Assembly: GCA_947561715.1 (NCBI GenBank)
Contig: OX387199.1
Span: 997,001-1,061,000, forward strand
DNA from: Ascidia mentula
Taxonomy: Eukaryota; Chordata; Ascidiacea; Phlebobranchia; Ascidiidae
Reading direction: 5' to 3'
DNA length: 64,000 nucleotides
In this document: positions 1-64,000 of the stretch, in pieces
Position numbering within the stretch: the stretch's first letter is position 1
Layout: each line of letters begins with the position of its first letter
Notes under the pieces: generated by a model
What the model saw: the letters and a program-made list of their open reading frames with translations, nothing else
The model's database searches: none
What the model was told of the DNA's origin: nothing
Translations under genes and position numbers: made by a program

Positions 1-492
1 GGCAACTATAGGTGGCACGCGTTTAAATTATTTTACCTCCAAATGGTACGCAACCACAAAAAGGTTGGGAATCATAGGTGTAAGGTATATTTTTTTATCA
101 AATTATTGTGCTGAGATTAAACCACTGATCACATTCAATACGGCAATCTTTGCCAAACATCTTAAAGTATCGAAGTTGTTGGGAAGTTAAAAGGACATGC
201 TGTACCGTTGAAAATATCTTTGACGTGTTAAATGATGCACAATGGTGAATGTTTCAAGTCATCAGATGACACTATGTGCATTATAGATGTGTTTTGTACA
301 GGTCTGACTCTTCCTACACTTTCCACCATCCCACTCTTCCTACTGACAGACGTCGCAATAACGATTCGTCATCTGTTGTTCAACCAGAGCTGGTCGTGTC
401 CGCAAAATACCTTGTAGTGTTTTTCTTCCGGGCTAATTGTCGTCGTGTTAAGCCTGGCTAAGTTTTTAGTTAATGTCCCGGAGGTGAGATAT
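1..492. repeat. Direct repeat, copy 1 (truncated by window edge)
   Basis: Bases 1 to about 492 match 1540 to about 2041 almost base for base in direct orientation, with a few substitutions and small indels. Both copies contain a stretch ending in a TTGGGAATCA-like string and GGTACGC strings, which resemble degenerate hAT-type termini. No coding capacity is convincing. The left end lies outside the window, so the full element size is unknown. Confidence 0.8.
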
Positions 493-3436
493 GGTAAGAT
501 ACGTTGTTCAACACTTTGTTCACTCAACCACATCTTTTTCACTTCACCACATCTTGTTTGTTAATATGGAAGTTGCGTATTTGCATAATTAAAAGTAAAC
601 CTCACATTATCCTTGTTGTGGTGCTTGGTGTGACACATATTGCATTTTATCGCAGGGCAAAATGTATCTATTTTTATTAATGTGGTTGGGTTTGATAACC
701 TCTAGACAATTTACCCCCGCTTTTAATTTTGAAGTTAGGGAAGCAAGTTGTTGTACTCGATAAAGATGGGATATTTAGTGAATTCTACACTGGCCAAAAT
801 GGTACAACGACAACCAGGCCCATCACAAGTTAAAATGTCCATATTAGGATAGAGGCGTTAACGGTAGTCACATGAGTGATGCTTGCTCTGGCATGTGACA
901 AATATTTACAACCCATGCAGTATAGCAAGCAAACTGCAGAGGAAGGTTTCATGAAGGCTGAACCACACATTGAAGTTGGAATTTCTCTTCCAACTTCCTC
1001 GGGTGTGATGAAGTCACTGTTTATGATATTACAAGCTACATACATTCGCAATACTCGTAAATATATTACATTCATTGTTGTTTTAACACCATTGGGAAAA
1101 GCTGTTAAACAGTCGAGGTTTTTGTGTACTTAAACCGGCAAATTTCTATCCCCTATGTTAGGGTCTAATGCAGTGTTTCCCAATCAGTGGTACGCGAGCA
1201 CCTTTCTGTGATTTGTGGGTATATTTCGAATTCAAAAAATCGTAAGTGATCTCAAAATGCGTATTACTTCATCCTCAAGGTTACTTCGTAACATTCATCT
1301 GGGTGGTACGCGTCTGCGAATCCCTGGGCAGCATTTATGTGGCGAAAGGCATGAAAGAACGACTCCTCCGTTGCTTAAGACTGCATAATATGCGTGCCGT
1401 TGAAGCATAGATTTTACAATCACTGTAACTGCTGTTAACGGTCAAGCAAGCTAACAACGCTAAATGTGTGGACACACTTTGTCCCACCACGCTTGAATCT
1501 TCCAGCCTTAGTTAAAGTTACGTGACAAACCGGGATTGTGGCAACTATAGGTGGCACGCGTTTAAATTATTTTACCTCCAAATGGTACGCAACCACAAAA
1601 AGGTTGGGAATCATAGGTGTAAGGTATATTTTTTTATCAAATTATTGTGCTGAGATTAAACCACTGATCACATTCAATACGGCAATCTTTGCCAAACATC
1701 TTAAAGTATAGAAGTTGTTGGGAAGTTAAAAGGACATGCTGTACCGTTGAAAATATCTTTGACGTGTTAAATGATGCACAATAGTGAGTGTTTTAAGTAA
1801 TCAGATGATACTGTGTGCAACATATACGTGTTTTGTACAGGTCTGACTCTTCCTACACTTTCCACCATCCCACTCTTTCTACTGACAGACGTCGCAATAA
1901 CGATTCGTCATCTGTTGTTCAACCAGAGCTGGTCGTGTCCGCAAAATACCTTGTACTGCTTTGTTTTTCATTTTTCCGGGCTAAATGTTGTCGTGTTAAG
2001 CCTGACTAAGTTTTTTAGTTAACATCCCGGAGGTTAGATATCACGTGGTGCAAACACTTTGTTCAAATGTCGTGTTTACTGCACAGGGCAACAATGTCAA
2101 AATTACATCGCCATTATAACATATGCAACACCGGTAAACAGACTTATGTTTATGAAATTCGATACCAAAAAGGCGCAGGATTGATTGTTTGCGTGCTGTT
2201 GGTTTGGTGTGACAAACACTTACTTGAATGTGACAAACATTTTAACTGACGAAGCAACTGACGAACCATAGGTTTCCTGTGGGCTAACCCACAGTTTGAC
2301 GTGGAATTCCTGTTTATCGCCAAATTGTATGTGCTCAAAAAGTTGCGTGTAGTTCTGCAACCTCTGTAGATATTCACTGGCAAACTATCGACATTTCACC
2401 AATGTTGAAAAAACTTGTAGAAGCAGAGACCTTACCACCGAGTCTAATGATATAAAATATTGTTGTTGTGTCAGAAACAGTTACCCGGGACTTGTCTGAA
2501 TATTCGCAAAGATGTTTCATAATGCGTGAATAAATAAATTGACAAAAATCTAGTGGCTTAGGAGTCGACGAGGATGCATATGAGTTTCTTTCTTCTTTGC
2601 CCACATGAGTTTCTTCCCACTCTTCCCACCTCTTGACGTCATAATCCCTGTTTGTCACTGGAGTTCAACTGATGCTGGTAGAGTCAGGCTTGTTAGTATA
2701 AAGTCATGTTGAAATATCGATAAAAGATATATTCACTGCAAGCGAATCCCATTCCTTTTCGTTTGACTTATTTGTCCGCTTCACATCGATAACAGCACTG
2801 CATAGAAAATGTTGCCAAGCAAGTGCATTCTTGCTGTCGTCGGTAAAGAATGTTCAGTAAATACGAAAGCAAAGAAATATTGTCAACCGCTTGTTGGTGG
2901 TAACTTTGATTTACAATAACTTTTTTCGTTTGCTATAAAAATAAATCAGTATTCTCAAAACAACAAACATAAAACAAAAAGATTGCAAAACAAGAAATTT
3001 AACTTTTTTTGTTTCAGTCCACTAGTATTTAGGTGTAATATAACATTTTATATGAATGCACTTTGGTGCTTGGGGTTCTGTTGTACTTGCACTGTATGTT
3101 GGCACAAAGGTTACTTTAGAAGTGTTGCATGGGTATCGTACAAATCTATCTGCTATAATGTTGGTTCTTGCACCAAGTCAAGCGTTGGTAATGTTTTGCA
3201 TTTCCCCACGAGTGTCTGTGGTCGCAAAAAAGCACAGCGTATTCAGAAACATGTTGCGATTCCGTACTCCTGACCGAAACCGTTCATTGAGATTCGGACG
3301 GACATATTCCAAACTAATTACAAACCTGACGAAATAATGTAAATCTCTGCGAAACAGTGAAAACCAGCTTTTTTATCTTGCTCCAAAACGATTAATATTT
3401 GTGATTTCGTTTGCTATTTGTTTTAAAGCAACGGAC
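493..3436. other. Non-coding stretch with repeat remnants
   Basis: Outside the direct repeat copy I see no supportable gene. Around 1170-1345 there is a segment starting with a CAGTGTTTCCCA-type string and ending near GATTCGCAGACG, with GGTACGCG at both sides; it may be a decayed hAT-type MITE. From about 3260 the sequence becomes similar to DNA just upstream of the A genes in units 2 and 3 (around 14780 and 20910), so the left boundary of the tandem gene unit lies near there. The Cys-rich first exon found in units 2 and 3 was not found here. Confidence 0.5.
1540..2041. repeat. Direct repeat, copy 2
   Basis: Second copy of the ~490-bp repeat that opens the window, about 1.05 kb downstream of copy 1. 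The match breaks down just after the shared CCCGGAGGT string. A duplicated transposon fragment or a tandem duplication are both possible. I see no terminal inverted repeats that would settle the class. Confidence 0.8.
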
Positions 3437-3770
3437 ATGGATGAAATTTTCGAAAGAAAACTACGGGAAATCAACAGCAAAATTCAGGAATCCAAAAACC
3501 AACCTGGCAATTACGGTATGTGTTTGTTTCCAATATAGTTTGGGATTTGTTTTGTTTCATCAAGTACAGCGTTTTCATGTTATAGACACAGTCCACATAA
3601 CACAAGTTGGACCCATGATACACAGAGATGGAACCGTTACTGGGGGCTCGACAATAACAGCTGAGGTCCCAGATGATCTGGTTGAGGAATTTCAAGCCCG
3701 TCTTCCACCAAACTCTAACGTAATCGGGCGGAATTCGAAAAAATATCTTGGGAACAGAAAAACTGATTAA
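3437..3770 (+). CDS. Small coiled-coil/GPxxxxDG-domain protein, A type (cluster I, unit 1)
   Basis: Family not recognised. Two exons, 3437-3515 and 3586-3770, joined in phase 1 give 87 residues. Exon 1 encodes a charged helix (MDEIFERKLREINSK...) ending in a conserved KNQP string. Exon 2 starts with the shared D-x-V-H-I-T pattern and carries the core GPMIHRDGTVTG, a run of alternating beta-type residues, PDD and a short helix, ending ...KKYLGNRKTD. Units 2 and 3 hold the same two exons (75 nt, then 185 nt in unit 2), preceded by three more 5' exons that I cannot find here. This copy may therefore be 5'-shortened and start at ATG 3437, or have unseen upstream exons. It is followed by its B and C neighbours on the same strand. 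Function unknown. Confidence 0.72.
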
Positions 3771-3978
3771 AATCGCACGTAGACTGAAAAACTATGTATC
3801 TACGAATGTTTTTCTTTTCGTTTGTTAATATTTTGGAATGCTCGTGTATTGTTTTCACATTGAACCGATAATTATTCACTGCGTTTACAAAAATTTATGT
3901 GTTGAACAATAATTGAAATCATTAATTTTTTTGTATCTGTAGATGAAGTAGGCAAACTTGTTACAGTAGGTGACTAAA

Positions 3979-4311
3979 ATGAACAAGAATATTGTTGAGG
4001 ACAAAATCAGAGATCTAAAAGAGGAAACCCTTAAGATCAAAGACCAATCTTTCGAGCTTCAACTACAGATAAATAAAAAAAAGGCCGGTATGTAGCAAAG
4101 CGACTACATGGTCTTATGGAGATGTAAGACATGTGTTTTCATTTTAGATCTAGCCAAACTGGAGGAGAGCGGACCACAGTACTTTGAGGATGGGAGGATA
4201 GAAGGACTATGGATAAAGAAAATCGATGCACCAAACTCTGTGCTAAAGGAAGATGCCAATCAGACAAATTGCTCTACAGCTGTATTGTCAATAAAAAAAA
4301 AATTCTCATGA
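3979..4311 (+). CDS. Small coiled-coil/GPxxxxDG-domain protein, B type (cluster I, unit 1)
   Basis: Two exons, 3979-4087 and 4148-4311, joined in phase 1 (the split codon is Asp) give 90 residues. The N-terminal exon is a charged amphipathic helix beginning MNKNIVEDKIRDLKEE. The second exon carries DLAKLEESGPQYFEDGR and the G-x-W pattern of the shared domain. An acceptor-like AG after a pyrimidine tract at 3941-3942 lies 36 nt before the start codon, and the same arrangement occurs in both other B genes. No donor is evident for it upstream, so a trans-spliced leader or a 5' UTR intron is likely. The gene lies 208 bp after its A neighbour. Cluster I B proteins lack the Gly2 needed for myristoylation. 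Function unknown. Confidence 0.75.
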
Positions 4312-4694
4312 AACAACTTAAATGGTGGATCGTTTGTTAATATTTGATACTTTGTTGCGTTAATCAAGTAGTTTAAGGTTAACTATTTTATATCAACGGA
4401 TCATTTATTACAAACTATTTTTGCATTTTATTCGTTCGTTTATTAATTTTCCAGAACAAGATGTCATAGAACAGGTTATTCCGTAAGTGCTTGTGAAAGA
4501 AATAACAAACTGTTTACTTCAAAGTTTACTGCAAATATAGATAATTTTGTTTTTCTATTTTGTTTGAAATGTATCATTGAATTCTTTGTTATTTTTCCCT
4601 TTCTATTTTGCGTTTTATCATCTAATATCTTTTTATACGTAAACTTTTAAACTTTCATTATAGATTTTATAATGGAGTATTATTAAGTTTAAAA

Positions 4695-6838
4695 ATGGGC
4701 GGCAATGAAAGTAAACTTCATCAAGAAAAACTTGAACGGGAGAAACTTGAACGGGAGAGACTTGAACGGGAGAGACTTGAACGGGAGAAACTTGAACGGG
4801 AGAGACTTGAACGGGAGAGACTTGAACGGGAGAAACTTGAACGGGAGAGACTTGAACGGGAGAGACTTGAACGGGAGAGACTTGAACGGGAGAAACTTGA
4901 ACGGGAGAAACTTGAACGGGAGAGACTTGAACGGGAGAGACTTGAACGGGAGAGACTTGAACGGGAGAGACTTGAACGGGAGAAACTTGAACGGGAGAGA
5001 CTTGAACGGGAGAAACTTGAACGGGAGAGACTTGAACGGGAGAGACTTGAACGGGAGAAACTTGAACGGGAGAGACTTGAACGGGAGAGACTTGAACGGG
5101 AGAGACTTGAACGGGAGAGACTTGAACGGGAGAGACTTGAACGGGAGAGACTTGAACGGGAGAAACTTGAACGGGAGAGACTTGAACGGGAGAGACTTGA
5201 ACGGGAGAAACTTGAACGGGAGAGACTTGAACGGGAGAAACTTGAACGGGAGAGACTTGAACGGGAGAGACTTGAACGGGAGAGACTTGAACGGGAGAGA
5301 CGAACCCAGGAGAGATATGATAAAGCCTTGCAGGATCGTGATGACGCGATTGCAGAGAAGAGGAAATTTGAATTAGAGCTTCAGGAATTGACCTTGAAAC
5401 TGGGTAAACAGGAAATCCACAGTTCTCTTTTATTACCTTAGGTTCCAAATGAAATACTAAAAGTTAGCTATCTCCAAACTATCTGATCACATTGGTCACA
5501 ATATTCACGAGATACAAAATGGCTATGTATAAAGGAATTATGATAGATATATAACAATATGTTAATTCTTGGTTTAAATTCATGTAGTTCCAAGTTTATA
5601 TTAGGTGATACATATTAGAATAAAAAACGGCCATGTTGCCTTTTTTCCGGTTAAGCCATAGGTGCACAACCTTTTTACTATTGCCGGCCGCAACACACAC
5701 ACTACTGTGTGCTAACGGCCGCCACTGAATATACTGCTTTTCCAACGATATACTCCTGATAATTACGACAAGTTGACGTGAGCATTATAAGAAAGGAATG
5801 GAAATGATTCCATACCTGAAAAATGTGCACTATTTATTATTTACATTTGCCAAATTATGTATATTACAATGTAATGAAATGTCGAATTATTCAATGACTG
5901 CCTTGTTCTTGCACGCTAGGTTCACGTCTCCATCATAAAATAATCCACTTCCCATTTGGGATTAAACGCCCTTTTCTCTTGTTTTAACAGCCTTTTACGT
6001 TTCAGCGACATGACTGAGCGATTCCACTGTTTAGCTTTTCGACAACTGTACATGCGTACATAACAATTCACCGATATACTATTGATGTTTTATGACGTCA
6101 CCATATATATTGTTGCGCTTTGTCTCGTTTGCTGTGGCTGCACCAGTTACTACTCGCTACAGCGAACGAATGTGTATGACGCGGAAATGGAAATGGGCCT
6201 AACTAAAAGCTTAACTCTTGAGACCGCTAGAAAAACAAGTTTCAGAAGCAACGACGGCCGCCAATGCATACATTTTGATATAAATGTGCACGGCCGCAAA
6301 AAATAGCGTCCGCGGCCGCATGCGGCCGTACGGCCGCAGGTTGTGCACCGCTGGGTTAAGCCAATTGAGAACGTTACGACTATTTATCAAGCGCACTTTA
6401 GTTTCAAAGCAATGATTCTTACTGGAAGCACTCTTTCAACTTTATTTGTTAAATAAAACTTTACCAATCGGACAGCAGAAAAATACCACCCATTTTTGAA
6501 ATTGTTTGCATGTTTTCATAACATGGGTTTTCGATTGCTGTAAAGTTCCTCACAATCAAATCGTTTCCAACTTCCTGTACATGTTCGCAGATAAAGCTGT
6601 TCTTGTCATTGAAAGGCCAGCCGTGTCAAAAAAAGGGACATTGGTTGGAAAACCATACATGAGTTACCAAGGATCTGCAAATGGAGCGCAACATGCGAGA
6701 AAATTGTGGGACTCCGTGAAGCCCGAAGAACCTTCTTTAGGTAATTTATACGGTCATAAATACCCGTAAACAATCATCATTCATATTTAACTTGCAGTTC
6801 ACACATCAGCGCACAAACAACTTACTAGTCCCGACTAA
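4695..6838 (+). CDS. Small-family C-type protein with a minisatellite-expanded ER/K helix (cluster I, unit 1)
   Basis: Three exons, 4695-5403, 6591-6740 and 6798-6838, all joined in phase 1, give about 299 residues. The start MGGNESK fits an N-myristoylation signal (Gly2, Ser6, Lys7). Residues ~13-202 are 38 repeats of the pentapeptide LERE(R/K), followed by a charged helix ending QELTLKLG. Exon 2 carries the domain [20 protein letters not shown] with a YxG segment and ends in PEEPSL. The 41-nt exon 3 ends ...SPD-stop, as do the other two C genes. Without exon 3 the frame would read into intron 2 and stop soon after. The paralogues at 16236 and 22552 have only two to several such repeats, so the expansion is copy-specific. 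A hAT-type element sits in intron 1. The helix is probably a single alpha helix; function unknown. Confidence 0.78.
4731..5300. repeat. 15-bp coding minisatellite, 38 copies
   Basis: Exactly 38 units of CTTGAACGGGAGARA run from 4731 to 5300. The only visible variation is A or G at the penultimate position, which changes Arg to Lys in the last codon. The unit is five codons, so copy-number change keeps the frame. The array lies wholly within exon 1 of the C gene. Confidence 0.97.
5657..6353. mobile_element. Non-autonomous hAT-type element (MITE), 697 bp
   Basis: The ends are near-perfect inverted repeats: left CATAGGTGCACAACCT, right (reverse complement) CAGCGGTGCACAACCT. They are flanked by identical 8-bp direct repeats GGTTAAGC at 5649-5656 and 6354-6361, the target-site duplication size of the hAT superfamily. 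Subterminal CGGCCGC motifs are concentrated near both ends. There is no transposase. It lies in intron 1 of the unit-1 C gene. A fragment of the same family (about 100 bp) is at 8358-8460. Confidence 0.9.
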
Positions 6839-7590
6839 AATCACTTCAACGAAGCTCTGGCACTTTTACAACTCATTACCTACAAGAAAAATTAAGAAGA
6901 TTCTTTGTTCGTACAACTTGTGTTTTTTGTGTCGTACCGCTCCGGTCCGTACAAAATTAACACTCCACCCATGTTCAACAATGTTTTGAAAGCCACCGTA
7001 GATGTTATCATAACCAAATCTCCACTTAATATAAACAGTAAAATTTGAAAAATATTCATGTTTCAATACACGAACCAATTACACGCCGAATTTTTACAAA
7101 TTCAATTCAATATCTGTTTTGGTTTTCATAAAAAAGCAACCGCGTACAACGGCGTAAATTATTATCTTGTGCCTAAGCTTTGCAGCCTTCAATGCTTCTG
7201 TTTTCTTCACTAACTGCGTTCTGTCTGTAAATTTTCTTTCGGTTTGTGTAAAATTTATTATGATATTTATAAAATTGAATGTTTTTTAAATGTTAAACCG
7301 TCCCAATTTCCAAAAAGGCTTCTCAGACGATGATGAAACAAAACCGTCTTGTTTGCTTTCCATGGGTAACCCTGGTGGTTTTGTGCGTAGACATTCCTGT
7401 GCCTTCTTTTGAAGGAGCGTTTCTCCCTTTTTCTTTGAATACTTTCTGAACGTCATTCAATTAATAAAGAGTTTTCAAAAAACAATGTCCTGCTCGAAAT
7501 TTCTCCCAAAAGAAGTTTTGCTTTTGATAAAAACCAGACTACTGGATTGCCACCCTTATGCGTAAATTATTGGTTTCAGCTATGCGTACA
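6839..7590. other. Non-coding, downstream of cluster I unit 1
   Basis: No gene is supported here. The sequence is 3' flanking and intergenic DNA, with AATAAA-like strings at 7460 and elsewhere. Confidence 0.4.
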
Positions 7591-7599
7591 ACAGGAATG

Positions 7600-9290
7600 C
7601 AGGATCTAATAGTTACATTAAACAGATGACAGGTGAGAGGGAGTCGATTCTATTGTATATTTAAAGCAAGCAGAAATGCACAAATGCTATTCTGTGTTCG
7701 CACCTGACAGAGTTTTCAATTAATAGAAAGTGAAGTTACTGTACTTGCTCCGTATTGCCCACTAGCGGGATCCCCCACAGTTATCTACAACGTTTACGTC
7801 GCCAGGCCTGCAGTTGACCTTCATTAAAGGACTAGAGGTTACATCTAACCGTAACCGTGACAAAACCCAAATGCAAACTAAATAAAATGTGCAAGATATG
7901 AAAATTACTATTTTCTTGTGCCAGAGGAGCACCACCATAAGTATCTTGCAACCAACTTTATCAAATGTAAGCAACGCTAATCTGTTGTGGTTGCGTAATA
8001 TTCCGCTATCTTGTGTTTATCACTGCAAAATCTTAGAAGTCAACTTCACACAAACTGGTGTGGTGTTGTAAGTGGAGTTGCAAAATTAAGTTTGGAGATA
8101 CCCGATATATATGAGAACAAATTTATTTTAATCCAAAACTACAAAACAAAAAACATCTGGTACCTGGTTTGCAGATTAACTTTAAACTATGTAAACATCT
8201 ACGGTTGCAAGACAATTAAAAGTAACCACACCAAAGAAAAAAATTCGGATTCTCGAATATCTAGTCAATAAAGAAATATTTTCTGTTTTAATCCATTTTT
8301 GGTGATAGGCTTATGAATTGTGGTAATTGTAGATTATGTTTGTGGCATTGTTTTCAGTTAACGGCCACCACTAAATATATGCTGCTTTTCCAACGACATA
8401 CTCCTGATAATTTGATGTGAGCAATATCAGAAAGGAATGGAAATGATTCCATGCCTGCAGTTTCACCTAAGATGACCAGAGGCAACTATCTAATAGTTAC
8501 GTGAGAGGGATGGAGTCAAATCAGTCAAATCTATTGTATATTTAAAGCAAGCAGAAAGGCAAAAGTACTATTCCGTGTTCGCACTTAGCAAAGGTTTCGC
8601 TTGATAAAATGTTGAGTTGCTGTAGTTACTCTGTATTGCCCACTAGCGGGAGCCCTGTAGTTATCTACAACGTCTACGTGGCCACTAAGTCTGCAGTTGA
8701 CCTTCATGAAAGGACTAGCGGTTACATATAACCGTGATGAAATCCAAATGCAAACTAAATAAAATTCGCAAGATATAAACATTAATATTTTCTTGTGCCA
8801 GAGGAACACCACTACAAATATCTTGCAACAAACTTGTACTTGTAAGGAACTTTAATATGTTCTGGTTGAGTAATTTTCCGCTATCTTGTGTTTATCACTG
8901 CAAAAGCTTAAAACGCCAGCTACAAATGAGCTGTTCTGGTTTTGCAAATGGAATAACAAAATTAAATCAAAAAATACTTTTGATGAAGTTTGGGATTACC
9001 CGATACAATAAGAAATGAATTTTCCAACGGCTTCGAACCTTCAATCCAACAACTTCAGCACAAAAAACGTCGGATGCCTGGTTTACGGATTAACTTTAAA
9101 ACTATACAAACAGCTACGGTTGGCAGACAATTAAAAGTAATCACACCAAAGACAAAAATTGGAATTCACGATTACCTAGCGAATAAAAGTATTCAGGAAT
9201 CCAAATCTTTTCTGTTTTAGTCCATCTTTAGTTATGAGCTTATTAATTGTGGTTTTTGTAGGTTTTATTTGTCGCATTGTTTTCAGACAA
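7600..9290. repeat. Tandem duplication, two copies of ~0.88 kb
   Basis: The stretch around 7600-8340 recurs at about 8470-9290. For example, the string GCCCACTAGCGGGA occurs at 7757 and 8637, followed by matching sequence about cytosine-rich TCTACAACG and TGACCTTCAT. The copies have diverged by many substitutions and small indels. Between them (8358-8460) is a fragment of the hAT-type element found at 5657. No conserved reading frame is shared by the two copies, so I treat this as non-coding. Confidence 0.8.
8358..8460. mobile_element. Fragment of the hAT-type MITE
   Basis: About 100 bases match the interior of the 5657-6353 element (around 5713-5818), including ACTCCTGATAATT and GGAATGGAAATGATTCCAT. 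Neither terminal inverted repeat is present, so this is a partial copy. It lies at the boundary between the two copies of the 0.88-kb tandem duplication. Confidence 0.8.
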
Positions 9291-9789
9291 ACAATGGACA
9301 GACGTGTAGAACGTATAGAGAAACATCTCAGAAACTTTAGTTACTTCCAAGAAAAAAAAAAGTATTGTGTCTTGATAAGTGTATTAGAAATTTTGTGCCT
9401 GCTAGTTTCAAAAGCTAGACCAGCGCTAGTCACCTTTTGCACTGGTGACATACACAAGTACACCAAAAAGCATTTCCGGTAATGCAATGTAAAACAAAAT
9501 ACATTCCACATTTTATGCGTATATGTAACTTAAAAGTAAATTGCATTTACTGCAACGGCAACCCGCAAAAAAACAGTGGCACACCATCGTACACCTGTTG
9601 CTTGAACACCAGGCATTTGTGGAATTACTGCGATCGTGGCCCGATTGACCTTCGAGGGCAACACATCGTGCAACAAAACAAAGGCACATTGTGCGACAAT
9701 AAGAGAAATTACTTGGACACCAAAAAGTAAATAGCACATGCATGGATTTACAACTTAATGGGTAACAGATTAAAAACATGTTTTTCTGC

Positions 9790-12700
9790 AGCAATTGATA
9801 AAAAGGACGTGAAATTTACATACAAGTTACTTCCAGCACATCGGCGTGGGATAACCAAACTTTTAAAGCAATAAACACGTGGCCTCGCCTCTTTTGTAAA
9901 CAAAAAACGTACCTTGAAAAATCGTTCAGAGCCTGGTTTTGTGAAACTTCGTTGTAGCGTGGGCAATAAAAACGCCATGAAGGTAAATGTTTTCCACAAC
10001 CTGGAGACTCATTTAATGTGTGTCTTGTGCCAAAGAAAGATTTATCGATTTACGTGACATTTACGATACCAACACGAAGGCATAGCCAAGCAATAAGAAA
10101 ACTTTCTATGTTGGCGTGCCTATTCCTACATGTTCAGACGTACATCAAGCCATTAAATTTTGTTGGATGTTGCAATGCGCTTTGTTGCAACATTACGATA
10201 ACATTCCTGTTATGGCCGATAAGTGCTTGTTTTCTCTGCCATCTTTCATCTGTTCCCAAGAAGTAATCTTTCAGATAATCATAATGTAACCGCAGCTTTT
10301 TCACTGGAAGCTGTGGTGTGCAGCTCATTTGCCGCTGTCTGCACTCATACTTTCCACTTGTTGATTTGATTGATGTGGTTTGTAGGCATAACCGCAAGGT
10401 TTTTGTACAAAAGTAACATAACTCCTCATCAACATTTGTAACAACCTTCAACACAGCACAAACGCACTTATCTGCAGTACGGCCTTAAAGCAGCTTCTAA
10501 ACCAGCGCCTTCTAAAAAGTCGGCATTTAAAGCAAGAAAACCAATTAGTGTCACGTGACTAAAACACGCCGCAAAGCGTCAGTTACGTGGTTGTGTTCGA
10601 AACTAAACTTTCTTATTTGGGTGGCGATTGCACATAATATTGGATAAAAAACATCTGTTTAGAAATCGGATTGGAGAACGAAAGAAGGTTGCAGACAATA
10701 GTAGTCAGAGAGATTCCCCGCTTGCCTTTGGCCAATGCTTTGTTGACAAGAAGTTTATCAGCTTATGAAATCACTCATTTGTCAAGCAAACGTAAAAATC
10801 ATCGTTTCTTTTTAGAATACATTGTGCGTTTTTGCAATGGAAGTTTTAATGCATTTCAGACTTTTATTCTTACATGTGTCCCAAACTCTAGACTATTTGT
10901 GACTATTCCCCAAAAGCAACTTAATGGGTGAAAGGTTGTTCTTTCCGCAGCAATTGCCGAAATATTTGCTAAAATTTACATGCAAGTTACTTCCAGCAGA
11001 TCGGCGTTGGTTGAGCAAACATACTTCCCAAACTTTTAAGCAATAAATTCGCAACCTCGCCTCTTTTGTAAACGAAGCGAAAGGTTTTAATGGCGTACCT
11101 TTAAAAATCGCTCAGTGCCTAGGTTTTTGTGTAGCGTCGTTGTCGTTTGGGCAATAAAACCTTCTTGAGGTAAATATTTTCGACAATTCGGAGACTCATG
11201 TTATGTGTGACCTGTGCCAAAGACGTTTTTATAGATTTTCGCAACATTTATATTACTATACCAACACGAAGACGCATGCAAGCAATAAAAAATCTTCCTG
11301 TGTGGACGAATAACCTCCTGCTCTGCATATTCAGACGTTTTACAAAGCTATTGAATTTTGTTGAATGTTTAAATACGTTTCAGTGCAACATTACAATTCA
11401 TGGTATGTTCGTTGGGGTATATTTGTTCTTTATATTTTTACAGATGGCTTATACTCAATATTATGATTATGTGAAAGTTGACTTTTACATAATCATAATA
11501 TTGAGTATAAGCCATCTGTTTAGAAACCGTATCTGACATACAAAATACGGAGGACGTTTGCATTGCGTTTACCAACACGAAGACGTAAATAAGCATTGAC
11601 AAAATTTTCTATGCTTACAAAGCGCTTCATATGTGTATTGATTAAATACAGATTTTAAAGTCTTTTTTGACAAGCATCGCCGTAGAGTAGATTTAACTTT
11701 TACTTAGCACCAAATAAGCGTAGTCTCCGCGTATTCCATGATTAACACTGTTTGTTGGCTCGTGAAACAAAATTGCTGAACCCAAGGTTTATCAACGTTT
11801 GGTGGCTTCTTGTACGAGACATCATATTATTGGGTGACCAGAAAGGTTATATAAGGTAGCAGCATTTATCAACTAAATATTTGTTTGACAATTCGATTGT
11901 GTGAAATGCATTCGCTGTGATAAACCCTTTCTTCGTCGTGTCAATATATCTTCATAACTAACAGTGGAGGTGGCAGCCAGCAGAAGCAAGAGAGATTTTC
12001 GACCCAATCATTGGTTACTTTTCGCCAAAATTATGTTGTCAACAAGTTTAAAATCTTATAAGACCTCTTGGCCTTTTAAGAAATTTATTCGTTTGTTGTC
12101 AAGCAAGTGCCAAAAACGTCGTGTCCAACTGCAAGGTGTGTGCTTTTGTATCAAAGGATGTTTTTGTGCACTTGAGATTTTTGCTCTTTATTGTCTCTCG
12201 AATAACTCCAGTACCATCCGTGACTATTTCCTGAAAGCGACTCATTGGGTAAAGGGTCGGTAAATTAGCATGTAAGTACTTCGGCGTTGGTTGAGCAAAC
12301 ATTCTACCAAAAGTTTAAGGCATTAAACCTGTGACCTCCCCTCTTTTGTAAACAAAGCGAAAGGTTAATGGCGTATCTTCAAAAATCGTCCAGAGCCTAG
12401 GTTTTGTGTAATTTCGTTGTCGTTTGCGCAATAAACCTTCATGAAGGTAAATGTTTTCCAAAACCCGGAGACTCCATTAATGTGTGTTATGTGCTAAGAA
12501 GTTTTTATTGAATATTCGTAACATTCACGTCGTGTTACCAACACGTTGGCGTACTGAAGCAATACGATAACTTTCAATGCCATGCTAATATTCAGACGTA
12601 AACCAAGCCATTGTTGACGGATGTTCTATTAAGCTTTAGTGCAACGTCACAATAATATTCATGTTATGTCTGATGAGTTTTTTTGTTCTTAACGTCTAGG

Positions 12701-13090
12701 AAGTCAACATTATACTGAACCCAAGGTTTACCAACGTTTGGTGGCTTGTTGTACGAGACATCATTTTATTGGGTGACCAGAAAGGTTATATTAGGTAGCA
12801 GCATTTATCAACTCAATATGTGTTTGACAATTCGATTGTGTGAAATGCATTTTTTGAAATAAAACTTAGTTTTCACGTCGTATGCCTTATACAGATACGT
12901 TCATAGTATGTCTACAAACCTATTGACGTTTGTGCAGTTTTGCATCGTCAAAATATAGTCATGCCTATTAGTGGCAGGCAATATTAGTCTGAGAGATTCA
13001 AAGCTTCAATGATTCGAACTTCTTGCCTTTGGCCACTGTTTGGTTTACAAAAAGTTTAACGGCTTTTGAAAACCACAGATTAGGCTTTCT
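9790..13090. repeat. Large tandem repeat, three diverged copies of ~1.2-1.3 kb
   Basis: Three copies are recognisable from shared strings: AATCGTTCAGAGCCT near 9922, its variant near 11108 and again near 12385. Each is followed by GGCAATAAA-like or GCAATAAA strings, GGAGACTC and a TACCAACACG segment. Spacings are about 1185 and 1279 bp. A further pair (CCAAGGTTTATCAACGTTTG near 11781 and a variant near 12721) shows that the later part is also duplicated. There is no consistent reading frame across copies. This is part of the intergenic DNA between gene units 1 and 2. Confidence 0.75.
11442..11517. repeat. Near-perfect 36-bp hairpin
   Basis: The arms 11442-11477 and 11482-11517 are reverse complements with a single mismatch, separated by a 4-base loop TTGA. 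The arm begins AGATGGCTTATACTCAATAT. It lies inside the middle copy of the large tandem repeat but is not shared by the other copies, so it arose after the duplication. It does not look like a transcription terminator. Confidence 0.93.
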
Positions 13091-14096
13091 CGATATATGT
13101 TCATTTGTTGTCAAGAAATCGTAATTAACGGTCGCGAGAAAGTCGTAGATCTACCCTTTTTCGTCTTGCTGCGCTTCAACGCTCTTAACTGGGTGAACGG
13201 AGCAAACCCAGCTCAGTTTCATAGCTTCGTTCATTTCCAGCTTGTGTAATCGTGCAGTCATTGTGGGATATTTTATTTCTTCGTCTTTAAGAATATTTTC
13301 TAAAGTTGTTTTTATTTTAAGTTTTTGCGGAAGATGAAAGTGTATTACTGACAAAGTATTATTTAATCAAAATCCAGTTTAAAATTTTCCTTCTGGATTA
13401 CTTGTTTGGATTGGAAAGATTTATAAAGCCAGTAAATAAAAAGAAAGTTGTTGAAAGTTTCCAATTTGAGTAGGTTCAATAACTTGCGTATATACAAACA
13501 TTTAAGCTCGTTTTTGCCAAACAGTTTTGTTAAATATGTTTTTGTTGTACCATTTTAAATTAAAGAAACAAAGCATAAAACCTACGAGCTTGTGTTCGTA
13601 GCGAGGGAAAGAAATAACATTTTCCTGTTGATAACGATGCTTGTGATGTGTTATATTAATTTCCCACTTCGACAGTGGCAGTCCTTGTAGTATAAAGCAC
13701 GACATCTCATATGGCCATGTACGCGTTGACTTTATAATGTTTTGCAATTTGGCAAATCGTTATTAATGCTTAAAATCTCCAAGTTTTGTAAAATTACGTT
13801 ATTGTGGGCAAAAATTAATGCACAAAAGTCATTTGACTAGAAGTTTGTTTATGTTGATTATGAGTCGTAAGATGCAGCGTTGTTAATAGTTGGTAACATG
13901 CAACAGTAAAATTATTTTTTTTTTTCATCAAGTTGCATTTAATTTGTGGAGGTGCTTCGAAATGACGAAAGAAATGTTAATGTTTGATTTTGTTGGTTTT
14001 AAAAAAACATGTTTATAGTTTTAAACCACCAGTACGCCAGATAATTTATTGTTTCATTTCGTGCATGTTAATTTCTCTTTTTGAACGGATTGTGAA
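13091..14096. other. Non-coding stretch before cluster I unit 2
   Basis: AT-rich sequence with no supportable gene. A few short open frames on either strand lack splice partners and paralogue support. Confidence 0.4.
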
Positions 14097-15170
14097 ATGG
14101 ATATCTTGCTCAACTGTTGTCGTTGTTGCGGTAAGTAAAAGTGAATTACCAGGCAAAGAATTGTTCAAATAGGATTTACTACAAATTTTTCTTCAGGATA
14201 AGTGACAAAAAACTCTTTTCATCTAACGTTGAAAAGTTTGTAAAATTTAACTACAAATTAAGTACTTTTGTTTCAGCCCAATGGTATAAATTAATTTTAA
14301 TAAAATATAATATATGGAGACCATTTGGAGGTACAAAGATTGTTTGGAAAACTTTTGCAGGATGTGTGTTGAAAGGTGCTCACAAAACCACACACATCCA
14401 TGTAAGCAGTTGTCGATGTATTTAAGAAAAGTGATTGTGTTTTTGTTGGTGCTACAAAGTCCTATTTTTATTTGGCAATGTTGGGTCTTTCATCAAGTCA
14501 AACTTTCACATTTAGCATCAAAATTTTTAGCTAATGCAGGGGAAAGAAAACCTTTGGCTTCCTCAGTTGACCAAAAGAAGAATGGGTCAATACAAACGGA
14601 ACCCCAAAGCAATAAGACGCTAGAAGGTAAGCATACACATGTAATCCAAATGATGGGGAGATCCTGCCTTGTCTTCAGCGAACCTCATGAGTCATGACAA
14701 TATCACATTACCATATTTATATATGATTGTTGACATGCGCTAAACGAAGCGTTATTTGAAAACATTTTTCAATCCCGTACCATTGGCAAATCAGTATTAT
14801 TAGGGTCACTTTTCTTACTTAAAAGCAATTAATACAGACGAAAGCCGCAAAAGAGAACTGCAGAAAGTTAACCGAGAACTTGAAGAAGCAAAAAACCAAC
14901 CTCGCAAAGACGGTAAGCGTTTGCAATAATTTAGGAATTTGTTTTCAGTTTAAGTACTTTGAAATCAATGAGTTTTTCGTTGTAGACAAAGTCCACATAA
15001 CAGAAGTTGGACCCATGATACACAGAGATGGAACCGTTACAGGAAGCTCTACTATAACAGCTGTTGTTCCTGATGATATGGCCGAGCATTATCAAATCCG
15101 TCTTCCATCAAACTTTACAGTGATCGGACAGACTTCAAAAAAATATCTCGGGGACGAAAATAGTGATTAA
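14097..15170 (+). CDS. Small-family A-type protein with Cys-rich N-terminus (cluster I, unit 2)
   Basis: Five exons, 14097-14130, 14339-14401, 14531-14626, 14838-14912 and 14986-15170, all joined in phase 1, give 150 residues. Exon 1 (MDILLNCCRCC) and exon 2 (CLENFCRMCVERC) make a Cys-rich N-terminus suited to palmitoylation or metal binding. Exon 3 is polar. Exon 4 is a charged helix (DESRKRELQKVN..KNQP). Exon 5 is the conserved domain with GPMIHRDGTVTG and KKYLG. A 34-nt first exon also starts both cluster II A genes, and the 63- and 75-nt exons have equal-length counterparts in unit 3. The acceptor of exon 2 lacks a good pyrimidine tract; a start at ATG 14314, reading into the same frame, is an alternative. 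Function unknown. Confidence 0.7.
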
Positions 15171-15597
15171 AATCGCACATAGACCAAGCAACTATATGTG
15201 TGTGCGTGTGTATATATGTATGTGTGTTATGTGTAACATTTGCATTATTGAATAATATGTTTCTCAATCGCTGTCAACCATAACCGTTTGTGGTTAGTGG
15301 TGAAAGTAAGCCGACTGGTCAAAAATTTCCCAAATATTTAGGAGAACCTTATAATCTTACACCGAGCAGATAACTTGCTCTCCATTCTTGTGTTTGTTGA
15401 CTTTGTTCTACCGTTGGTTAATATTTTGTATTTGAATGCTCGTTTAATGTTTTCACGTACAGAAACAATAATTTTTCAGTTTTTTTACAAGGATTTGTGA
15501 GTTCCATTGTGGCACAATAATTAAAATCTGGCCTCACATTTATTTTATTTTGTATCTGTAGGTTAAATAGTGAAACTTGTTCCAGTAGGTGACTAAA

Positions 15598-15910
15598 ATG
15601 AGCAACAATATTGAGGAAAAAATCAGAAATTTAGATAAAGAAACTCTTAAGATTAAAAAGCGATCTCACCAACTTCAACTACAGATAAATGAAAAGAGGG
15701 AAGGTTTGTAACAAAGCAATTGAAGAGACTTTTCGTTATGTAAGATATGTTATTATTTCAGATGTAGCCGAACTGGAGGCGAGAGGACCGGAGTACATGA
15801 AGAATGGAAAAATAGAAGGACAATGGAGAAGGGAAATTACTGCATCACTGTCTGTGTTAAAAGAAGAGGCCAATCAGATAACCTACTCCACAGCCTTAAT
15901 CAAAAAATGA
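15598..15910 (+). CDS. Small coiled-coil/GPxxxxDG-domain protein, B type (cluster I, unit 2)
   Basis: Two exons, 15598-15703 and 15762-15910, joined in phase 1 give 84 residues. The helix begins MSNNIEEKIRNLDKE. The domain begins DVAELEARGPEYMKNGK and includes GQW, then a helix with KEEANQ. Exon 1 has the same 106-nt length as in unit 3. The acceptor-like AG at 15560-15561 lies 36 nt before the ATG, within a stretch conserved in all three B genes. There is no Gly2, so no myristoylation is expected. Function unknown; membership in the family is clear from side-by-side comparison. Confidence 0.8.
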
Positions 15911-16235
15911 TTTTTTTTATGAAACAACTTAAGTGCTAAAGTGCTATGTTTAATTTGTGTTTATAATCTGATCATACTTGAGATTTCAATCAATCGTTTC
16001 TTGATTCTGAAACAAGAGATTTTAGAATAGACTCTTTTGTGTCAGTCATGTGTGAAAGAAGTAACAAATTATAATTCACGGAAAATGCAGAGAACCTTTT
16101 GTATTTTGTTGTTTACGTTAAATATGTTGTTGGATTCTTAGATTTGTTTTTTTTCTTTCCATCTTATATTTCAACGTCTAATATATTTTTCTTCGTTTAA
16201 GATTAAAGTTTAACCTACCAGTATTAAGTTTAAAG

Positions 16236-17115
16236 ATGGGTAGCAATGAGAGTAAACTTCAGCAAGAAAAACTTGAACGAGAGAGACTTCAACAAGAGAA
16301 ACTAACGCAGGAGAGATATAATAAAGCCCTGCAGGATCGGGATGACGCCCTTAAAGAGGAGAGGAAATTGGAACTGGAGCTTCAGAAGCTGACCTTGAAA
16401 ATGGGTAAACAGGAAATCCACAGTTTCTCTTTAATTACCTGAAGTAAAAAAAAAATTACAATACGGTAACTCGTTATTCATGCTTGTGTAGGTAAGTGTT
16501 CATATTTGGTAAAAACATAAAAGACAACTTGGAATAACAATATGGTAAAACCACAACGAGGTTGCGTTGTCGTTTTCGTGGAAAAGCCCATTACGAGCAT
16601 TTATTTAACGAAGCGTACATTGGTTCTACCGACAGCTGGTGCTACCCAACTACGGTTATTTTTTTGTTTGCATAACTTGCTTTCAGTGTGTTCCTAGGTG
16701 TTTTTTAGTTATATTTTGTTTAAGTGTACATGTACTTTGCAGTAAGGTTCCTGATGTAGCCTTAGTATTAAAAAAGTTTTATAATCATAAGAAACACGTG
16801 GTTTAGTTTGTCTGCGAAATTCCCCTCATAATGAAATCATTTCAAACATCCAGTACATATTGGCAGGTAAAGCTTCTATAGTCATTGAAACGCCAGCCGT
16901 GTCAAAAGAAGGGACATTGGTTGGAAAACCTTTTATGCGTTACGAAGGACCTGCAGATGGAATGAAATATGCGAAAAAAATGTGGGATTCTGTGAAGCCC
17001 GAAGAAAGAAGACCAGGTAATTTTCACATTAGTAAAGATCCGCACAAAAATAATCCTTCAAGTTAAACTTGCAGTTCAACAAGGAGTGCTGAAAGAACTT
17101 GAAGGTCCCGATTGA
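16236..17115 (+). CDS. Small-family C-type protein (cluster I, unit 2)
   Basis: Three exons, 16236-16404, 16867-17016 and 17075-17115, all joined in phase 1, give 119 residues. The N-terminus MGSNESK fits an N-myristoylation signal. A short charged helix follows, with one LERER-type unit and the conserved segment [15 protein letters not shown]. Exon 2 (150 nt, the same length as in the other two C genes) encodes GKASIVIETPAVSKEGTLVG and the YEGPADG segment. Exon 3 is 41 nt and ends GPD-stop. The intron before it is only 58 nt and could be missed; skipping it would replace the C-terminus by unconserved residues. An acceptor-like AG lies 34 nt before the ATG. This is probably closest to the ancestral C gene before the minisatellite expansion of unit 1. 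Confidence 0.82.
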
Positions 17116-20100
17116 AATCGACTCTATGCAGTGATTCTAACGATGCCATGGATGTCATAACGACCAGTCCATGAAAACAATAGTGTCCATTGCGACACAT
17201 TTTAATATTTTGCATCCACATATTTAAGCATCTTCTTTTTTAAGGTGACATTAAAAGTGAAAATATCTGAAAACATGTTTTAGTGGCTTTACACTGCAGT
17301 TGAACGTTTTCATATGCTGTTGTGCTTTTTGTGCTATTCGTAAAATTTTAAAGGCTGGTCAGAAAGCTATGCTTGACTTGCATTTCGAAGGCTATTCCGC
17401 TCGTGGTGTTAAACGTAAACATTCCATGAAACTTTTTCTTAATTGTAAAACCTAAAGATTGCATGACACTGATACGTTCATAACTTGTATTTCTGCATAA
17501 TGATGCGTTATAGTTCAATGAAATCCAAGTAAAATCACAAAAACACAAAACTTTTTGCTGTCTCCGCAATGATTAAAATAGTAAATAAATAAATAAACAA
17601 AACATGTTACATATTTCTAGGACAAGGATCTCAGACAAATACTTCATAAAATGTGATATAGGTCCTATATGTAATGGTTTCTATTTGTAAAAATGGTGCT
17701 AGAAATAAAGATTGGACAAACACTGTGTTGACAAAACGAGGGGAATCATAACTTAGTGTCAACCAATGTACTTTACTTTTGTCATGGGTGATTCCCCTAC
17801 GTCGGCATTGCAGCGCTGTGCGAGGTTTCTCTTGTGGTTACGAGAAGAAAAAGAAGGCGATGTTGTTGTGTAAAACCATGTTGCTTCTTGCTATGCTGTG
17901 CTCGGTTAAGTGCAGCGTTTTAACGTTGGAACATATTTCTTGTAAGTTGTAAAAATAAACTACATCACAAAAAAGAAATCTTATTATGGCAGAAACGTTC
18001 AATTATAACCTATACGTTTGCCTTTAGTGTGCGGGTTTTTGTGTTTTACTAAATAAATTTTCCATCAAGAAGATACAACTTTGCAGCGTACAACTTTGGT
18101 TTGCCATCTTGGCTGCAATGCAATAACACAAAAACTTCGCCAAATAACATAAAAGGGTTTGTCTACTGACGTCTTGCAATCTCTTTTGTCATCTTTTCTG
18201 TAAAAATCATGACAAAACAAAAATCCTGGATCGGTAACAAATAATTTACATGACTGCATTACAAACGGTCGCCGTTCCAAGTTTATTCCTTGACCTCAAT
18301 AAACTGGAGATAAAACTGGATCGAAGTCAGAAAAGGCAAATTTTGATTGCAAAATAATAGCTGTAATCGCCAAGTAACCCAGGCAGTGCGGCGACCCTGC
18401 CTTATAGTGTGAAAGCATGTGACATTACTCTGTTGTCATAAATGAAGGATCAAAAAGGAAAGCGGCAATTCCTTTAAAAGCATAAAAGTAAGCGAACAAA
18501 AGGTGCCTGGCTTACGGGTTAGAGACGTAAATTTCATACCGGGAATATTCAGCAACAGTCCTTTTATCCATCAAAACTAAAGTTGTATTTGTGCCGCTAC
18601 TGCGAAAATAACGACCGCTATAAGCAGTAAAGGTTTTATACGAAAAATTGCAAAATTATGATATCTTAAGGTATTCGGATCCGGTTCGAATTTGAACAGA
18701 TAGCGAATATAGATACTCGTCGGAGTCGGATTTGGACGTTCTTCGTTTTGGCACATCTGTAGTAATAAACTTTTAAGTTGTTGTAATTATAGTATTCCAA
18801 GGAAATTTGTAAAGAATTTGAGACAAATGTATGAAGACCAAATTAATTTTGTTATATACAGTTACATCATAGTGTCTTGGTAAGAAAAGTGAAGAAGAAA
18901 TTTTGTGCATGCTAGTTTAAAAGCTAGATCACCGCTACAGTCAGCTTCTGCACTGGTAACATGCACAAGTAGACAGTGTTGGTATTTGTTGTTACCGAAA
19001 AAGCATCTGTTTCATGTTTAATTTTTGTGTTTTCTATTCTAATTTCCGGTAATGCAATATGAAACAAAATGCATTCTACATAATTGTTTGTAAGTACAAA
19101 TAAAAGTAAATTACATTTTAATTTTACTGCAGGGACAACAGTGAACCACATCATCCAGATTATTTTTCAATTTTTTTGCAAACGTATCCGCTTAAAACGC
19201 ACAACAAAACACAGGGACCAATGTTTACCTGGGGTTGTTGCCGCGCAAGCGCAGCTAATTACACGCTTTAAAGAATTGTGTACCTGTTAAGTACGTGATT
19301 TGCGGAGCCTTTAATGTTCCGTAATGCTTTTGTACGGTACTTTTGATTAAATAGGAAATAAACGATATTTGCGTTATAAATAGCAATTCACTCAATCGCC
19401 AGAAACAGTGCAAGTGTTTAACCTATAGTTAGTTACATAATTAACACCAACAAAAGCGTACACCTGTTGCTTGAAAACCTGGTGTTTGTGTAAGTACTGC
19501 GATCGTGGTCCCGATTAACCTTCAAGGTCAACACACCATGCAACAAAACAAAGATTTTGTGACGTTGGTGGTTTAGCGAGTCTCAATAAATGAATGGAAC
19601 CTTGATCAAAGGCTCCATTTTGAGTTGGTTTCTGACGTATATGGACAAACATTTAAGCTCGTATTTCATATTCTTAAGAGTTTTGTTAAAGACTTGGTAT
19701 GTGCATGATGCTTGATTGTGATGTTTTCATGAAACCGTTTAAAATTTGTGTAAAAGGGAGGAAGAAAATAAAGTTTGAAATGTCAACAGAGTATAAATTA
19801 CTGCAAAACATCCAAACCAATTTTAATTGTGATTAAAGGGTGAAGGTGTACAACCCGCTTATTTAAACCAAATACCCAGCACGTAGGAACAAAGCGTATA
19901 ACTGAACAGCCCGATATGGCGTTAATAGGAGGCGGTGATTGGAGTGAATGGTTACTTCACGTGTATGTGCTACAGTAAAAGAATTACCACAGATAAGTAA
20001 TGACTTTTAGTTCATCATCTGATATATGAAAACTCCCAAATTGGACAATCCGACAGTGACTTGCTGCTGACTTGCAGCTGAATTTATCTTTTGCAGTGAT

Positions 20101-20360
20101 CTTGGGCGAGAAGGAGCGAAAAAGACAAATATATGTTGCCTTTTGATTCTCTAACGGTGTACTAAATGACGTATTGGATGCTACAATACCATATATGACA
20201 AAATACAGTCTCTGACCAATTTATCTCAGTCCCGTTAAAGCATTTTTAATACCCAATTTTTGAAATGATGAACTCTTTTTAGGCAAATTTCTGCCGTCAC
20301 AACTGTGCAGAATTAAGACGTATAATTTTTCAAACCGCTGACAGTTATTTTGCCATCGAT
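17116..20360. other. Duplicated intergenic DNA between units 2 and 3
   Basis: No gene is supported. Several blocks match intergenic DNA elsewhere in cluster I. 17460-17960 resembles 24120-24620 (for example the ACAAAACGAGGGGAA string and the GGGTGATT-CCCTACG stretch). 18905-18990 resembles 9390-9470, and 19440-19560 resembles 9575-9690. This shows that the flanks duplicated together with the genes. Confidence 0.6.
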
Positions 20361-21320
20361 ATGTGTCTGAACCGTTGTCGTTGTTACAGTAAGTAAGAGT
20401 GAATTACCAGACAAAGTAAAAACCCAGTATAATTTATGACGTTAATGGGATTGTAAAACAATAAGGAGAAAAAGCTTTAAAGTATTTTTTTTTGAGTGAG
20501 TTTATCATGGCATGAAATATGGACACTATTTTACAATTTGGGTTATCAGGATTTTGCATTGCATGCCGGTGGTACAGAGATTGCCTGGGAATCTTTTGCA
20601 GGATGTGTGTTGAAAGTGGGTCGCGCAACCACACACATCCATGTAAGCAATTGTCAATGTATGTAAATAATCCTTTTCAAAATGTTAATATGAAAAATTG
20701 TAGTGAATGGAACGGAAAACGAACGTCTGGCTTTCACAGGTGATCAAACAAAGGAAGAGCCTGCTGTAGAACCCAGAAACAATCAGACACTTGAGGGTAA
20801 ACCCAGCGTTTAATTTTATAGATGGTAATATTTTATATCTCCATCCATGTTCCATCGCCGGGTATGGATGGGCGTAAAACAAAACACACTGTTATTTGGA
20901 CACAAATCTCAACTCCGTACTATTTGGTTGAAACCGTTCATTGGGATCCGGCGCATCCCTACTAATTTTTTCACTATTTGTTCAAATACAATAAACACAG
21001 ACGAAGAGTACGAAAGACAACTACAGGAAATTGACAGAAATATTCAAGAATCAAAAAACCAACCCCACAAAGACGGTAAGTGTAAAATTTTTAGGATTTG
21101 TTTCATTTTTTTGAAAATAAAGTACTGAGGTTCCCACCATAGACACAGTCTACATAACACAAGTTGGAGCCATGATACACAGAGATGGAACTTTACTGGG
21201 AGCTCGATTATAACAGCTGTTGTTCCTGATGATCTGGTCGACGAATTTCAAACCCGTCTTCCACCAAACTCCACAGTGATTGGACAAAATTCCACAAAAT
21301 ATTTCGGTCGGAATAACTGA
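20361..21320 (+). pseudogene. A-type family member with a frameshift in the last exon (cluster I, unit 3)
   Basis: Exons 20361-20388, 20580-20642, 20704-20796, 21001-21075 and 21143-~21320 match the unit-2 A gene, keeping phase 1 at every junction. The first exon (MCLNRCRCY) and second exon keep the Cys-rich pattern. The fourth encodes DEEYERQLQEIDRN..KNQP. In the last exon the conserved GATGGAACCGTTACTGG reads GATGGAACTTTACTGG, one base short. The frame therefore leaves the family consensus after DGT and reaches TAA at 21211. The second base in GPM is also changed (GAM). The rest of the domain, to the final KYFGRNN, remains recognisable in the other frame. It is probably a recent pseudogene or a truncated protein; a base-call error cannot be excluded. 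Confidence 0.72.
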
Positions 21321-21861
21321 TTAAAATCTCAATAACTATATATGTGTTGTACATAACATTTTCATTGATTGACAAATTTTTTCTCTAACCTTGTTCGCCA
21401 AACCCGGTTGTATTGCGCACGTATTGGCAACAAATGGTCTTTGAAAAACTTTCTGCAAATGGAAACTGGAAATATTTCATTTCCATTATCAGCGTTTTTA
21501 GTTTGCCGAAGAACTCATACAACGGTTGCGCGGTTTGCTGGAAGACTTTTGCAGAAAATGACTCCACAGGAATGACAATCTCTTTCCTATTTTAATATAA
21601 CGTACGTACCATGGGCAGATTACTGTCATGTCCACGCTTATCCCAGGAACACCTGATTTTTCTACCGTTTCTTAATATTTATTGTTTAAACGCTCTCGTA
21701 TTGTTTTTACATTGAAGATTCAAAAATCGTTGCGTCTGGGACAATTCTTTAATTTCTTTTGCATAAATTTGTGAATCCGATTTCGGGAAAATAATTGAAA
21801 CCCGGTTAAGTTTAATGTTTTGTAGGTAAAGTAGGCAAACTTGTTCCTGTAGATAGCTAAA

Positions 21862-22165
21862 ATGGACCAAATTATTGAGGACAATATCAGAGATCTGCGA
21901 AAAGAAACCCTTGAATTAAAAAGCCGATCTCACGAACTTCAACTGAAGATAAATGAAAAGAGGGCCGGTTTGTAACAAAACGATTCATCTTTTGTCTTCT
22001 CCAGTTTTAAAACTTATTTTAATTTCAGATCTGGCCAAACTGAAGGAAAGCGGACCGGAGTATAAAGAGGATGGATCAAAAAAAGGTCAATGGAAACGGG
22101 AAATCAAGGCACCAATGTTTGTGTTAAAAGAAGAGTCAGAAAAGACAAAAGCTCTGAAGCAGTAA
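21862..22165 (+). CDS. Small coiled-coil/GPxxxxDG-domain protein, B type (cluster I, unit 3)
   Basis: Two exons, 21862-21967 and 22029-22165, joined in phase 1 give 80 residues. The helix begins MDQIIEDNIRDLRKE. The domain begins DLAKLKESGPEYKEDGS, followed by GQWKREIKAP, and ends in a Lys-rich tail shorter than in the unit-1 copy. The acceptor-like AG at 21824-21825, 36 nt before the ATG, sits in a block conserved with the other B genes. Its A neighbour upstream is frameshifted, while this copy is intact. Function unknown. Confidence 0.8.
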
Positions 22166-22551
22166 TCAAAATGTGATCTTCAATCTTTTTGCAGTGGAAT
22201 AACTTATGAAAAACTAAATTGGTTTTAGTTATTGCGTTTTTACTGTTTACCTGAAAGTTGATTCGTATTAAGGGATCATTTGGTAAAACCTGTTCATGAA
22301 ATTTTGATAATTCTCTTCAATCATTTTGACATAATTTGCAAAACAAAATGTTCTGGAATGGTCTTTCTGTAAGTAACTTGACGCGTGTGAAAGACGTAAC
22401 AGACTGTGGTCATGTGAAAACTGTTTTGTTGATTTATTTAATTACGTTATTGTTGCATTTCTTCCTTCGAAATCTTGCTTTTCAACGCCCAATGATTTTA
22501 CATTTTTCTTTTTTTTTATTTAAGTTTTACGTAGCGATATTAGGTTTAAAG

Positions 22552-23340
22552 ATGGGCGGAAATAAAAGTAAACTTAAACGAGAAAAACTAAAACGAGAAG
22601 CACTTGAACGTGAAAAACGTGACCACGAGAGACGTGAGCAAAGGAGAATTGGAAACGAGAAACGAAACCAGCAGGAGAGATATAATAAAGCCCTGCAGGA
22701 TCATAATAACGCTCTTGAAGAGAAGAGGAAATTTGAACTGGAGCTTCAGGAGCTAACTTTGGAAATGGGTAAATATACGGAGAAGATCAACAGTTTCTCT
22801 TTCGAAAGCTAGTGATTCTTAACAGCAGCCCTCTTCCAACCTTTGTCTGACTATCATCAAATAAAAATAAACCTATTTACAATTTTGCCGATAGGACAGC
22901 CGCACATTCCTACGTAGGCACTGGCAATGAATATAAAAATATTCTCGTGGTTTGTTTTTTCTGTATTGTTCAAATTAGCTGTGTTGCTTTTATGCTGCTT
23001 TCCTAAACTTTATAGGTTTCGCAAAAGTCTATACATTAAAAAGGTTTAGAGCGTGTTTTTGCGGAATTCCCCTTGCAATCTTCAAGTACATGTTCGCAGA
23101 TAAAGCTGTTCTTACCATTGAAATTCCAAGAGTCTCAAAAGAAGGGAGATTTGTTGGAAAATTTACTATGAATTATGAAGGACCTGCAGAGGGAGTGCAA
23201 TACGCGAATAAAATCTCGGATTCAATGAAGCCAAAGGGATCAAGTTCAGGTATTTTTGACATGTTTACTGAGGTAACACATTCATCATTCAAATTAAACT
23301 TGCAGTTCAACGGCAAAACCAACTTGATGATCCCGACTAA
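22552..23340 (+). CDS. Small-family C-type protein (cluster I, unit 3)
   Basis: Three exons, 22552-22768, 23100-23249 and 23306-23340, all joined in phase 1, give 133 residues. The start MGGNKSK fits an N-myristoylation signal. A longer in-frame reading begins upstream at 22336, but it crosses the conserved acceptor at 22521-22524 and has no counterpart in the paralogues. The helix has irregular KLKREALERE-type repeats and the QQERYNKALQD segment. Exon 2 encodes DKAVLTIEIPRVSKEGRFVG and YEGPAEG. The 35-nt exon 3 ends DDPD-stop, matching the -PD-stop of the other two C genes. Intron 2 is 56 nt. Function unknown. Confidence 0.82.
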
Positions 23341-26300
23341 AATCCAGCAGTATTTTGAAAGATACCTCGGACGTCACTACACCCAGGCCTCGTAGTACTG
23401 GTAGTCATTTTAATTCTTTGCCCATTTTTGTTTTCATAGAAAAAGTAAAACAGTGCAATAATAAGTTGTTATATTGTACCTTTTTTGCAAGTTACACAGT
23501 CTTCGATGCTTTTGTATTATATTATTTTTTTCGTATAATTTTTTTCGATTTGCGTAAATTTTATTATGATGTTTGATAAAGTGTATATATTCGAAGGTGC
23601 GCAGACAATTTATTAATCTGAATAAAAAAAATCCAAAGCTGATGTGTTGATTATTGCTAAGCAAAGGTTTAGAACACTAATGTGTGTTTGCTTGGCAATG
23701 ATCAACATATTAGTTGTAGCTTTTCTATTTAGAGTATATATTCTAATTGCTGTTTTTAAATTCCATATTCTAATCGTTAAACCGACCTTACTTGCTCTCC
23801 CAGGGGCATTCCCCTTGTTTTTTTAAATGTAGACATTCGGTGCAGCTTCTCATGTGAGAATAATTTCCGCCTTTCTCTTTTCTGCTTATAGTATAGTATC
23901 GGATAACGCCATTTAATTAATAAACAACGTTTATACCACAATTTCACCGAAACGTCTTGGTGTAAATAGAAGGTTTTGTAGGGTTGGCAATTGACGTGAT
24001 GCTGGTGAACAATTTGCAACATACATTTTTGCTAAGCTGATAGTTTTCCAGTGGATGCATTCCTACACGCGCATTAACCGGAAACTTTCACTGAAAATCT
24101 TTTTTATATATTAGACAAAATCATATTGTAATAAGACTGCCTGGTACTAATACGTTCATAACTGGTATTTCTACATACTGACGGTTGGCATATTCCAATG
24201 GAATCCATCACAGGGCGCAAAACTTCACAACACTTTTTGCTGTCTCTATTGATCAGAAGAGTATTTTTCTAGGACAAGGGTTTCAGCTAAAAGTTAAGTT
24301 ACACATATTTCCAGTATTAGTGGCGAAGTGCATATACAACGCTCCACAAAATGTATAGGTCCTATATAGGGGGAAAAAACACTGTTTTGACAAAACGAGG
24401 GGAAACATAACTTATTGCTAACTACCGTACTTTACTTTTGCCATGGGTGATTTCCCTACGTTGACATTGTAGCGCTGTACGAAGTTCCTCTTGCGGTTAC
24501 GACGAGAAAAAGGAGGCGATGTTGTACCTTCCAACGTTGTTGTGTAAAACCATGTTGTTTTTTGATACTGTGGTCGGATGAGTGCAACAATTGTCCGATT
24601 TGTTTAATCTTACAGCCAGACATGTCGAAAAATTTTATGTGTTTGCAAACCAAAAATCCTCTTGCGTATCTTGTGGCACTGTGTTCGTCTACATACAAGA
24701 GTTGCTCACCAGGCTGTTGAAACCAACATTTGCATGTTTTGCAAACAATCTCAAACAAAGAACATATTTCAAGGTGATTGCAAACCAACTAATCCAGACA
24801 ACGCTGTACGAATATCAGGCGGTATTTACTGAGTCATTCTGTCATCTTTTCAAAGTAAAATCTAATTCTAGATATACGGGATGTTAAAGATAAATGTTGG
24901 AAAAGATATTAGGTGACAAAAAAGGACTATTCGTACCCAGCCCAGATGTACATGCACTGGATGAACTGCAGGGGAACCTGGTGTTCAAACCAACCAGACC
25001 AAACTGCAACGTATAACACGCTGTGCTTGGTGGCGGTACTCTCCAGTATACTTTACCAGAGGGTAAAATCTAATTGCAGATGTACAGAATGTTTCGTTTT
25101 TTGCGTACAATAAGCATAGCTGTCTCGGGTACCGCAACAAAACAACACAGCAAGAGTTAATTTGCTATGATTATGTTACATAAGAAAGACTTTAAAGATA
25201 TAACGTTTGTGACAGAAGGTTAACATAATGTTGTTTACAACTTGTATCAATAAATCTGCAAATATGCAATTAAGTGTCCTTCCATATTCATTTTGTCCCA
25301 TTTTGGTAGAAGTTCCAAAAACAAGATCAGCAATTGAAATCCAGTGCTGAATAAATACGACACACAACAACTGACTTTACAACAATTTGGGTTTTTTAAC
25401 AAGTTGGATATAATGCTGCACGTACGTGACGAAAAAGGAACCAAAACCTTTTCCTCGTCGCCATACTTTACTTTTGACATGGGTGATTCCCCGTCACGTG
25501 ATTATTGCAGCGCTGCACGAAGTTCCTCTTGCGGTTGCGACGAAAAGAAGTAGAGGCGAAGGATTCGATGCCTTGCAACGTTGGTTGTGTTAACCCTGTT
25601 GCTTCGTTGTCACACTGTGTTTGGTTACGAACAACAAATTGCTGACGTAACTGGTGTATGTATTGCGCGCAATACGGGACTATGCATGTATGTTTCAGGT
25701 GTTTGCAAAACCAATCTCACCAAATATCACTGCAACAATCGCTAGAGTGGAACTTGTTCGACCATTAGCCTGATTTTTTACAGCAGAGCAAAAACCAGTT
25801 CTAGAGATATAACGAGTTCAGTGGTAGATGTGACGTAATTAGCTGTATTGTATTCAAAAAACATTGTGTAGTGAAACACATCCATTTATATTGCTATAAG
25901 TTTTGCCCATCTTATTTCTAAAACCAAATTCTTAAAGTGTTATTTGGTGCAGATAGTTAGGCTGTGTTGTATAGTTGCAAAAATTTGTGAAAACGTAATG
26001 TTTGGGCATTTTTTATTGGCTACAGGCTTTCATGCCCTAAAAATATCATTCTTCATTACTTTGCAGAGTAGAAAAAGGCATCTGACGTTACAAAAACCGC
26101 AGACGGGAACCGAAACCTATCAGATTTCTTGATTACCGGGATCAATAATCGAGAGAGAGGTTCCTCTTGTTGTTGCAACGATATAAAGTTAGCGGCGCCA
26201 TTGAACAAGTAGGAGGAACAAATAATGGTGGCTGGTAGTCGTTCATAACTGAGCTATAGCTTCAACTTACATGTTAATGCCTAAACGGTCTGATGATTGA

Positions 26301-26725
26301 AGCAATTGCTTGTAGACATTTGGCATGTTTTTATTTTCTTTAAGTGCAAGAATTGTAATTGAAATAAGAAAGGGATTTGCTTTTCTTTAAGAAATAAGTT
26401 TTGTTTCTACGCAATGTCTTGTAAGGTTTGTAGATTATTATGTTGAGGAGATTTTTCGTGAAAAAAATGCAGTTAGTGAAGTTGCTAATTGGTCACTGCG
26501 TACGTTGCGATTTACACCATTTACTGACACAACACACAGTCACACAGCTTCATTGCTATGTTATTTTGCTTTTTGAGTTAGTTGGTTTGTGACACTTCAC
26601 CAGTTTGTGTGTCGTGGGTTCTTGACAAGGTAGGGAAGGTTAAAGTTGTAAAGTTCAATACGTTTTGAAAATTAGCACAACTTTACTCATTTTGTTGGCA
26701 GATTAGTAGACGGTAGTTGAAACCA
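23341..26725. other. Intergenic DNA between cluster I and cluster II
   Basis: No gene is supported. From about 24120 to 24620 the sequence matches 17460-17960, and 25463-25580 is a further diverged copy of the GGGTGATTCCC / GTTCCTCTTGCGGTT block. These look like relics of further duplication rounds. From about 25900 to 26700 I recognise nothing. Confidence 0.5.
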
Positions 26726-27619
26726 ATGTGTTTTGACATGTTCACTGTTCCTGATCAAGGTAAGTTGAGTGAATTACTGAAAAACTTGATCTAGTTCCGT
26801 ATGACTTGATAAAACCCTAAAAACACTTCGTGGATTCTGAATATTTGACAATTTTGTTTCTTAATCTAATGCAAAATGCCGTTGCACAGATGACGGTAGT
26901 CATGGAAACAGGCCGACGACTCAACGACCTGAAGGCTCTTCTATCGACCGCGGCGTTCCAGGTACCAACGGTTACCATGGAAACAAGAGTGGTCGAGCCC
27001 CAGGTTTCGTCGATGACGCGAGAAACCAACGCCCTCACGGTAATCGATTTCCTCAATGGAATTTAGAACAAAACGCCCATTAGCCGACGTCACTGTTTTA
27101 AGCCCTACAGATGCCGACCAAAGACAGACTTTTACTTTGACGCAATTTGGGCATTTAACAAACTAACCAACGTAATTTGTTGCAACAGATGCTGACCGGA
27201 GACCGCTACAGCCGACCTACAGTTGGCGGCAGAGAATCTCGAATTTCATGTCGCAAAAATCAGAGGAGGATCTGAAATACGAAGCGGAAATAAGAAGACT
27301 TGACAGAGAAAGAGAAGAAAGATTAAGAAAAGCTTCGCAGGCTGATGGTGGGAAAAACGTCTTTCTCGGGGACAAATAGCATTTTTTTAACTTTGCACAA
27401 ATATTAGCCGTAAATTGCATCACGTTTTTAAAATTATATCTGATTTCTTTAGATCGCATCCACGTAAAACAAACAGGACCGATGAAGCACAAAGACGGAA
27501 CCACCACGGGACAATGGACAACATCCGCTGTCGTTCCGGATGAAAGAATCGGCGAAACTAAGAAGAGATTGCCGCGTGACGCTGAAGTATTCGGAAAAAG
27601 TCAAATTGGAAAGAACTAA
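26726..27619 (+). CDS. Small-family A-type protein (cluster II, unit 1)
   Basis: Four exons, 26726-26759, 26890-27039, 27189-27347 and 27453-27619, all joined in phase 1, give 169 residues. Exon 1 is 34 nt (MCFDMFTVPDQ), the same length as in the other A genes. Exon 2 is a low-complexity, Gly/Asn/Arg/His-rich segment unique to this copy (DDGSHGNRPTTQRPEG...). Exon 3 is a charged helix ending EIRRLDREREERLRKASQAD. Exon 4 is the domain: DRIHVKQTGPMKHKDGTTTG, then QWTTSAVVPD, a helix and a basic end. Exon 4 is 167 nt, exactly as in unit 2. If the donor at 27040 is not used, exon 2 runs to a stop soon after. A related acceptor-like site at 27110 may be a duplicated exon start. Function unknown. 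Confidence 0.72.
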
Positions 27620-27953
27620 AAACTGAACGCCTGTAACAAAAAATATTGACTTTGTGTTTCACGAAATACTTTTTGTTTAAAACGAATGCTTTACTTTGTA
27701 AAAGTGCAACCAATATTATCCTACTTGTAGGGTGTTAATTAAGTGACTATTATACCTACAATGAATTTTGGTCATCGCAGTGTTCAAATCAGAGTCAAAC
27801 TATCGTTTTCAGCAAGCTTTAAAAATGTGTTTATGTTCGATCAATGAGGACGTGGTTATATACACATAATTCCCTGTGCTATAATACAATGTTGCCACTT
27901 CTTCCCAGCGTAGGTTACTCTGTTAAATTGTTCTGTGAAACTATCTGTGCAAA

Positions 27954-28985
27954 ATGGGCAACGGTGAAGCAAAGCAGGTCGCTGAAGTCCGGAAAGATGT
28001 CATAAAAACAAAGAAGGAAACGATGGATCTGGAAGAGGAAACGGTGAAAATTGAACAACGTGAGTTTTTTGTGAGTTGTTGACCATAGGTAGAGTCCATT
28101 CTGTCCTGATCGGCTCATATTCAAATAACTAATGACGTAGATTCTTTTCAAAATTTTAAAAGATTACTCAATTTAGTCGCACACTTCAGAGGCATAATGC
28201 GAAACTCAACAGTGATGGTGTTACATTCCAGAGCACGTATAACAGAAAACTTTTTGAAGAATATTGTTTTGTTTGAGTTTGCAAACAAGGCTATCACCGC
28301 AATATAGGTCTTCGTGCAGCTCCGTGCAAGTCATTACTTAATTAATGTTTGAGAAAGACATATTTCATAAATGGTCCGACACGGTAAACATGTGCCCCAA
28401 GCGGAACCAAAACTAATCTGCATACAAGTTTCGTTGAACTTGTTTAGCGTGGGATGAATATGTCTGGGGCTTCGACAAAAGGGCACTTAACCTCCTCTTG
28501 AGAGCGGTCGTAAGCGGAACCAAAACTAATCTGCATACAAGTTTCGTTGAACTTGCTTGGTGTGGCATAAAAATTCCAACCTGTCGTGTTAACAATTTAA
28601 AGGCCTCTGTCGTTCGCAGACAGACTGGTGACTGCGTTTAAACTTTGTACTAAGACCCTGATGTTTCTGATGTCATATGAAGTGCTTCTCAAACAGTGGC
28701 GTTATGCTACAGGTCTTTGAGTTGTGTTGGTTGTCGGTCCATTGTAATTCGTCACACCCCAACGGTTCTTTTTGTACGTTATCATTTTGTCGAATTGTAT
28801 CTCTTTAAACGATCATGAATTGTTGCTTTTTTGCAGAAAGAACAAAGATTTCTATGAAAGGTCCCGTGTATCATGAAGACGGGACTGAAAGCGGGCAATG
28901 GGAAGTTGACGCAAAAGTTAAGGGGAAGAACATGGAAGAGTTTGCAAACAACTTTGCTGAACAAAAAGCCATTAATAACAGTTAA
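27954..28985 (+). CDS. Small-family B-type protein (cluster II, unit 1)
   Basis: Two exons, 27954-28059 and 28837-28985, joined in phase 1 across an unusually long 777-bp intron, give 84 residues. MGNGEAK fits an N-myristoylation signal. The helix continues VRKDVIKTKKETMDLEEE. The domain starts QRTKISMKGPVYHEDGTESG, then QWEVDAKV, and ends in a helix with EEFANNFAEQ. The unit-2 copy has the same layout and the string KETMDLE. A candidate acceptor (CTTCCCAG) lies 46 nt before the ATG. Function unknown. Confidence 0.8.
28397..28570. repeat. Short direct repeat in an intron
   Basis: A ~42-bp block containing GCGGAACCAAAACTAATCTG occurs at about 28399 and again at about 28514, within the long intron of the unit-1 B gene of cluster II. 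The two copies are nearly identical. No element class is evident. Confidence 0.85.
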
Positions 28986-29317
28986 CCGCGTGCTTTAAAA
29001 CTAAATGCTGCTTTAAAACTGTACTGCATCTTGGGTAATTTTTATGTGTGCAAGTGGATCTGTATATAGTTACTTTGACGTCACTATACAAACTTTGTTC
29101 CTAATTTCAATTTCTGTGTTAAGAAACTTCATTTTTGTTTTGGTTTACGACGTATATTATTGTGAGTGGTTTGTTTAACTACTTGTGTGCATGTTTGAAA
29201 ATTGCTAATTAAATGGTGATTATAACGATGCCAAGCACAATAACTTACGTGACTATACCCTGTCACTATAAGTGCATTGCAGGTATAGGAAATACTTGAT
29301 CTGATTAAAATTTAACA

Positions 29318-29840
29318 ATGGGTGGTGGCCCATCTAAACTTGACCTTCAGGAAGCAGAACAAGATCGTGTGATGGAAGAGAAAAGAAAAGCGAAGTTACA
29401 AAAAGCTCACGCGGATTCAAGTAAAGGTTGGATGCAATTTAATTCCATCTATCTCCATTTCCAAAACAAGCTGGTCGCCACTTTAAGCAAACAATTGAAT
29501 TATTATGTGGTAATGACCTTTTTTTGGTGTGAAGAGGAATACTTCTCCCTAATAAGGCGAATAGTCTGTCTAACCACGCAATATCACTAAACCGTATTTA
29601 ATAAACCGAACTAAGCACGGTATAATATCCCTGTCTATAAAACAGCAATGTGTATGCACAGACATGGTCCACCTTAAGATCACTGAACCAAGGATAGAGA
29701 GGGATGGTAGAAGAGTTGGACAATCTTCAGCTGAATATGATGGGCCTGAGGACGGAGTAAAGGACGCTCTAAGAATTCAAACCACCCAGAAGCAAGCTAT
29801 TGAATATGAGGCTAAGCAACGGGCAATATGCGACTCATAA
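29318..29840 (+). CDS. Small-family C-type protein (cluster II, unit 1)
   Basis: Two exons, 29318-29420 and 29662-29840, joined in phase 1 give about 93 residues. MGGGPSK fits an N-myristoylation signal. The helix is DLQEAEQDRVMEEKRKAKLQ. Exon 2 starts MVHLKITEPRIERDGRRVG and continues SSAEYDGPEDGVKDAL, close to the unit-2 copy. Two donors are possible: GTAAAG after 29420 (better consensus, split codon Asn) or GTTGGA after 29426 (split codon Asp, as in other genes). The -PD third exon of cluster I C genes is absent; this domain runs on to ...RAICDS. An acceptor-like GCAG at 29279-29282 lies 35 nt before the ATG. Function unknown. Confidence 0.78.
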
Positions 29841-30266
29841 AACCTTCGAAAACTCTGTTTGTTTGTTTGTTTGTGTGTGTGTTTTTGCTGTTGGCATATT
29901 CTTGTAGACCAATGGTGGGCAAAATGCAAATCTTCTAAATGTTTTTGTGTTTGACTGAATAGTAATGTCACTAATAATGGAGTTTCTTTCTTATTTTAAA
30001 GCTTGTTCCTTTTGACAATGTGTTGTTACAAATCGTGTTACTTTTGCACTTGTTTAATGCATTTGTGCAACACTTAATCTATACTTCAACTTTCTGTTGT
30101 TAATTGTTAACTTTTTAAATGGCCTTTATACTAATCAAAATTGCCCTGGTGGTATGGATTAATACATTATCACATTTTTCCCACTTGTACCCTAATCGTG
30201 TTTTGCCGACAGGTCTGTCTATAGTTGCTTAATCGTTAGAACTAATGACGTACTGCCGACGTCACA

Positions 30267-30583
30267 ATGGGTAATGGCTACAGCGAAGAAGTGGAAGAGG
30301 AGCGCAGAAAAACAGCGAAACTGAGGGAAGAAAATCGCAAATTAGAAATTAAGTTGGAACAAGCTAAAAAAGGTAAAATGACGTAAGTATCTTCTCGAAG
30401 CTGTTTAAATAAAAATTGTTGTTTGCAGAACGCCAAACAAAGGTCACCAAATCACAACCAGTCAAGCGTGAAGACGGTTCGTACAGCGGACAATGGACGT
30501 TAGAAATCAAAGCGCAAGCTCCAAATTTAAAAGAAATCGCCGATGACTATGAAAAACAATTGAAGGCAATAAAAAACAAATGA
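30267..30583 (+). CDS. Small-family D-type protein (cluster II, unit 1)
   Basis: Two exons, 30267-30372 and 30429-30583, joined in phase 1 give 86 residues. MGNGYSE fits a myristoylation-type start. The helix is EEVEEERRKTAKLREENRKL. The domain exon (155 nt) starts ERQTKVTKSQPVKREDGSYS, then GQWTLEIKAQAP, and ends in the helix ADDYEKQLKAIKNK. The unit-2 D gene has identical exon lengths (106 and 155 nt). The second exon is duplicated downstream at 31241-31395. D genes occur only in cluster II. Function unknown. Confidence 0.83.
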
Positions 30584-32035
30584 AAAACTGTGACTGTGTT
30601 CATTTACGGAACATTAATATTGAAATTGCTCTCTATCGCCCTCTTGCTGTAACAATTTTTTTTTCTTTTAATCGATTAGTGGCATTTCTTTGCATTGTAA
30701 TTTCATGTTCATTTAAATTTGGTTGATTCTGAACAAATTTTGGTAATTCTAAGCCACATTGCAGCATCAGTTAGTAGTGGCCAGAATAACCAGTGTTCGA
30801 ATCCCAGTGCGGTAAAAATGTTGCAAAAAAATCAAAAATAGGGGCAAGTGAAACTCGTTCTTTAGCTGTTATGTTCGTCATGGTGAAATACTTCTTTAAC
30901 TATTCCCCAAAAAATATCAACGAATCAGTGAAGTCAACATTTTAACATTTAAAATAAATAAGTCGTTTTCAAGCTTTGTGGATATCGACAGCAGGATGTT
31001 GGAGAGTTTGCATGGGGACAACATAAGCATTATAACCTACACGAACCAGAAGCGGATAGTTAATTCTCCAGAATTATCCAAGAAGTTTACCAGTTGCACT
31101 CAAATGCTAGATCACTTATAGCAGGTTGATTTAAATCTGTAGAACTTACAAAAGTTGAACTCATCATCCCGTTATGTACAGTGTAAGTCGCTTGGTATGT
31201 ATCTTCCCGAAGCTGTTTAAATAAAAATTGTTGTTTGCAGAACGCCAAACAAAAGTCACCAAATCACAACCAGTCAAGCGTGAAGACGGTTCGTACAGAG
31301 GACAATGGACTCTCGAAATCAAAGCGCAAGCTTCAAATTTGAAAGAAATCGCCGATGACTATGAAAAACAATTGAAGGCAATAAAAAACAAATGACGAAC
31401 TGTATGCTTGTCAGAAGACTGTGTTCATTTACGGAAAATTAATATTTAAATTGCTCTCTACCGTCCTCTTGCTGTAGCAATTTAATTTTTTTTGCTTCAA
31501 TCGATTGGTGGCGGTTCTTTGCATTGTAATTCCATGTTTATTTAAATTTGGTTGATTCTGAACAAATTTTGGTAGTTCTGAGCTACATTGCAACATCAGT
31601 TAGTAGTGGCAAGGATAGCCAGTGTTCGAATCCTAGTGCGGTTAAAAAGTTGCAAAAAAATCAATGGAGCTAACAATAAGGAAAGTGAAACTCACCTCAA
31701 AGCTGTTAGGTTCGTCATGGTGAAATATTTCTTTAACTATTCCCTAAAAAGTATCTACGAATCAGTGAAGTCAACATTTTAACATTTAAAACAAATAAAT
31801 CGTTTTTCAACTTTGTGGATATCGGCAGCAGGATCTTGGAGAGTTTGCACAGGGACAACATAAGCATTATAACCTACACGAACCAGAAGCGGATAGTTAA
31901 TTCTCCAGAATTATCCGAGAAATTTACCAGTTGCACTCAAATGCTAGATCACTTATTGCAGGTTGATTCAAAACTGTAGAACTTACAAAAGTTGAACTCA
32001 TCATCCCGTTGTGTACAGTGTAAGTCGCTTGGTAT
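30385..32035. repeat. Tandem duplication of the D-gene terminal exon and its 3' flank
   Basis: Block 30385 to about 31195 is repeated at 31198 to about 32035, with a few percent divergence. Each copy holds the end of the D-gene intron, the 155-nt terminal exon and ~600 bp of 3' DNA. The 3' DNA includes a GTTCGAATCC string resembling a tRNA-type B box (30795 and 31624). Confidence 0.88.
31241..31395 (+). CDS. Orphan duplicated terminal exon of the D gene
   Basis: A 155-nt open exon copy with an intact acceptor (TTGTTTGCAG) and stop codon. It differs from the 30429-30583 exon at only a few codons (Gly for Arg and Ala-Pro for Ala-Ser type changes). No first exon lies between the two copies, so it is not a complete gene. 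It could serve as an alternative terminal exon for the D gene at 30267, or be a non-functional by-product of the local duplication. The open frame and kept splice site mean the duplication is young or the exon is still used. Confidence 0.6.
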
Positions 32036-32420
32036 TTTATAAATATTGTGCTCCCGCTACACAAAAAGGCCAAACATGTGACTTGCGCCGACTCATACAG
32101 GTATCGTATTACACAACACGACAACTCTTGCTACGTCGGTCTACCGAAAACTCCAGAGTAATCCATACCGACAGCAATATATATATATAACCTCATTAAA
32201 AGTCCCGTGTAACAATGGAATGGAAAGTCAGTACACTGACCAAGCGGAGAAATAAACATTTTCACTCGCTCAAGGTTTGTTGATGTGAAATGGCATTTCA
32301 GTACCACAGTCTGTAGACGCTGGCGACGCTTACGTTGAAATGATGTTTGTAGTGATTTGCGAATAGTAAAAGTTTCTTTGTAACGAATTGGTTTATAATG
32401 TGTCTGTTGCTGCCAGGCAT

Positions 32421-32600
32421 ATTGTAATTTAATAGTCTATTATTCTGGTACATAAACGTAACTTTTATTCACCAACGTTTCGCCTGGTACAGCACACAAC
32501 CAACCATTACCCTGAGAAAACCTTGTCGGATAGCAGGCGAAACGTCGGTGAATAAAAGTTACGTTTTAATGTGCCGGAAGAAAAGACTATTAAATTGCAT
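32421..32600. repeat. Inverted pair of hammerhead-like arms (foldback)
   Basis: Two ~65-bp arms, about 32421-32485 and 32535-32600, are inverted copies with a few mismatches. Each contains GGCGAAACGT(C/T)GGTGAATA followed by AAAGTTACGTT. The right arm is preceded by CTGAGAAAACC...GGATAGCA, so it resembles the CUGA...GAAAC core of hammerhead ribozymes in degenerate form. The same GGCGAAACGTC string ends the Penelope-like element at 44.7-49.2 kb. This is likely a terminal remnant of a related element. Confidence 0.7.
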
Positions 32601-32644
32601 TGGTTTATGTTTGAAGGTTTGTGAACAAATCACTTTAATTGAAA

Positions 32645-33305
32645 ATGTGTCCGAAGCTTCTCGATCCTCGATATTGGTGTAAGTGTTATTTTAGTGGTGA
32701 AATAGGTTAGCGAACTATCCGTAACATATCTTGTATCCGGGTGCTTGTAAACGATACGCACCACATACGTAATCTGGCATTGATGTTAGGTGGAGGTGGA
32801 ATAGAAAAGAAGTCAGAAAAACGGCCAGGAAGCTCTAGGTCGTATTTCACGCAAAAATCTTCGGCTGATCTCAAATTCGAGGCCGAAATTAAACGACTTG
32901 AAAAGGAGAGAGAGGAAAGAATCAGAAGTGCAAAGTTGACAGATGGTGAGATGGACTGGCTCTGAAATAGCGGACAATTGAACTTTTTCTATAAGCGAAG
33001 CGAGTATATTTGGAAACTGTACACACAAATAATTTGTATCACTCCGTTTTAAGTCTCTGGCGAGATCAGTAACAGAGGAAAAAAAAATTTAATAGCATTT
33101 TTTTGTGCTCACAAATTCACAAAATTTTTTTGTTTCAGAACGAATTCATGTTCGACAAACGGGCCCGGTTTTACAAAAAGACGGAACCAGTACGGGACAA
33201 TGGACCACAAGCGCTGTCGCTCCAGATGACAGAGTTGATGAAGTAAGGAACCGATTACCGTCCGACGCAACAGTGATCGGGAAGACACAAGTTTCGAAGA
33301 TTTAA
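32645..33305 (+). CDS. Small-family A-type protein (cluster II, unit 2)
   Basis: Three exons, 32645-32678, 32790-32945 and 33139-33305, all joined in phase 1, give 118 residues. Exon 1 (34 nt) encodes MCPKLLDPRYW. Exon 2 encodes a Gly-rich start (CGGGGIEKK) and a charged helix with KFEAEIKRLEKEREERI, matching unit 1. Exon 3 is the domain ERIHVRQTGPVLQKDGTSTG, then QWTTSAVAPDD, and is 167 nt like its unit-1 counterpart. The Gly/Asn-rich exon of unit 1 is absent. Reading on from the ATG at 32741 or 32783 without exon 1 is an alternative start. Function unknown. Confidence 0.75.
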
Positions 33306-33536
33306 AAATCAACAACATTTTCCTGAACTTTTGCTTTTCCTGATGCGTTTAGTTCTGAGAACAATTGCAATTTAATCCAAACTTTGTTTTTGATTAAACA
33401 GGTTTAAGCAGCCGAAGCTTTTTGTCAGCAAACCGTATTATTTTTGATTTTTAAATGCTTGTGTATTTTTGCATTTCCAGCAGACTTTTAGAAGTTTTAG
33501 TGTAGGTTTTGTCAGCGTTTGTAGTGATTGCGCAAC

Positions 33537-34315
33537 ATGGGCAACAACGAAACAACAGAAAGGAAAGTACAAGAAGTTCGCGACGACGTTCTGAGAACGA
33601 AAAGAGAAACAATGGATTTGGAAGTGGAAAGAATAAGAATACAAAAGAGTAAGTTAACAATGTCTTTCTATTCATTTCCAATTTAAATTTTCGCTCTGCT
33701 TTTATATTGCCACAATTGTAAACCCCTTGCAATGCAACCAACTATTTCCAAACCACAAAACAAAACCGAAACCGAAGGTGCATTTTCCCATCGTCGCGAG
33801 TCCCCTCCATTTGTGAGACTGGTGTAAACAATATATTTTGAAGCTCGAGTTACAAGTGAGTTAGTCATATCGGCGGTTTTCTGTTTAATAAAATGCCGCA
33901 CGCGAGTAAGAAGCTTTTGTCCAGTTTCTGATGAAGATGAAACATGACACGCAAAAAACTACCTTAAGCTTTGTCTGCAAGGTATATTTATCACGGTTTG
34001 TCCTTCCCAACCTGACATGAATTCACAATTCCCTCAACGTACGCAAAACACATTTGTGCCTCTTCTACGTATTCTCCATGTTTCGAAATGTGTAAAATGT
34101 TTATAATACTGATTGAATAGTACGTCACAAATAAGTACCTTATTTGTTTAAACTTTAAAGGAAGAACAAGAATAGTGGTGTCTGGACCACAATATCACGA
34201 AGACGGAAGCCGAAGTGGTCAATACGTAATAGATGCAAAGACAAAGGGGCAAAGCATGGCTAATTTTGCTGATCATTTTTCTGATACGCAGCATCCTTCC
34301 ATTAAGAATTGTTAA
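33537..34315 (+). CDS. Small-family B-type protein (cluster II, unit 2)
   Basis: Two exons, 33537-33648 and 34161-34315, joined in phase 1 give 88 residues. MGNNETT is a myristoylation-type start. The helix contains VQEVRDDVLRTKRETMDLE, matching unit 1. The domain is RRTRIVVSGPQYHEDGSRSG, then QYVIDAKTKG and a helix with ANFADHF, ending in Cys. The intron is 512 bp. An acceptor-like CCAG lies about 56 nt before the ATG. Function unknown. Confidence 0.8.
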
Positions 34316-34894
34316 AAGCTCGGCCCGATGACACAGTTTTATCGGATCAACTTGAATATTTCGAAACCAATATTTGTCTTTAGTTTGAACTTAGAGATGT
34401 TTTAAATTTTCGTTTGTGTTGTGAAAATGTACTCTCCACTGCGGGGTTCAAACCCATGCTGTCCTGCTCATGAATTTCGATACAATTTGTGGATTGTTTT
34501 GACCAATATACCTTGTTGTATTTTTTCCCTATATTGTTTACCACACCGGAATTTAAAACTAGATTATCCTGACCACGAATCCTCATTCTACTTTGCATAT
34601 GGGTCGGGCGCTTGACCGATGTTGCCATTCGTCCTAGAATAATCCAAAACTTTGTATCACTTGTATCGCCTCACGGTGGTCAATTAACTACAATAAATAT
34701 TCCGCGTGATGGCGTTATAATCGTAAATTAACATTTTGTTCATGTTTTTCTGTGCGGGAAAAAACTTGGGCTTAATTTTTGTGGTGTTTCTGCCGAGTGC
34801 TGTTTTTCTGCTTTATTCAACTTAACAACATGCTTTATCTTGTGTGTATTGTAGGGCAGGATAATTATTTTAACGAACTGCTTTTCTCTGCGTC

Positions 34895-35518
34895 ATGGGT
34901 AGCGGCGCGACAAAATTTGATTTACATCAAGCCCAACAAGACAGAGTGCACCAGGAGAGGAGACAAGCAAGACTTTACTTGGAACACGCAAGAGCTGACC
35001 AAGGTATGCGACTATAAGTAATGTAAAGCGCGCAAAAACAGAAATCTAAGTTAATTGTGAATAGATAGACCTTTTTTATAAGGCATCGAAATCACCAAAC
35101 CGTCTTATGGGCAACAAACACTTGGTACCTGATTTAGCTTAAATTAAAAGAAAATAATTAAAAAAAACTTATAAGATATTTGTCATTATGTATTTTGTGA
35201 TATAGATATATATATTTTCGCATATAGTTCGTCAGAATAAATAAAAACGACAAGCTTTTGATTGTAACAACAATTTTATAAAATTAATGTAATATGAAAC
35301 TCAAATCAAAGTTACACTTTCAATGTTACTCAGAAATGGTGCACATGCGAATCACAGAACCAAGAAGAGGGAGAAACGGGCAACTTGTAGGGCAGCCCTC
35401 CTTCCAATATGAAGGACCCGAAGAATACCTACCACATGCCATGAAAATTAGAGACCTAAATCAACAAGCAATAACATACGCATACGGGACAGGAAACAAG
35501 ACCATACGACGTTTTTGA
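34895..35518 (+). CDS. Small-family C-type protein (cluster II, unit 2)
   Basis: Two exons, 34895-35003 and 35334-35518, joined in phase 1 give 97 residues. MGSGATK fits an N-myristoylation signal. The helix is DLHQAQQDRVHQERRQARLY. The domain begins EMVHMRITEPRRGRNGQLVG, continues QPSFQYEGPEE, and ends in a basic tail (KTIRRF). An acceptor-like GTAG at 34851-34854 lies about 40 nt upstream of the ATG. Function unknown. Confidence 0.8.
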
Positions 35519-35790
35519 AGCCAATAAGAAACAAATTTTGTGTGTGTGCTTTTTGACTACGGTTGTTACTGTTTCATACACTGTAATCTGTCATTGTATT
35601 ATAGGCAATTAACAGGATAGACTTTGTGTTGCTATACCAAGAAATGTTTCACTTTCTTTTCAAAATTTGTAACTGTTTGTTACAGTATTACTTATTTTGT
35701 ATTTTGCTCCTCAGATTTGACCTTTTTGGTGTTACTGTAGCTTTGTCTGCTTGAAGATAAACATTTAGGTGACGTCAGTTCGAAGTAATA

Positions 35791-36108
35791 ATGGGAAACG
35801 GATACAATAAACAAGTAATAGAAGAGCGCAGAAGAGAAGAAAGACTCTACGAAGAGAACTTCGAACTGGAAATAGAACTTGAAGAAGCAAAGAGAAGTAG
35901 AACCTTGCCGTTTGCCTTATCAGCTATTTTATTAACTCATATTTTATTTTAAGGACAGCAAACTGAAATACGACAAACCCGACCAATCCGTTGTAGGGAT
36001 GGAAGTTATAAAGGAGAATGGATGCTCGATGTTAAGACACAAGCGCCTAAATTACCACATATCGCTAATGACTATGAAAAGCAATTGCGGGCTCTTAGAT
36101 ACAAATAA
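35791..36108 (+). CDS. Small-family D-type protein (cluster II, unit 2)
   Basis: Two exons, 35791-35896 and 35954-36108, joined in phase 1 give 86 residues. MGNGYNK is a myristoylation-type start. The helix is very acidic and basic (EERRREERLYEENFELEIE). The domain RQQTEIRQTRPIRCRDGSYK is followed by GEWMLDVKTQAP and ends NDYEKQLRALRYK. Both exon lengths equal those of the unit-1 D gene. The donor is GTAGAA, weaker than usual. This is the last gene of cluster II; 530 bp downstream the unrelated receptor gene starts. Function unknown. Confidence 0.8.
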
Positions 36109-36638
36109 GCAATGGAGATTATCACTGTTTTGCCTCCAACAACAACGGTAATCTGACTTACACCACACAACATCCTCAAAAATTGGGCAAAGTGTCGTCA
36201 TTACAATACAACGTGCTTATTTTTCGGTCCTGACCGATGGTGATTCTGGTTATTGGGCTACTTGTAGCTACACAGTGTCAAGGTTAAACAAGTTATCCGA
36301 ACGCAAACAAGGTTTATACGATAAAGTTTAAACAGACAAAATGAGTGCAACCTATTCGAAATTTATCTTTTGAAATACGTTATTATGGCGCAGAACAGAA
36401 AAACATGCTTGATCACTAGGAATTGATGAAAGGCCACGAACTCGGAGAGTGACAAAGACAAATTACTTCAGCCAAAAACTGAGTCAGTTGCGCACGTGCT
36501 GAAGTTGTAAATTACCCATGACGTCACTTTCGCGAGTGCCTTTTTCTCCCCGCTCAACAGCGTAAACAGCCACGAAAGCCGGCCTGGCGCGGAATGCCAT
36601 ACATTTAGCTGTTACAGACCTGATAGAGCACAAGCGAC

Positions 36639-39600
36639 ATGTGTAAGCTTAGGAGAATATTGGCTTACTTCTTTGTGTTGTTATGGTCAATTACAAGTTC
36701 GGTACTATCAGGTATGTGAATACCTCAACATTAAATTTTATATTGTTCGATGTCTGTGATTCATAATGTATTTCGCTACCCGTTTGTGGCAGTTGTTTAC
36801 AATGTAGATAATTAACAATATAGTTTCCAATTTAGTCATTTCTTGTTGGATTGAGCACATTCATATACGTATAAATCCACGTTATGTTACAGCACCTGCA
36901 GATTCCTGTTTTCTTCATGATGATTTGATATTCTTGGTGGACACTTGTTGTGTAAACAATACACAGTATGAAAGTCTCAAAAATGAGTTAGCAGAATCTA
37001 TGAATGTGTTTTCAAGACCTCTACCAAACGCCTATCAAGCAGTTAAAGTTGGTGTTTACTTGTATAGTAGTGGAAGCACCACTCCGAGGTTAGTTGTATA
37101 TAGTAAAACAAATCTACTCACTAGAGCCAGATGTTTAGGAGAAATGCCTTTCACTACACTGGGTATTTTCAACTTATCTTTGTTTTAAAAGCCCAGAACT
37201 TCCGATAACGATACGTACCTACCCCATCGTCACTGTACACACGTGCAATGACGTCAGCTGTTTGCGTCGTACTGTGCAAAATAATATGATTCGCCCTGTG
37301 TTTCTGACGTCAACGACCAGTGTCGACGCCATAAAATTAACTGTTAAGGTAAGTTAGATTTCATTAGTTTAATTATTAATAGGGTAGTAAATAGAATTTT
37401 ATACAATAGAGCGAAAATGGAGTATTTTAACATCATACATTTGCAAATATTCTTTTGTAGTGTAAGCCACAATCGCGTCTTGTGTTTCAGAATTTTCCGA
37501 GTTTAATATCAACGGAAACTAGAAGACGGACAATTGTTCTGATAACTTCAGGTTCAACTAACACCTTACAGCAAAGGTATTTTTCGTCTATTCCCAAGGA
37601 AGCAACTTCTGCCAAATTTACATGTGTATTATATTGTTTCAGTTATGCGTTTGCCAATTCTAAAAACATCAAACTATTCGTTGTCGTCGTTGGAACCAAC
37701 ATATCCACTCAGTTTGCTGCGTCGAATGACAGCGCTTATGTTTCAGAAAGTTTCAATTGTTCCACTTGTCAGTTGACGGCCGATCTACGATCATATCTCA
37801 ACTCAAGTGATCATTGCCCTCCAGGTCAATTGTAGTTTAAAAAAGATTTATGTTTAATTCTGCGTGAATGAAATATCATCAAAAAAAGTCATCAAAATAT
37901 TTTCTGGAAACGGAAATGAATTTGGCGGGAAGTTGCAACACGATGTGACGTAGTATAGGAGGAAGTCGTTACGTCGTCGGCGCCACATGACCTTACCTCT
38001 AAACAAGTGTTTAAAACATAATTTAATTCCACAAACACATATGATGGCTTCTATATTGGGTCATGTAACTTCTGTATTTTATTGCAGAACAACATTGGTG
38101 TGAAGTGCACGGTTGTCATGCCGACGCCCGGTGCCAGTGGAGATATCCTTTCTGCAACTGCGGGAATGGCTTTGTTGGAGATGGAAAATCTTGCGAAGGT
38201 TTGTTTTGTAAAAATCCAGTGGTAGACTATCATTAAAACTTCCAAAGTAGAAGTAATTCTTAGATTAGAACAACATATCCTATACGCAAAACATGGATTT
38301 AGTTAGGTTACCTGTCCTGCTTTGCTGTCAGAAGATTTCTATTCAATCATGACAAACTATGTGTTAAAAACCAGAGCAGGGTAAGAAAAGAGAGTTAAAT
38401 AGTATTGAAAAATGAAACACAATACACAAACACACTTGTTCTTTGGGGGATAGATAAGGCTAACTTTTCAAGAGGCTTTTTTGACATAGATTTGCAAAAC
38501 AGTTAAAAAAAGTTTCCCGGTCTGCAAAAGTATTGACCCCAACAATCTGAAAGAAATTGTTTTGATTTTTTTGGACGGTTTATGTATTCCTCTTTTTTAC
38601 AGGATTGTATTTGCATGAGTTTTGGCAAGGTTTGACTCGTGACCAAACTGTGTACAAGAAACGAATTAAAAGTTTGGAGTGGGAATTAGAAACTGACTTT
38701 AAGCCACCCTATTCATTGGACAGAGGAAGCAGATACAAGGGTGTGAAAATTATTTCAGTGGAAGATTATGTTGCGAGGTTGGATTTTGTTTTGTATTCAA
38801 GGTTTTATGGTTGTTATCCAATCTGTTTGTGGCATGTGCACAACAAAAGTGTATTGCCACTTCCTTTTGCCTCCGGTATCGGCTAGTACATTTGTCTATT
38901 GTTTTAGGTACTATGTGCAATATGCGGGCATTTATGAAACTGTTGACACATTACTGCAACGATATGCAACAAGATTACGAAAATGGGAAAAGTATGGTAG
39001 CACTGTATTAGTTGGAATGCCACAACCAAGTATAATAGTTCATTTTAACATTTGTTTCAGTTCCTTTAACCACTTTGTTTGCAGTTCCATGCTTCCACAG
39101 TTATCCCAATCATATTTCTTCCTATTACTTTCCCAATGCTTTGGTCAACACAAGATCTTTATCATGGGCCAAGTGTCCACAAGGTATAGTTTAATTTAAA
39201 TAGTTATATTATCTACACTGACTTGTATGTTTACCTTTTAGGATTTTCAGCTGCATCAATACAATGTGTGACACAATTCAAACCAACTAACTCAGGGGTT
39301 TTACTTGGAGCTACATTTGACCCAAACACATTAAATACAGTTTTTTGCAATGCTACTTTGTCCAAGGTAACTTTTTACACAATATTTTCCTTTACATTAT
39401 CACACTGTTGATTTTGATTAACTTAATGATATTTTATGCCAATAAAGATTTCTTAGTCATGGCCTGGGATTTTATTTGAGAATTTTGTTATTAAATGAAG
39501 GCCAAACATGGCAGAAATCTTTCAGCTCCTGGTTTTAGTCTGTTATAAGCTTTTTTCTTAGATAAACATCAACAACTTCAACCTGTCTGAACTGGCAGTT

Positions 39601-42600
39601 ACAACAGAAAAACTGCAGTTGTTAACAAGTGCAGATAGTTTAAGTGTTGAAGAACTAAATGCTGCCATAAACATTTTCAACTCAGTTAAAACGATTCTGC
39701 AGAATTCTGCATCCACGGTAAAATTCCCTAGTATAAATTACATGACACTCCTTGTCACTAATTATAAAAAAATGAATTTTCTATAAATGTTTGTCATAGT
39801 TTTAGCTAGAAGGGTGTTTTTGAATTACAAATATGCATTGCAACTTCAGTAAAACTATGCAGTAATCAATGTAACAATATTCAGTGTTAGAAATTACCAT
39901 TTATGTGTAGGTGGATGCACATGTGTTGGCAAACTTGGTTAGTGCTACATCCAACCTTATCACAGGGTTGGAAATGAATCCTACTTACCATGCAGACCTC
40001 AAAATGAGGTATTCCCTTGTTGAAACGTTAAGTTTTTTTGCCCATGCTTTAAACAAGAGCGGAATGGTTGACAACATGTGGGAATTCAAATCTTCTCACA
40101 TTGCTGTAAAAGTGAGTAAACCTTGCTGGAAGGGTACAAAAATGTGCATGAAGCAAAATATGATTTCAGACATGTACTGCCAGAATGGTGTGTAAGATTA
40201 TGTGTTTAAACAGGTCCATGACATAGGTTATTCACAAAACCCAGAAGTATATTTTGCCCCTCGAAAACCAATCAATGATTACAACAACTCTTTGTACCCG
40301 CTTAATGCAACACTTGCTATAAAAAACTCACCTGCAGAAAGTATTCGAACATTGTTCATTTATCTCAACTCGACAACCACCAACAAACCTGATCTCTATA
40401 AACAAGGGGTAAGTGTGTTTCGTTTTTACTTACTGTAAACACGATTTGTATTAAAATTTAGTAAATATTTTTCCTGCTTATGTTGAAAAAAGACAGTCAT
40501 TGTGTTTTTTTTAAATGGAATATTATCAGAGTGCTGGGAATAGGACTTTTATATACTTGATAATAATCATGGACAGAATCTTATAATTGTCAATGAAAAT
40601 GAGAAAAAAAGCATTTCGAAAAAAACAGCTTATATTGCATGATTTTTTCAAACATGGTTTACTGATATCCAACTTGTTTCTTAGTTGGTTTATCTGTCAC
40701 CTGGAGGAGCCCTCAACTATGCAGGGTCCAAGGCTGAGGTTACTGTGGAAATGCTTGATAACAATGAAACCTATGGAAGAAACCGAAACATTTATGCTCA
40801 GGTATGTCATGATGTTTTTAATGATCTTTCATGCTGCTATTACTACTACAGCATGTAACTGCAGCATTTTCACCTCAATAAATTACCCCCAAAAAATTAA
40901 CTATAAAACAGTTGAATTGCTAATCGTTTTCAGCTCATGTCTAAAAAAATGTAGGAAGCTTAATTGTTTTAAAATACATATTTACATTACATTGGTATTT
41001 CTTCACTTTTATTCTTTTAATTAATCTTAGAATGCTCTTGTACGACTACAATGTGTTACTTGGGATAACGAAAAATCTGATTGGTCGACAGAAGGTTGTT
41101 GTCTTGACAGCAGTTTTTGGACACCTTATGAGTCAAGAACAGTTTGCAAATGTTCTGGAAGTAAAAAAATTGTTTCCATGCAATCAGTAAGTTTTTATAA
41201 TGAGTTGTGAGTCTACATGAAAAAAAAAACAGATAAAGGAGATTTTAATAAAAAAAATAAAATAAAATAAAAAAAAAAAGAACTTCCCCAGAAAAGCTGA
41301 TTATTGTCCAATTATGTTGAAAGTGTCTGTAATATTAATTTGTTTTTGTTTTGACAGACATCAACTGTTGTGGCTCCTATTGTAGAGCATTCACTTGTTA
41401 CGATCATAGTTGGATCATTTTTTTGTTTTGTTGTCCTCGTTGTTTTCACATTCATGTTTCTTAACAGGTATGAATACATTTGAGAAAGTATAAAAAAAAC
41501 TAGAAGTTGAAATATTTTGTAGCTACGTTTCTGTGCCAATTTAAAATCAAAGTTTTCTGTGTCAGTTTTTAAATAAAAATATTTATTACTTTCAGAGACC
41601 TGTTTTTATGCTTGTGGTCCTGTCCAATAATAAATTGCGAAAAAATGTATATAATACATACATATATGATTTCTTATTCATATTTTGTCCATATCACAAC
41701 TGGTGTCATCTATGCATCATTCTTGTTCGCAGAAATACACGGAATTATGATGTTTTCTTCTTGAACCGAATGCTTTGCATCGCGATGGTTTTTGTTTATT
41801 TGGTGTTTATGTTCGGCGTTCCGTGTCGGGATCGGTTTGACCTCCATGGAAGTTGGACTGAGAATCACAGAAAGGAAAACTGGTCTGAGGGAGTCAGAAA
41901 TACAATCCTCCTCCACCTAGGTCTTCTTTCCACTTGGCTGTTGTTGTCTGTGAACTCTTATTACACCTACAGGCTGACTTTTATTGTAAGTGAACGGTGT
42001 TATTTATTTTGGTTAGTACATTTTATTCCTTTGTTTATTTCATAAATTAAGGTATAAAGTTCAAGGTTTGGTGAGATTTGGCAAGCAGTGTCCATGTGTA
42101 CTCAAAACATGCACAATTTATCCTGCCTCGTAACAGCAGCCCAACAATTCATTACTTACAGTTGTTGTTGATCTTTTTGCAGAAAAACCGTCCAACAGAC
42201 AGCCAACTTTTATTCCCATTGTTACTTTTCGTGGTTGTGGGAATCGCAGTGGCAATTGACGCCTCCGTCTCCCTCGCATATTATGATTCGAGACTGGAAA
42301 ATCACGACCTATGTGACACAAGTAAGTTGTACAAGGATTAAAAAACCATGTAGCTTTATCATCGTTTTAGTGGCTTTAGTAACTTTCCACTTAATGTAAT
42401 CTTATAGAAAAATGTGGTTGTTTAGTAAATTGCACGCCACAAAAGCACCAAATATTCTCATAAAATATTTGATACATTCGCTTTAATTTCTTTCGGCAGA
42501 GGACATTCGTTTCCTCTCATCCACTTATCTATCAGACGACATGTGCTGGATCAGCGGTGGTTCTTTCTACGTGATGTCATTTCTGTGCTTGGTTGTGGCA

Positions 42601-43482
42601 GTTGGTGGTTGCCTGGCAGCCGCTATTCTCACATTTCGCAGTAAAGTAAGTTTCGTGGAAAAAAAACAGAACATTTTTGTCACGGAATGTGTGCGTTTAT
42701 AAGAACGACAAGAGTTGCCTGATAAACTCATTTGATAAAAGTATGATGTTTTTGCGAGAAAAGCAAAAGTAAAATACGAAATATTTGCCAAACAAATATC
42801 ACTCCAAAACACAACATCTGACGCCATGTTCCGAAATAAAAAAGAAGTACGAATAGGAGTTTACGAGACATCGAGATTTGCAAATCGAATGTGGCCTTAT
42901 CTTATGTTTGTTTCAATACTTGTAGGTGGGAACAGAGAACGGCGGTCATGCCACGAAATTTAACGTTGTCTCCGCATTAATTCTGTCTCTGTTGTTTGGA
43001 TTTTGTTGCGTGTTCGGACAACTCATGTTGGTTGCTGTAGATAATGAGAGCCGGAATACAATGGAGATCGTATTTGCAATCTTCACCTGTTTACTGGTAA
43101 GAATAAATTCGTCGTGGTTGATACTTACATTAGAGCTTGTATGTAAAGTAACTTAAGTGTTTTTTTAGGTTTTATTTAATATCATTTTGCTATTAAGCAA
43201 GTCTTGTCGTGAAGTTGTATGCCTGATGCAACATTGCAGCTAATTAAATGCATTTTAAACCTATGAAATACTTAGTCGGGATGGTAACTGTAAAACATTG
43301 TAAATAATGGGTTGTGGATAATTTAACTGAAATTTACGCAATTCTAAATTTATGATTACCAGGCTGTGTTCATTGTATGGTCGATGTGTGTTCAACCATG
43401 CAGAACGCCATGGACAGCGTTGCCCCCTCGCCAGTCTGCTACTCCACAAACCTATCCCATGAGGAACCGAAGAACTTACTGA
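36639..43482 (+). CDS. Adhesion G-protein-coupled receptor with vWA-like, EGF and GAIN domains
   Basis: Twenty-one exons (36639-36711, 36893-37088, 37192-37348, 37491-37576, 37643-37824, 38088-38198, 38603-38777, 38908-38996, 39085-39183, 39242-39366, 39562-39717, 39911-40111, 40214-40408, 40685-40801, 41031-41186, 41358-41467, 41733-41985, 42183-42321, 42500-42645, 42926-43096, 43363-43482) give ~1018 residues in one frame. In order: signal peptide (LAYFFVLLWSITSSVLS); vWA-like region (LIFLVDTCC; the MIDAS DxSxS is not kept); six-Cys EGF (~232-268); HormR-like Cys region (~357-431); GAIN; GPS (~655-706, CVTW...GCC...CKC); seven TM segments (~707-980); short basic tail. The usual His-Leu-Thr cleavage site after the last GPS Cys is replaced by SGSKK, so autoproteolysis is doubtful. 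It is a plasma-membrane receptor; ligand unknown. Exon 8 and its donor are the least certain. Confidence 0.9.
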
Positions 43483-44705
43483 GTTTCGTCAAATAAGTGT
43501 TGCAATCACTAAGTGTTGTTTGTTTTTATTACTTTAACATTTTATTGCAAGTTCTTTTTATGAATTTTGCTAATACACAATGTATATCGCTTTTTTGCCA
43601 ATACACAATGTATATCGCTTGCTCATGTGTGTTTGTAACACACAACTTCTATCGAACATTGCGAGAACTGAAAGAAACAGTGCAGTTAGGCGTATGTGTG
43701 TTTAACTAGTAACACCCCTACCTCCCCCCTTACACAAACGCGCGCTGGACCAAAAGCCTTTTTTCTCATAACGCACGTTCCCAATATGCTGTTCAACTAG
43801 CAGTGGACGCATTGTATTAATATTTACTATTCCAAACTAATAATTAGTAAGTCATTTACTATTAAGGCCGCATCTCTCAATTAAATCCTAAAAATTGAGT
43901 TTTAGAAGTCATTTGTTATTGTGCACCTGGTTACAGTTTCTCTTGTTTGCCAAAAACAATTGCCGGGTCTGATGACTCATGAAGGGGGACTACTATTGCT
44001 GAACAGAAAAAAAATTGATTGCAGCTGCATTAAGACAGCACATTGGGGGGGTTTGCAAAGGCTAACTGCTAAATTGTCAGTCCAAGGGAGTGTACAAACA
44101 GCCCCGGTGGGGCCCCAAGACAATTACAAGACATCTAATTCTTCATGAATTGTTTAGAGGAGGGTTGGTGGCTTCACTTAAACGCAAATGGAGGTAACTT
44201 TCTGTGATTCATTTTTTTACAAAACAAACCTACACTTTTTTCTGCTTTTTTGGCCAAAATAATGGCCAACAGAGGGTCAAAATGCCCCCGGGGGAGCAGT
44301 TTAAGTAGTTATTTCCATTATAAATTTGGCCACAATTCCTTGCCAAGGGTCGGCACTAACAGAAAATCACAAATTGAACATACTTTCTGTGATTCATTTT
44401 TTCACAAAATCAACCTCAATATTTGGGTAGTTTTTCAGCTACATGTGCAACAGCACCCTCTACCAATTTACTGCCTGACTAATAACCCTGAAAACCAAAG
44501 TAAAACTGCCCCAAACACGCTGAAAATCGCCCTGGCAACAGCCTGTTCATCTGCGCTCATTCAACCAAAACACTGGCGCCCATGCATGACCCATTGCATT
44601 GTTACACACAATTTTACTCTGTTACGCAGGCCAGAGTTCGAGAAGGGCAATTCCCAACCGGGAAAGTCTTTTCCATAGAAATACAGAGATGCGGCCTTCA
44701 GTCGA
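43483..44705. other. Non-coding, downstream of the receptor gene
   Basis: No gene is supported. A short direct repeat with CTTTCTGTGATTCATTTTTT occurs near 44196 and 44380. Confidence 0.5.
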
Positions 44706-44718
44706 TTCTTTTCCGCTG
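44706..44718. repeat. Target-site duplication, left
   Basis: TTCTTTTCCGCTG, immediately left of the Penelope-like insertion and identical to 49166-49178 on its right. Confidence 0.85.
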
Positions 44719-44984
44719 AATTATGAATCTGACGCTCTTCTGGTGGAGAACAACAAATATACACCTTTTGTTTAAAAAAAGATTGTATTTTCTGACGTTT
44801 CGCCTGTACGTACGACTAGGCTTCTTCAGAGAATAAAACAAACACAGTAGCGAAGCGAACCAACAGGGCAAAGAAATTGAGCGACGAAAAAACAAAAGGG
44901 CGTAACAGCTAAAACACAGCGGGACATAATTCAATGGACAACATCGATCATGGGTCAAACCGCCAAACATGGGAAACAAAAGTC
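44719..44984 (-). repeat. Penelope-like terminal repeat (left) with hammerhead-like motif
   Basis: About 266 bp, repeated in direct orientation at 47385-47652 and inverted at 48865-49132. On the minus strand it contains CTGAAGA, a possible stem (GCCT...AGGC) and GAAACGTC at 44829-44794. This is a degenerate hammerhead core; such ribozyme motifs are known in the terminal repeats of Penelope-like elements. Confidence 0.85.
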
Positions 44985-47382
44985 ACGAATTGTTACGGGC
45001 GAAATTGCGGAACACGGGCGAAAGTACTTTTCCATCGTTCCGATTTAAAACATTCGGTAGCGAATTAATATAATAATTTTCCACAACCAACCGTTTTGCC
45101 AAAATTGTTTCATGTTTTAATACTTTTGCTTCCTTCCAATTGATACGGTGGTCGGTGTCAAGCATGTGGGCACATAGGGCAGATTTATTGGGTTCCATAT
45201 TGCGTATGGCTGCCTTGTGTTCTTTAATACGGGACGTTAAATTGCGCTTAGTCTGGCCAATATACACAGTGTTACAATCAAGACAAGGGATTAAGTAAAC
45301 TACACCGGTCATTTGAAGCATGGGAATACGGTCTTTAGGTTTGGGAAACATGTTTTCTAAAGTGCATACCGGTTTCATGGCAACTTTTACGCCAGTGGCG
45401 TTGAGTATTCTTGATATCCGCTCAGAAACTCCCTGTACATATGGTATGGAAGTGAATGCTGTATATGTTTGTGTGGGTTTGTTGTGTGTGTGGGGTGTGA
45501 GATTTAGGTTAGTGGGAAATTTGTTTAGTTTTAGAACGTTTCGAATGTGTTTGCGTTCAACCCTCCGAGTGTGTGGATCGGCAATATGTGTAATCGTTCT
45601 GTTATATAAGGTTCTGGCCACAGTGAGTTTTTGATGTTTCGGATGGTGTGAGGTGTATTGTAAGTAGCGGTTAGTGTGTGTAGGCTTGTAAAAAATGGAG
45701 GTGGTAAGTTTCCCGTCCGGGTTTGCAGTGACGTTTACGTCCAAAAATGACAGACTATGGTCATGTTGTGTTTCCCGGGTAAACTTAATGGAAGGTTCGA
45801 TGCTGTTTATGTGGTTATGAAACCCTGCGACCTCGTCTTTTGCTATGATGACGTACGTGTCATCGACATAGCGGAGCCAAAGTCGCGGGGGTGTTTTGAA
45901 GGAAGCAAGAGCGGTTTGCTCAAGTTGTTCCATTATAATGTTGGCCAGAACCGGTGAAATGGGAGAGCCCATGGGGGTGCCAAAAATTTGTTGGTAAATG
46001 TCGTGTTTATATGTGAAAACAGTCGAGTCTAAGCACAACTGTAATGCCTCTTGGATGTGTGTTAACTTAAGATTGGTACGTTCATGTAGTGTTGTGTCTT
46101 GTTGTAGTTGGTCCAAGGATATTCTGAGCGCAACATCTGTCGGAATTGACGTAAACAGGCTAACGACATCAAACGATACTTGACACTCATGCGGAAGTAA
46201 TTTATATTCAGAAATAATCTTTACAAACTCACTGGAATTTTTTACAGTAAAGTCAGTACTATTAACTAAAGGAAATAAAATTTGACTGATGAACTTAGAT
46301 AGCTGGTAGGTTGGCGAGTTAACAAAAGAAACAATCGGTCTTAATGGAATACCTTCCTTATGGATTTTGGGTAACCCGTAGAACTTTGGGAGCACACCGT
46401 CGCTGCTGTGTAGTCTTCGATACTCCGGTTGGGATATGCAGTCTTCTGTCCGTAGTTTCCACACAAATTTGTTCAGTTTCGTCTCCAGTCTAGTACAAGG
46501 TGATTTGGCAAGTTTCTTGTAAGTTTCGTTGTCCGAGAGCATGGTAACAACTTTATTGTCATAATCTTGTCTGTCCATGACCACAGTGCAATTTCCTTTG
46601 TCAGCCTTGGATATGATGATGTTGGTGTCGTTCCTCAAACTCTTAGTTGCTTCCCATTCTTCTTTAGAAAAGTTTGAAGGTGGCAATTTGGCTTCTTTCA
46701 AAATCTTAGAAATTTTGCTACGGGCATGATCGGCTTCCGCTAGTTTATCTGTGCCCAGGCGTAGAAGAGCTGCTTCAGAGGCACTGATCAGATCAATGGT
46801 GGGTAATTTGTGTGGAGTGATGGCGAAATTTTGTCCCTTTTCTAACACTGTTGTTTCTGCTTTAGTTAAGACACGGGAAGAAATGTTTTTAATCCAAATT
46901 CCTTTTTGATCGGAACCTTGTTGTCTGTCTTTGTTTGAATTATCCAAAGATTTCATTTTGGTTTCATGTCTTGCTTCACATAAACTGGCTACTGCTTGTC
47001 GACGAAAATTTCCATACGAAACCAAGGATTCAAAAAGACTCGGGGAAAGATGTTCCTGGAGGTGTTTCTTCAGATTCTCCGAGGTCTTCTTAAGTTGCGA
47101 GATTTTTTGGTGAGAATTGGCAATGCGACATTTTAGCAATTGCCAACCGCAGTTTCTCACAAGTTTAAAAGCCTGTCTAGTCTTGTCCGGAGGAGTTAAC
47201 CTTAAACTTTTTGGAAGAGTCCTGAGGTCTTTGCATCTATGATTGAACCGTAGGTGACTGTACTCCTTTTCAATCGTGCAAATTTCTTTGATGAACCTTC
47301 GAGCCGCTAAGAGCGTCGATTTACTGTTTTCTCTTCTGATAATACTGAAAACTGAAAATAGGCTTTGACCACCAGGTATCAT
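44983..47382 (-). CDS. Penelope-like reverse transcriptase / GIY-YIG endonuclease, full length
   Basis: One uninterrupted 799-residue frame, the usual length for such elements. The N-terminal third is basic. The RT core shows LPKFYGLPKIHK with RPIVS, motif A (SFDVVSLFTSIP), motif B (GTPMGSPISPVLAN) and motif C (RYVDD, ~residue 505), then SLSFLDVNV and KPTHTNRYLQY, typical of the Penelope group. Residues ~690-790 are a GIY-YIG nuclease: VVYLIPCLDCNTVYIGQTKR, then SRIKEHK and a C-terminal Glu region (VVENYYI). It makes cDNA and nicks target DNA for the element's own mobility. No host intron is seen. It may be functional; activity cannot be judged from sequence alone. Confidence 0.95.
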   Translation of the reverse strand: MIPGGQSLFSVFSIIRRENSKSTLLAARRFIKEICTIEKEYSHLRFNHRCKDLRTLPKSLRLTPPDKTRQAFKLVRNCGWQLLKCRIANSHQKISQLKKTSENLKKHLQEHLSPSLFESLVSYGNFRRQAVASLCEARHETKMKSLDNSNKDRQQGSDQKGIWIKNISSRVLTKAETTVLEKGQNFAITPHKLPTIDLISASEAALLRLGTDKLAEADHARSKISKILKEAKLPPSNFSKEEWEATKSLRNDTNIIISKADKGNCTVVMDRQDYDNKVVTMLSDNETYKKLAKSPCTRLETKLNKFVWKLRTEDCISQPEYRRLHSSDGVLPKFYGLPKIHKEGIPLRPIVSFVNSPTYQLSKFISQILFPLVNSTDFTVKNSSEFVKIISEYKLLPHECQVSFDVVSLFTSIPTDVALRISLDQLQQDTTLHERTNLKLTHIQEALQLCLDSTVFTYKHDIYQQIFGTPMGSPISPVLANIIMEQLEQTALASFKTPPRLWLRYVDDTYVIIAKDEVAGFHNHINSIEPSIKFTRETQHDHSLSFLDVNVTANPDGKLTTSIFYKPTHTNRYLQYTSHHPKHQKLTVARTLYNRTITHIADPHTRRVERKHIRNVLKLNKFPTNLNLTPHTHNKPTQTYTAFTSIPYVQGVSERISRILNATGVKVAMKPVCTLENMFPKPKDRIPMLQMTGVVYLIPCLDCNTVYIGQTKRNLTSRIKEHKAAIRNMEPNKSALCAHMLDTDHRINWKEAKVLKHETILAKRLVVENYYINSLPNVLNRNDGKVLSPVFRNFARNNS

Positions 47383-47384
47383 AA

Positions 47385-47652
47385 TGAATTATGAATCTGA
47401 CGCTCTTCTGGTGGAGAACAACAAATATACACCTTTTGTTTAAAAAAAAGATTGTATTTTCTGACGTTTCGCCTGTACGTACGACTAGGCTTCTTCAGAG
47501 AATAAAACAAACACAGTAGCGAAGCGAACCAACAGGGCAAAGAAATTGAGCGACGAAAAAACAAAAGGGCGTAACAGCTAAAACACAGCGGGACATAATT
47601 CAATGGACAACATCGATCATGGGTCAAACCGCCAAACATGGGAAACAAAAGT
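47385..47652 (-). repeat. Penelope-like terminal repeat (middle)
   Basis: Direct copy of the left terminal repeat, differing by about one A in an A-run. The hammerhead-like motif is at 47498-47463 on the minus strand. It joins the full-length gene's 5' end to the truncated plus-strand copy. Confidence 0.9.
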
Positions 47653-48864
47653 CCGCATGAGTGTCAAGTATCGTTTGATGTCGTTAGCCTGTTTACGTCA
47701 ATTCCGACAGATGTTGCGCTCAGAATATCCTTGGACCAACTACAACAAGACACAACACTACATGAACGTACCAATCTTAAGTTAACACACATCCAAGAGG
47801 CATTACAGTTGTGCTTAGACTCGACTGTTTTCACATATAAACACGACATTTACCAACAAATTTTTGGCACCCCCATGGGCTCTCCCATTTCACCGGTTCT
47901 GGCCAACATTATAATGGAACAACTTGAGCAAACCGCTCTTGCTTCCTTCAAAACACCCCCGCGACTTTGGCTCCGCTATGTCGATGACACGTACGTCATC
48001 ATAGCAAAAGACGAGGTCGCAGGGTTTCATAACCACATAAACAGCATCGAACCTTCCATTAAGTTTACCCGGGAAACACAACATGACCATAGTCTGTCAT
48101 TTTTGGACGTAAACGTCACTGCAAACCCGGACGGGAAACTTACCACCTCCATTTTTTACAAGCCTACACACACTAACCGCTACTTACAATACACCTCACA
48201 CCATCCGAAACATCAAAAACTCACTGTGGCCAGAACCTTATATAACAGAACGATTACACATATTGCCGATCCACACACTCGGAGGGTTGAACGCAAACAC
48301 ATTCGAAACGTTCTAAAACTAAACAAATTTCCCACTAACCTAAATCTCACACCCCACACACACAACAAACCCACACAAACATATACAGCATTCACTTCCA
48401 TACCATATGTACAGGGAGTTTCTGAGCGGATATCAAGAATACTCAACGCCACTGGCGTAAAAGTTGCCATGAAACCGGTATGCACTTTAGAAAACATGTT
48501 TCCCAAACCTAAAGACCGTATTCCCATGCTTCAAATGACCGGTGTAGTTTACTTAATCCCTTGTCTTGATTGTAACACTGTGTATATTGGCCAGACTAAG
48601 CGCAATTTAACGTCCCGTATTAAAGAACACAAGGCAGCCATACGCAATATGGAACCCAATAAATCTGCCCTATGTGCCCACATGCTTGACACCGACCACC
48701 GTATCAATTGGAAGGAAGCAAAAGTATTAAAACATGAAACAATTTTGGCAAAACGGTTGGTTGTGGAAAATTATTATATTAATTCGCTACCGAATGTTTT
48801 AAATCGGAACGATGGAAAAGTACTTTCGCCCGTGTTCCGCAATTTCGCCCGTAACAATTCGTGA
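47653..48864 (+). CDS. 5'-truncated inverted copy of the Penelope-like RT/GIY-YIG gene
   Basis: About 404 residues identical in sequence to the C-terminal half of the minus-strand gene, starting within the segment before RT motif A (HECQVSFDVV) and running to the same stop. It lacks the N-terminal third and the first RT motifs (PKIHK), so it cannot make a complete enzyme by itself. An ATG at 47638, inside the terminal repeat, happens to be in frame. It is part of the same composite insertion. Confidence 0.93.
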   Translation, partial: PHECQVSFDVVSLFTSIPTDVALRISLDQLQQDTTLHERTNLKLTHIQEALQLCLDSTVFTYKHDIYQQIFGTPMGSPISPVLANIIMEQLEQTALASFKTPPRLWLRYVDDTYVIIAKDEVAGFHNHINSIEPSIKFTRETQHDHSLSFLDVNVTANPDGKLTTSIFYKPTHTNRYLQYTSHHPKHQKLTVARTLYNRTITHIADPHTRRVERKHIRNVLKLNKFPTNLNLTPHTHNKPTQTYTAFTSIPYVQGVSERISRILNATGVKVAMKPVCTLENMFPKPKDRIPMLQMTGVVYLIPCLDCNTVYIGQTKRNLTSRIKEHKAAIRNMEPNKSALCAHMLDTDHRINWKEAKVLKHETILAKRLVVENYYINSLPNVLNRNDGKVLSPVFRNFARNNS

Positions 48865-49132
48865 CTTTTGTTTCCCATGTTTGGCGGTTTGACCCATGAT
48901 CGATGTTGTCCATTGAATTATGTCCCGCTGTGTTTTAGCTGTTACGCCCTTTTGTTTTTTCGTCGCTCAATTTCTTTGCCCTGTTGGTTCGCTTCGCTAC
49001 TGTGTTTGTTTTATTCTCTGAAGAAGCCTAGTCGTACGTACAGGCGAAACGTCAGAAAATACAATCTTTTTTTAAACAAAAGGTGTATATTTGTTGTTCT
49101 CCACCAGAAGAGCGTCAGATTCATAATTCATT
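48865..49132 (+). repeat. Penelope-like terminal repeat (right, inverted)
   Basis: Inverted copy of the left repeat. The hammerhead-like motif is at 49018-49053 on the plus strand (CTGAAGA ... GAAACGTC). It is followed by the first ~33 bases of the gene and then the right target-site duplication. Confidence 0.9.
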
Positions 49133-49165
49133 ATGATACCTGGTGGTCAAAGCCTATTTTCAGTT

Positions 49166-49178
49166 TTCTTTTCCGCTG
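49166..49178. repeat. Target-site duplication, right
   Basis: TTCTTTTCCGCTG, identical to 44706-44718. This marks the whole 4.45-kb composite as a single insertion. Confidence 0.85.
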
Positions 49179-50020
49179 TTACTGACTTACAAGTTATGGC
49201 CAAACCTACAGGTTTCATATGTAGAATCAGTTTTAGTGAGGCAGTTCAAGTAAATCCGATGATGGGTATTTTTTTAACACACCGGGATTTGAACCCAGGA
49301 TATCCTTGCTACGAATCTCGATCAGGTTTTCTTCTTGGTATATAACGGGTATTGACGGGTTAGGCTATCGAATTTACACAATACAACATCCTCTAACATT
49401 GGTTTCGCCATAAAATGCAACGTGCTAATTTTTTGGTCCTTTGGATTGCGTCAAGCAGAAGTTCTCCAAATCATCTATTCAGTGACATTTGAAAAAGACT
49501 GATGGTAGCTCGCCATTTTGGTTAAATCATAACAACACTTGCTTTTATTATCTAACTTTTTTTAGGGCTTTGTTTTTCTGTTGAATTGCTGTGGATTTTT
49601 ATGATGCTTTGCTAAAATGCACATTGCAATATATTTCCTTCTTTGTAGTGACATTTACTGACACTATTTAAAAAAAGAAATTTACATTCTGTTTGGCGAC
49701 AGAAGTCTGTATCAAACACGCAAGCTTGTGGTATTTTGTTTGTATACAAGTGTCTGCGACGACAATTTGCCCGCCAGGTGTCGACCTATTTCTGCTGACC
49801 GCATGTGTACACAAGATTTTGCGACATTTGCTCCTCATACGTGGTAACTCCGCCGCAAAAGTGAAAATTCTTGAAGTAGATTTGTACAAGCTGTGCAGGT
49901 TATTGCGTCGTACCAATTGTTTCCCAGTCGGCTGCTAATTGTTTGGGTTCACGTACATATACGAGCACCAGTTGAAAAACATACATAGACGTGTGGTTAT
50001 AGTTTTGATCGTACTTTGTA
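49179..50020. other. Non-coding, upstream of the oxygenase gene
   Basis: No gene is supported. At 49281-49296 the minus strand reads GGGTTCAAATCCCGGT, which fits the B box of tRNA-derived SINEs, but no clear A box is visible. The stretch from about 49680 to 50020 probably includes the promoter and 5' UTR of the oxygenase gene. Confidence 0.4.
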
Positions 50021-51949
50021 ATGGAGAGTGAGATTCCTGTGTTGGATTTTAAAAACTGTTTGTGCAAAAATCTTTCCAACGATGAAATAGAAGAAATTGG
50101 CAAAGAATTGACAGAAGCTTTTTCGGCTGTTGGATTCGCTTATTTAAGAAATACCGGAATTTCAAAGTGAGATTTAAGCGGCAGTGGTTCACTGCTTCTA
50201 TTGAACTCCGCTTTGGTGACTGGCAAAGTATTTTTGTACAGGAAGTTTATTCAAGATGCAAGGGAAGCTTCAAAACAATTCTTTCTCAGCGATTCCGCCG
50301 CAAAATCAGAATTTAAACGGGACCCAAAAGAAAACTTTGGATATGTTGGTGTTGGAGGTGAAAGGTCGGTTTTTGTTTTTCATTAACACTCGCATAGGTA
50401 GCTGATGAGAAAATATTACTGTCACAACATAACCAAAAGTTGCCTTATATCAATACGTGTTATATGTACAACAACAGATCAAATAAAAGAAATGCTTTTA
50501 TATAAAAGAATAAGTTTTTGCATTTGTAATGAATTATTTTTCTTGCAATGCAGCAAATTGAAATAATAACTATTACTACTCCTTGTATTAAATGACCCAA
50601 GATCTTAAAATCAGTTTTTTCGTGATTGTTCAATTATTTTTAAAAGAGGTTCTGGCAGATATTATTCTAATTGGCAGATATTATTTCTCTGTAGTGTAAA
50701 TGCTGATAGACCAGGGGACTTAAAAGAGCTATTCAACATCTCTGGTTGGGCTTTAACCAGTTCCGATGTCAAATGGCCAAACAATTTATCTCCCAACCTT
50801 TTCACCTCATTTTCTTCACTCATGAAAGAATCCAAAAATCTGACCAACATTTTGTTGCATGTGTTAGCTGTTGGAATGGGTTTGGAGGTGGGAAACATTG
50901 AATTTGCAACTTCTCCAGTGGTTTAACAAAATTAAAACCTATTAGTAAACACAATATTAAAGACTTAAAAATGCAGACCAGCAAATTAAATGTGATTTAC
51001 AGGATGAATTTTTCTTTCAAAAATGTCATCGGGAAATTCACACAAAGAGAAATCAGACAACATGCAGGTTGGTTTTCGTCAGTTTATCAATAAAATTGTT
51101 GCTGTGTTCCACAAGCACAACAAAAGTGCTTTTATAATAAACAAGCTAACAAACTTAATACTGAGAAAAAAATGCAAAGTACTTTATTGCAGAACTCTCT
51201 ATTACCCTCCACTGACCATCCCTGTTAAACCAAATCAAATAAGGCTTGGTGAACATTCAGATTATGGATCTTTGACACTTTTGTACCAAGACGGCATTGG
51301 TGGATTGCAGGTATCTAAAATATATCAAAAACATTTCCTTGTTGAGACTTGTTATGGAAACGTACAATTCGTAGGTCATACTTTTCTAAATTATCAATTC
51401 CTTTTCCATGGTCGAGCCTTTATTTGCCAGCTTTGCAAAACCTAATCAAACATTTTCGCACATAAAGGTCAAAAATCTGGATGGTAAATATGTTGATGCA
51501 ATCCCCATTGAAGACACAGTACTTGTAAATATTGGCGATCTACTGCAATCCTGGACAAGAGGCAAAATAAAATCAACGGTATTACATATGCTGCAAACAG
51601 TGATTGTTTTAAAATATATGAGTGTATTTTTCTGCAAACAATGAAATAGATTAAATATGTGACATTTTACAAACAACAAAGTATAATCACTGTTATAACA
51701 GAATGTTACGATATTGTTGATGATTAAATTCTCCAGAAACACAGAGTGCTAATACCTGAAGAAGAGATCAAAAAGAAAATGGTTCGACAATCTATTGTCT
51801 ACTTTGTTCACCCTGACGACGATGTGTTGGTTAATATGCCATTGACCTACAAAGATAAGTCAAAAAATGTAACGGCAGATTCAGAAGAAGGAGAGGTAGC
51901 CATTACGGCACTTCAATACCTCATGCAAAAATTTTCTACATCATATTAA
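50021..51949 (+). CDS. Isopenicillin-N-synthase-like 2-oxoglutarate/Fe(II) oxygenase
   Basis: Seven exons (50021-50166, 50242-50364, 50695-50887, 51003-51067, 51193-51310, 51468-51578, 51737-51949) give 322 residues, the normal family length. The N-terminal DIOX_N region is IPVLDF...GKELTEAFSAVGFAYLRNTGI. The double-stranded beta-helix core has the iron triad His197-x-Asp199 (LGEHSDYGSLTLL) and His254 (KHRV), plus the 2-oxoglutarate-binding Arg269-x-Ser271 (VRQSIVYF). All exon phases fit. It is predicted to be a soluble iron enzyme that hydroxylates or oxidises a small substrate. The substrate is not predictable; animal members of this family are mostly uncharacterised and do not make penicillin. 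An AATAAA lies near 52078, after the stop. Confidence 0.93.
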
Positions 51950-54341
51950 TGTAAACTGCTATTACCTCAAAGTAAAAGTGTTGACAATGGTGGTCAGTTG
52001 CAAGTATAATTTGATGTTGTTGCACTTAAGTTTTAATTTTTAAGTATATATTTTATGTTGTCAAATTGCATCCTAAAAAATAAAAGAGTGGTTTTAAACA
52101 TTTGAGGCACAGTGGGAATAAAAGGCAATAAACAAAAATGCTTTGCAGTAAAGGAACAGCATTTAAAAACAACATAAAATTTTGCTTCATCTAAGGTACA
52201 AAGCAACAAACATGTAATCATTATATAACTCCTTGCAATGACATGTTGGGCAAAGCGAGTGCTTATAAACAGGTCGTTATTTGACAGTTCATGTTACACT
52301 TCGCAAATACACATGGTGAGAACAACACAATTATATGCATGAACAAACACAAGTATATATCAGTAAATACTAGCAAATATAAGTGAACTGTCAAATACAA
52401 TCTATCAGAATGATAAGAAAACAAATGGATTTGATTGCAGGTTGAGAAAACTGACAATGCATGGACACGAATATTTACACAAGAAAAGCAATATTTTTAT
52501 AAACTTGGGTTCAGCAAAGTACACTTTTGTTACCATGTTGGGTTTTTTGTTGACAAGCAACACTGATTCCTTTGTGACGTGCTCCTTGACTTTATTATCT
52601 TTAAAATTTGTAATGTTCTAATATTACCATAAGATTATGTACAAATACGAATGGTGGTGATCCAAACAAAACTACTTAACTAATGCCTTAATGTAAAAAA
52701 ACGGTTGCTAATCTGTGTAATCAATGGTTGGTAAAAAAAAATTACGAACTTTTCAATCTGCAACTGGATAAACATGCAAAAGATATATTCAGTTTGTCAC
52801 TTATAATACATAGATTTGCTCCATACCCATGAATATCATGGTTTCGATTTCGCGTCTACAATAAGTCCGACGTCACCAAGCTGCAGGTAAAGATTGATTG
52901 AAGGGGTTTCTGAATACCAACTTGATCCAATCCTTGATCTCGGATCGGTTGATCCAGGATCGTGGATCAACCTTGATCGGGGATTGTGAATACCACCCTG
53001 ACTGAAAATGCATTGGTTTAGATAGGAGTTATTTACTAAAACGCGTGTAGCGGTGCGGTCAATCAATTTGTGGTAATTTTTTGTTTGGGCGAAGCCAAAA
53101 TTGTCGAAGATTACAAGTACCAAGCACCCAAAACGAAAAATTCATGTTTAGGCGGAGAAGCGTCTCGAATTAACGACAACTAGCGCGCCTGGTACGTAAA
53201 TTGCATTGATGTGCGCGTTTACTGTCTCGTTAGTGGAAAAAATCGATAAACGTGTTCTACTAATTCTCTCTGTCACTTTTGAAAGTTCTGCAAAACATTT
53301 TAAAATTTACGAAATTTGACTGATTTAGTTGGACGCACTAACAAAAAACATAACATTAAGTGTCCGTCTGCTGTCAGTTTCGATATGATCAACACTCTTT
53401 CGCCGCACTTTAAACGCACAGCAGTCAAGTTCCTGCCAGACGCGCCAGTTGCCGTTTAATTCGAGACCCTTCTCGTATTTTCATCGTCTTGACATTTCCT
53501 TTCTGTACAGTTTTCGTGTTCATCTTTATGTTTTCGTTTTCATTTTTATCTTGTGTTGTTCAAGTAATCAGACCAAGGGTGACGCTTGGCACCGAAAACC
53601 TGAAGGTTCATCCAGCGCCCCCCTGCCCATACTCTCGCATTCCCCATCTTTCTATTGCTGAAATACTTTGGGCAAAAATAAACCAATGAATGAGAAAAAA
53701 GGTTAAATTGCTCCCAATAAATATATTGATGACATTTCTGCCTACAAATTTTCTTCATAGTATTGGATGGAACATAAAAACTCACCAAAATACCTTAAAA
53801 TTATACCTGCTAAGTATAAAAAGACTGGCCCATACTGTTATTAACACTGTCATGTTAAAGACGTTTCGACAAAACTTATGTCATCATCAGTTTGACTGAC
53901 GCGATTGGTGTAGCTCCATCATTATAAGGAGCTGACCTGACCGTCTAATTTTGTTAAAGCTGTTTGTGTCGGAGCAGTTAGCAGCCCACAAGCATTAATT
54001 TTTTTCGGAGTACCTGGAGGTTCCTTATGAATGAGTTCCTTATGAATCAAAAGGCTAAAAGAATCCAGAATCAAACTTTGGGATACACTGCGCGCTTCGT
54101 TAACCGCAATCTTTTTATTTGTTTGTTTACCTGACGTAATTTTGTTGAATCAGTCAAGAGAATCGGACAGTTGGGCTCAATGAACGATAAAAATTCTTCA
54201 AAATTCAGTGCTCAAAAGTAGTAATTTTGACTTGTGTTTTGTTGAAAAGAAGATTGCGGATTTATTTTGTCAAAGGAAATGCATTTCCACATCAAAATTT
54301 ACATTTAAATTACATTTAAACATAAATTAATTTATATCCAT
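51950..54341. other. Intergenic region between oxygenase and dehydrogenase genes
   Basis: It starts with the 3' UTR of the oxygenase. Near 52905-53000 is a cluster of GATC-containing short palindromes (e.g. GGTTGATCC...GGATCAACC). A hammerhead-like motif is at 53860-53890 (minus). No gene is supported. Confidence 0.45.
53860..53890 (-). ncRNA. Hammerhead-ribozyme-like motif
   Basis: The minus strand reads CTGATGA, then TGACATAAGTTTTGTC with a possible 4-bp stem GACA/TGTC, then GAAACGTC. This has all three conserved core elements of hammerhead ribozymes (CUGAUGA, stem II, GAAA, and a GUC cleavage triplet). Stem III would be very short, as in hammerheads reported from Penelope-like elements, which may act as dimers. 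No Penelope coding sequence is adjacent, so this may be a solo remnant. Confidence 0.55.
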
Positions 54342-56586
54342 TCAGGATTTGGAGGCTATTCCAGTTATTTCTTCACTTAATCGCCACAACTTCTGGCAGG
54401 ACTCATTGTTTTGAACCAATTCATGAACATTCGGGTCTTCCTTGCATTCAGAAAAATACTTCCCGGACATGTTACACAGCGACCGCGAGAGGGAGCAATA
54501 GAGTGGTGTCTGGCAGCCTTCCTCGATGGTCTGTTGCATTGTAACAAATATAAATGCACCAAGTTGTACCAAACACAATGTTATGGTTTACCCACCTTGG
54601 AGTTGATCAGCATCAATAGCAACGCAAATAAAACAATCATTCTTCGATCGTCACTGAGTAGGTTTGTTCTTACAATTCCCGGATTTACAGAGTAAGCAGT
54701 TACTCCGCAGCCCTCCAATCTATTACGTCATGAAAAATTTCGTGTAAGACCTCAATCATAATTCAAACTGTTGTTGCGTTGCGAAAACGACTTACTTAAG
54801 TGTTGTCTATGTTCAAAGAAACGACATTTAAGCCTTCAATATGTTGTTTAAGGTTTCGAAGTTGCGCACAAGAATTCAGACGTCACATTCACCTTCGTGC
54901 AAGCTCAGCTGTAAACATCACATTCATAAGTTTGGAGTTGTTGTAGAGAAATCCCTGAGCTTTGGTTTGGAATGTACTCTTTTGACGCGTCTCCAGATAC
55001 ACCTTCACGTCATCAGGTTTCAAATAATCTAAATCCAAATCGGCATATTTGTGCATGAAGGAGCTGATGTTGATGATGCGAGCACAGGAGCCGGTTCTTT
55101 TCAATAAATCTGAGATGAAACATCGTTTATTGCCTTGTACATGTGTATTACTTAGCTTTTTCACATTATTAAGTACATTATGAACTCCTGGTCTATGATA
55201 TAATAATAATTCAATTGCTTCAAAAAACGAAGCAAACGTTGTGGCGAAGTTTGAAACAAACTGTATGTACGGTTGTTTTTTAAATAGTCACATATATCCA
55301 TACTTTCTGTTGCCGAGTGATGACCGATTTCGGCTGGTTTAAATTTAAACGAACAAACGATGTCCTTACAAATAAAATTTAATTGAACAATTTTGTGTTG
55401 TTCTTGGTGGATAAACACCCACTCTACAACACCATTGCACATAGTGTACCCAATAGATTAATACAAATGTTGATACAAAAAGCAGTAACCTTACCCAACA
55501 AAAGGTTTGTGAGAAGGAAATGGCCGAAGTGGTTTGTTTGGTATGTCAACTCGATTCCATCTTTAGTCTGAGTAACCGGTGATCCCATGACACCAGCGTT
55601 ATTAACGAGAATATCCAACCTGGTTACCAACGAAAAAGGTATTTTGTTTGAACAGTCCCGACTAGTTTTGGTTTGCTGTAGGATAAGACTATTTAACTTT
55701 AATTCCCGTCTTGAGAACAGCCCTAATCAACTGGTCAAACTACGTGGATATTTTTGTTGTGATTACGTTAATATTAGTTTCATTTAAGTCCAAATTAAAT
55801 TAGAAATAGATCGTTAGGAAGCGAAGAACTTGCTCCGGTGAGGTCAACGAGAAGGGTACATACGGAATCCGTGTAACTTTCAACTTCATAATAAATACGC
55901 ACCGTTCTTCGCTGTTGACCACTTGGTTTGCGAATTTCCGAACCGAATCCAAAGAACTGAGGTCCAGAATTTTGAGCACCACGTTCGATTCGGCGCAATC
56001 AGCATCAGCCACTATATCCATACGCGCCCCCTCTCCTCTTAGTATAGAGCGACATGCCAAGATGACTCGAGCATTTCGCTTGGCAAACTCCACTGCAAGA
56101 GCTTTTCCAATACCTACGTTTTGGTCCAGTTCATGTAAATACTCAAGTCATTTCTATAGTTTACATAAAGTTGTTGAACCATTTGTCACCAATAACAAAT
56201 CAATCAAATTATTGTTACATTGGAATACTTGTACTACGCTGAAACCCAGACACCAGGTGTATAGCAACGCTAATACAAACCTGTTAACACATATACTTTT
56301 GATTATAGGACAGAAAGGTCAAAACGTGTTTCATTGTTACAGTGTATGCCAAATGTTACGTAATAGTCAACTCATTGACCATCACAAAAACAAGGCAAAA
56401 TAGGTTTTTACCCGAGTTAGCACCGGTGATTATCGCTGTTTTTCCGGTCATGTCGACATCTTCATCAAACCTTCCCCAAGTAGATTTAAAATACTGTCGT
56501 AGAATGAACATAAATGCAACAAAACCAAGAGCTAATGTTGTCAAGGTGTCCATGGCGGCTGCCTTAAAACTGTACTTCAAAGACAC
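54342..56586 (-). CDS. Retinol-dehydrogenase-like short-chain dehydrogenase/reductase
   Basis: Six exons on the minus strand (56586-56412, 56113-55903, 55619-55495, 55109-54893, 54719-54596, 54530-54342) give 346 residues from the first ATG; the ATG at 56553 ([16 protein letters not shown]) is an alternative start. An N-terminal hydrophobic anchor is followed by the Rossmann fold: NADP-type motif TGANSGIGKALA, ACRS, NNAGVM, catalytic Ser in IINISS and Tyr-x-x-x-Lys in LYNNSKLMN, then [10 protein letters not shown]. The C-terminal segment ([10 protein letters not shown]...SGKYFSECK...[10 protein letters not shown]) is typical of the RDH11/12/13/14 group. It is likely a membrane-bound NADPH-dependent retinal or lipid-aldehyde reductase at the ER or mitochondrion. 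All splice phases fit. Confidence 0.92.
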
Positions 56587-57165
56587 GATAAAACAGATTA
56601 GTTAAAGATCTCTGCAACTCGTCAAAACACTGCCTACATATCTATTGCTATCAACTGGCAACAGATTGAAAAGTTTACACAGTGGAATCCAAGTAATGCG
56701 TTGATTGAAAGCGTGGACACAAGCTTCCTGAAGCCATTTTGCGGGGCTTATTTAAACAATGAGCTTTTCCTGAAGGCTTATTTCTCTTCAAGCCAAGCGC
56801 ATTTACTTTAAGACACATTTTGCCTTATGCGCTTCTATATTGCAAATGGCGTTTTGCAGCAGAAACAACTTTTGCAAGGTCAACTTTTTACTTTCTATAC
56901 AAACTATGAGTACAGCATACAAATGACGAAAAAGTGCCGCCGTTATCATTTCATTGGCGACCGCAAAAACAGATTTTACCCGACTACTACTTTTCAACAG
57001 CAATTTTCGTTGCAATGTGATACACGAGTAAAAATGTCGCGATAATGTCACGTTCATCGTGCAAGCATTGGACAGCCTGAACCGCCCATTGCGTTATGGT
57101 TACGTATAACAGTTTCAAAATAGAAGTATTAAATGTGCCGTATCTGTCTAATGTCTACGACCTGA

Positions 57166-57390
57166 ACTCTCTTGGTTTGGAACTCTTCAAGAAGATTGAC
57201 ATTTGTATTCTAAAGTACGCTAGCTTTTGCGAGTACCTCTCGCTTCATCAGATGTAAATAAACACAATGCGATACAAAAAAAACAAGCGCAAGACGGTAA
57301 CCGTTATTTACAACTGATAAAGCGAGAGGTGCTCGCGAAAGCTAGTGTTCTTTAGAAAACAAAAGTTTAGAGTTCCAAACCAAGAGAGAT
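57166..57390. repeat. Foldback of two hammerhead-like arms
   Basis: Arms 57166-57251 and 57314-57390 are inverted copies of about 80 bp with several mismatches, around a 62-bp centre. Each arm, read outward from the centre, starts CTGAT(A/G)A-AGCGAG-AGGT-RCTCGC-(G/A)AAAGCTAG. That is a hammerhead-like core with a perfect 5-bp stem GCGAG/CTCGC. One arm keeps CTGATGA and the other keeps GAAA. The arms end in a shared GTTCCAAACCAAGAGAG. This is probably a remnant of a Penelope-type terminus inserted as an inverted pair. Confidence 0.8.
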
Positions 57391-58266
57391 CAATTCGCAA
57401 AACAAAAGTAACACGCTACTTTTTATGCTGTGAGATCGTCTGTTGTTCCATGCTAAGCCTGTCACACATTTAACTTTTACCTACAAACAGGTCCGCAGTT
57501 CTGAACTTTACCGCACATTTTCAATTAATGTTCCACACTTCCTGGAAAAGCTCATGTGTGCGGTAAAGCAGGTACTACTAATACCGCGTTGGCATTGTTT
57601 AATGTTTAACTAGTTCCAATAAATCAGGTTTAAAGATAGAACTTTGGTTGAGCCACAAGTCACCACAAAACATTATGACTTCCAATTCACGTATCAAGAA
57701 GCAAATTAACGCAACATATGCGTTTGTAAACGGACAGAGAGTTAATTTAAAATGTCAGCTTTAATCAAACATCAGTTTTTGACTACAAGTGACGGTAAAC
57801 CGTTGGGTTCCAAACCTTTATGCACTGGCTACAGCCAAGAAGCGTTCAGGCCTCAACAAACTTCTGCGTGGGTTTCTGAACGTTGACTTGCTTTAGCTCA
57901 TGTAATACATGACCTCTCCCAAATTTTAGCAAGCATTTACTACCAAGCATCAACACGTTTACTCATACATTTGTCGCATATTGACTGACTGTGAGTCGTG
58001 ATCAGCGAATGCAATACACTTGTTTGCCCCTAAACCAAAGTATTAATAAATTATGATCAGAGGGCTCGGGCGCAGGCTATACATTTTATGTTGACTTTGT
58101 TCAAATACTATGAAATTGAATTGGAATACTTTAAAGTGTACGTATTAAAATAACTATACTTTTGTGCGAGATAAATGTGTATGGAGGTCAACGACACTGC
58201 GACAGCGTCACGTGATTCAATCACCAGGCCTACAATCGACCAAACATGTTATTCAAGTACATCCTG

Positions 58267-58300
58267 CTGATGAGGGCTGCTGCATAGCAACCGAAACGTC
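58267..58300 (+). ncRNA. Hammerhead-ribozyme-like motif
   Basis: Plus strand: CTGATGA, then GGGCTGCTGCATAGCAACC with an imperfect stem (GGGCT pairing AGC..CC), then GAAACGTC. The conserved core is complete, but stem II needs a two-base bulge and stem III would be minimal. Similar motifs occur at the ends of the Penelope-like element in this window. Confidence 0.5.
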
Positions 58301-59907
58301 GATATTCACAAATGCGATTGCCTGAAGAGCTTTTTCGTATTGATGTTTTTTTCAGGATTCGAAATGTTTGCCAGATAAATGTTCCGAAAAATGCGGAATA
58401 AATACTTTGTGTTTTGCAGCATTGTAAAGCTTAGTCGCCTGCAAATGCCTATGTCCAACATAGCGGCTACGTATAATTGAAGTTTCGAAAACCTATTTGC
58501 CCACGGTGCCCTGCAAGTTTATTTAATTTGACAAACATCTCAAACTCGTCAAGTAAACGTTTCCCACCAAAATTGCCGGCCTGTCTTTATTTGACTTTGT
58601 TGTCATGAGTTTGTTGCTCAAAGACCTGGGGAAAAGGTTCACCAGCATTTGCATTAAACCAGATAGTAGCTCACAGAACCCTTAATAGTTGGTTATTGAA
58701 CCCATATCGGTAATTGCTGGACACCTTAAAACTATGCACTTCTGCTGTTTGATACGTAAATTGAGGGAAACACCCAATCTGCGGGTTTTGACTGTGTGTA
58801 GCCACAATATGTTTTGTATGATCACTGCCATGGACTGTGCCGGTGCAAACACTTCGACATCGACCGAAAAGGTCCGTTCTAAAGCACGGCATAAGTGTTA
58901 ATATCATTCCCCCGACATCGTCCCATCTGTTATTCGCGAAGGTATCGCGTCTCGTCGCGTCCCACATTTCAAATAGGTCACAAGCTTTCGCGCCTGGGCG
59001 CCACAAAGTCGTTTCGCAGGCGTTCGAATTACGCAGGGGCATCCGCTGGGAACAGGAGATTGTGTAATCCACGCGATGCCTTCCCTCGCCGAATTGATTA
59101 GAGTTAAAGTTTCAGACAAGGACAGAGGTTTAGAATCTAGTTACTCTAAGGTGTGTTTTCGTTTAACTTTTGATAGTTGAGTGCTTTGGATTGTAGGAAA
59201 TACTGTGTATTTTTTGCCTAAATTGATGAAATATTTATCACAAATACTTCATTATAAGGCGCAGTTCCCAAAATTCGTCACAGTCTTCAGTTTGCAAACT
59301 GCTACAGCGGATTGCTTTCACGTAAAAACGAAAAAGTTTTTTTTCTGCCAAGAGGAAGGCAAAAGTGTATCAGAGAAATTAAATTATCTTCTCAAACCAG
59401 AAATAAGTTTTGATGCAAAATCGAATATCTCAAGTTCGAGTTTATTATTGGGAGTGTATGTTAATTTGTAAACTCTGCTCTTTTGGTTGAATAACATGTT
59501 GTTTTTCACTTACGTTCGCTTCCTTAACAATGCATAGCATAACTTTGCAATGCGACGGTGTTTCGAAAAATCAATAAGAAAGCTTAAGTATCCTGCTCAG
59601 ATCAATAAACGTGGTTGAACTACATGAACAAGTGATGCCATTAGTGCTATACGCTTCCGTTGACCGAATATTCGCTTTAAGCTTCCCCAGTCTTCCACTT
59701 AAATCAACCAAAGAAGGCGCTGTGTGTGTCGTCATAGACATAAACCAACGTCATGATTACTCCTATAAGCGAGGCCAGCTACGAAGGTATACAGCCAGTC
59801 AGGGCCGGCACTATATTGACTTCCGCAGGTACCCCAATGGTAACATTTCCTGTTGTATTTTTAGTTTTCACTCTGTTTACGTCACATACCTTAGTATTTG
59901 AAGCGAA

Positions 59908-60147
59908 ATGTACACAAATATCAGTGGCCTGTTCATCAACTTCACGGACTACTTTTCAATCAATCGGACTTCCGTATGTCATCATGGTACCTTCAACAAC
60001 AGATGCTCTCATCCGGATGATATTCTACTTGAGGATCTCGTCGCCAGCATTCTCATACTCCTTATTGCTTACGTCACTCTGGCGTTTACGGCACAGCAAT
60101 GCAGGAGAAGGCGACCCGGTTATCAACCACAGTCTCAATTTCTATGA
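59908..60147 (+). CDS. Possible small single-pass membrane protein
   Basis: A single-exon frame of 79 residues. The N-terminal ~40 residues contain three N-glycosylation sequons (NIS, NFT, NRT) and two Cys. They are followed by one hydrophobic segment (LVASILILLIAYVTLAF) and a basic stop-transfer (CRRRRPG). The layout (glycosylated outside, one TM, short basic tail) is like that of small channel-regulatory subunits, but I recognise no family. The frame could equally be the last exon of a longer gene or chance. No paralogue in the window supports it. Confidence 0.35.
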   Translation: MYTNISGLFINFTDYFSINRTSVCHHGTFNNRCSHPDDILLEDLVASILILLIAYVTLAFTAQQCRRRRPGYQPQSQFL

Positions 60148-62683
60148 GAAGTTGTAGTTTTTGTTCCTCGAAGCTTCATGTAACGGTGCCCCGTATCGAC
60201 GAACTCTGAACGTCACCTTGGCAAAATTGGTGGAAGGAAGTGCATATTCACGTGGATACGAACTGTTATAAATGCAAAACAATGAAGAACACGTGACGAC
60301 CACGTCCAAGGCGATGGCTTTGCATTGCAAAAATTTGACAAACGCGTATTGTGTAAACTAGTTTGTTACACACGTGGATTCCGAAAGTGCTTTCAGTATA
60401 TGTGCAGTTACCTCCTTTACGTTGATGGCCCCAAACAAGAAAAGTTAAACAGATGTCTTTAAAATTTTACACAATTACGAAAGTTTCATGGTATCCATGT
60501 AGTTGGCATGTAAAGAAAATTGACTCCGAAATTTCGACGTGCAATTAACTGATGTTGAAAGCAGCAGATCATGACGTAATGAATGTTTTACGTCTGTCTC
60601 TGTGCTTTTTGTCGGTGCCAAATTTTAACGCTTTGTTTGTCGTGTTTGTGCAAGACATCAGTATAGTGATTAGGTGAATTATTCCAGCAAATAAAATTGA
60701 GTGCAATAGACGAGTTTACAGTCACTTTAAATATGTGCCGCGGTTAGCTTCGCAAAATTTACTTAATCGGATTGTTTGGTAAAAGTAAGCCGACTTGTCC
60801 CGGAACGATTCCGGTAAGAATCCAGCTATGTGTGCCCCTAAATAGTTTAACAATTAGTCTTCTATCAAAACAGTGCACCAGCAAGTACTATAGACATAGA
60901 CCAGAGACTGCCAAGGCGCATTGAAGAAATTAACCCTAATGTTAGATATTAAATGTTAGTTTTTGTAAAGTAAATACTCGAAAGCTTGGAATATTTTGTC
61001 GTATGCGTCCACGTCTGCCTACAGCCTTCCTTTGAAAATTCCCCCGTTGCGAACACAACTTATACTGTTGAAGGTAGGATTTTGTTTGCAAAAGTTTCTA
61101 CTGCTGTTTCTTCTATATTTCTGTCGTCATCAGTTAAAGTAACGTGTAAATTGTTTCAACAGTGTCTGGTAAGTTCAAACAAAATAAACTTGGACCTTAC
61201 TCAGGTTTATAGGTCAGGTGACGTCAAATCGAACCACATGCTCTTTGCCCGTGCATGTACAAAATATTATTTTTAGGGCTAGTGTGATTCCAACGTGAAA
61301 GTTCGGTATTACGTATAAACTAGAAGTTTTTAATTTGAATATTATAATCAAATCAACGCAATGGTAATTAAGCCAAGAGTGTCGTCGTGCTCAGAATTCG
61401 CTGCGCAATTACAGTTTCGTGCATTCTAATGACAAAATACGATGACAGCAAACATCATTGTTTAAATATAGCTTAAAACCACATCGCATGTAGGATATGT
61501 ATTCTGTATTCGGATTGGTCGTCAATATATTTGGATTTGGCTGTATATTCAAATATATTAATATTTGAATCCGGCACATGTCTTTAACTTTTTGGATCTA
61601 TCAATACGGATCAAAGGAAACGTTCCATGGACCGAGTTGGCGTTGGCGTTGGCGTTTGCGTTTTTATGGGTTTTGCTTTGGCAAGTACAGCCAGGTGGCT
61701 ATCCCACGTCACATGCAACCCGTCACCTACCTGTGCAAATTGCTGTGTGGCATACTGTGTCTCCGTGAGGAAATCACCTTTACATGGGCGCCCGACTTAA
61801 TAACCCTTCATGGTTTTATCGGTGCCCATTTTATTTCTGATGTGTATTGTTCATCTGTGTAGTTGTTTGCGCAAAATATACATTATTGATTGATTAAAAA
61901 TTTTGTCGAAGGAAGTACAATGCTGCCTGCATATAGTTTAACGTACATGGACATGTAAAGCAAAACCGGTTTACAGTCTTGTTTCGAATTTCTTGGAAAA
62001 TTGTAGGAAAGTTACGTAGGTGCTACCGCTACGTCAATTCCACAACGAATTAGTTAAAAATTGGACGTACAATAAAATCCCGATGGTATTGTACACTTTA
62101 TTATTTATTGTTCGCTTGATCAGGAAGTTATTACGGCCCCGTCGAGCACACAGCTGCGTTGTTGTTGTTGTTGCTATGCATCACCTTCAACTGAAACCAA
62201 TGTTTTTATATTCCTAGAACCGACTTGCACAGGCTGATTCCTGTAGACACTTTCTGACGTTTTCTCTATTATATTACCAATGTTTTTGCTGATAAAGCCG
62301 GTTACATACATGATACGATTACATCGGTATAGTAGGGTTGGTCAACAACCAGAGGTAAATATTGTCCTTATAGCAAGTTGTAAAGCAGTAAGGACATTCC
62401 TAAACTCGTTATAATGTGGTAAACTTGCCATACAGTTATACAAATATTAAAGGAAGTACGTACAAAATTGCTCAAGTTGCAACACTGTGGAGATATCGAA
62501 AATATGAAACTTTCATTAAAACCGTGGCCGGCAAACCTTTACGTATTTACGAAAGCGCTCCTCAAGTCTCATCATTGACGTAATTCAGGTAGATATGTTC
62601 CCAAATGCAAGTATTTGGTGGTATAATTATATTGAAGTTAAGGACAAATGCACTTTTCTTAAATTGATCCTGCTTACGAGTTA
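60148..62683. other. Non-coding stretch
   Basis: I see no supportable gene, RNA or element here. Short simple-sequence runs (GTT repeats near 62160) are present. Confidence 0.4.
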
Positions 62684-63378
62684 AGGCCCGTTTACACTAC
62701 AGACGATTCCGTGTTTGTTTTATTGTGCGCGCGTGCTGAGTTGTGCTGGGATGGGATGTGCTGGTCTGTGCTAGGATGTGCTCGCTTTTGCTCGACGAGC
62801 ATAAATTCGGGCACAGTTGGGCACATTTCGGCACACATTGATGCGAAAGTGCAGCGCGACTGCCTAAAAATGTAGGACGTATATTATTTTAGTTGTAGTT
62901 GTGTGATGTGACCGCGTTTGACATGTGAGCGATTGTTTTGAGCGTATGAAATGGTGCCGTAGCTGCATTACAAAGCGGTATGTGGAATGGCGTCTCAGCG
63001 GGATGCTGCTGTGGAAAACCATTGTCCTGGTTCAATTATACCATCTTTGTTTTCATAATCTGTGGTGTTTGGTTCAATAAACTGTAGTGTTACCTTGCGT
63101 CGTAAAAAAATATGTAAAACAGTACATGTCTTAACTATGTAAAACAGTACATGCCCTTTTGTTCATAAATATCTACAGCCAATAGAAACAACTTCAATTT
63201 GTACTTATAATATCGCTGGCGAGGCAGAGAAATGCAAGGCAAGAGTGACATCCCTAAAAAATTATCAACGTAACTTGTCACTTGCACTTGTCGTGCTCGA
63301 TTATTCCAGTAGTGTAAACACCGTGTGTGCCAGACTGTGCTGTGCCGTGCCAAACTGTGTTCGTGTGTAAACGGGCCT
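62684..63378. mobile_element. PIF/Harbinger-type MITE, 695 bp
   Basis: The terminal inverted repeats are AGGCCCGTTTACAC at the left and its exact reverse complement at the right (14 bp), flanked by TTA on both sides (62681-62683 and 63379-63381). A 3-bp TTA duplication and this type of end fit the PIF/Harbinger group. Subterminal GTGCTG/GTGCT repeats occur at the left and CTGTGCTGTGCC at the right. There is no transposase. An assignment to another MITE family with similar ends cannot be excluded. Confidence 0.8.
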
Positions 63379-63747
63379 TTACCGACACGATATACATGTG
63401 CCGATGCTGCCACCAAGCGATTTAATAAGGTCACAAAGTGAAGGTGTAAATGTAAAAAACTGGAAGGTAATTCTAAAGGCACAAATTCCAACAAAATTAA
63501 AATCAAAAACCTTATTTCCTTCAACAATCGGCTTTAAATGAAGTAAAATGTATTTTCCCGGCACAAGAATAAATTGGTTTTGTTTTTGGCATGCGCTGTT
63601 GTACGTAAGTTCGAATACCGTAGCACCTGCACGAATTAAAACCGTTTTCCTGACAACATTACACGCCTGTGTTACGGATACGAATATTTATGCTGGGAGA
63701 ATGTAAGTCATAATTTTTAAACTGAAACAAAGCCTAAAAATACAACC

Positions 63748-64000
63748 ATGTCCATGAAACCAGAAGATTATGAAGAGTTTCAGCGACAGTTGGCTTTACA
63801 AAAAGAACTGCCTGAAGAAAGTAAGTGCGCGATTGCCAGTTGTGAAATATTGCTGTCAAGCTTTTAAATCCCCGTTGGCTGCTTTCCTTTTGTTTGTATA
63901 ATCTTGTCGGAAATTGTTCAGATTAATATTTTAAAATATAACTGTCATCACTTTTTAAAACTTGACTTTCATGTGTATTTTAAAGAAAAGACGACGAAAA
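63748..64000 (+). CDS. First exon(s) of a gene running off the window, possible small-family member
   Basis: Exon 63748-63820 encodes MSMKPEDYEEFQRQLALQ and KELPEE, a charged helix, and ends with a good donor (GTAAGT) in phase 1. An acceptor (TTTTAAAG) at 63978-63985 is followed by AAAAGACGACGAAAA, giving KKTTK in the correct frame before the window ends. This helix-then-phase-1-intron layout, and the start KKTTK beside ERQTK of the D domain, match the small-gene family of 3.4-36.1 kb. The overlap is too short to be sure. There is no Gly2. Confidence 0.4.

Follow-up and report, generated by a model that had tools for sequence, protein, structure and literature searches.

What kind of genes fill positions 3437–36108 of this stretch of Ascidia mentula DNA, and why do they stand in ordered sets? 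The whole stretch, hereafter the window, spans 64,000 nucleotides (C52:997001-1061000) in an assembly of 195.8 Mb and 79 contigs. From its letters alone it had been predicted to hold about 18 small two-part genes forming three triplets and two quartets. Gene models rebuilt from the window bear this out: the plus strand carries 17 genes, 16 of them open and one (A3) frameshifted, together with one orphan exon. They are laid out as three A-B-C triplets (units 1–3) and two A-B-C-D quartets (units 4 and 5), as listed in Table 1.

Gene models and surroundings

Every gene consists of at least one 5' exon followed by a domain exon. The two-exon plan of the original prediction, a charged-helix exon and then a domain exon, was recovered as the core of the models but proved too simple for four of the five window A genes (A2–A5), which have extra 5' exons with a Cys near the start, and for C1–C3, where a third short exon is added. 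Two similar stretches upstream of A2 and A3 (14300-14420 and 20520-20650) contain Cys codons in one frame and, by eye, are perhaps an unmodelled exon. The orphan exon D4b, inside unit 4, arose with a tandem duplication of ~830 bp (30383-32000) that took in the D4 domain exon without D4 exon 1. It differs from D4 at 7 of 153 coding bases, five of them third positions, and is possibly an alternative last exon of D4.

Table 1. Gene models of the array, with positions counted from the first letter of the window
Feature	Span	Strand	Exons	N-terminus or remark
A1	3437..3770	+	3437-3515, 3586-3770	
B1	3979..4311	+	3979-4087, 4148-4311	
C1	4695..6838	+	4695-5403, 6591-6740, 6798-6838	MGGNESK
A2	14097..15170	+	14097-14130, 14540-14626, 14838-14912, 14986-15170	MDILLNCCRCC
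B2	15598..15910	+	15598-15703, 15762-15910	
C2	16236..17115	+	16236-16404, 16867-17016, 17075-17115	MGSNESK
A3	20361..21320	+	20361-20388, 20704-20796, 21001-21075, 21143-21320	domain exon in two frames
B3	21862..22165	+	21862-21967, 22029-22165	
C3	22552..23340	+	22552-22768, 23100-23249, 23306-23340	MGGNKSK
A4	26726..27619	+	26726-26759, 26890-27039, 27189-27347, 27453-27619	MCFDMF
B4	27954..28985	+	27954-28059, 28837-28985	MGNGEAK
C4	29318..29840	+	29318-29426, 29662-29840	MGGGPSK
D4	30267..30583	+	30267-30372, 30429-30583	MGNGYSE
D4b	31241..31395	+		orphan domain exon (acceptor and stop present)
A5	32645..33305	+	32645-32678, 32790-32945, 33139-33305	MCPKLLDPRYWC
B5	33537..34315	+	33537-33648, 34161-34315	MGNNETT
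C5	34895..35518	+	34895-35003, 35334-35518	MGSGATK
D5	35791..36108	+	35791-35896, 35954-36108	MGNGYNK

The rest of the window holds several other features. On the plus strand at 36640-43490 lies a gene that by eye resembles an adhesion GPCR (a GPS-like Cys/Trp pattern and membrane segments); three of its exon open frames gave no Pfam match. A Penelope-like element with an 801-aa open frame carrying reverse transcriptase and GIY-YIG domains occupies 44983-47388 on the minus strand, and an inverted partial copy beside it (47599-48864, plus strand) reads like its C-terminal part. An open frame at 51008-51445 (plus strand) matches 2OG-Fe(II) oxygenase. Near the left end, 1-300 and 1540-1839 form a direct repeat of 96% identity, and 11442-11520 was recognized by eye as a near-perfect palindrome with arms of ~38 bases, perhaps the end of a small mobile element. 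Nothing in the window reached the gathering score of an Rfam family.

One family, copied in ordered blocks

A profile of the domain was run over 114 kb, comprising 50 kb upstream and the window. It returned 26 rows, which represent 18 domain exons of the window and 6 upstream (24 in all), a second row for A3, whose domain is matched in each of two frames, and one chance row with an i-E of 0.81. The domain motif is P-x4-[DNKE]-G-x3-G, and its P and both G residues are invariant in 23/23 aligned domains, the 24th, that of A3, having been omitted because it is frameshifted. The idea of a single family with a common C-terminal domain of about 50 residues is thus upheld.

The array extends further than the original prediction could see. 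The window clusters stand as described, but two more triplets lie outside the window, 23-37 kb upstream (C52:960.3-963.3k and 972.0-974.2k), which brings the total to seven blocks, five A-B-C and two A-B-C-D. These upstream units are worn: neither a start codon for Am2 nor a last exon for Cm2 was found, and the acceptor of Bm2 reads AA. The two C proteins of these units begin with MGGSESK and MGGINES. A lone C domain-exon fragment is present between the two units (L016:9461-9502), and a tandem array that is open in several minus-strand frames lies between Bm2 and Cm2 (L016:4403-5114). Within the assembly, seven protein queries were run: six domains (A4, B2, B4, C2, C4 and D4) with E <= 10 as the limit, and the helix exon of C2 with E <= 0.001. 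All their matches fall in C52:960-1033k; this search scores best candidates only, so the copy count is a lower bound. A transposon was considered as the source of the array and dropped, both exon types matching only this locus.

Domains are more alike within a class than within a unit. Identity averages 45.0% for same-class domains across units (n=58) versus 18.6% for different classes within a unit (n=25), with D4b excluded from the comparison, and 0/2000 label permutations reached this contrast. In the domain tree, C forms one group (100/99), and A (75/70) and D (79/92) each form one group with moderate support. The predicted classes A, C and D each require a single change on the tree, but B requires two, and we called B4 and B5 members of class B mainly from position. 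The D4 domain is 43% identical to that of B4, a match suggesting that D may be a duplicate of B within the quartets. As had been proposed, order is kept along the array while each class is more alike across units than within them. Both features support the copying of an ancestral block, and duplication of ordered units is the simplest account of them.

Reading frame and selection

All 27 introns in the window models (27/27) are GT-AG and phase 1, in line with the earlier claim that the domain always sits on its own phase-1 exon. Exon ends were picked partly to give phase-1 GT-AG introns, so phase 1 is to some extent built into the choice of exons and the independent check is a test of reading frame. 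In ten same-class pairs, omega was 0.36 in the modelled frame and 0.81 and 1.18 in the shifted frames of the same alignments. The modelled frame of these pairs had changes at 508 of 2223 nonsynonymous and 281 of 585 synonymous sites (Fisher p 5.6e-31). When all 30 same-class pairs were taken, the 28 giving a value ranged from 0.16 to 0.77, and two were saturated. Judged by these substitutions, purifying selection is specific to the modelled frame and the genes, A3 excepted, are constrained, which backs the coding assignment.

Transcription of the units

The genome of A. mentula contains spliced-leader genes. The 16-nt leader sequence of Ciona intestinalis, taken from PMC7986045, occurs exactly and followed by GTA in 1684 copies in the assembly; the reversed control gave 0. 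The leader genes stand in arrays with a period of ~720 nt, with long arrays at G000:C1:15.24-15.33 Mb (L020-L024).

An acceptor matrix built from 34 cis acceptors was then scanned over the 10-90 nt before start codons, with 2002 ATGs as background. Sites scoring at least 4 precede 16/16 B, C and D starts versus 43% of the background, at least 5 precede 15/16 versus 30%, and at least 6.1, the lower quartile of cis acceptors, precede 11/16 versus 20%; the 16 genes are paralogues in about five groups and do not count as independent. At the cis median the figures are 0/16 versus 3%, the sites being weaker than typical cis acceptors. The best acceptor-like AG lies 22-54 nt upstream of the start in all 16 genes, a range set after the scan and not an independent test. 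Among A genes, 4/7 have an acceptor-like site at score 5.

Spacing along the array falls into two sizes. In the window, gaps measure 208-579 nt within units (n=12) and 2061-7258 nt between units (n=4). Internal gaps of the upstream units are 296-953 nt, the longest containing the tandem array described above. Poly(A) signals number 7 in the 16 within-unit gaps (6.8 kb) and 122 in the six between-unit gaps (50.7 kb), a contrast that is weak as operon evidence because upstream cistrons need poly(A) too. Measured from stop to start, the internal gaps exceed the 100 bp below which Ciona operons are defined in PMC2760879, a distance that runs between mRNA ends. The leader copies in the genome and the acceptor-like AG before every B, C and D start nevertheless suggest that the units are probably co-transcribed as operons resolved by spliced-leader trans-splicing.

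The main rival is an ordinary tandem family in which the genes have their own promoters and are perhaps singly trans-spliced. Block order would then be a record of duplication, with neither co-transcription nor a complex. Promoters would fit into the gaps of 208-953 nt, some A genes too have acceptor-like sites, and trans-splicing in Ciona, according to PMC7986045, reaches many monocistronic genes. The clear difference in spacing within and between units, on the other hand, and the presence of acceptor-like sites before each of the 16 downstream genes speak for the operon. On balance, we consider a plain tandem family a serious possibility, about as likely as the reading developed below in which operon blocks encode scaffold subunits.

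N-termini and charged helices

An MG start with S or T at position 6 is the consensus for N-myristoylation, as in Src. MG starts occur in 9/16 open window genes, seven of the nine with S/T at position 6, and give motif support to the membrane-proximal role that had been suggested for the family. When the upstream units are included, MG starts are found in 11 of 22 modelled genes, namely 7/7 C, 2/2 D, 2/7 B and 0/6 A (A3 not listed), and S/T is at position 6 in eight of the 11, B4 and D5 being without it. B1-B3, Bm1 and Bm2 have no MG start. The C, D and quartet-B products would thus be candidates for N-myristoylation, and the Cys near the starts of A2–A5 could be acylated. A secreted protein or toxin was also considered and dropped; by eye, the starts are unlike signal peptides.

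By a crude score of our own, the charged helix has a heptad pattern (p < 0.05) in five of seven B proteins and in D4, and in 0/6 A and 0/7 C proteins. A coiled coil for all classes is unsupported, A and C being without heptad signal. The C helices are rich in E/R/K. In exon 1 of C1, positions 4730-5301 consist of 38 in-frame repeats of a 15-nt unit that encodes LERE[RK]; C2 and C3 carry about three such units. The C1 repeat array is likely to be length-variable in populations.

The domain and the search for relatives

The domain of A4 was modelled as strand, small hairpin, strand, helix and strand (mean pLDDT 75, pTM 0.43), and that of D4 as strand, hairpin, strand and long helix (mean pLDDT 73, pTM 0.33). 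The two models diverge after the helix; the part common to both is likely right, and we are unsure of the remainder. Fold searches gave no good match; a PUR/whirly-type fold, compared over the domain, was neither accepted nor rejected.

Sequence searches gave the same result. Pfam, consulted for nine of the 17 window proteins and 23 of the 24 domains, yielded no match above the curated cut-off, and the PDB sequences contained no accepted relative of the family. A protein-database search with 15 of the 17 window proteins (C1 and A3 omitted; A2, A4 and A5 used without their first exons) aligned 2849 candidates with none at E <= 1, and for Am2 alone no candidate had three 5-residue words in common; both searches reach close relatives only. 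As a control we used the adjacent dehydrogenase, a retinol-dehydrogenase-like gene at about 54900-56150 on the minus strand. It returned 1530 matches, led by a protein of Phallusia mammillata at 68%, and none of the named ones among the 120 matches listed is from Ciona; ascidian proteins are therefore represented in the database. The class-A alignment gave 24 pattern matches in viral and 130 in prokaryote contigs, none of them confirmed, and a literature search found no paper on this family. The profile, database and fold searches called for by the original prediction have thus found no described family in any of these collections. The only ascidian genome scanned was that of A. mentula itself, and "undescribed" holds within the searches made. 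The modelled domain is a candidate for a new fold and comes in many natural variants, in 24 exons. Alternatively, the domain could have diverged far within a known fold family, in proteins that are cytosolic or nuclear and whose MG starts were inherited by chance and are unlipidated; we think this rather unlikely.

A tentative model

In our preferred reading, the seven paralogue blocks form one family, at a single locus, of small ascidian proteins that are probably intracellular. Each block would probably give one polycistronic transcript, resolved by spliced-leader trans-splicing, so that the set is made together. Each protein combines a charged helix at the N-terminus with the C-terminal domain of about 50 residues, the two being encoded on separate exons; the domain is modelled as a strand, a P-x4-DG-x3-G hairpin, a strand and a helix, with perhaps a last strand in class A. 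The C, D and quartet-B proteins would be anchored by N-myristoylation at their MG starts, and A2–A5 perhaps held at the membrane through the Cys near the start. Triplet B proteins, which are anchorless and have the best heptad pattern, may be carried along through pairing with partners that are anchored. Together the proteins would likely serve as a heteromeric scaffold or adaptor on the inner side of the membrane, offering P-DG-G domains to a cytosolic partner; heteromers and scaffold role are what we infer from the sequences. We put forward the whole reading, of co-expressed, lipid-anchored small scaffold subunits from operon blocks, tentatively and at somewhat less than even chances.

A bolder version, which we find quite unlikely as a whole, takes the domain to be new and confined to ascidians or to a lineage within them, and the repeated chordate operon to encode paralogous subunits of one lipid-anchored heteromer, with sets duplicating and diverging as sets. 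The rigid, variable-length helix of C1 would then suit a scaffold for recognition or defence that is undergoing turnover. At the other extreme, a decaying repeat or mobile-element-derived array without function would fit the A3 frameshift, the defects of Am2, Bm2 and Cm2 and the lone C fragment, but frame-specific purifying selection, the open frames of 16/17 window genes and the absence of copies elsewhere in the assembly with the seven queries make it very improbable.

If the units are operons, a single transcript yields matched paralogous subunits in a chordate and the set is duplicated as a whole; how such sets co-evolve could then be tested directly. If only the family is real, the locus still offers a clear example of a constrained, single-locus orphan family in tunicates, the vertebrate sister group.

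Comparison with known systems

None of the individual kinds is new, be it an orphan tandem family, a myristoylated protein or an ascidian operon; the novelty lies in an operon-like array of paralogue sets carrying an unplaced domain. MARCKS and BASP1 are small N-myristoylated membrane proteins. Many members of the family resemble them in starting with MG, with S/T at position 6 and a charged stretch thereafter. The family differs in having a small P-DG-G domain after that stretch, in the lack of MG in several paralogues, and in that its lipidation is a prediction. Single alpha-helix segments are rich in E/R/K, as are the C helices, above all that of C1, which are likewise without heptad signal. 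C1 departs from such segments in having Leu at every fifth residue, and its helix stands between a probable lipid anchor and an unplaced domain. With the spliced-leader operons of Ciona, the locus shares an exact leader in the genome, same-strand neighbours and acceptor-like sites before downstream starts. It differs in its stop-to-start gaps of 208-953 nt and in that its cistrons all belong to one paralogous family and were duplicated set by set.
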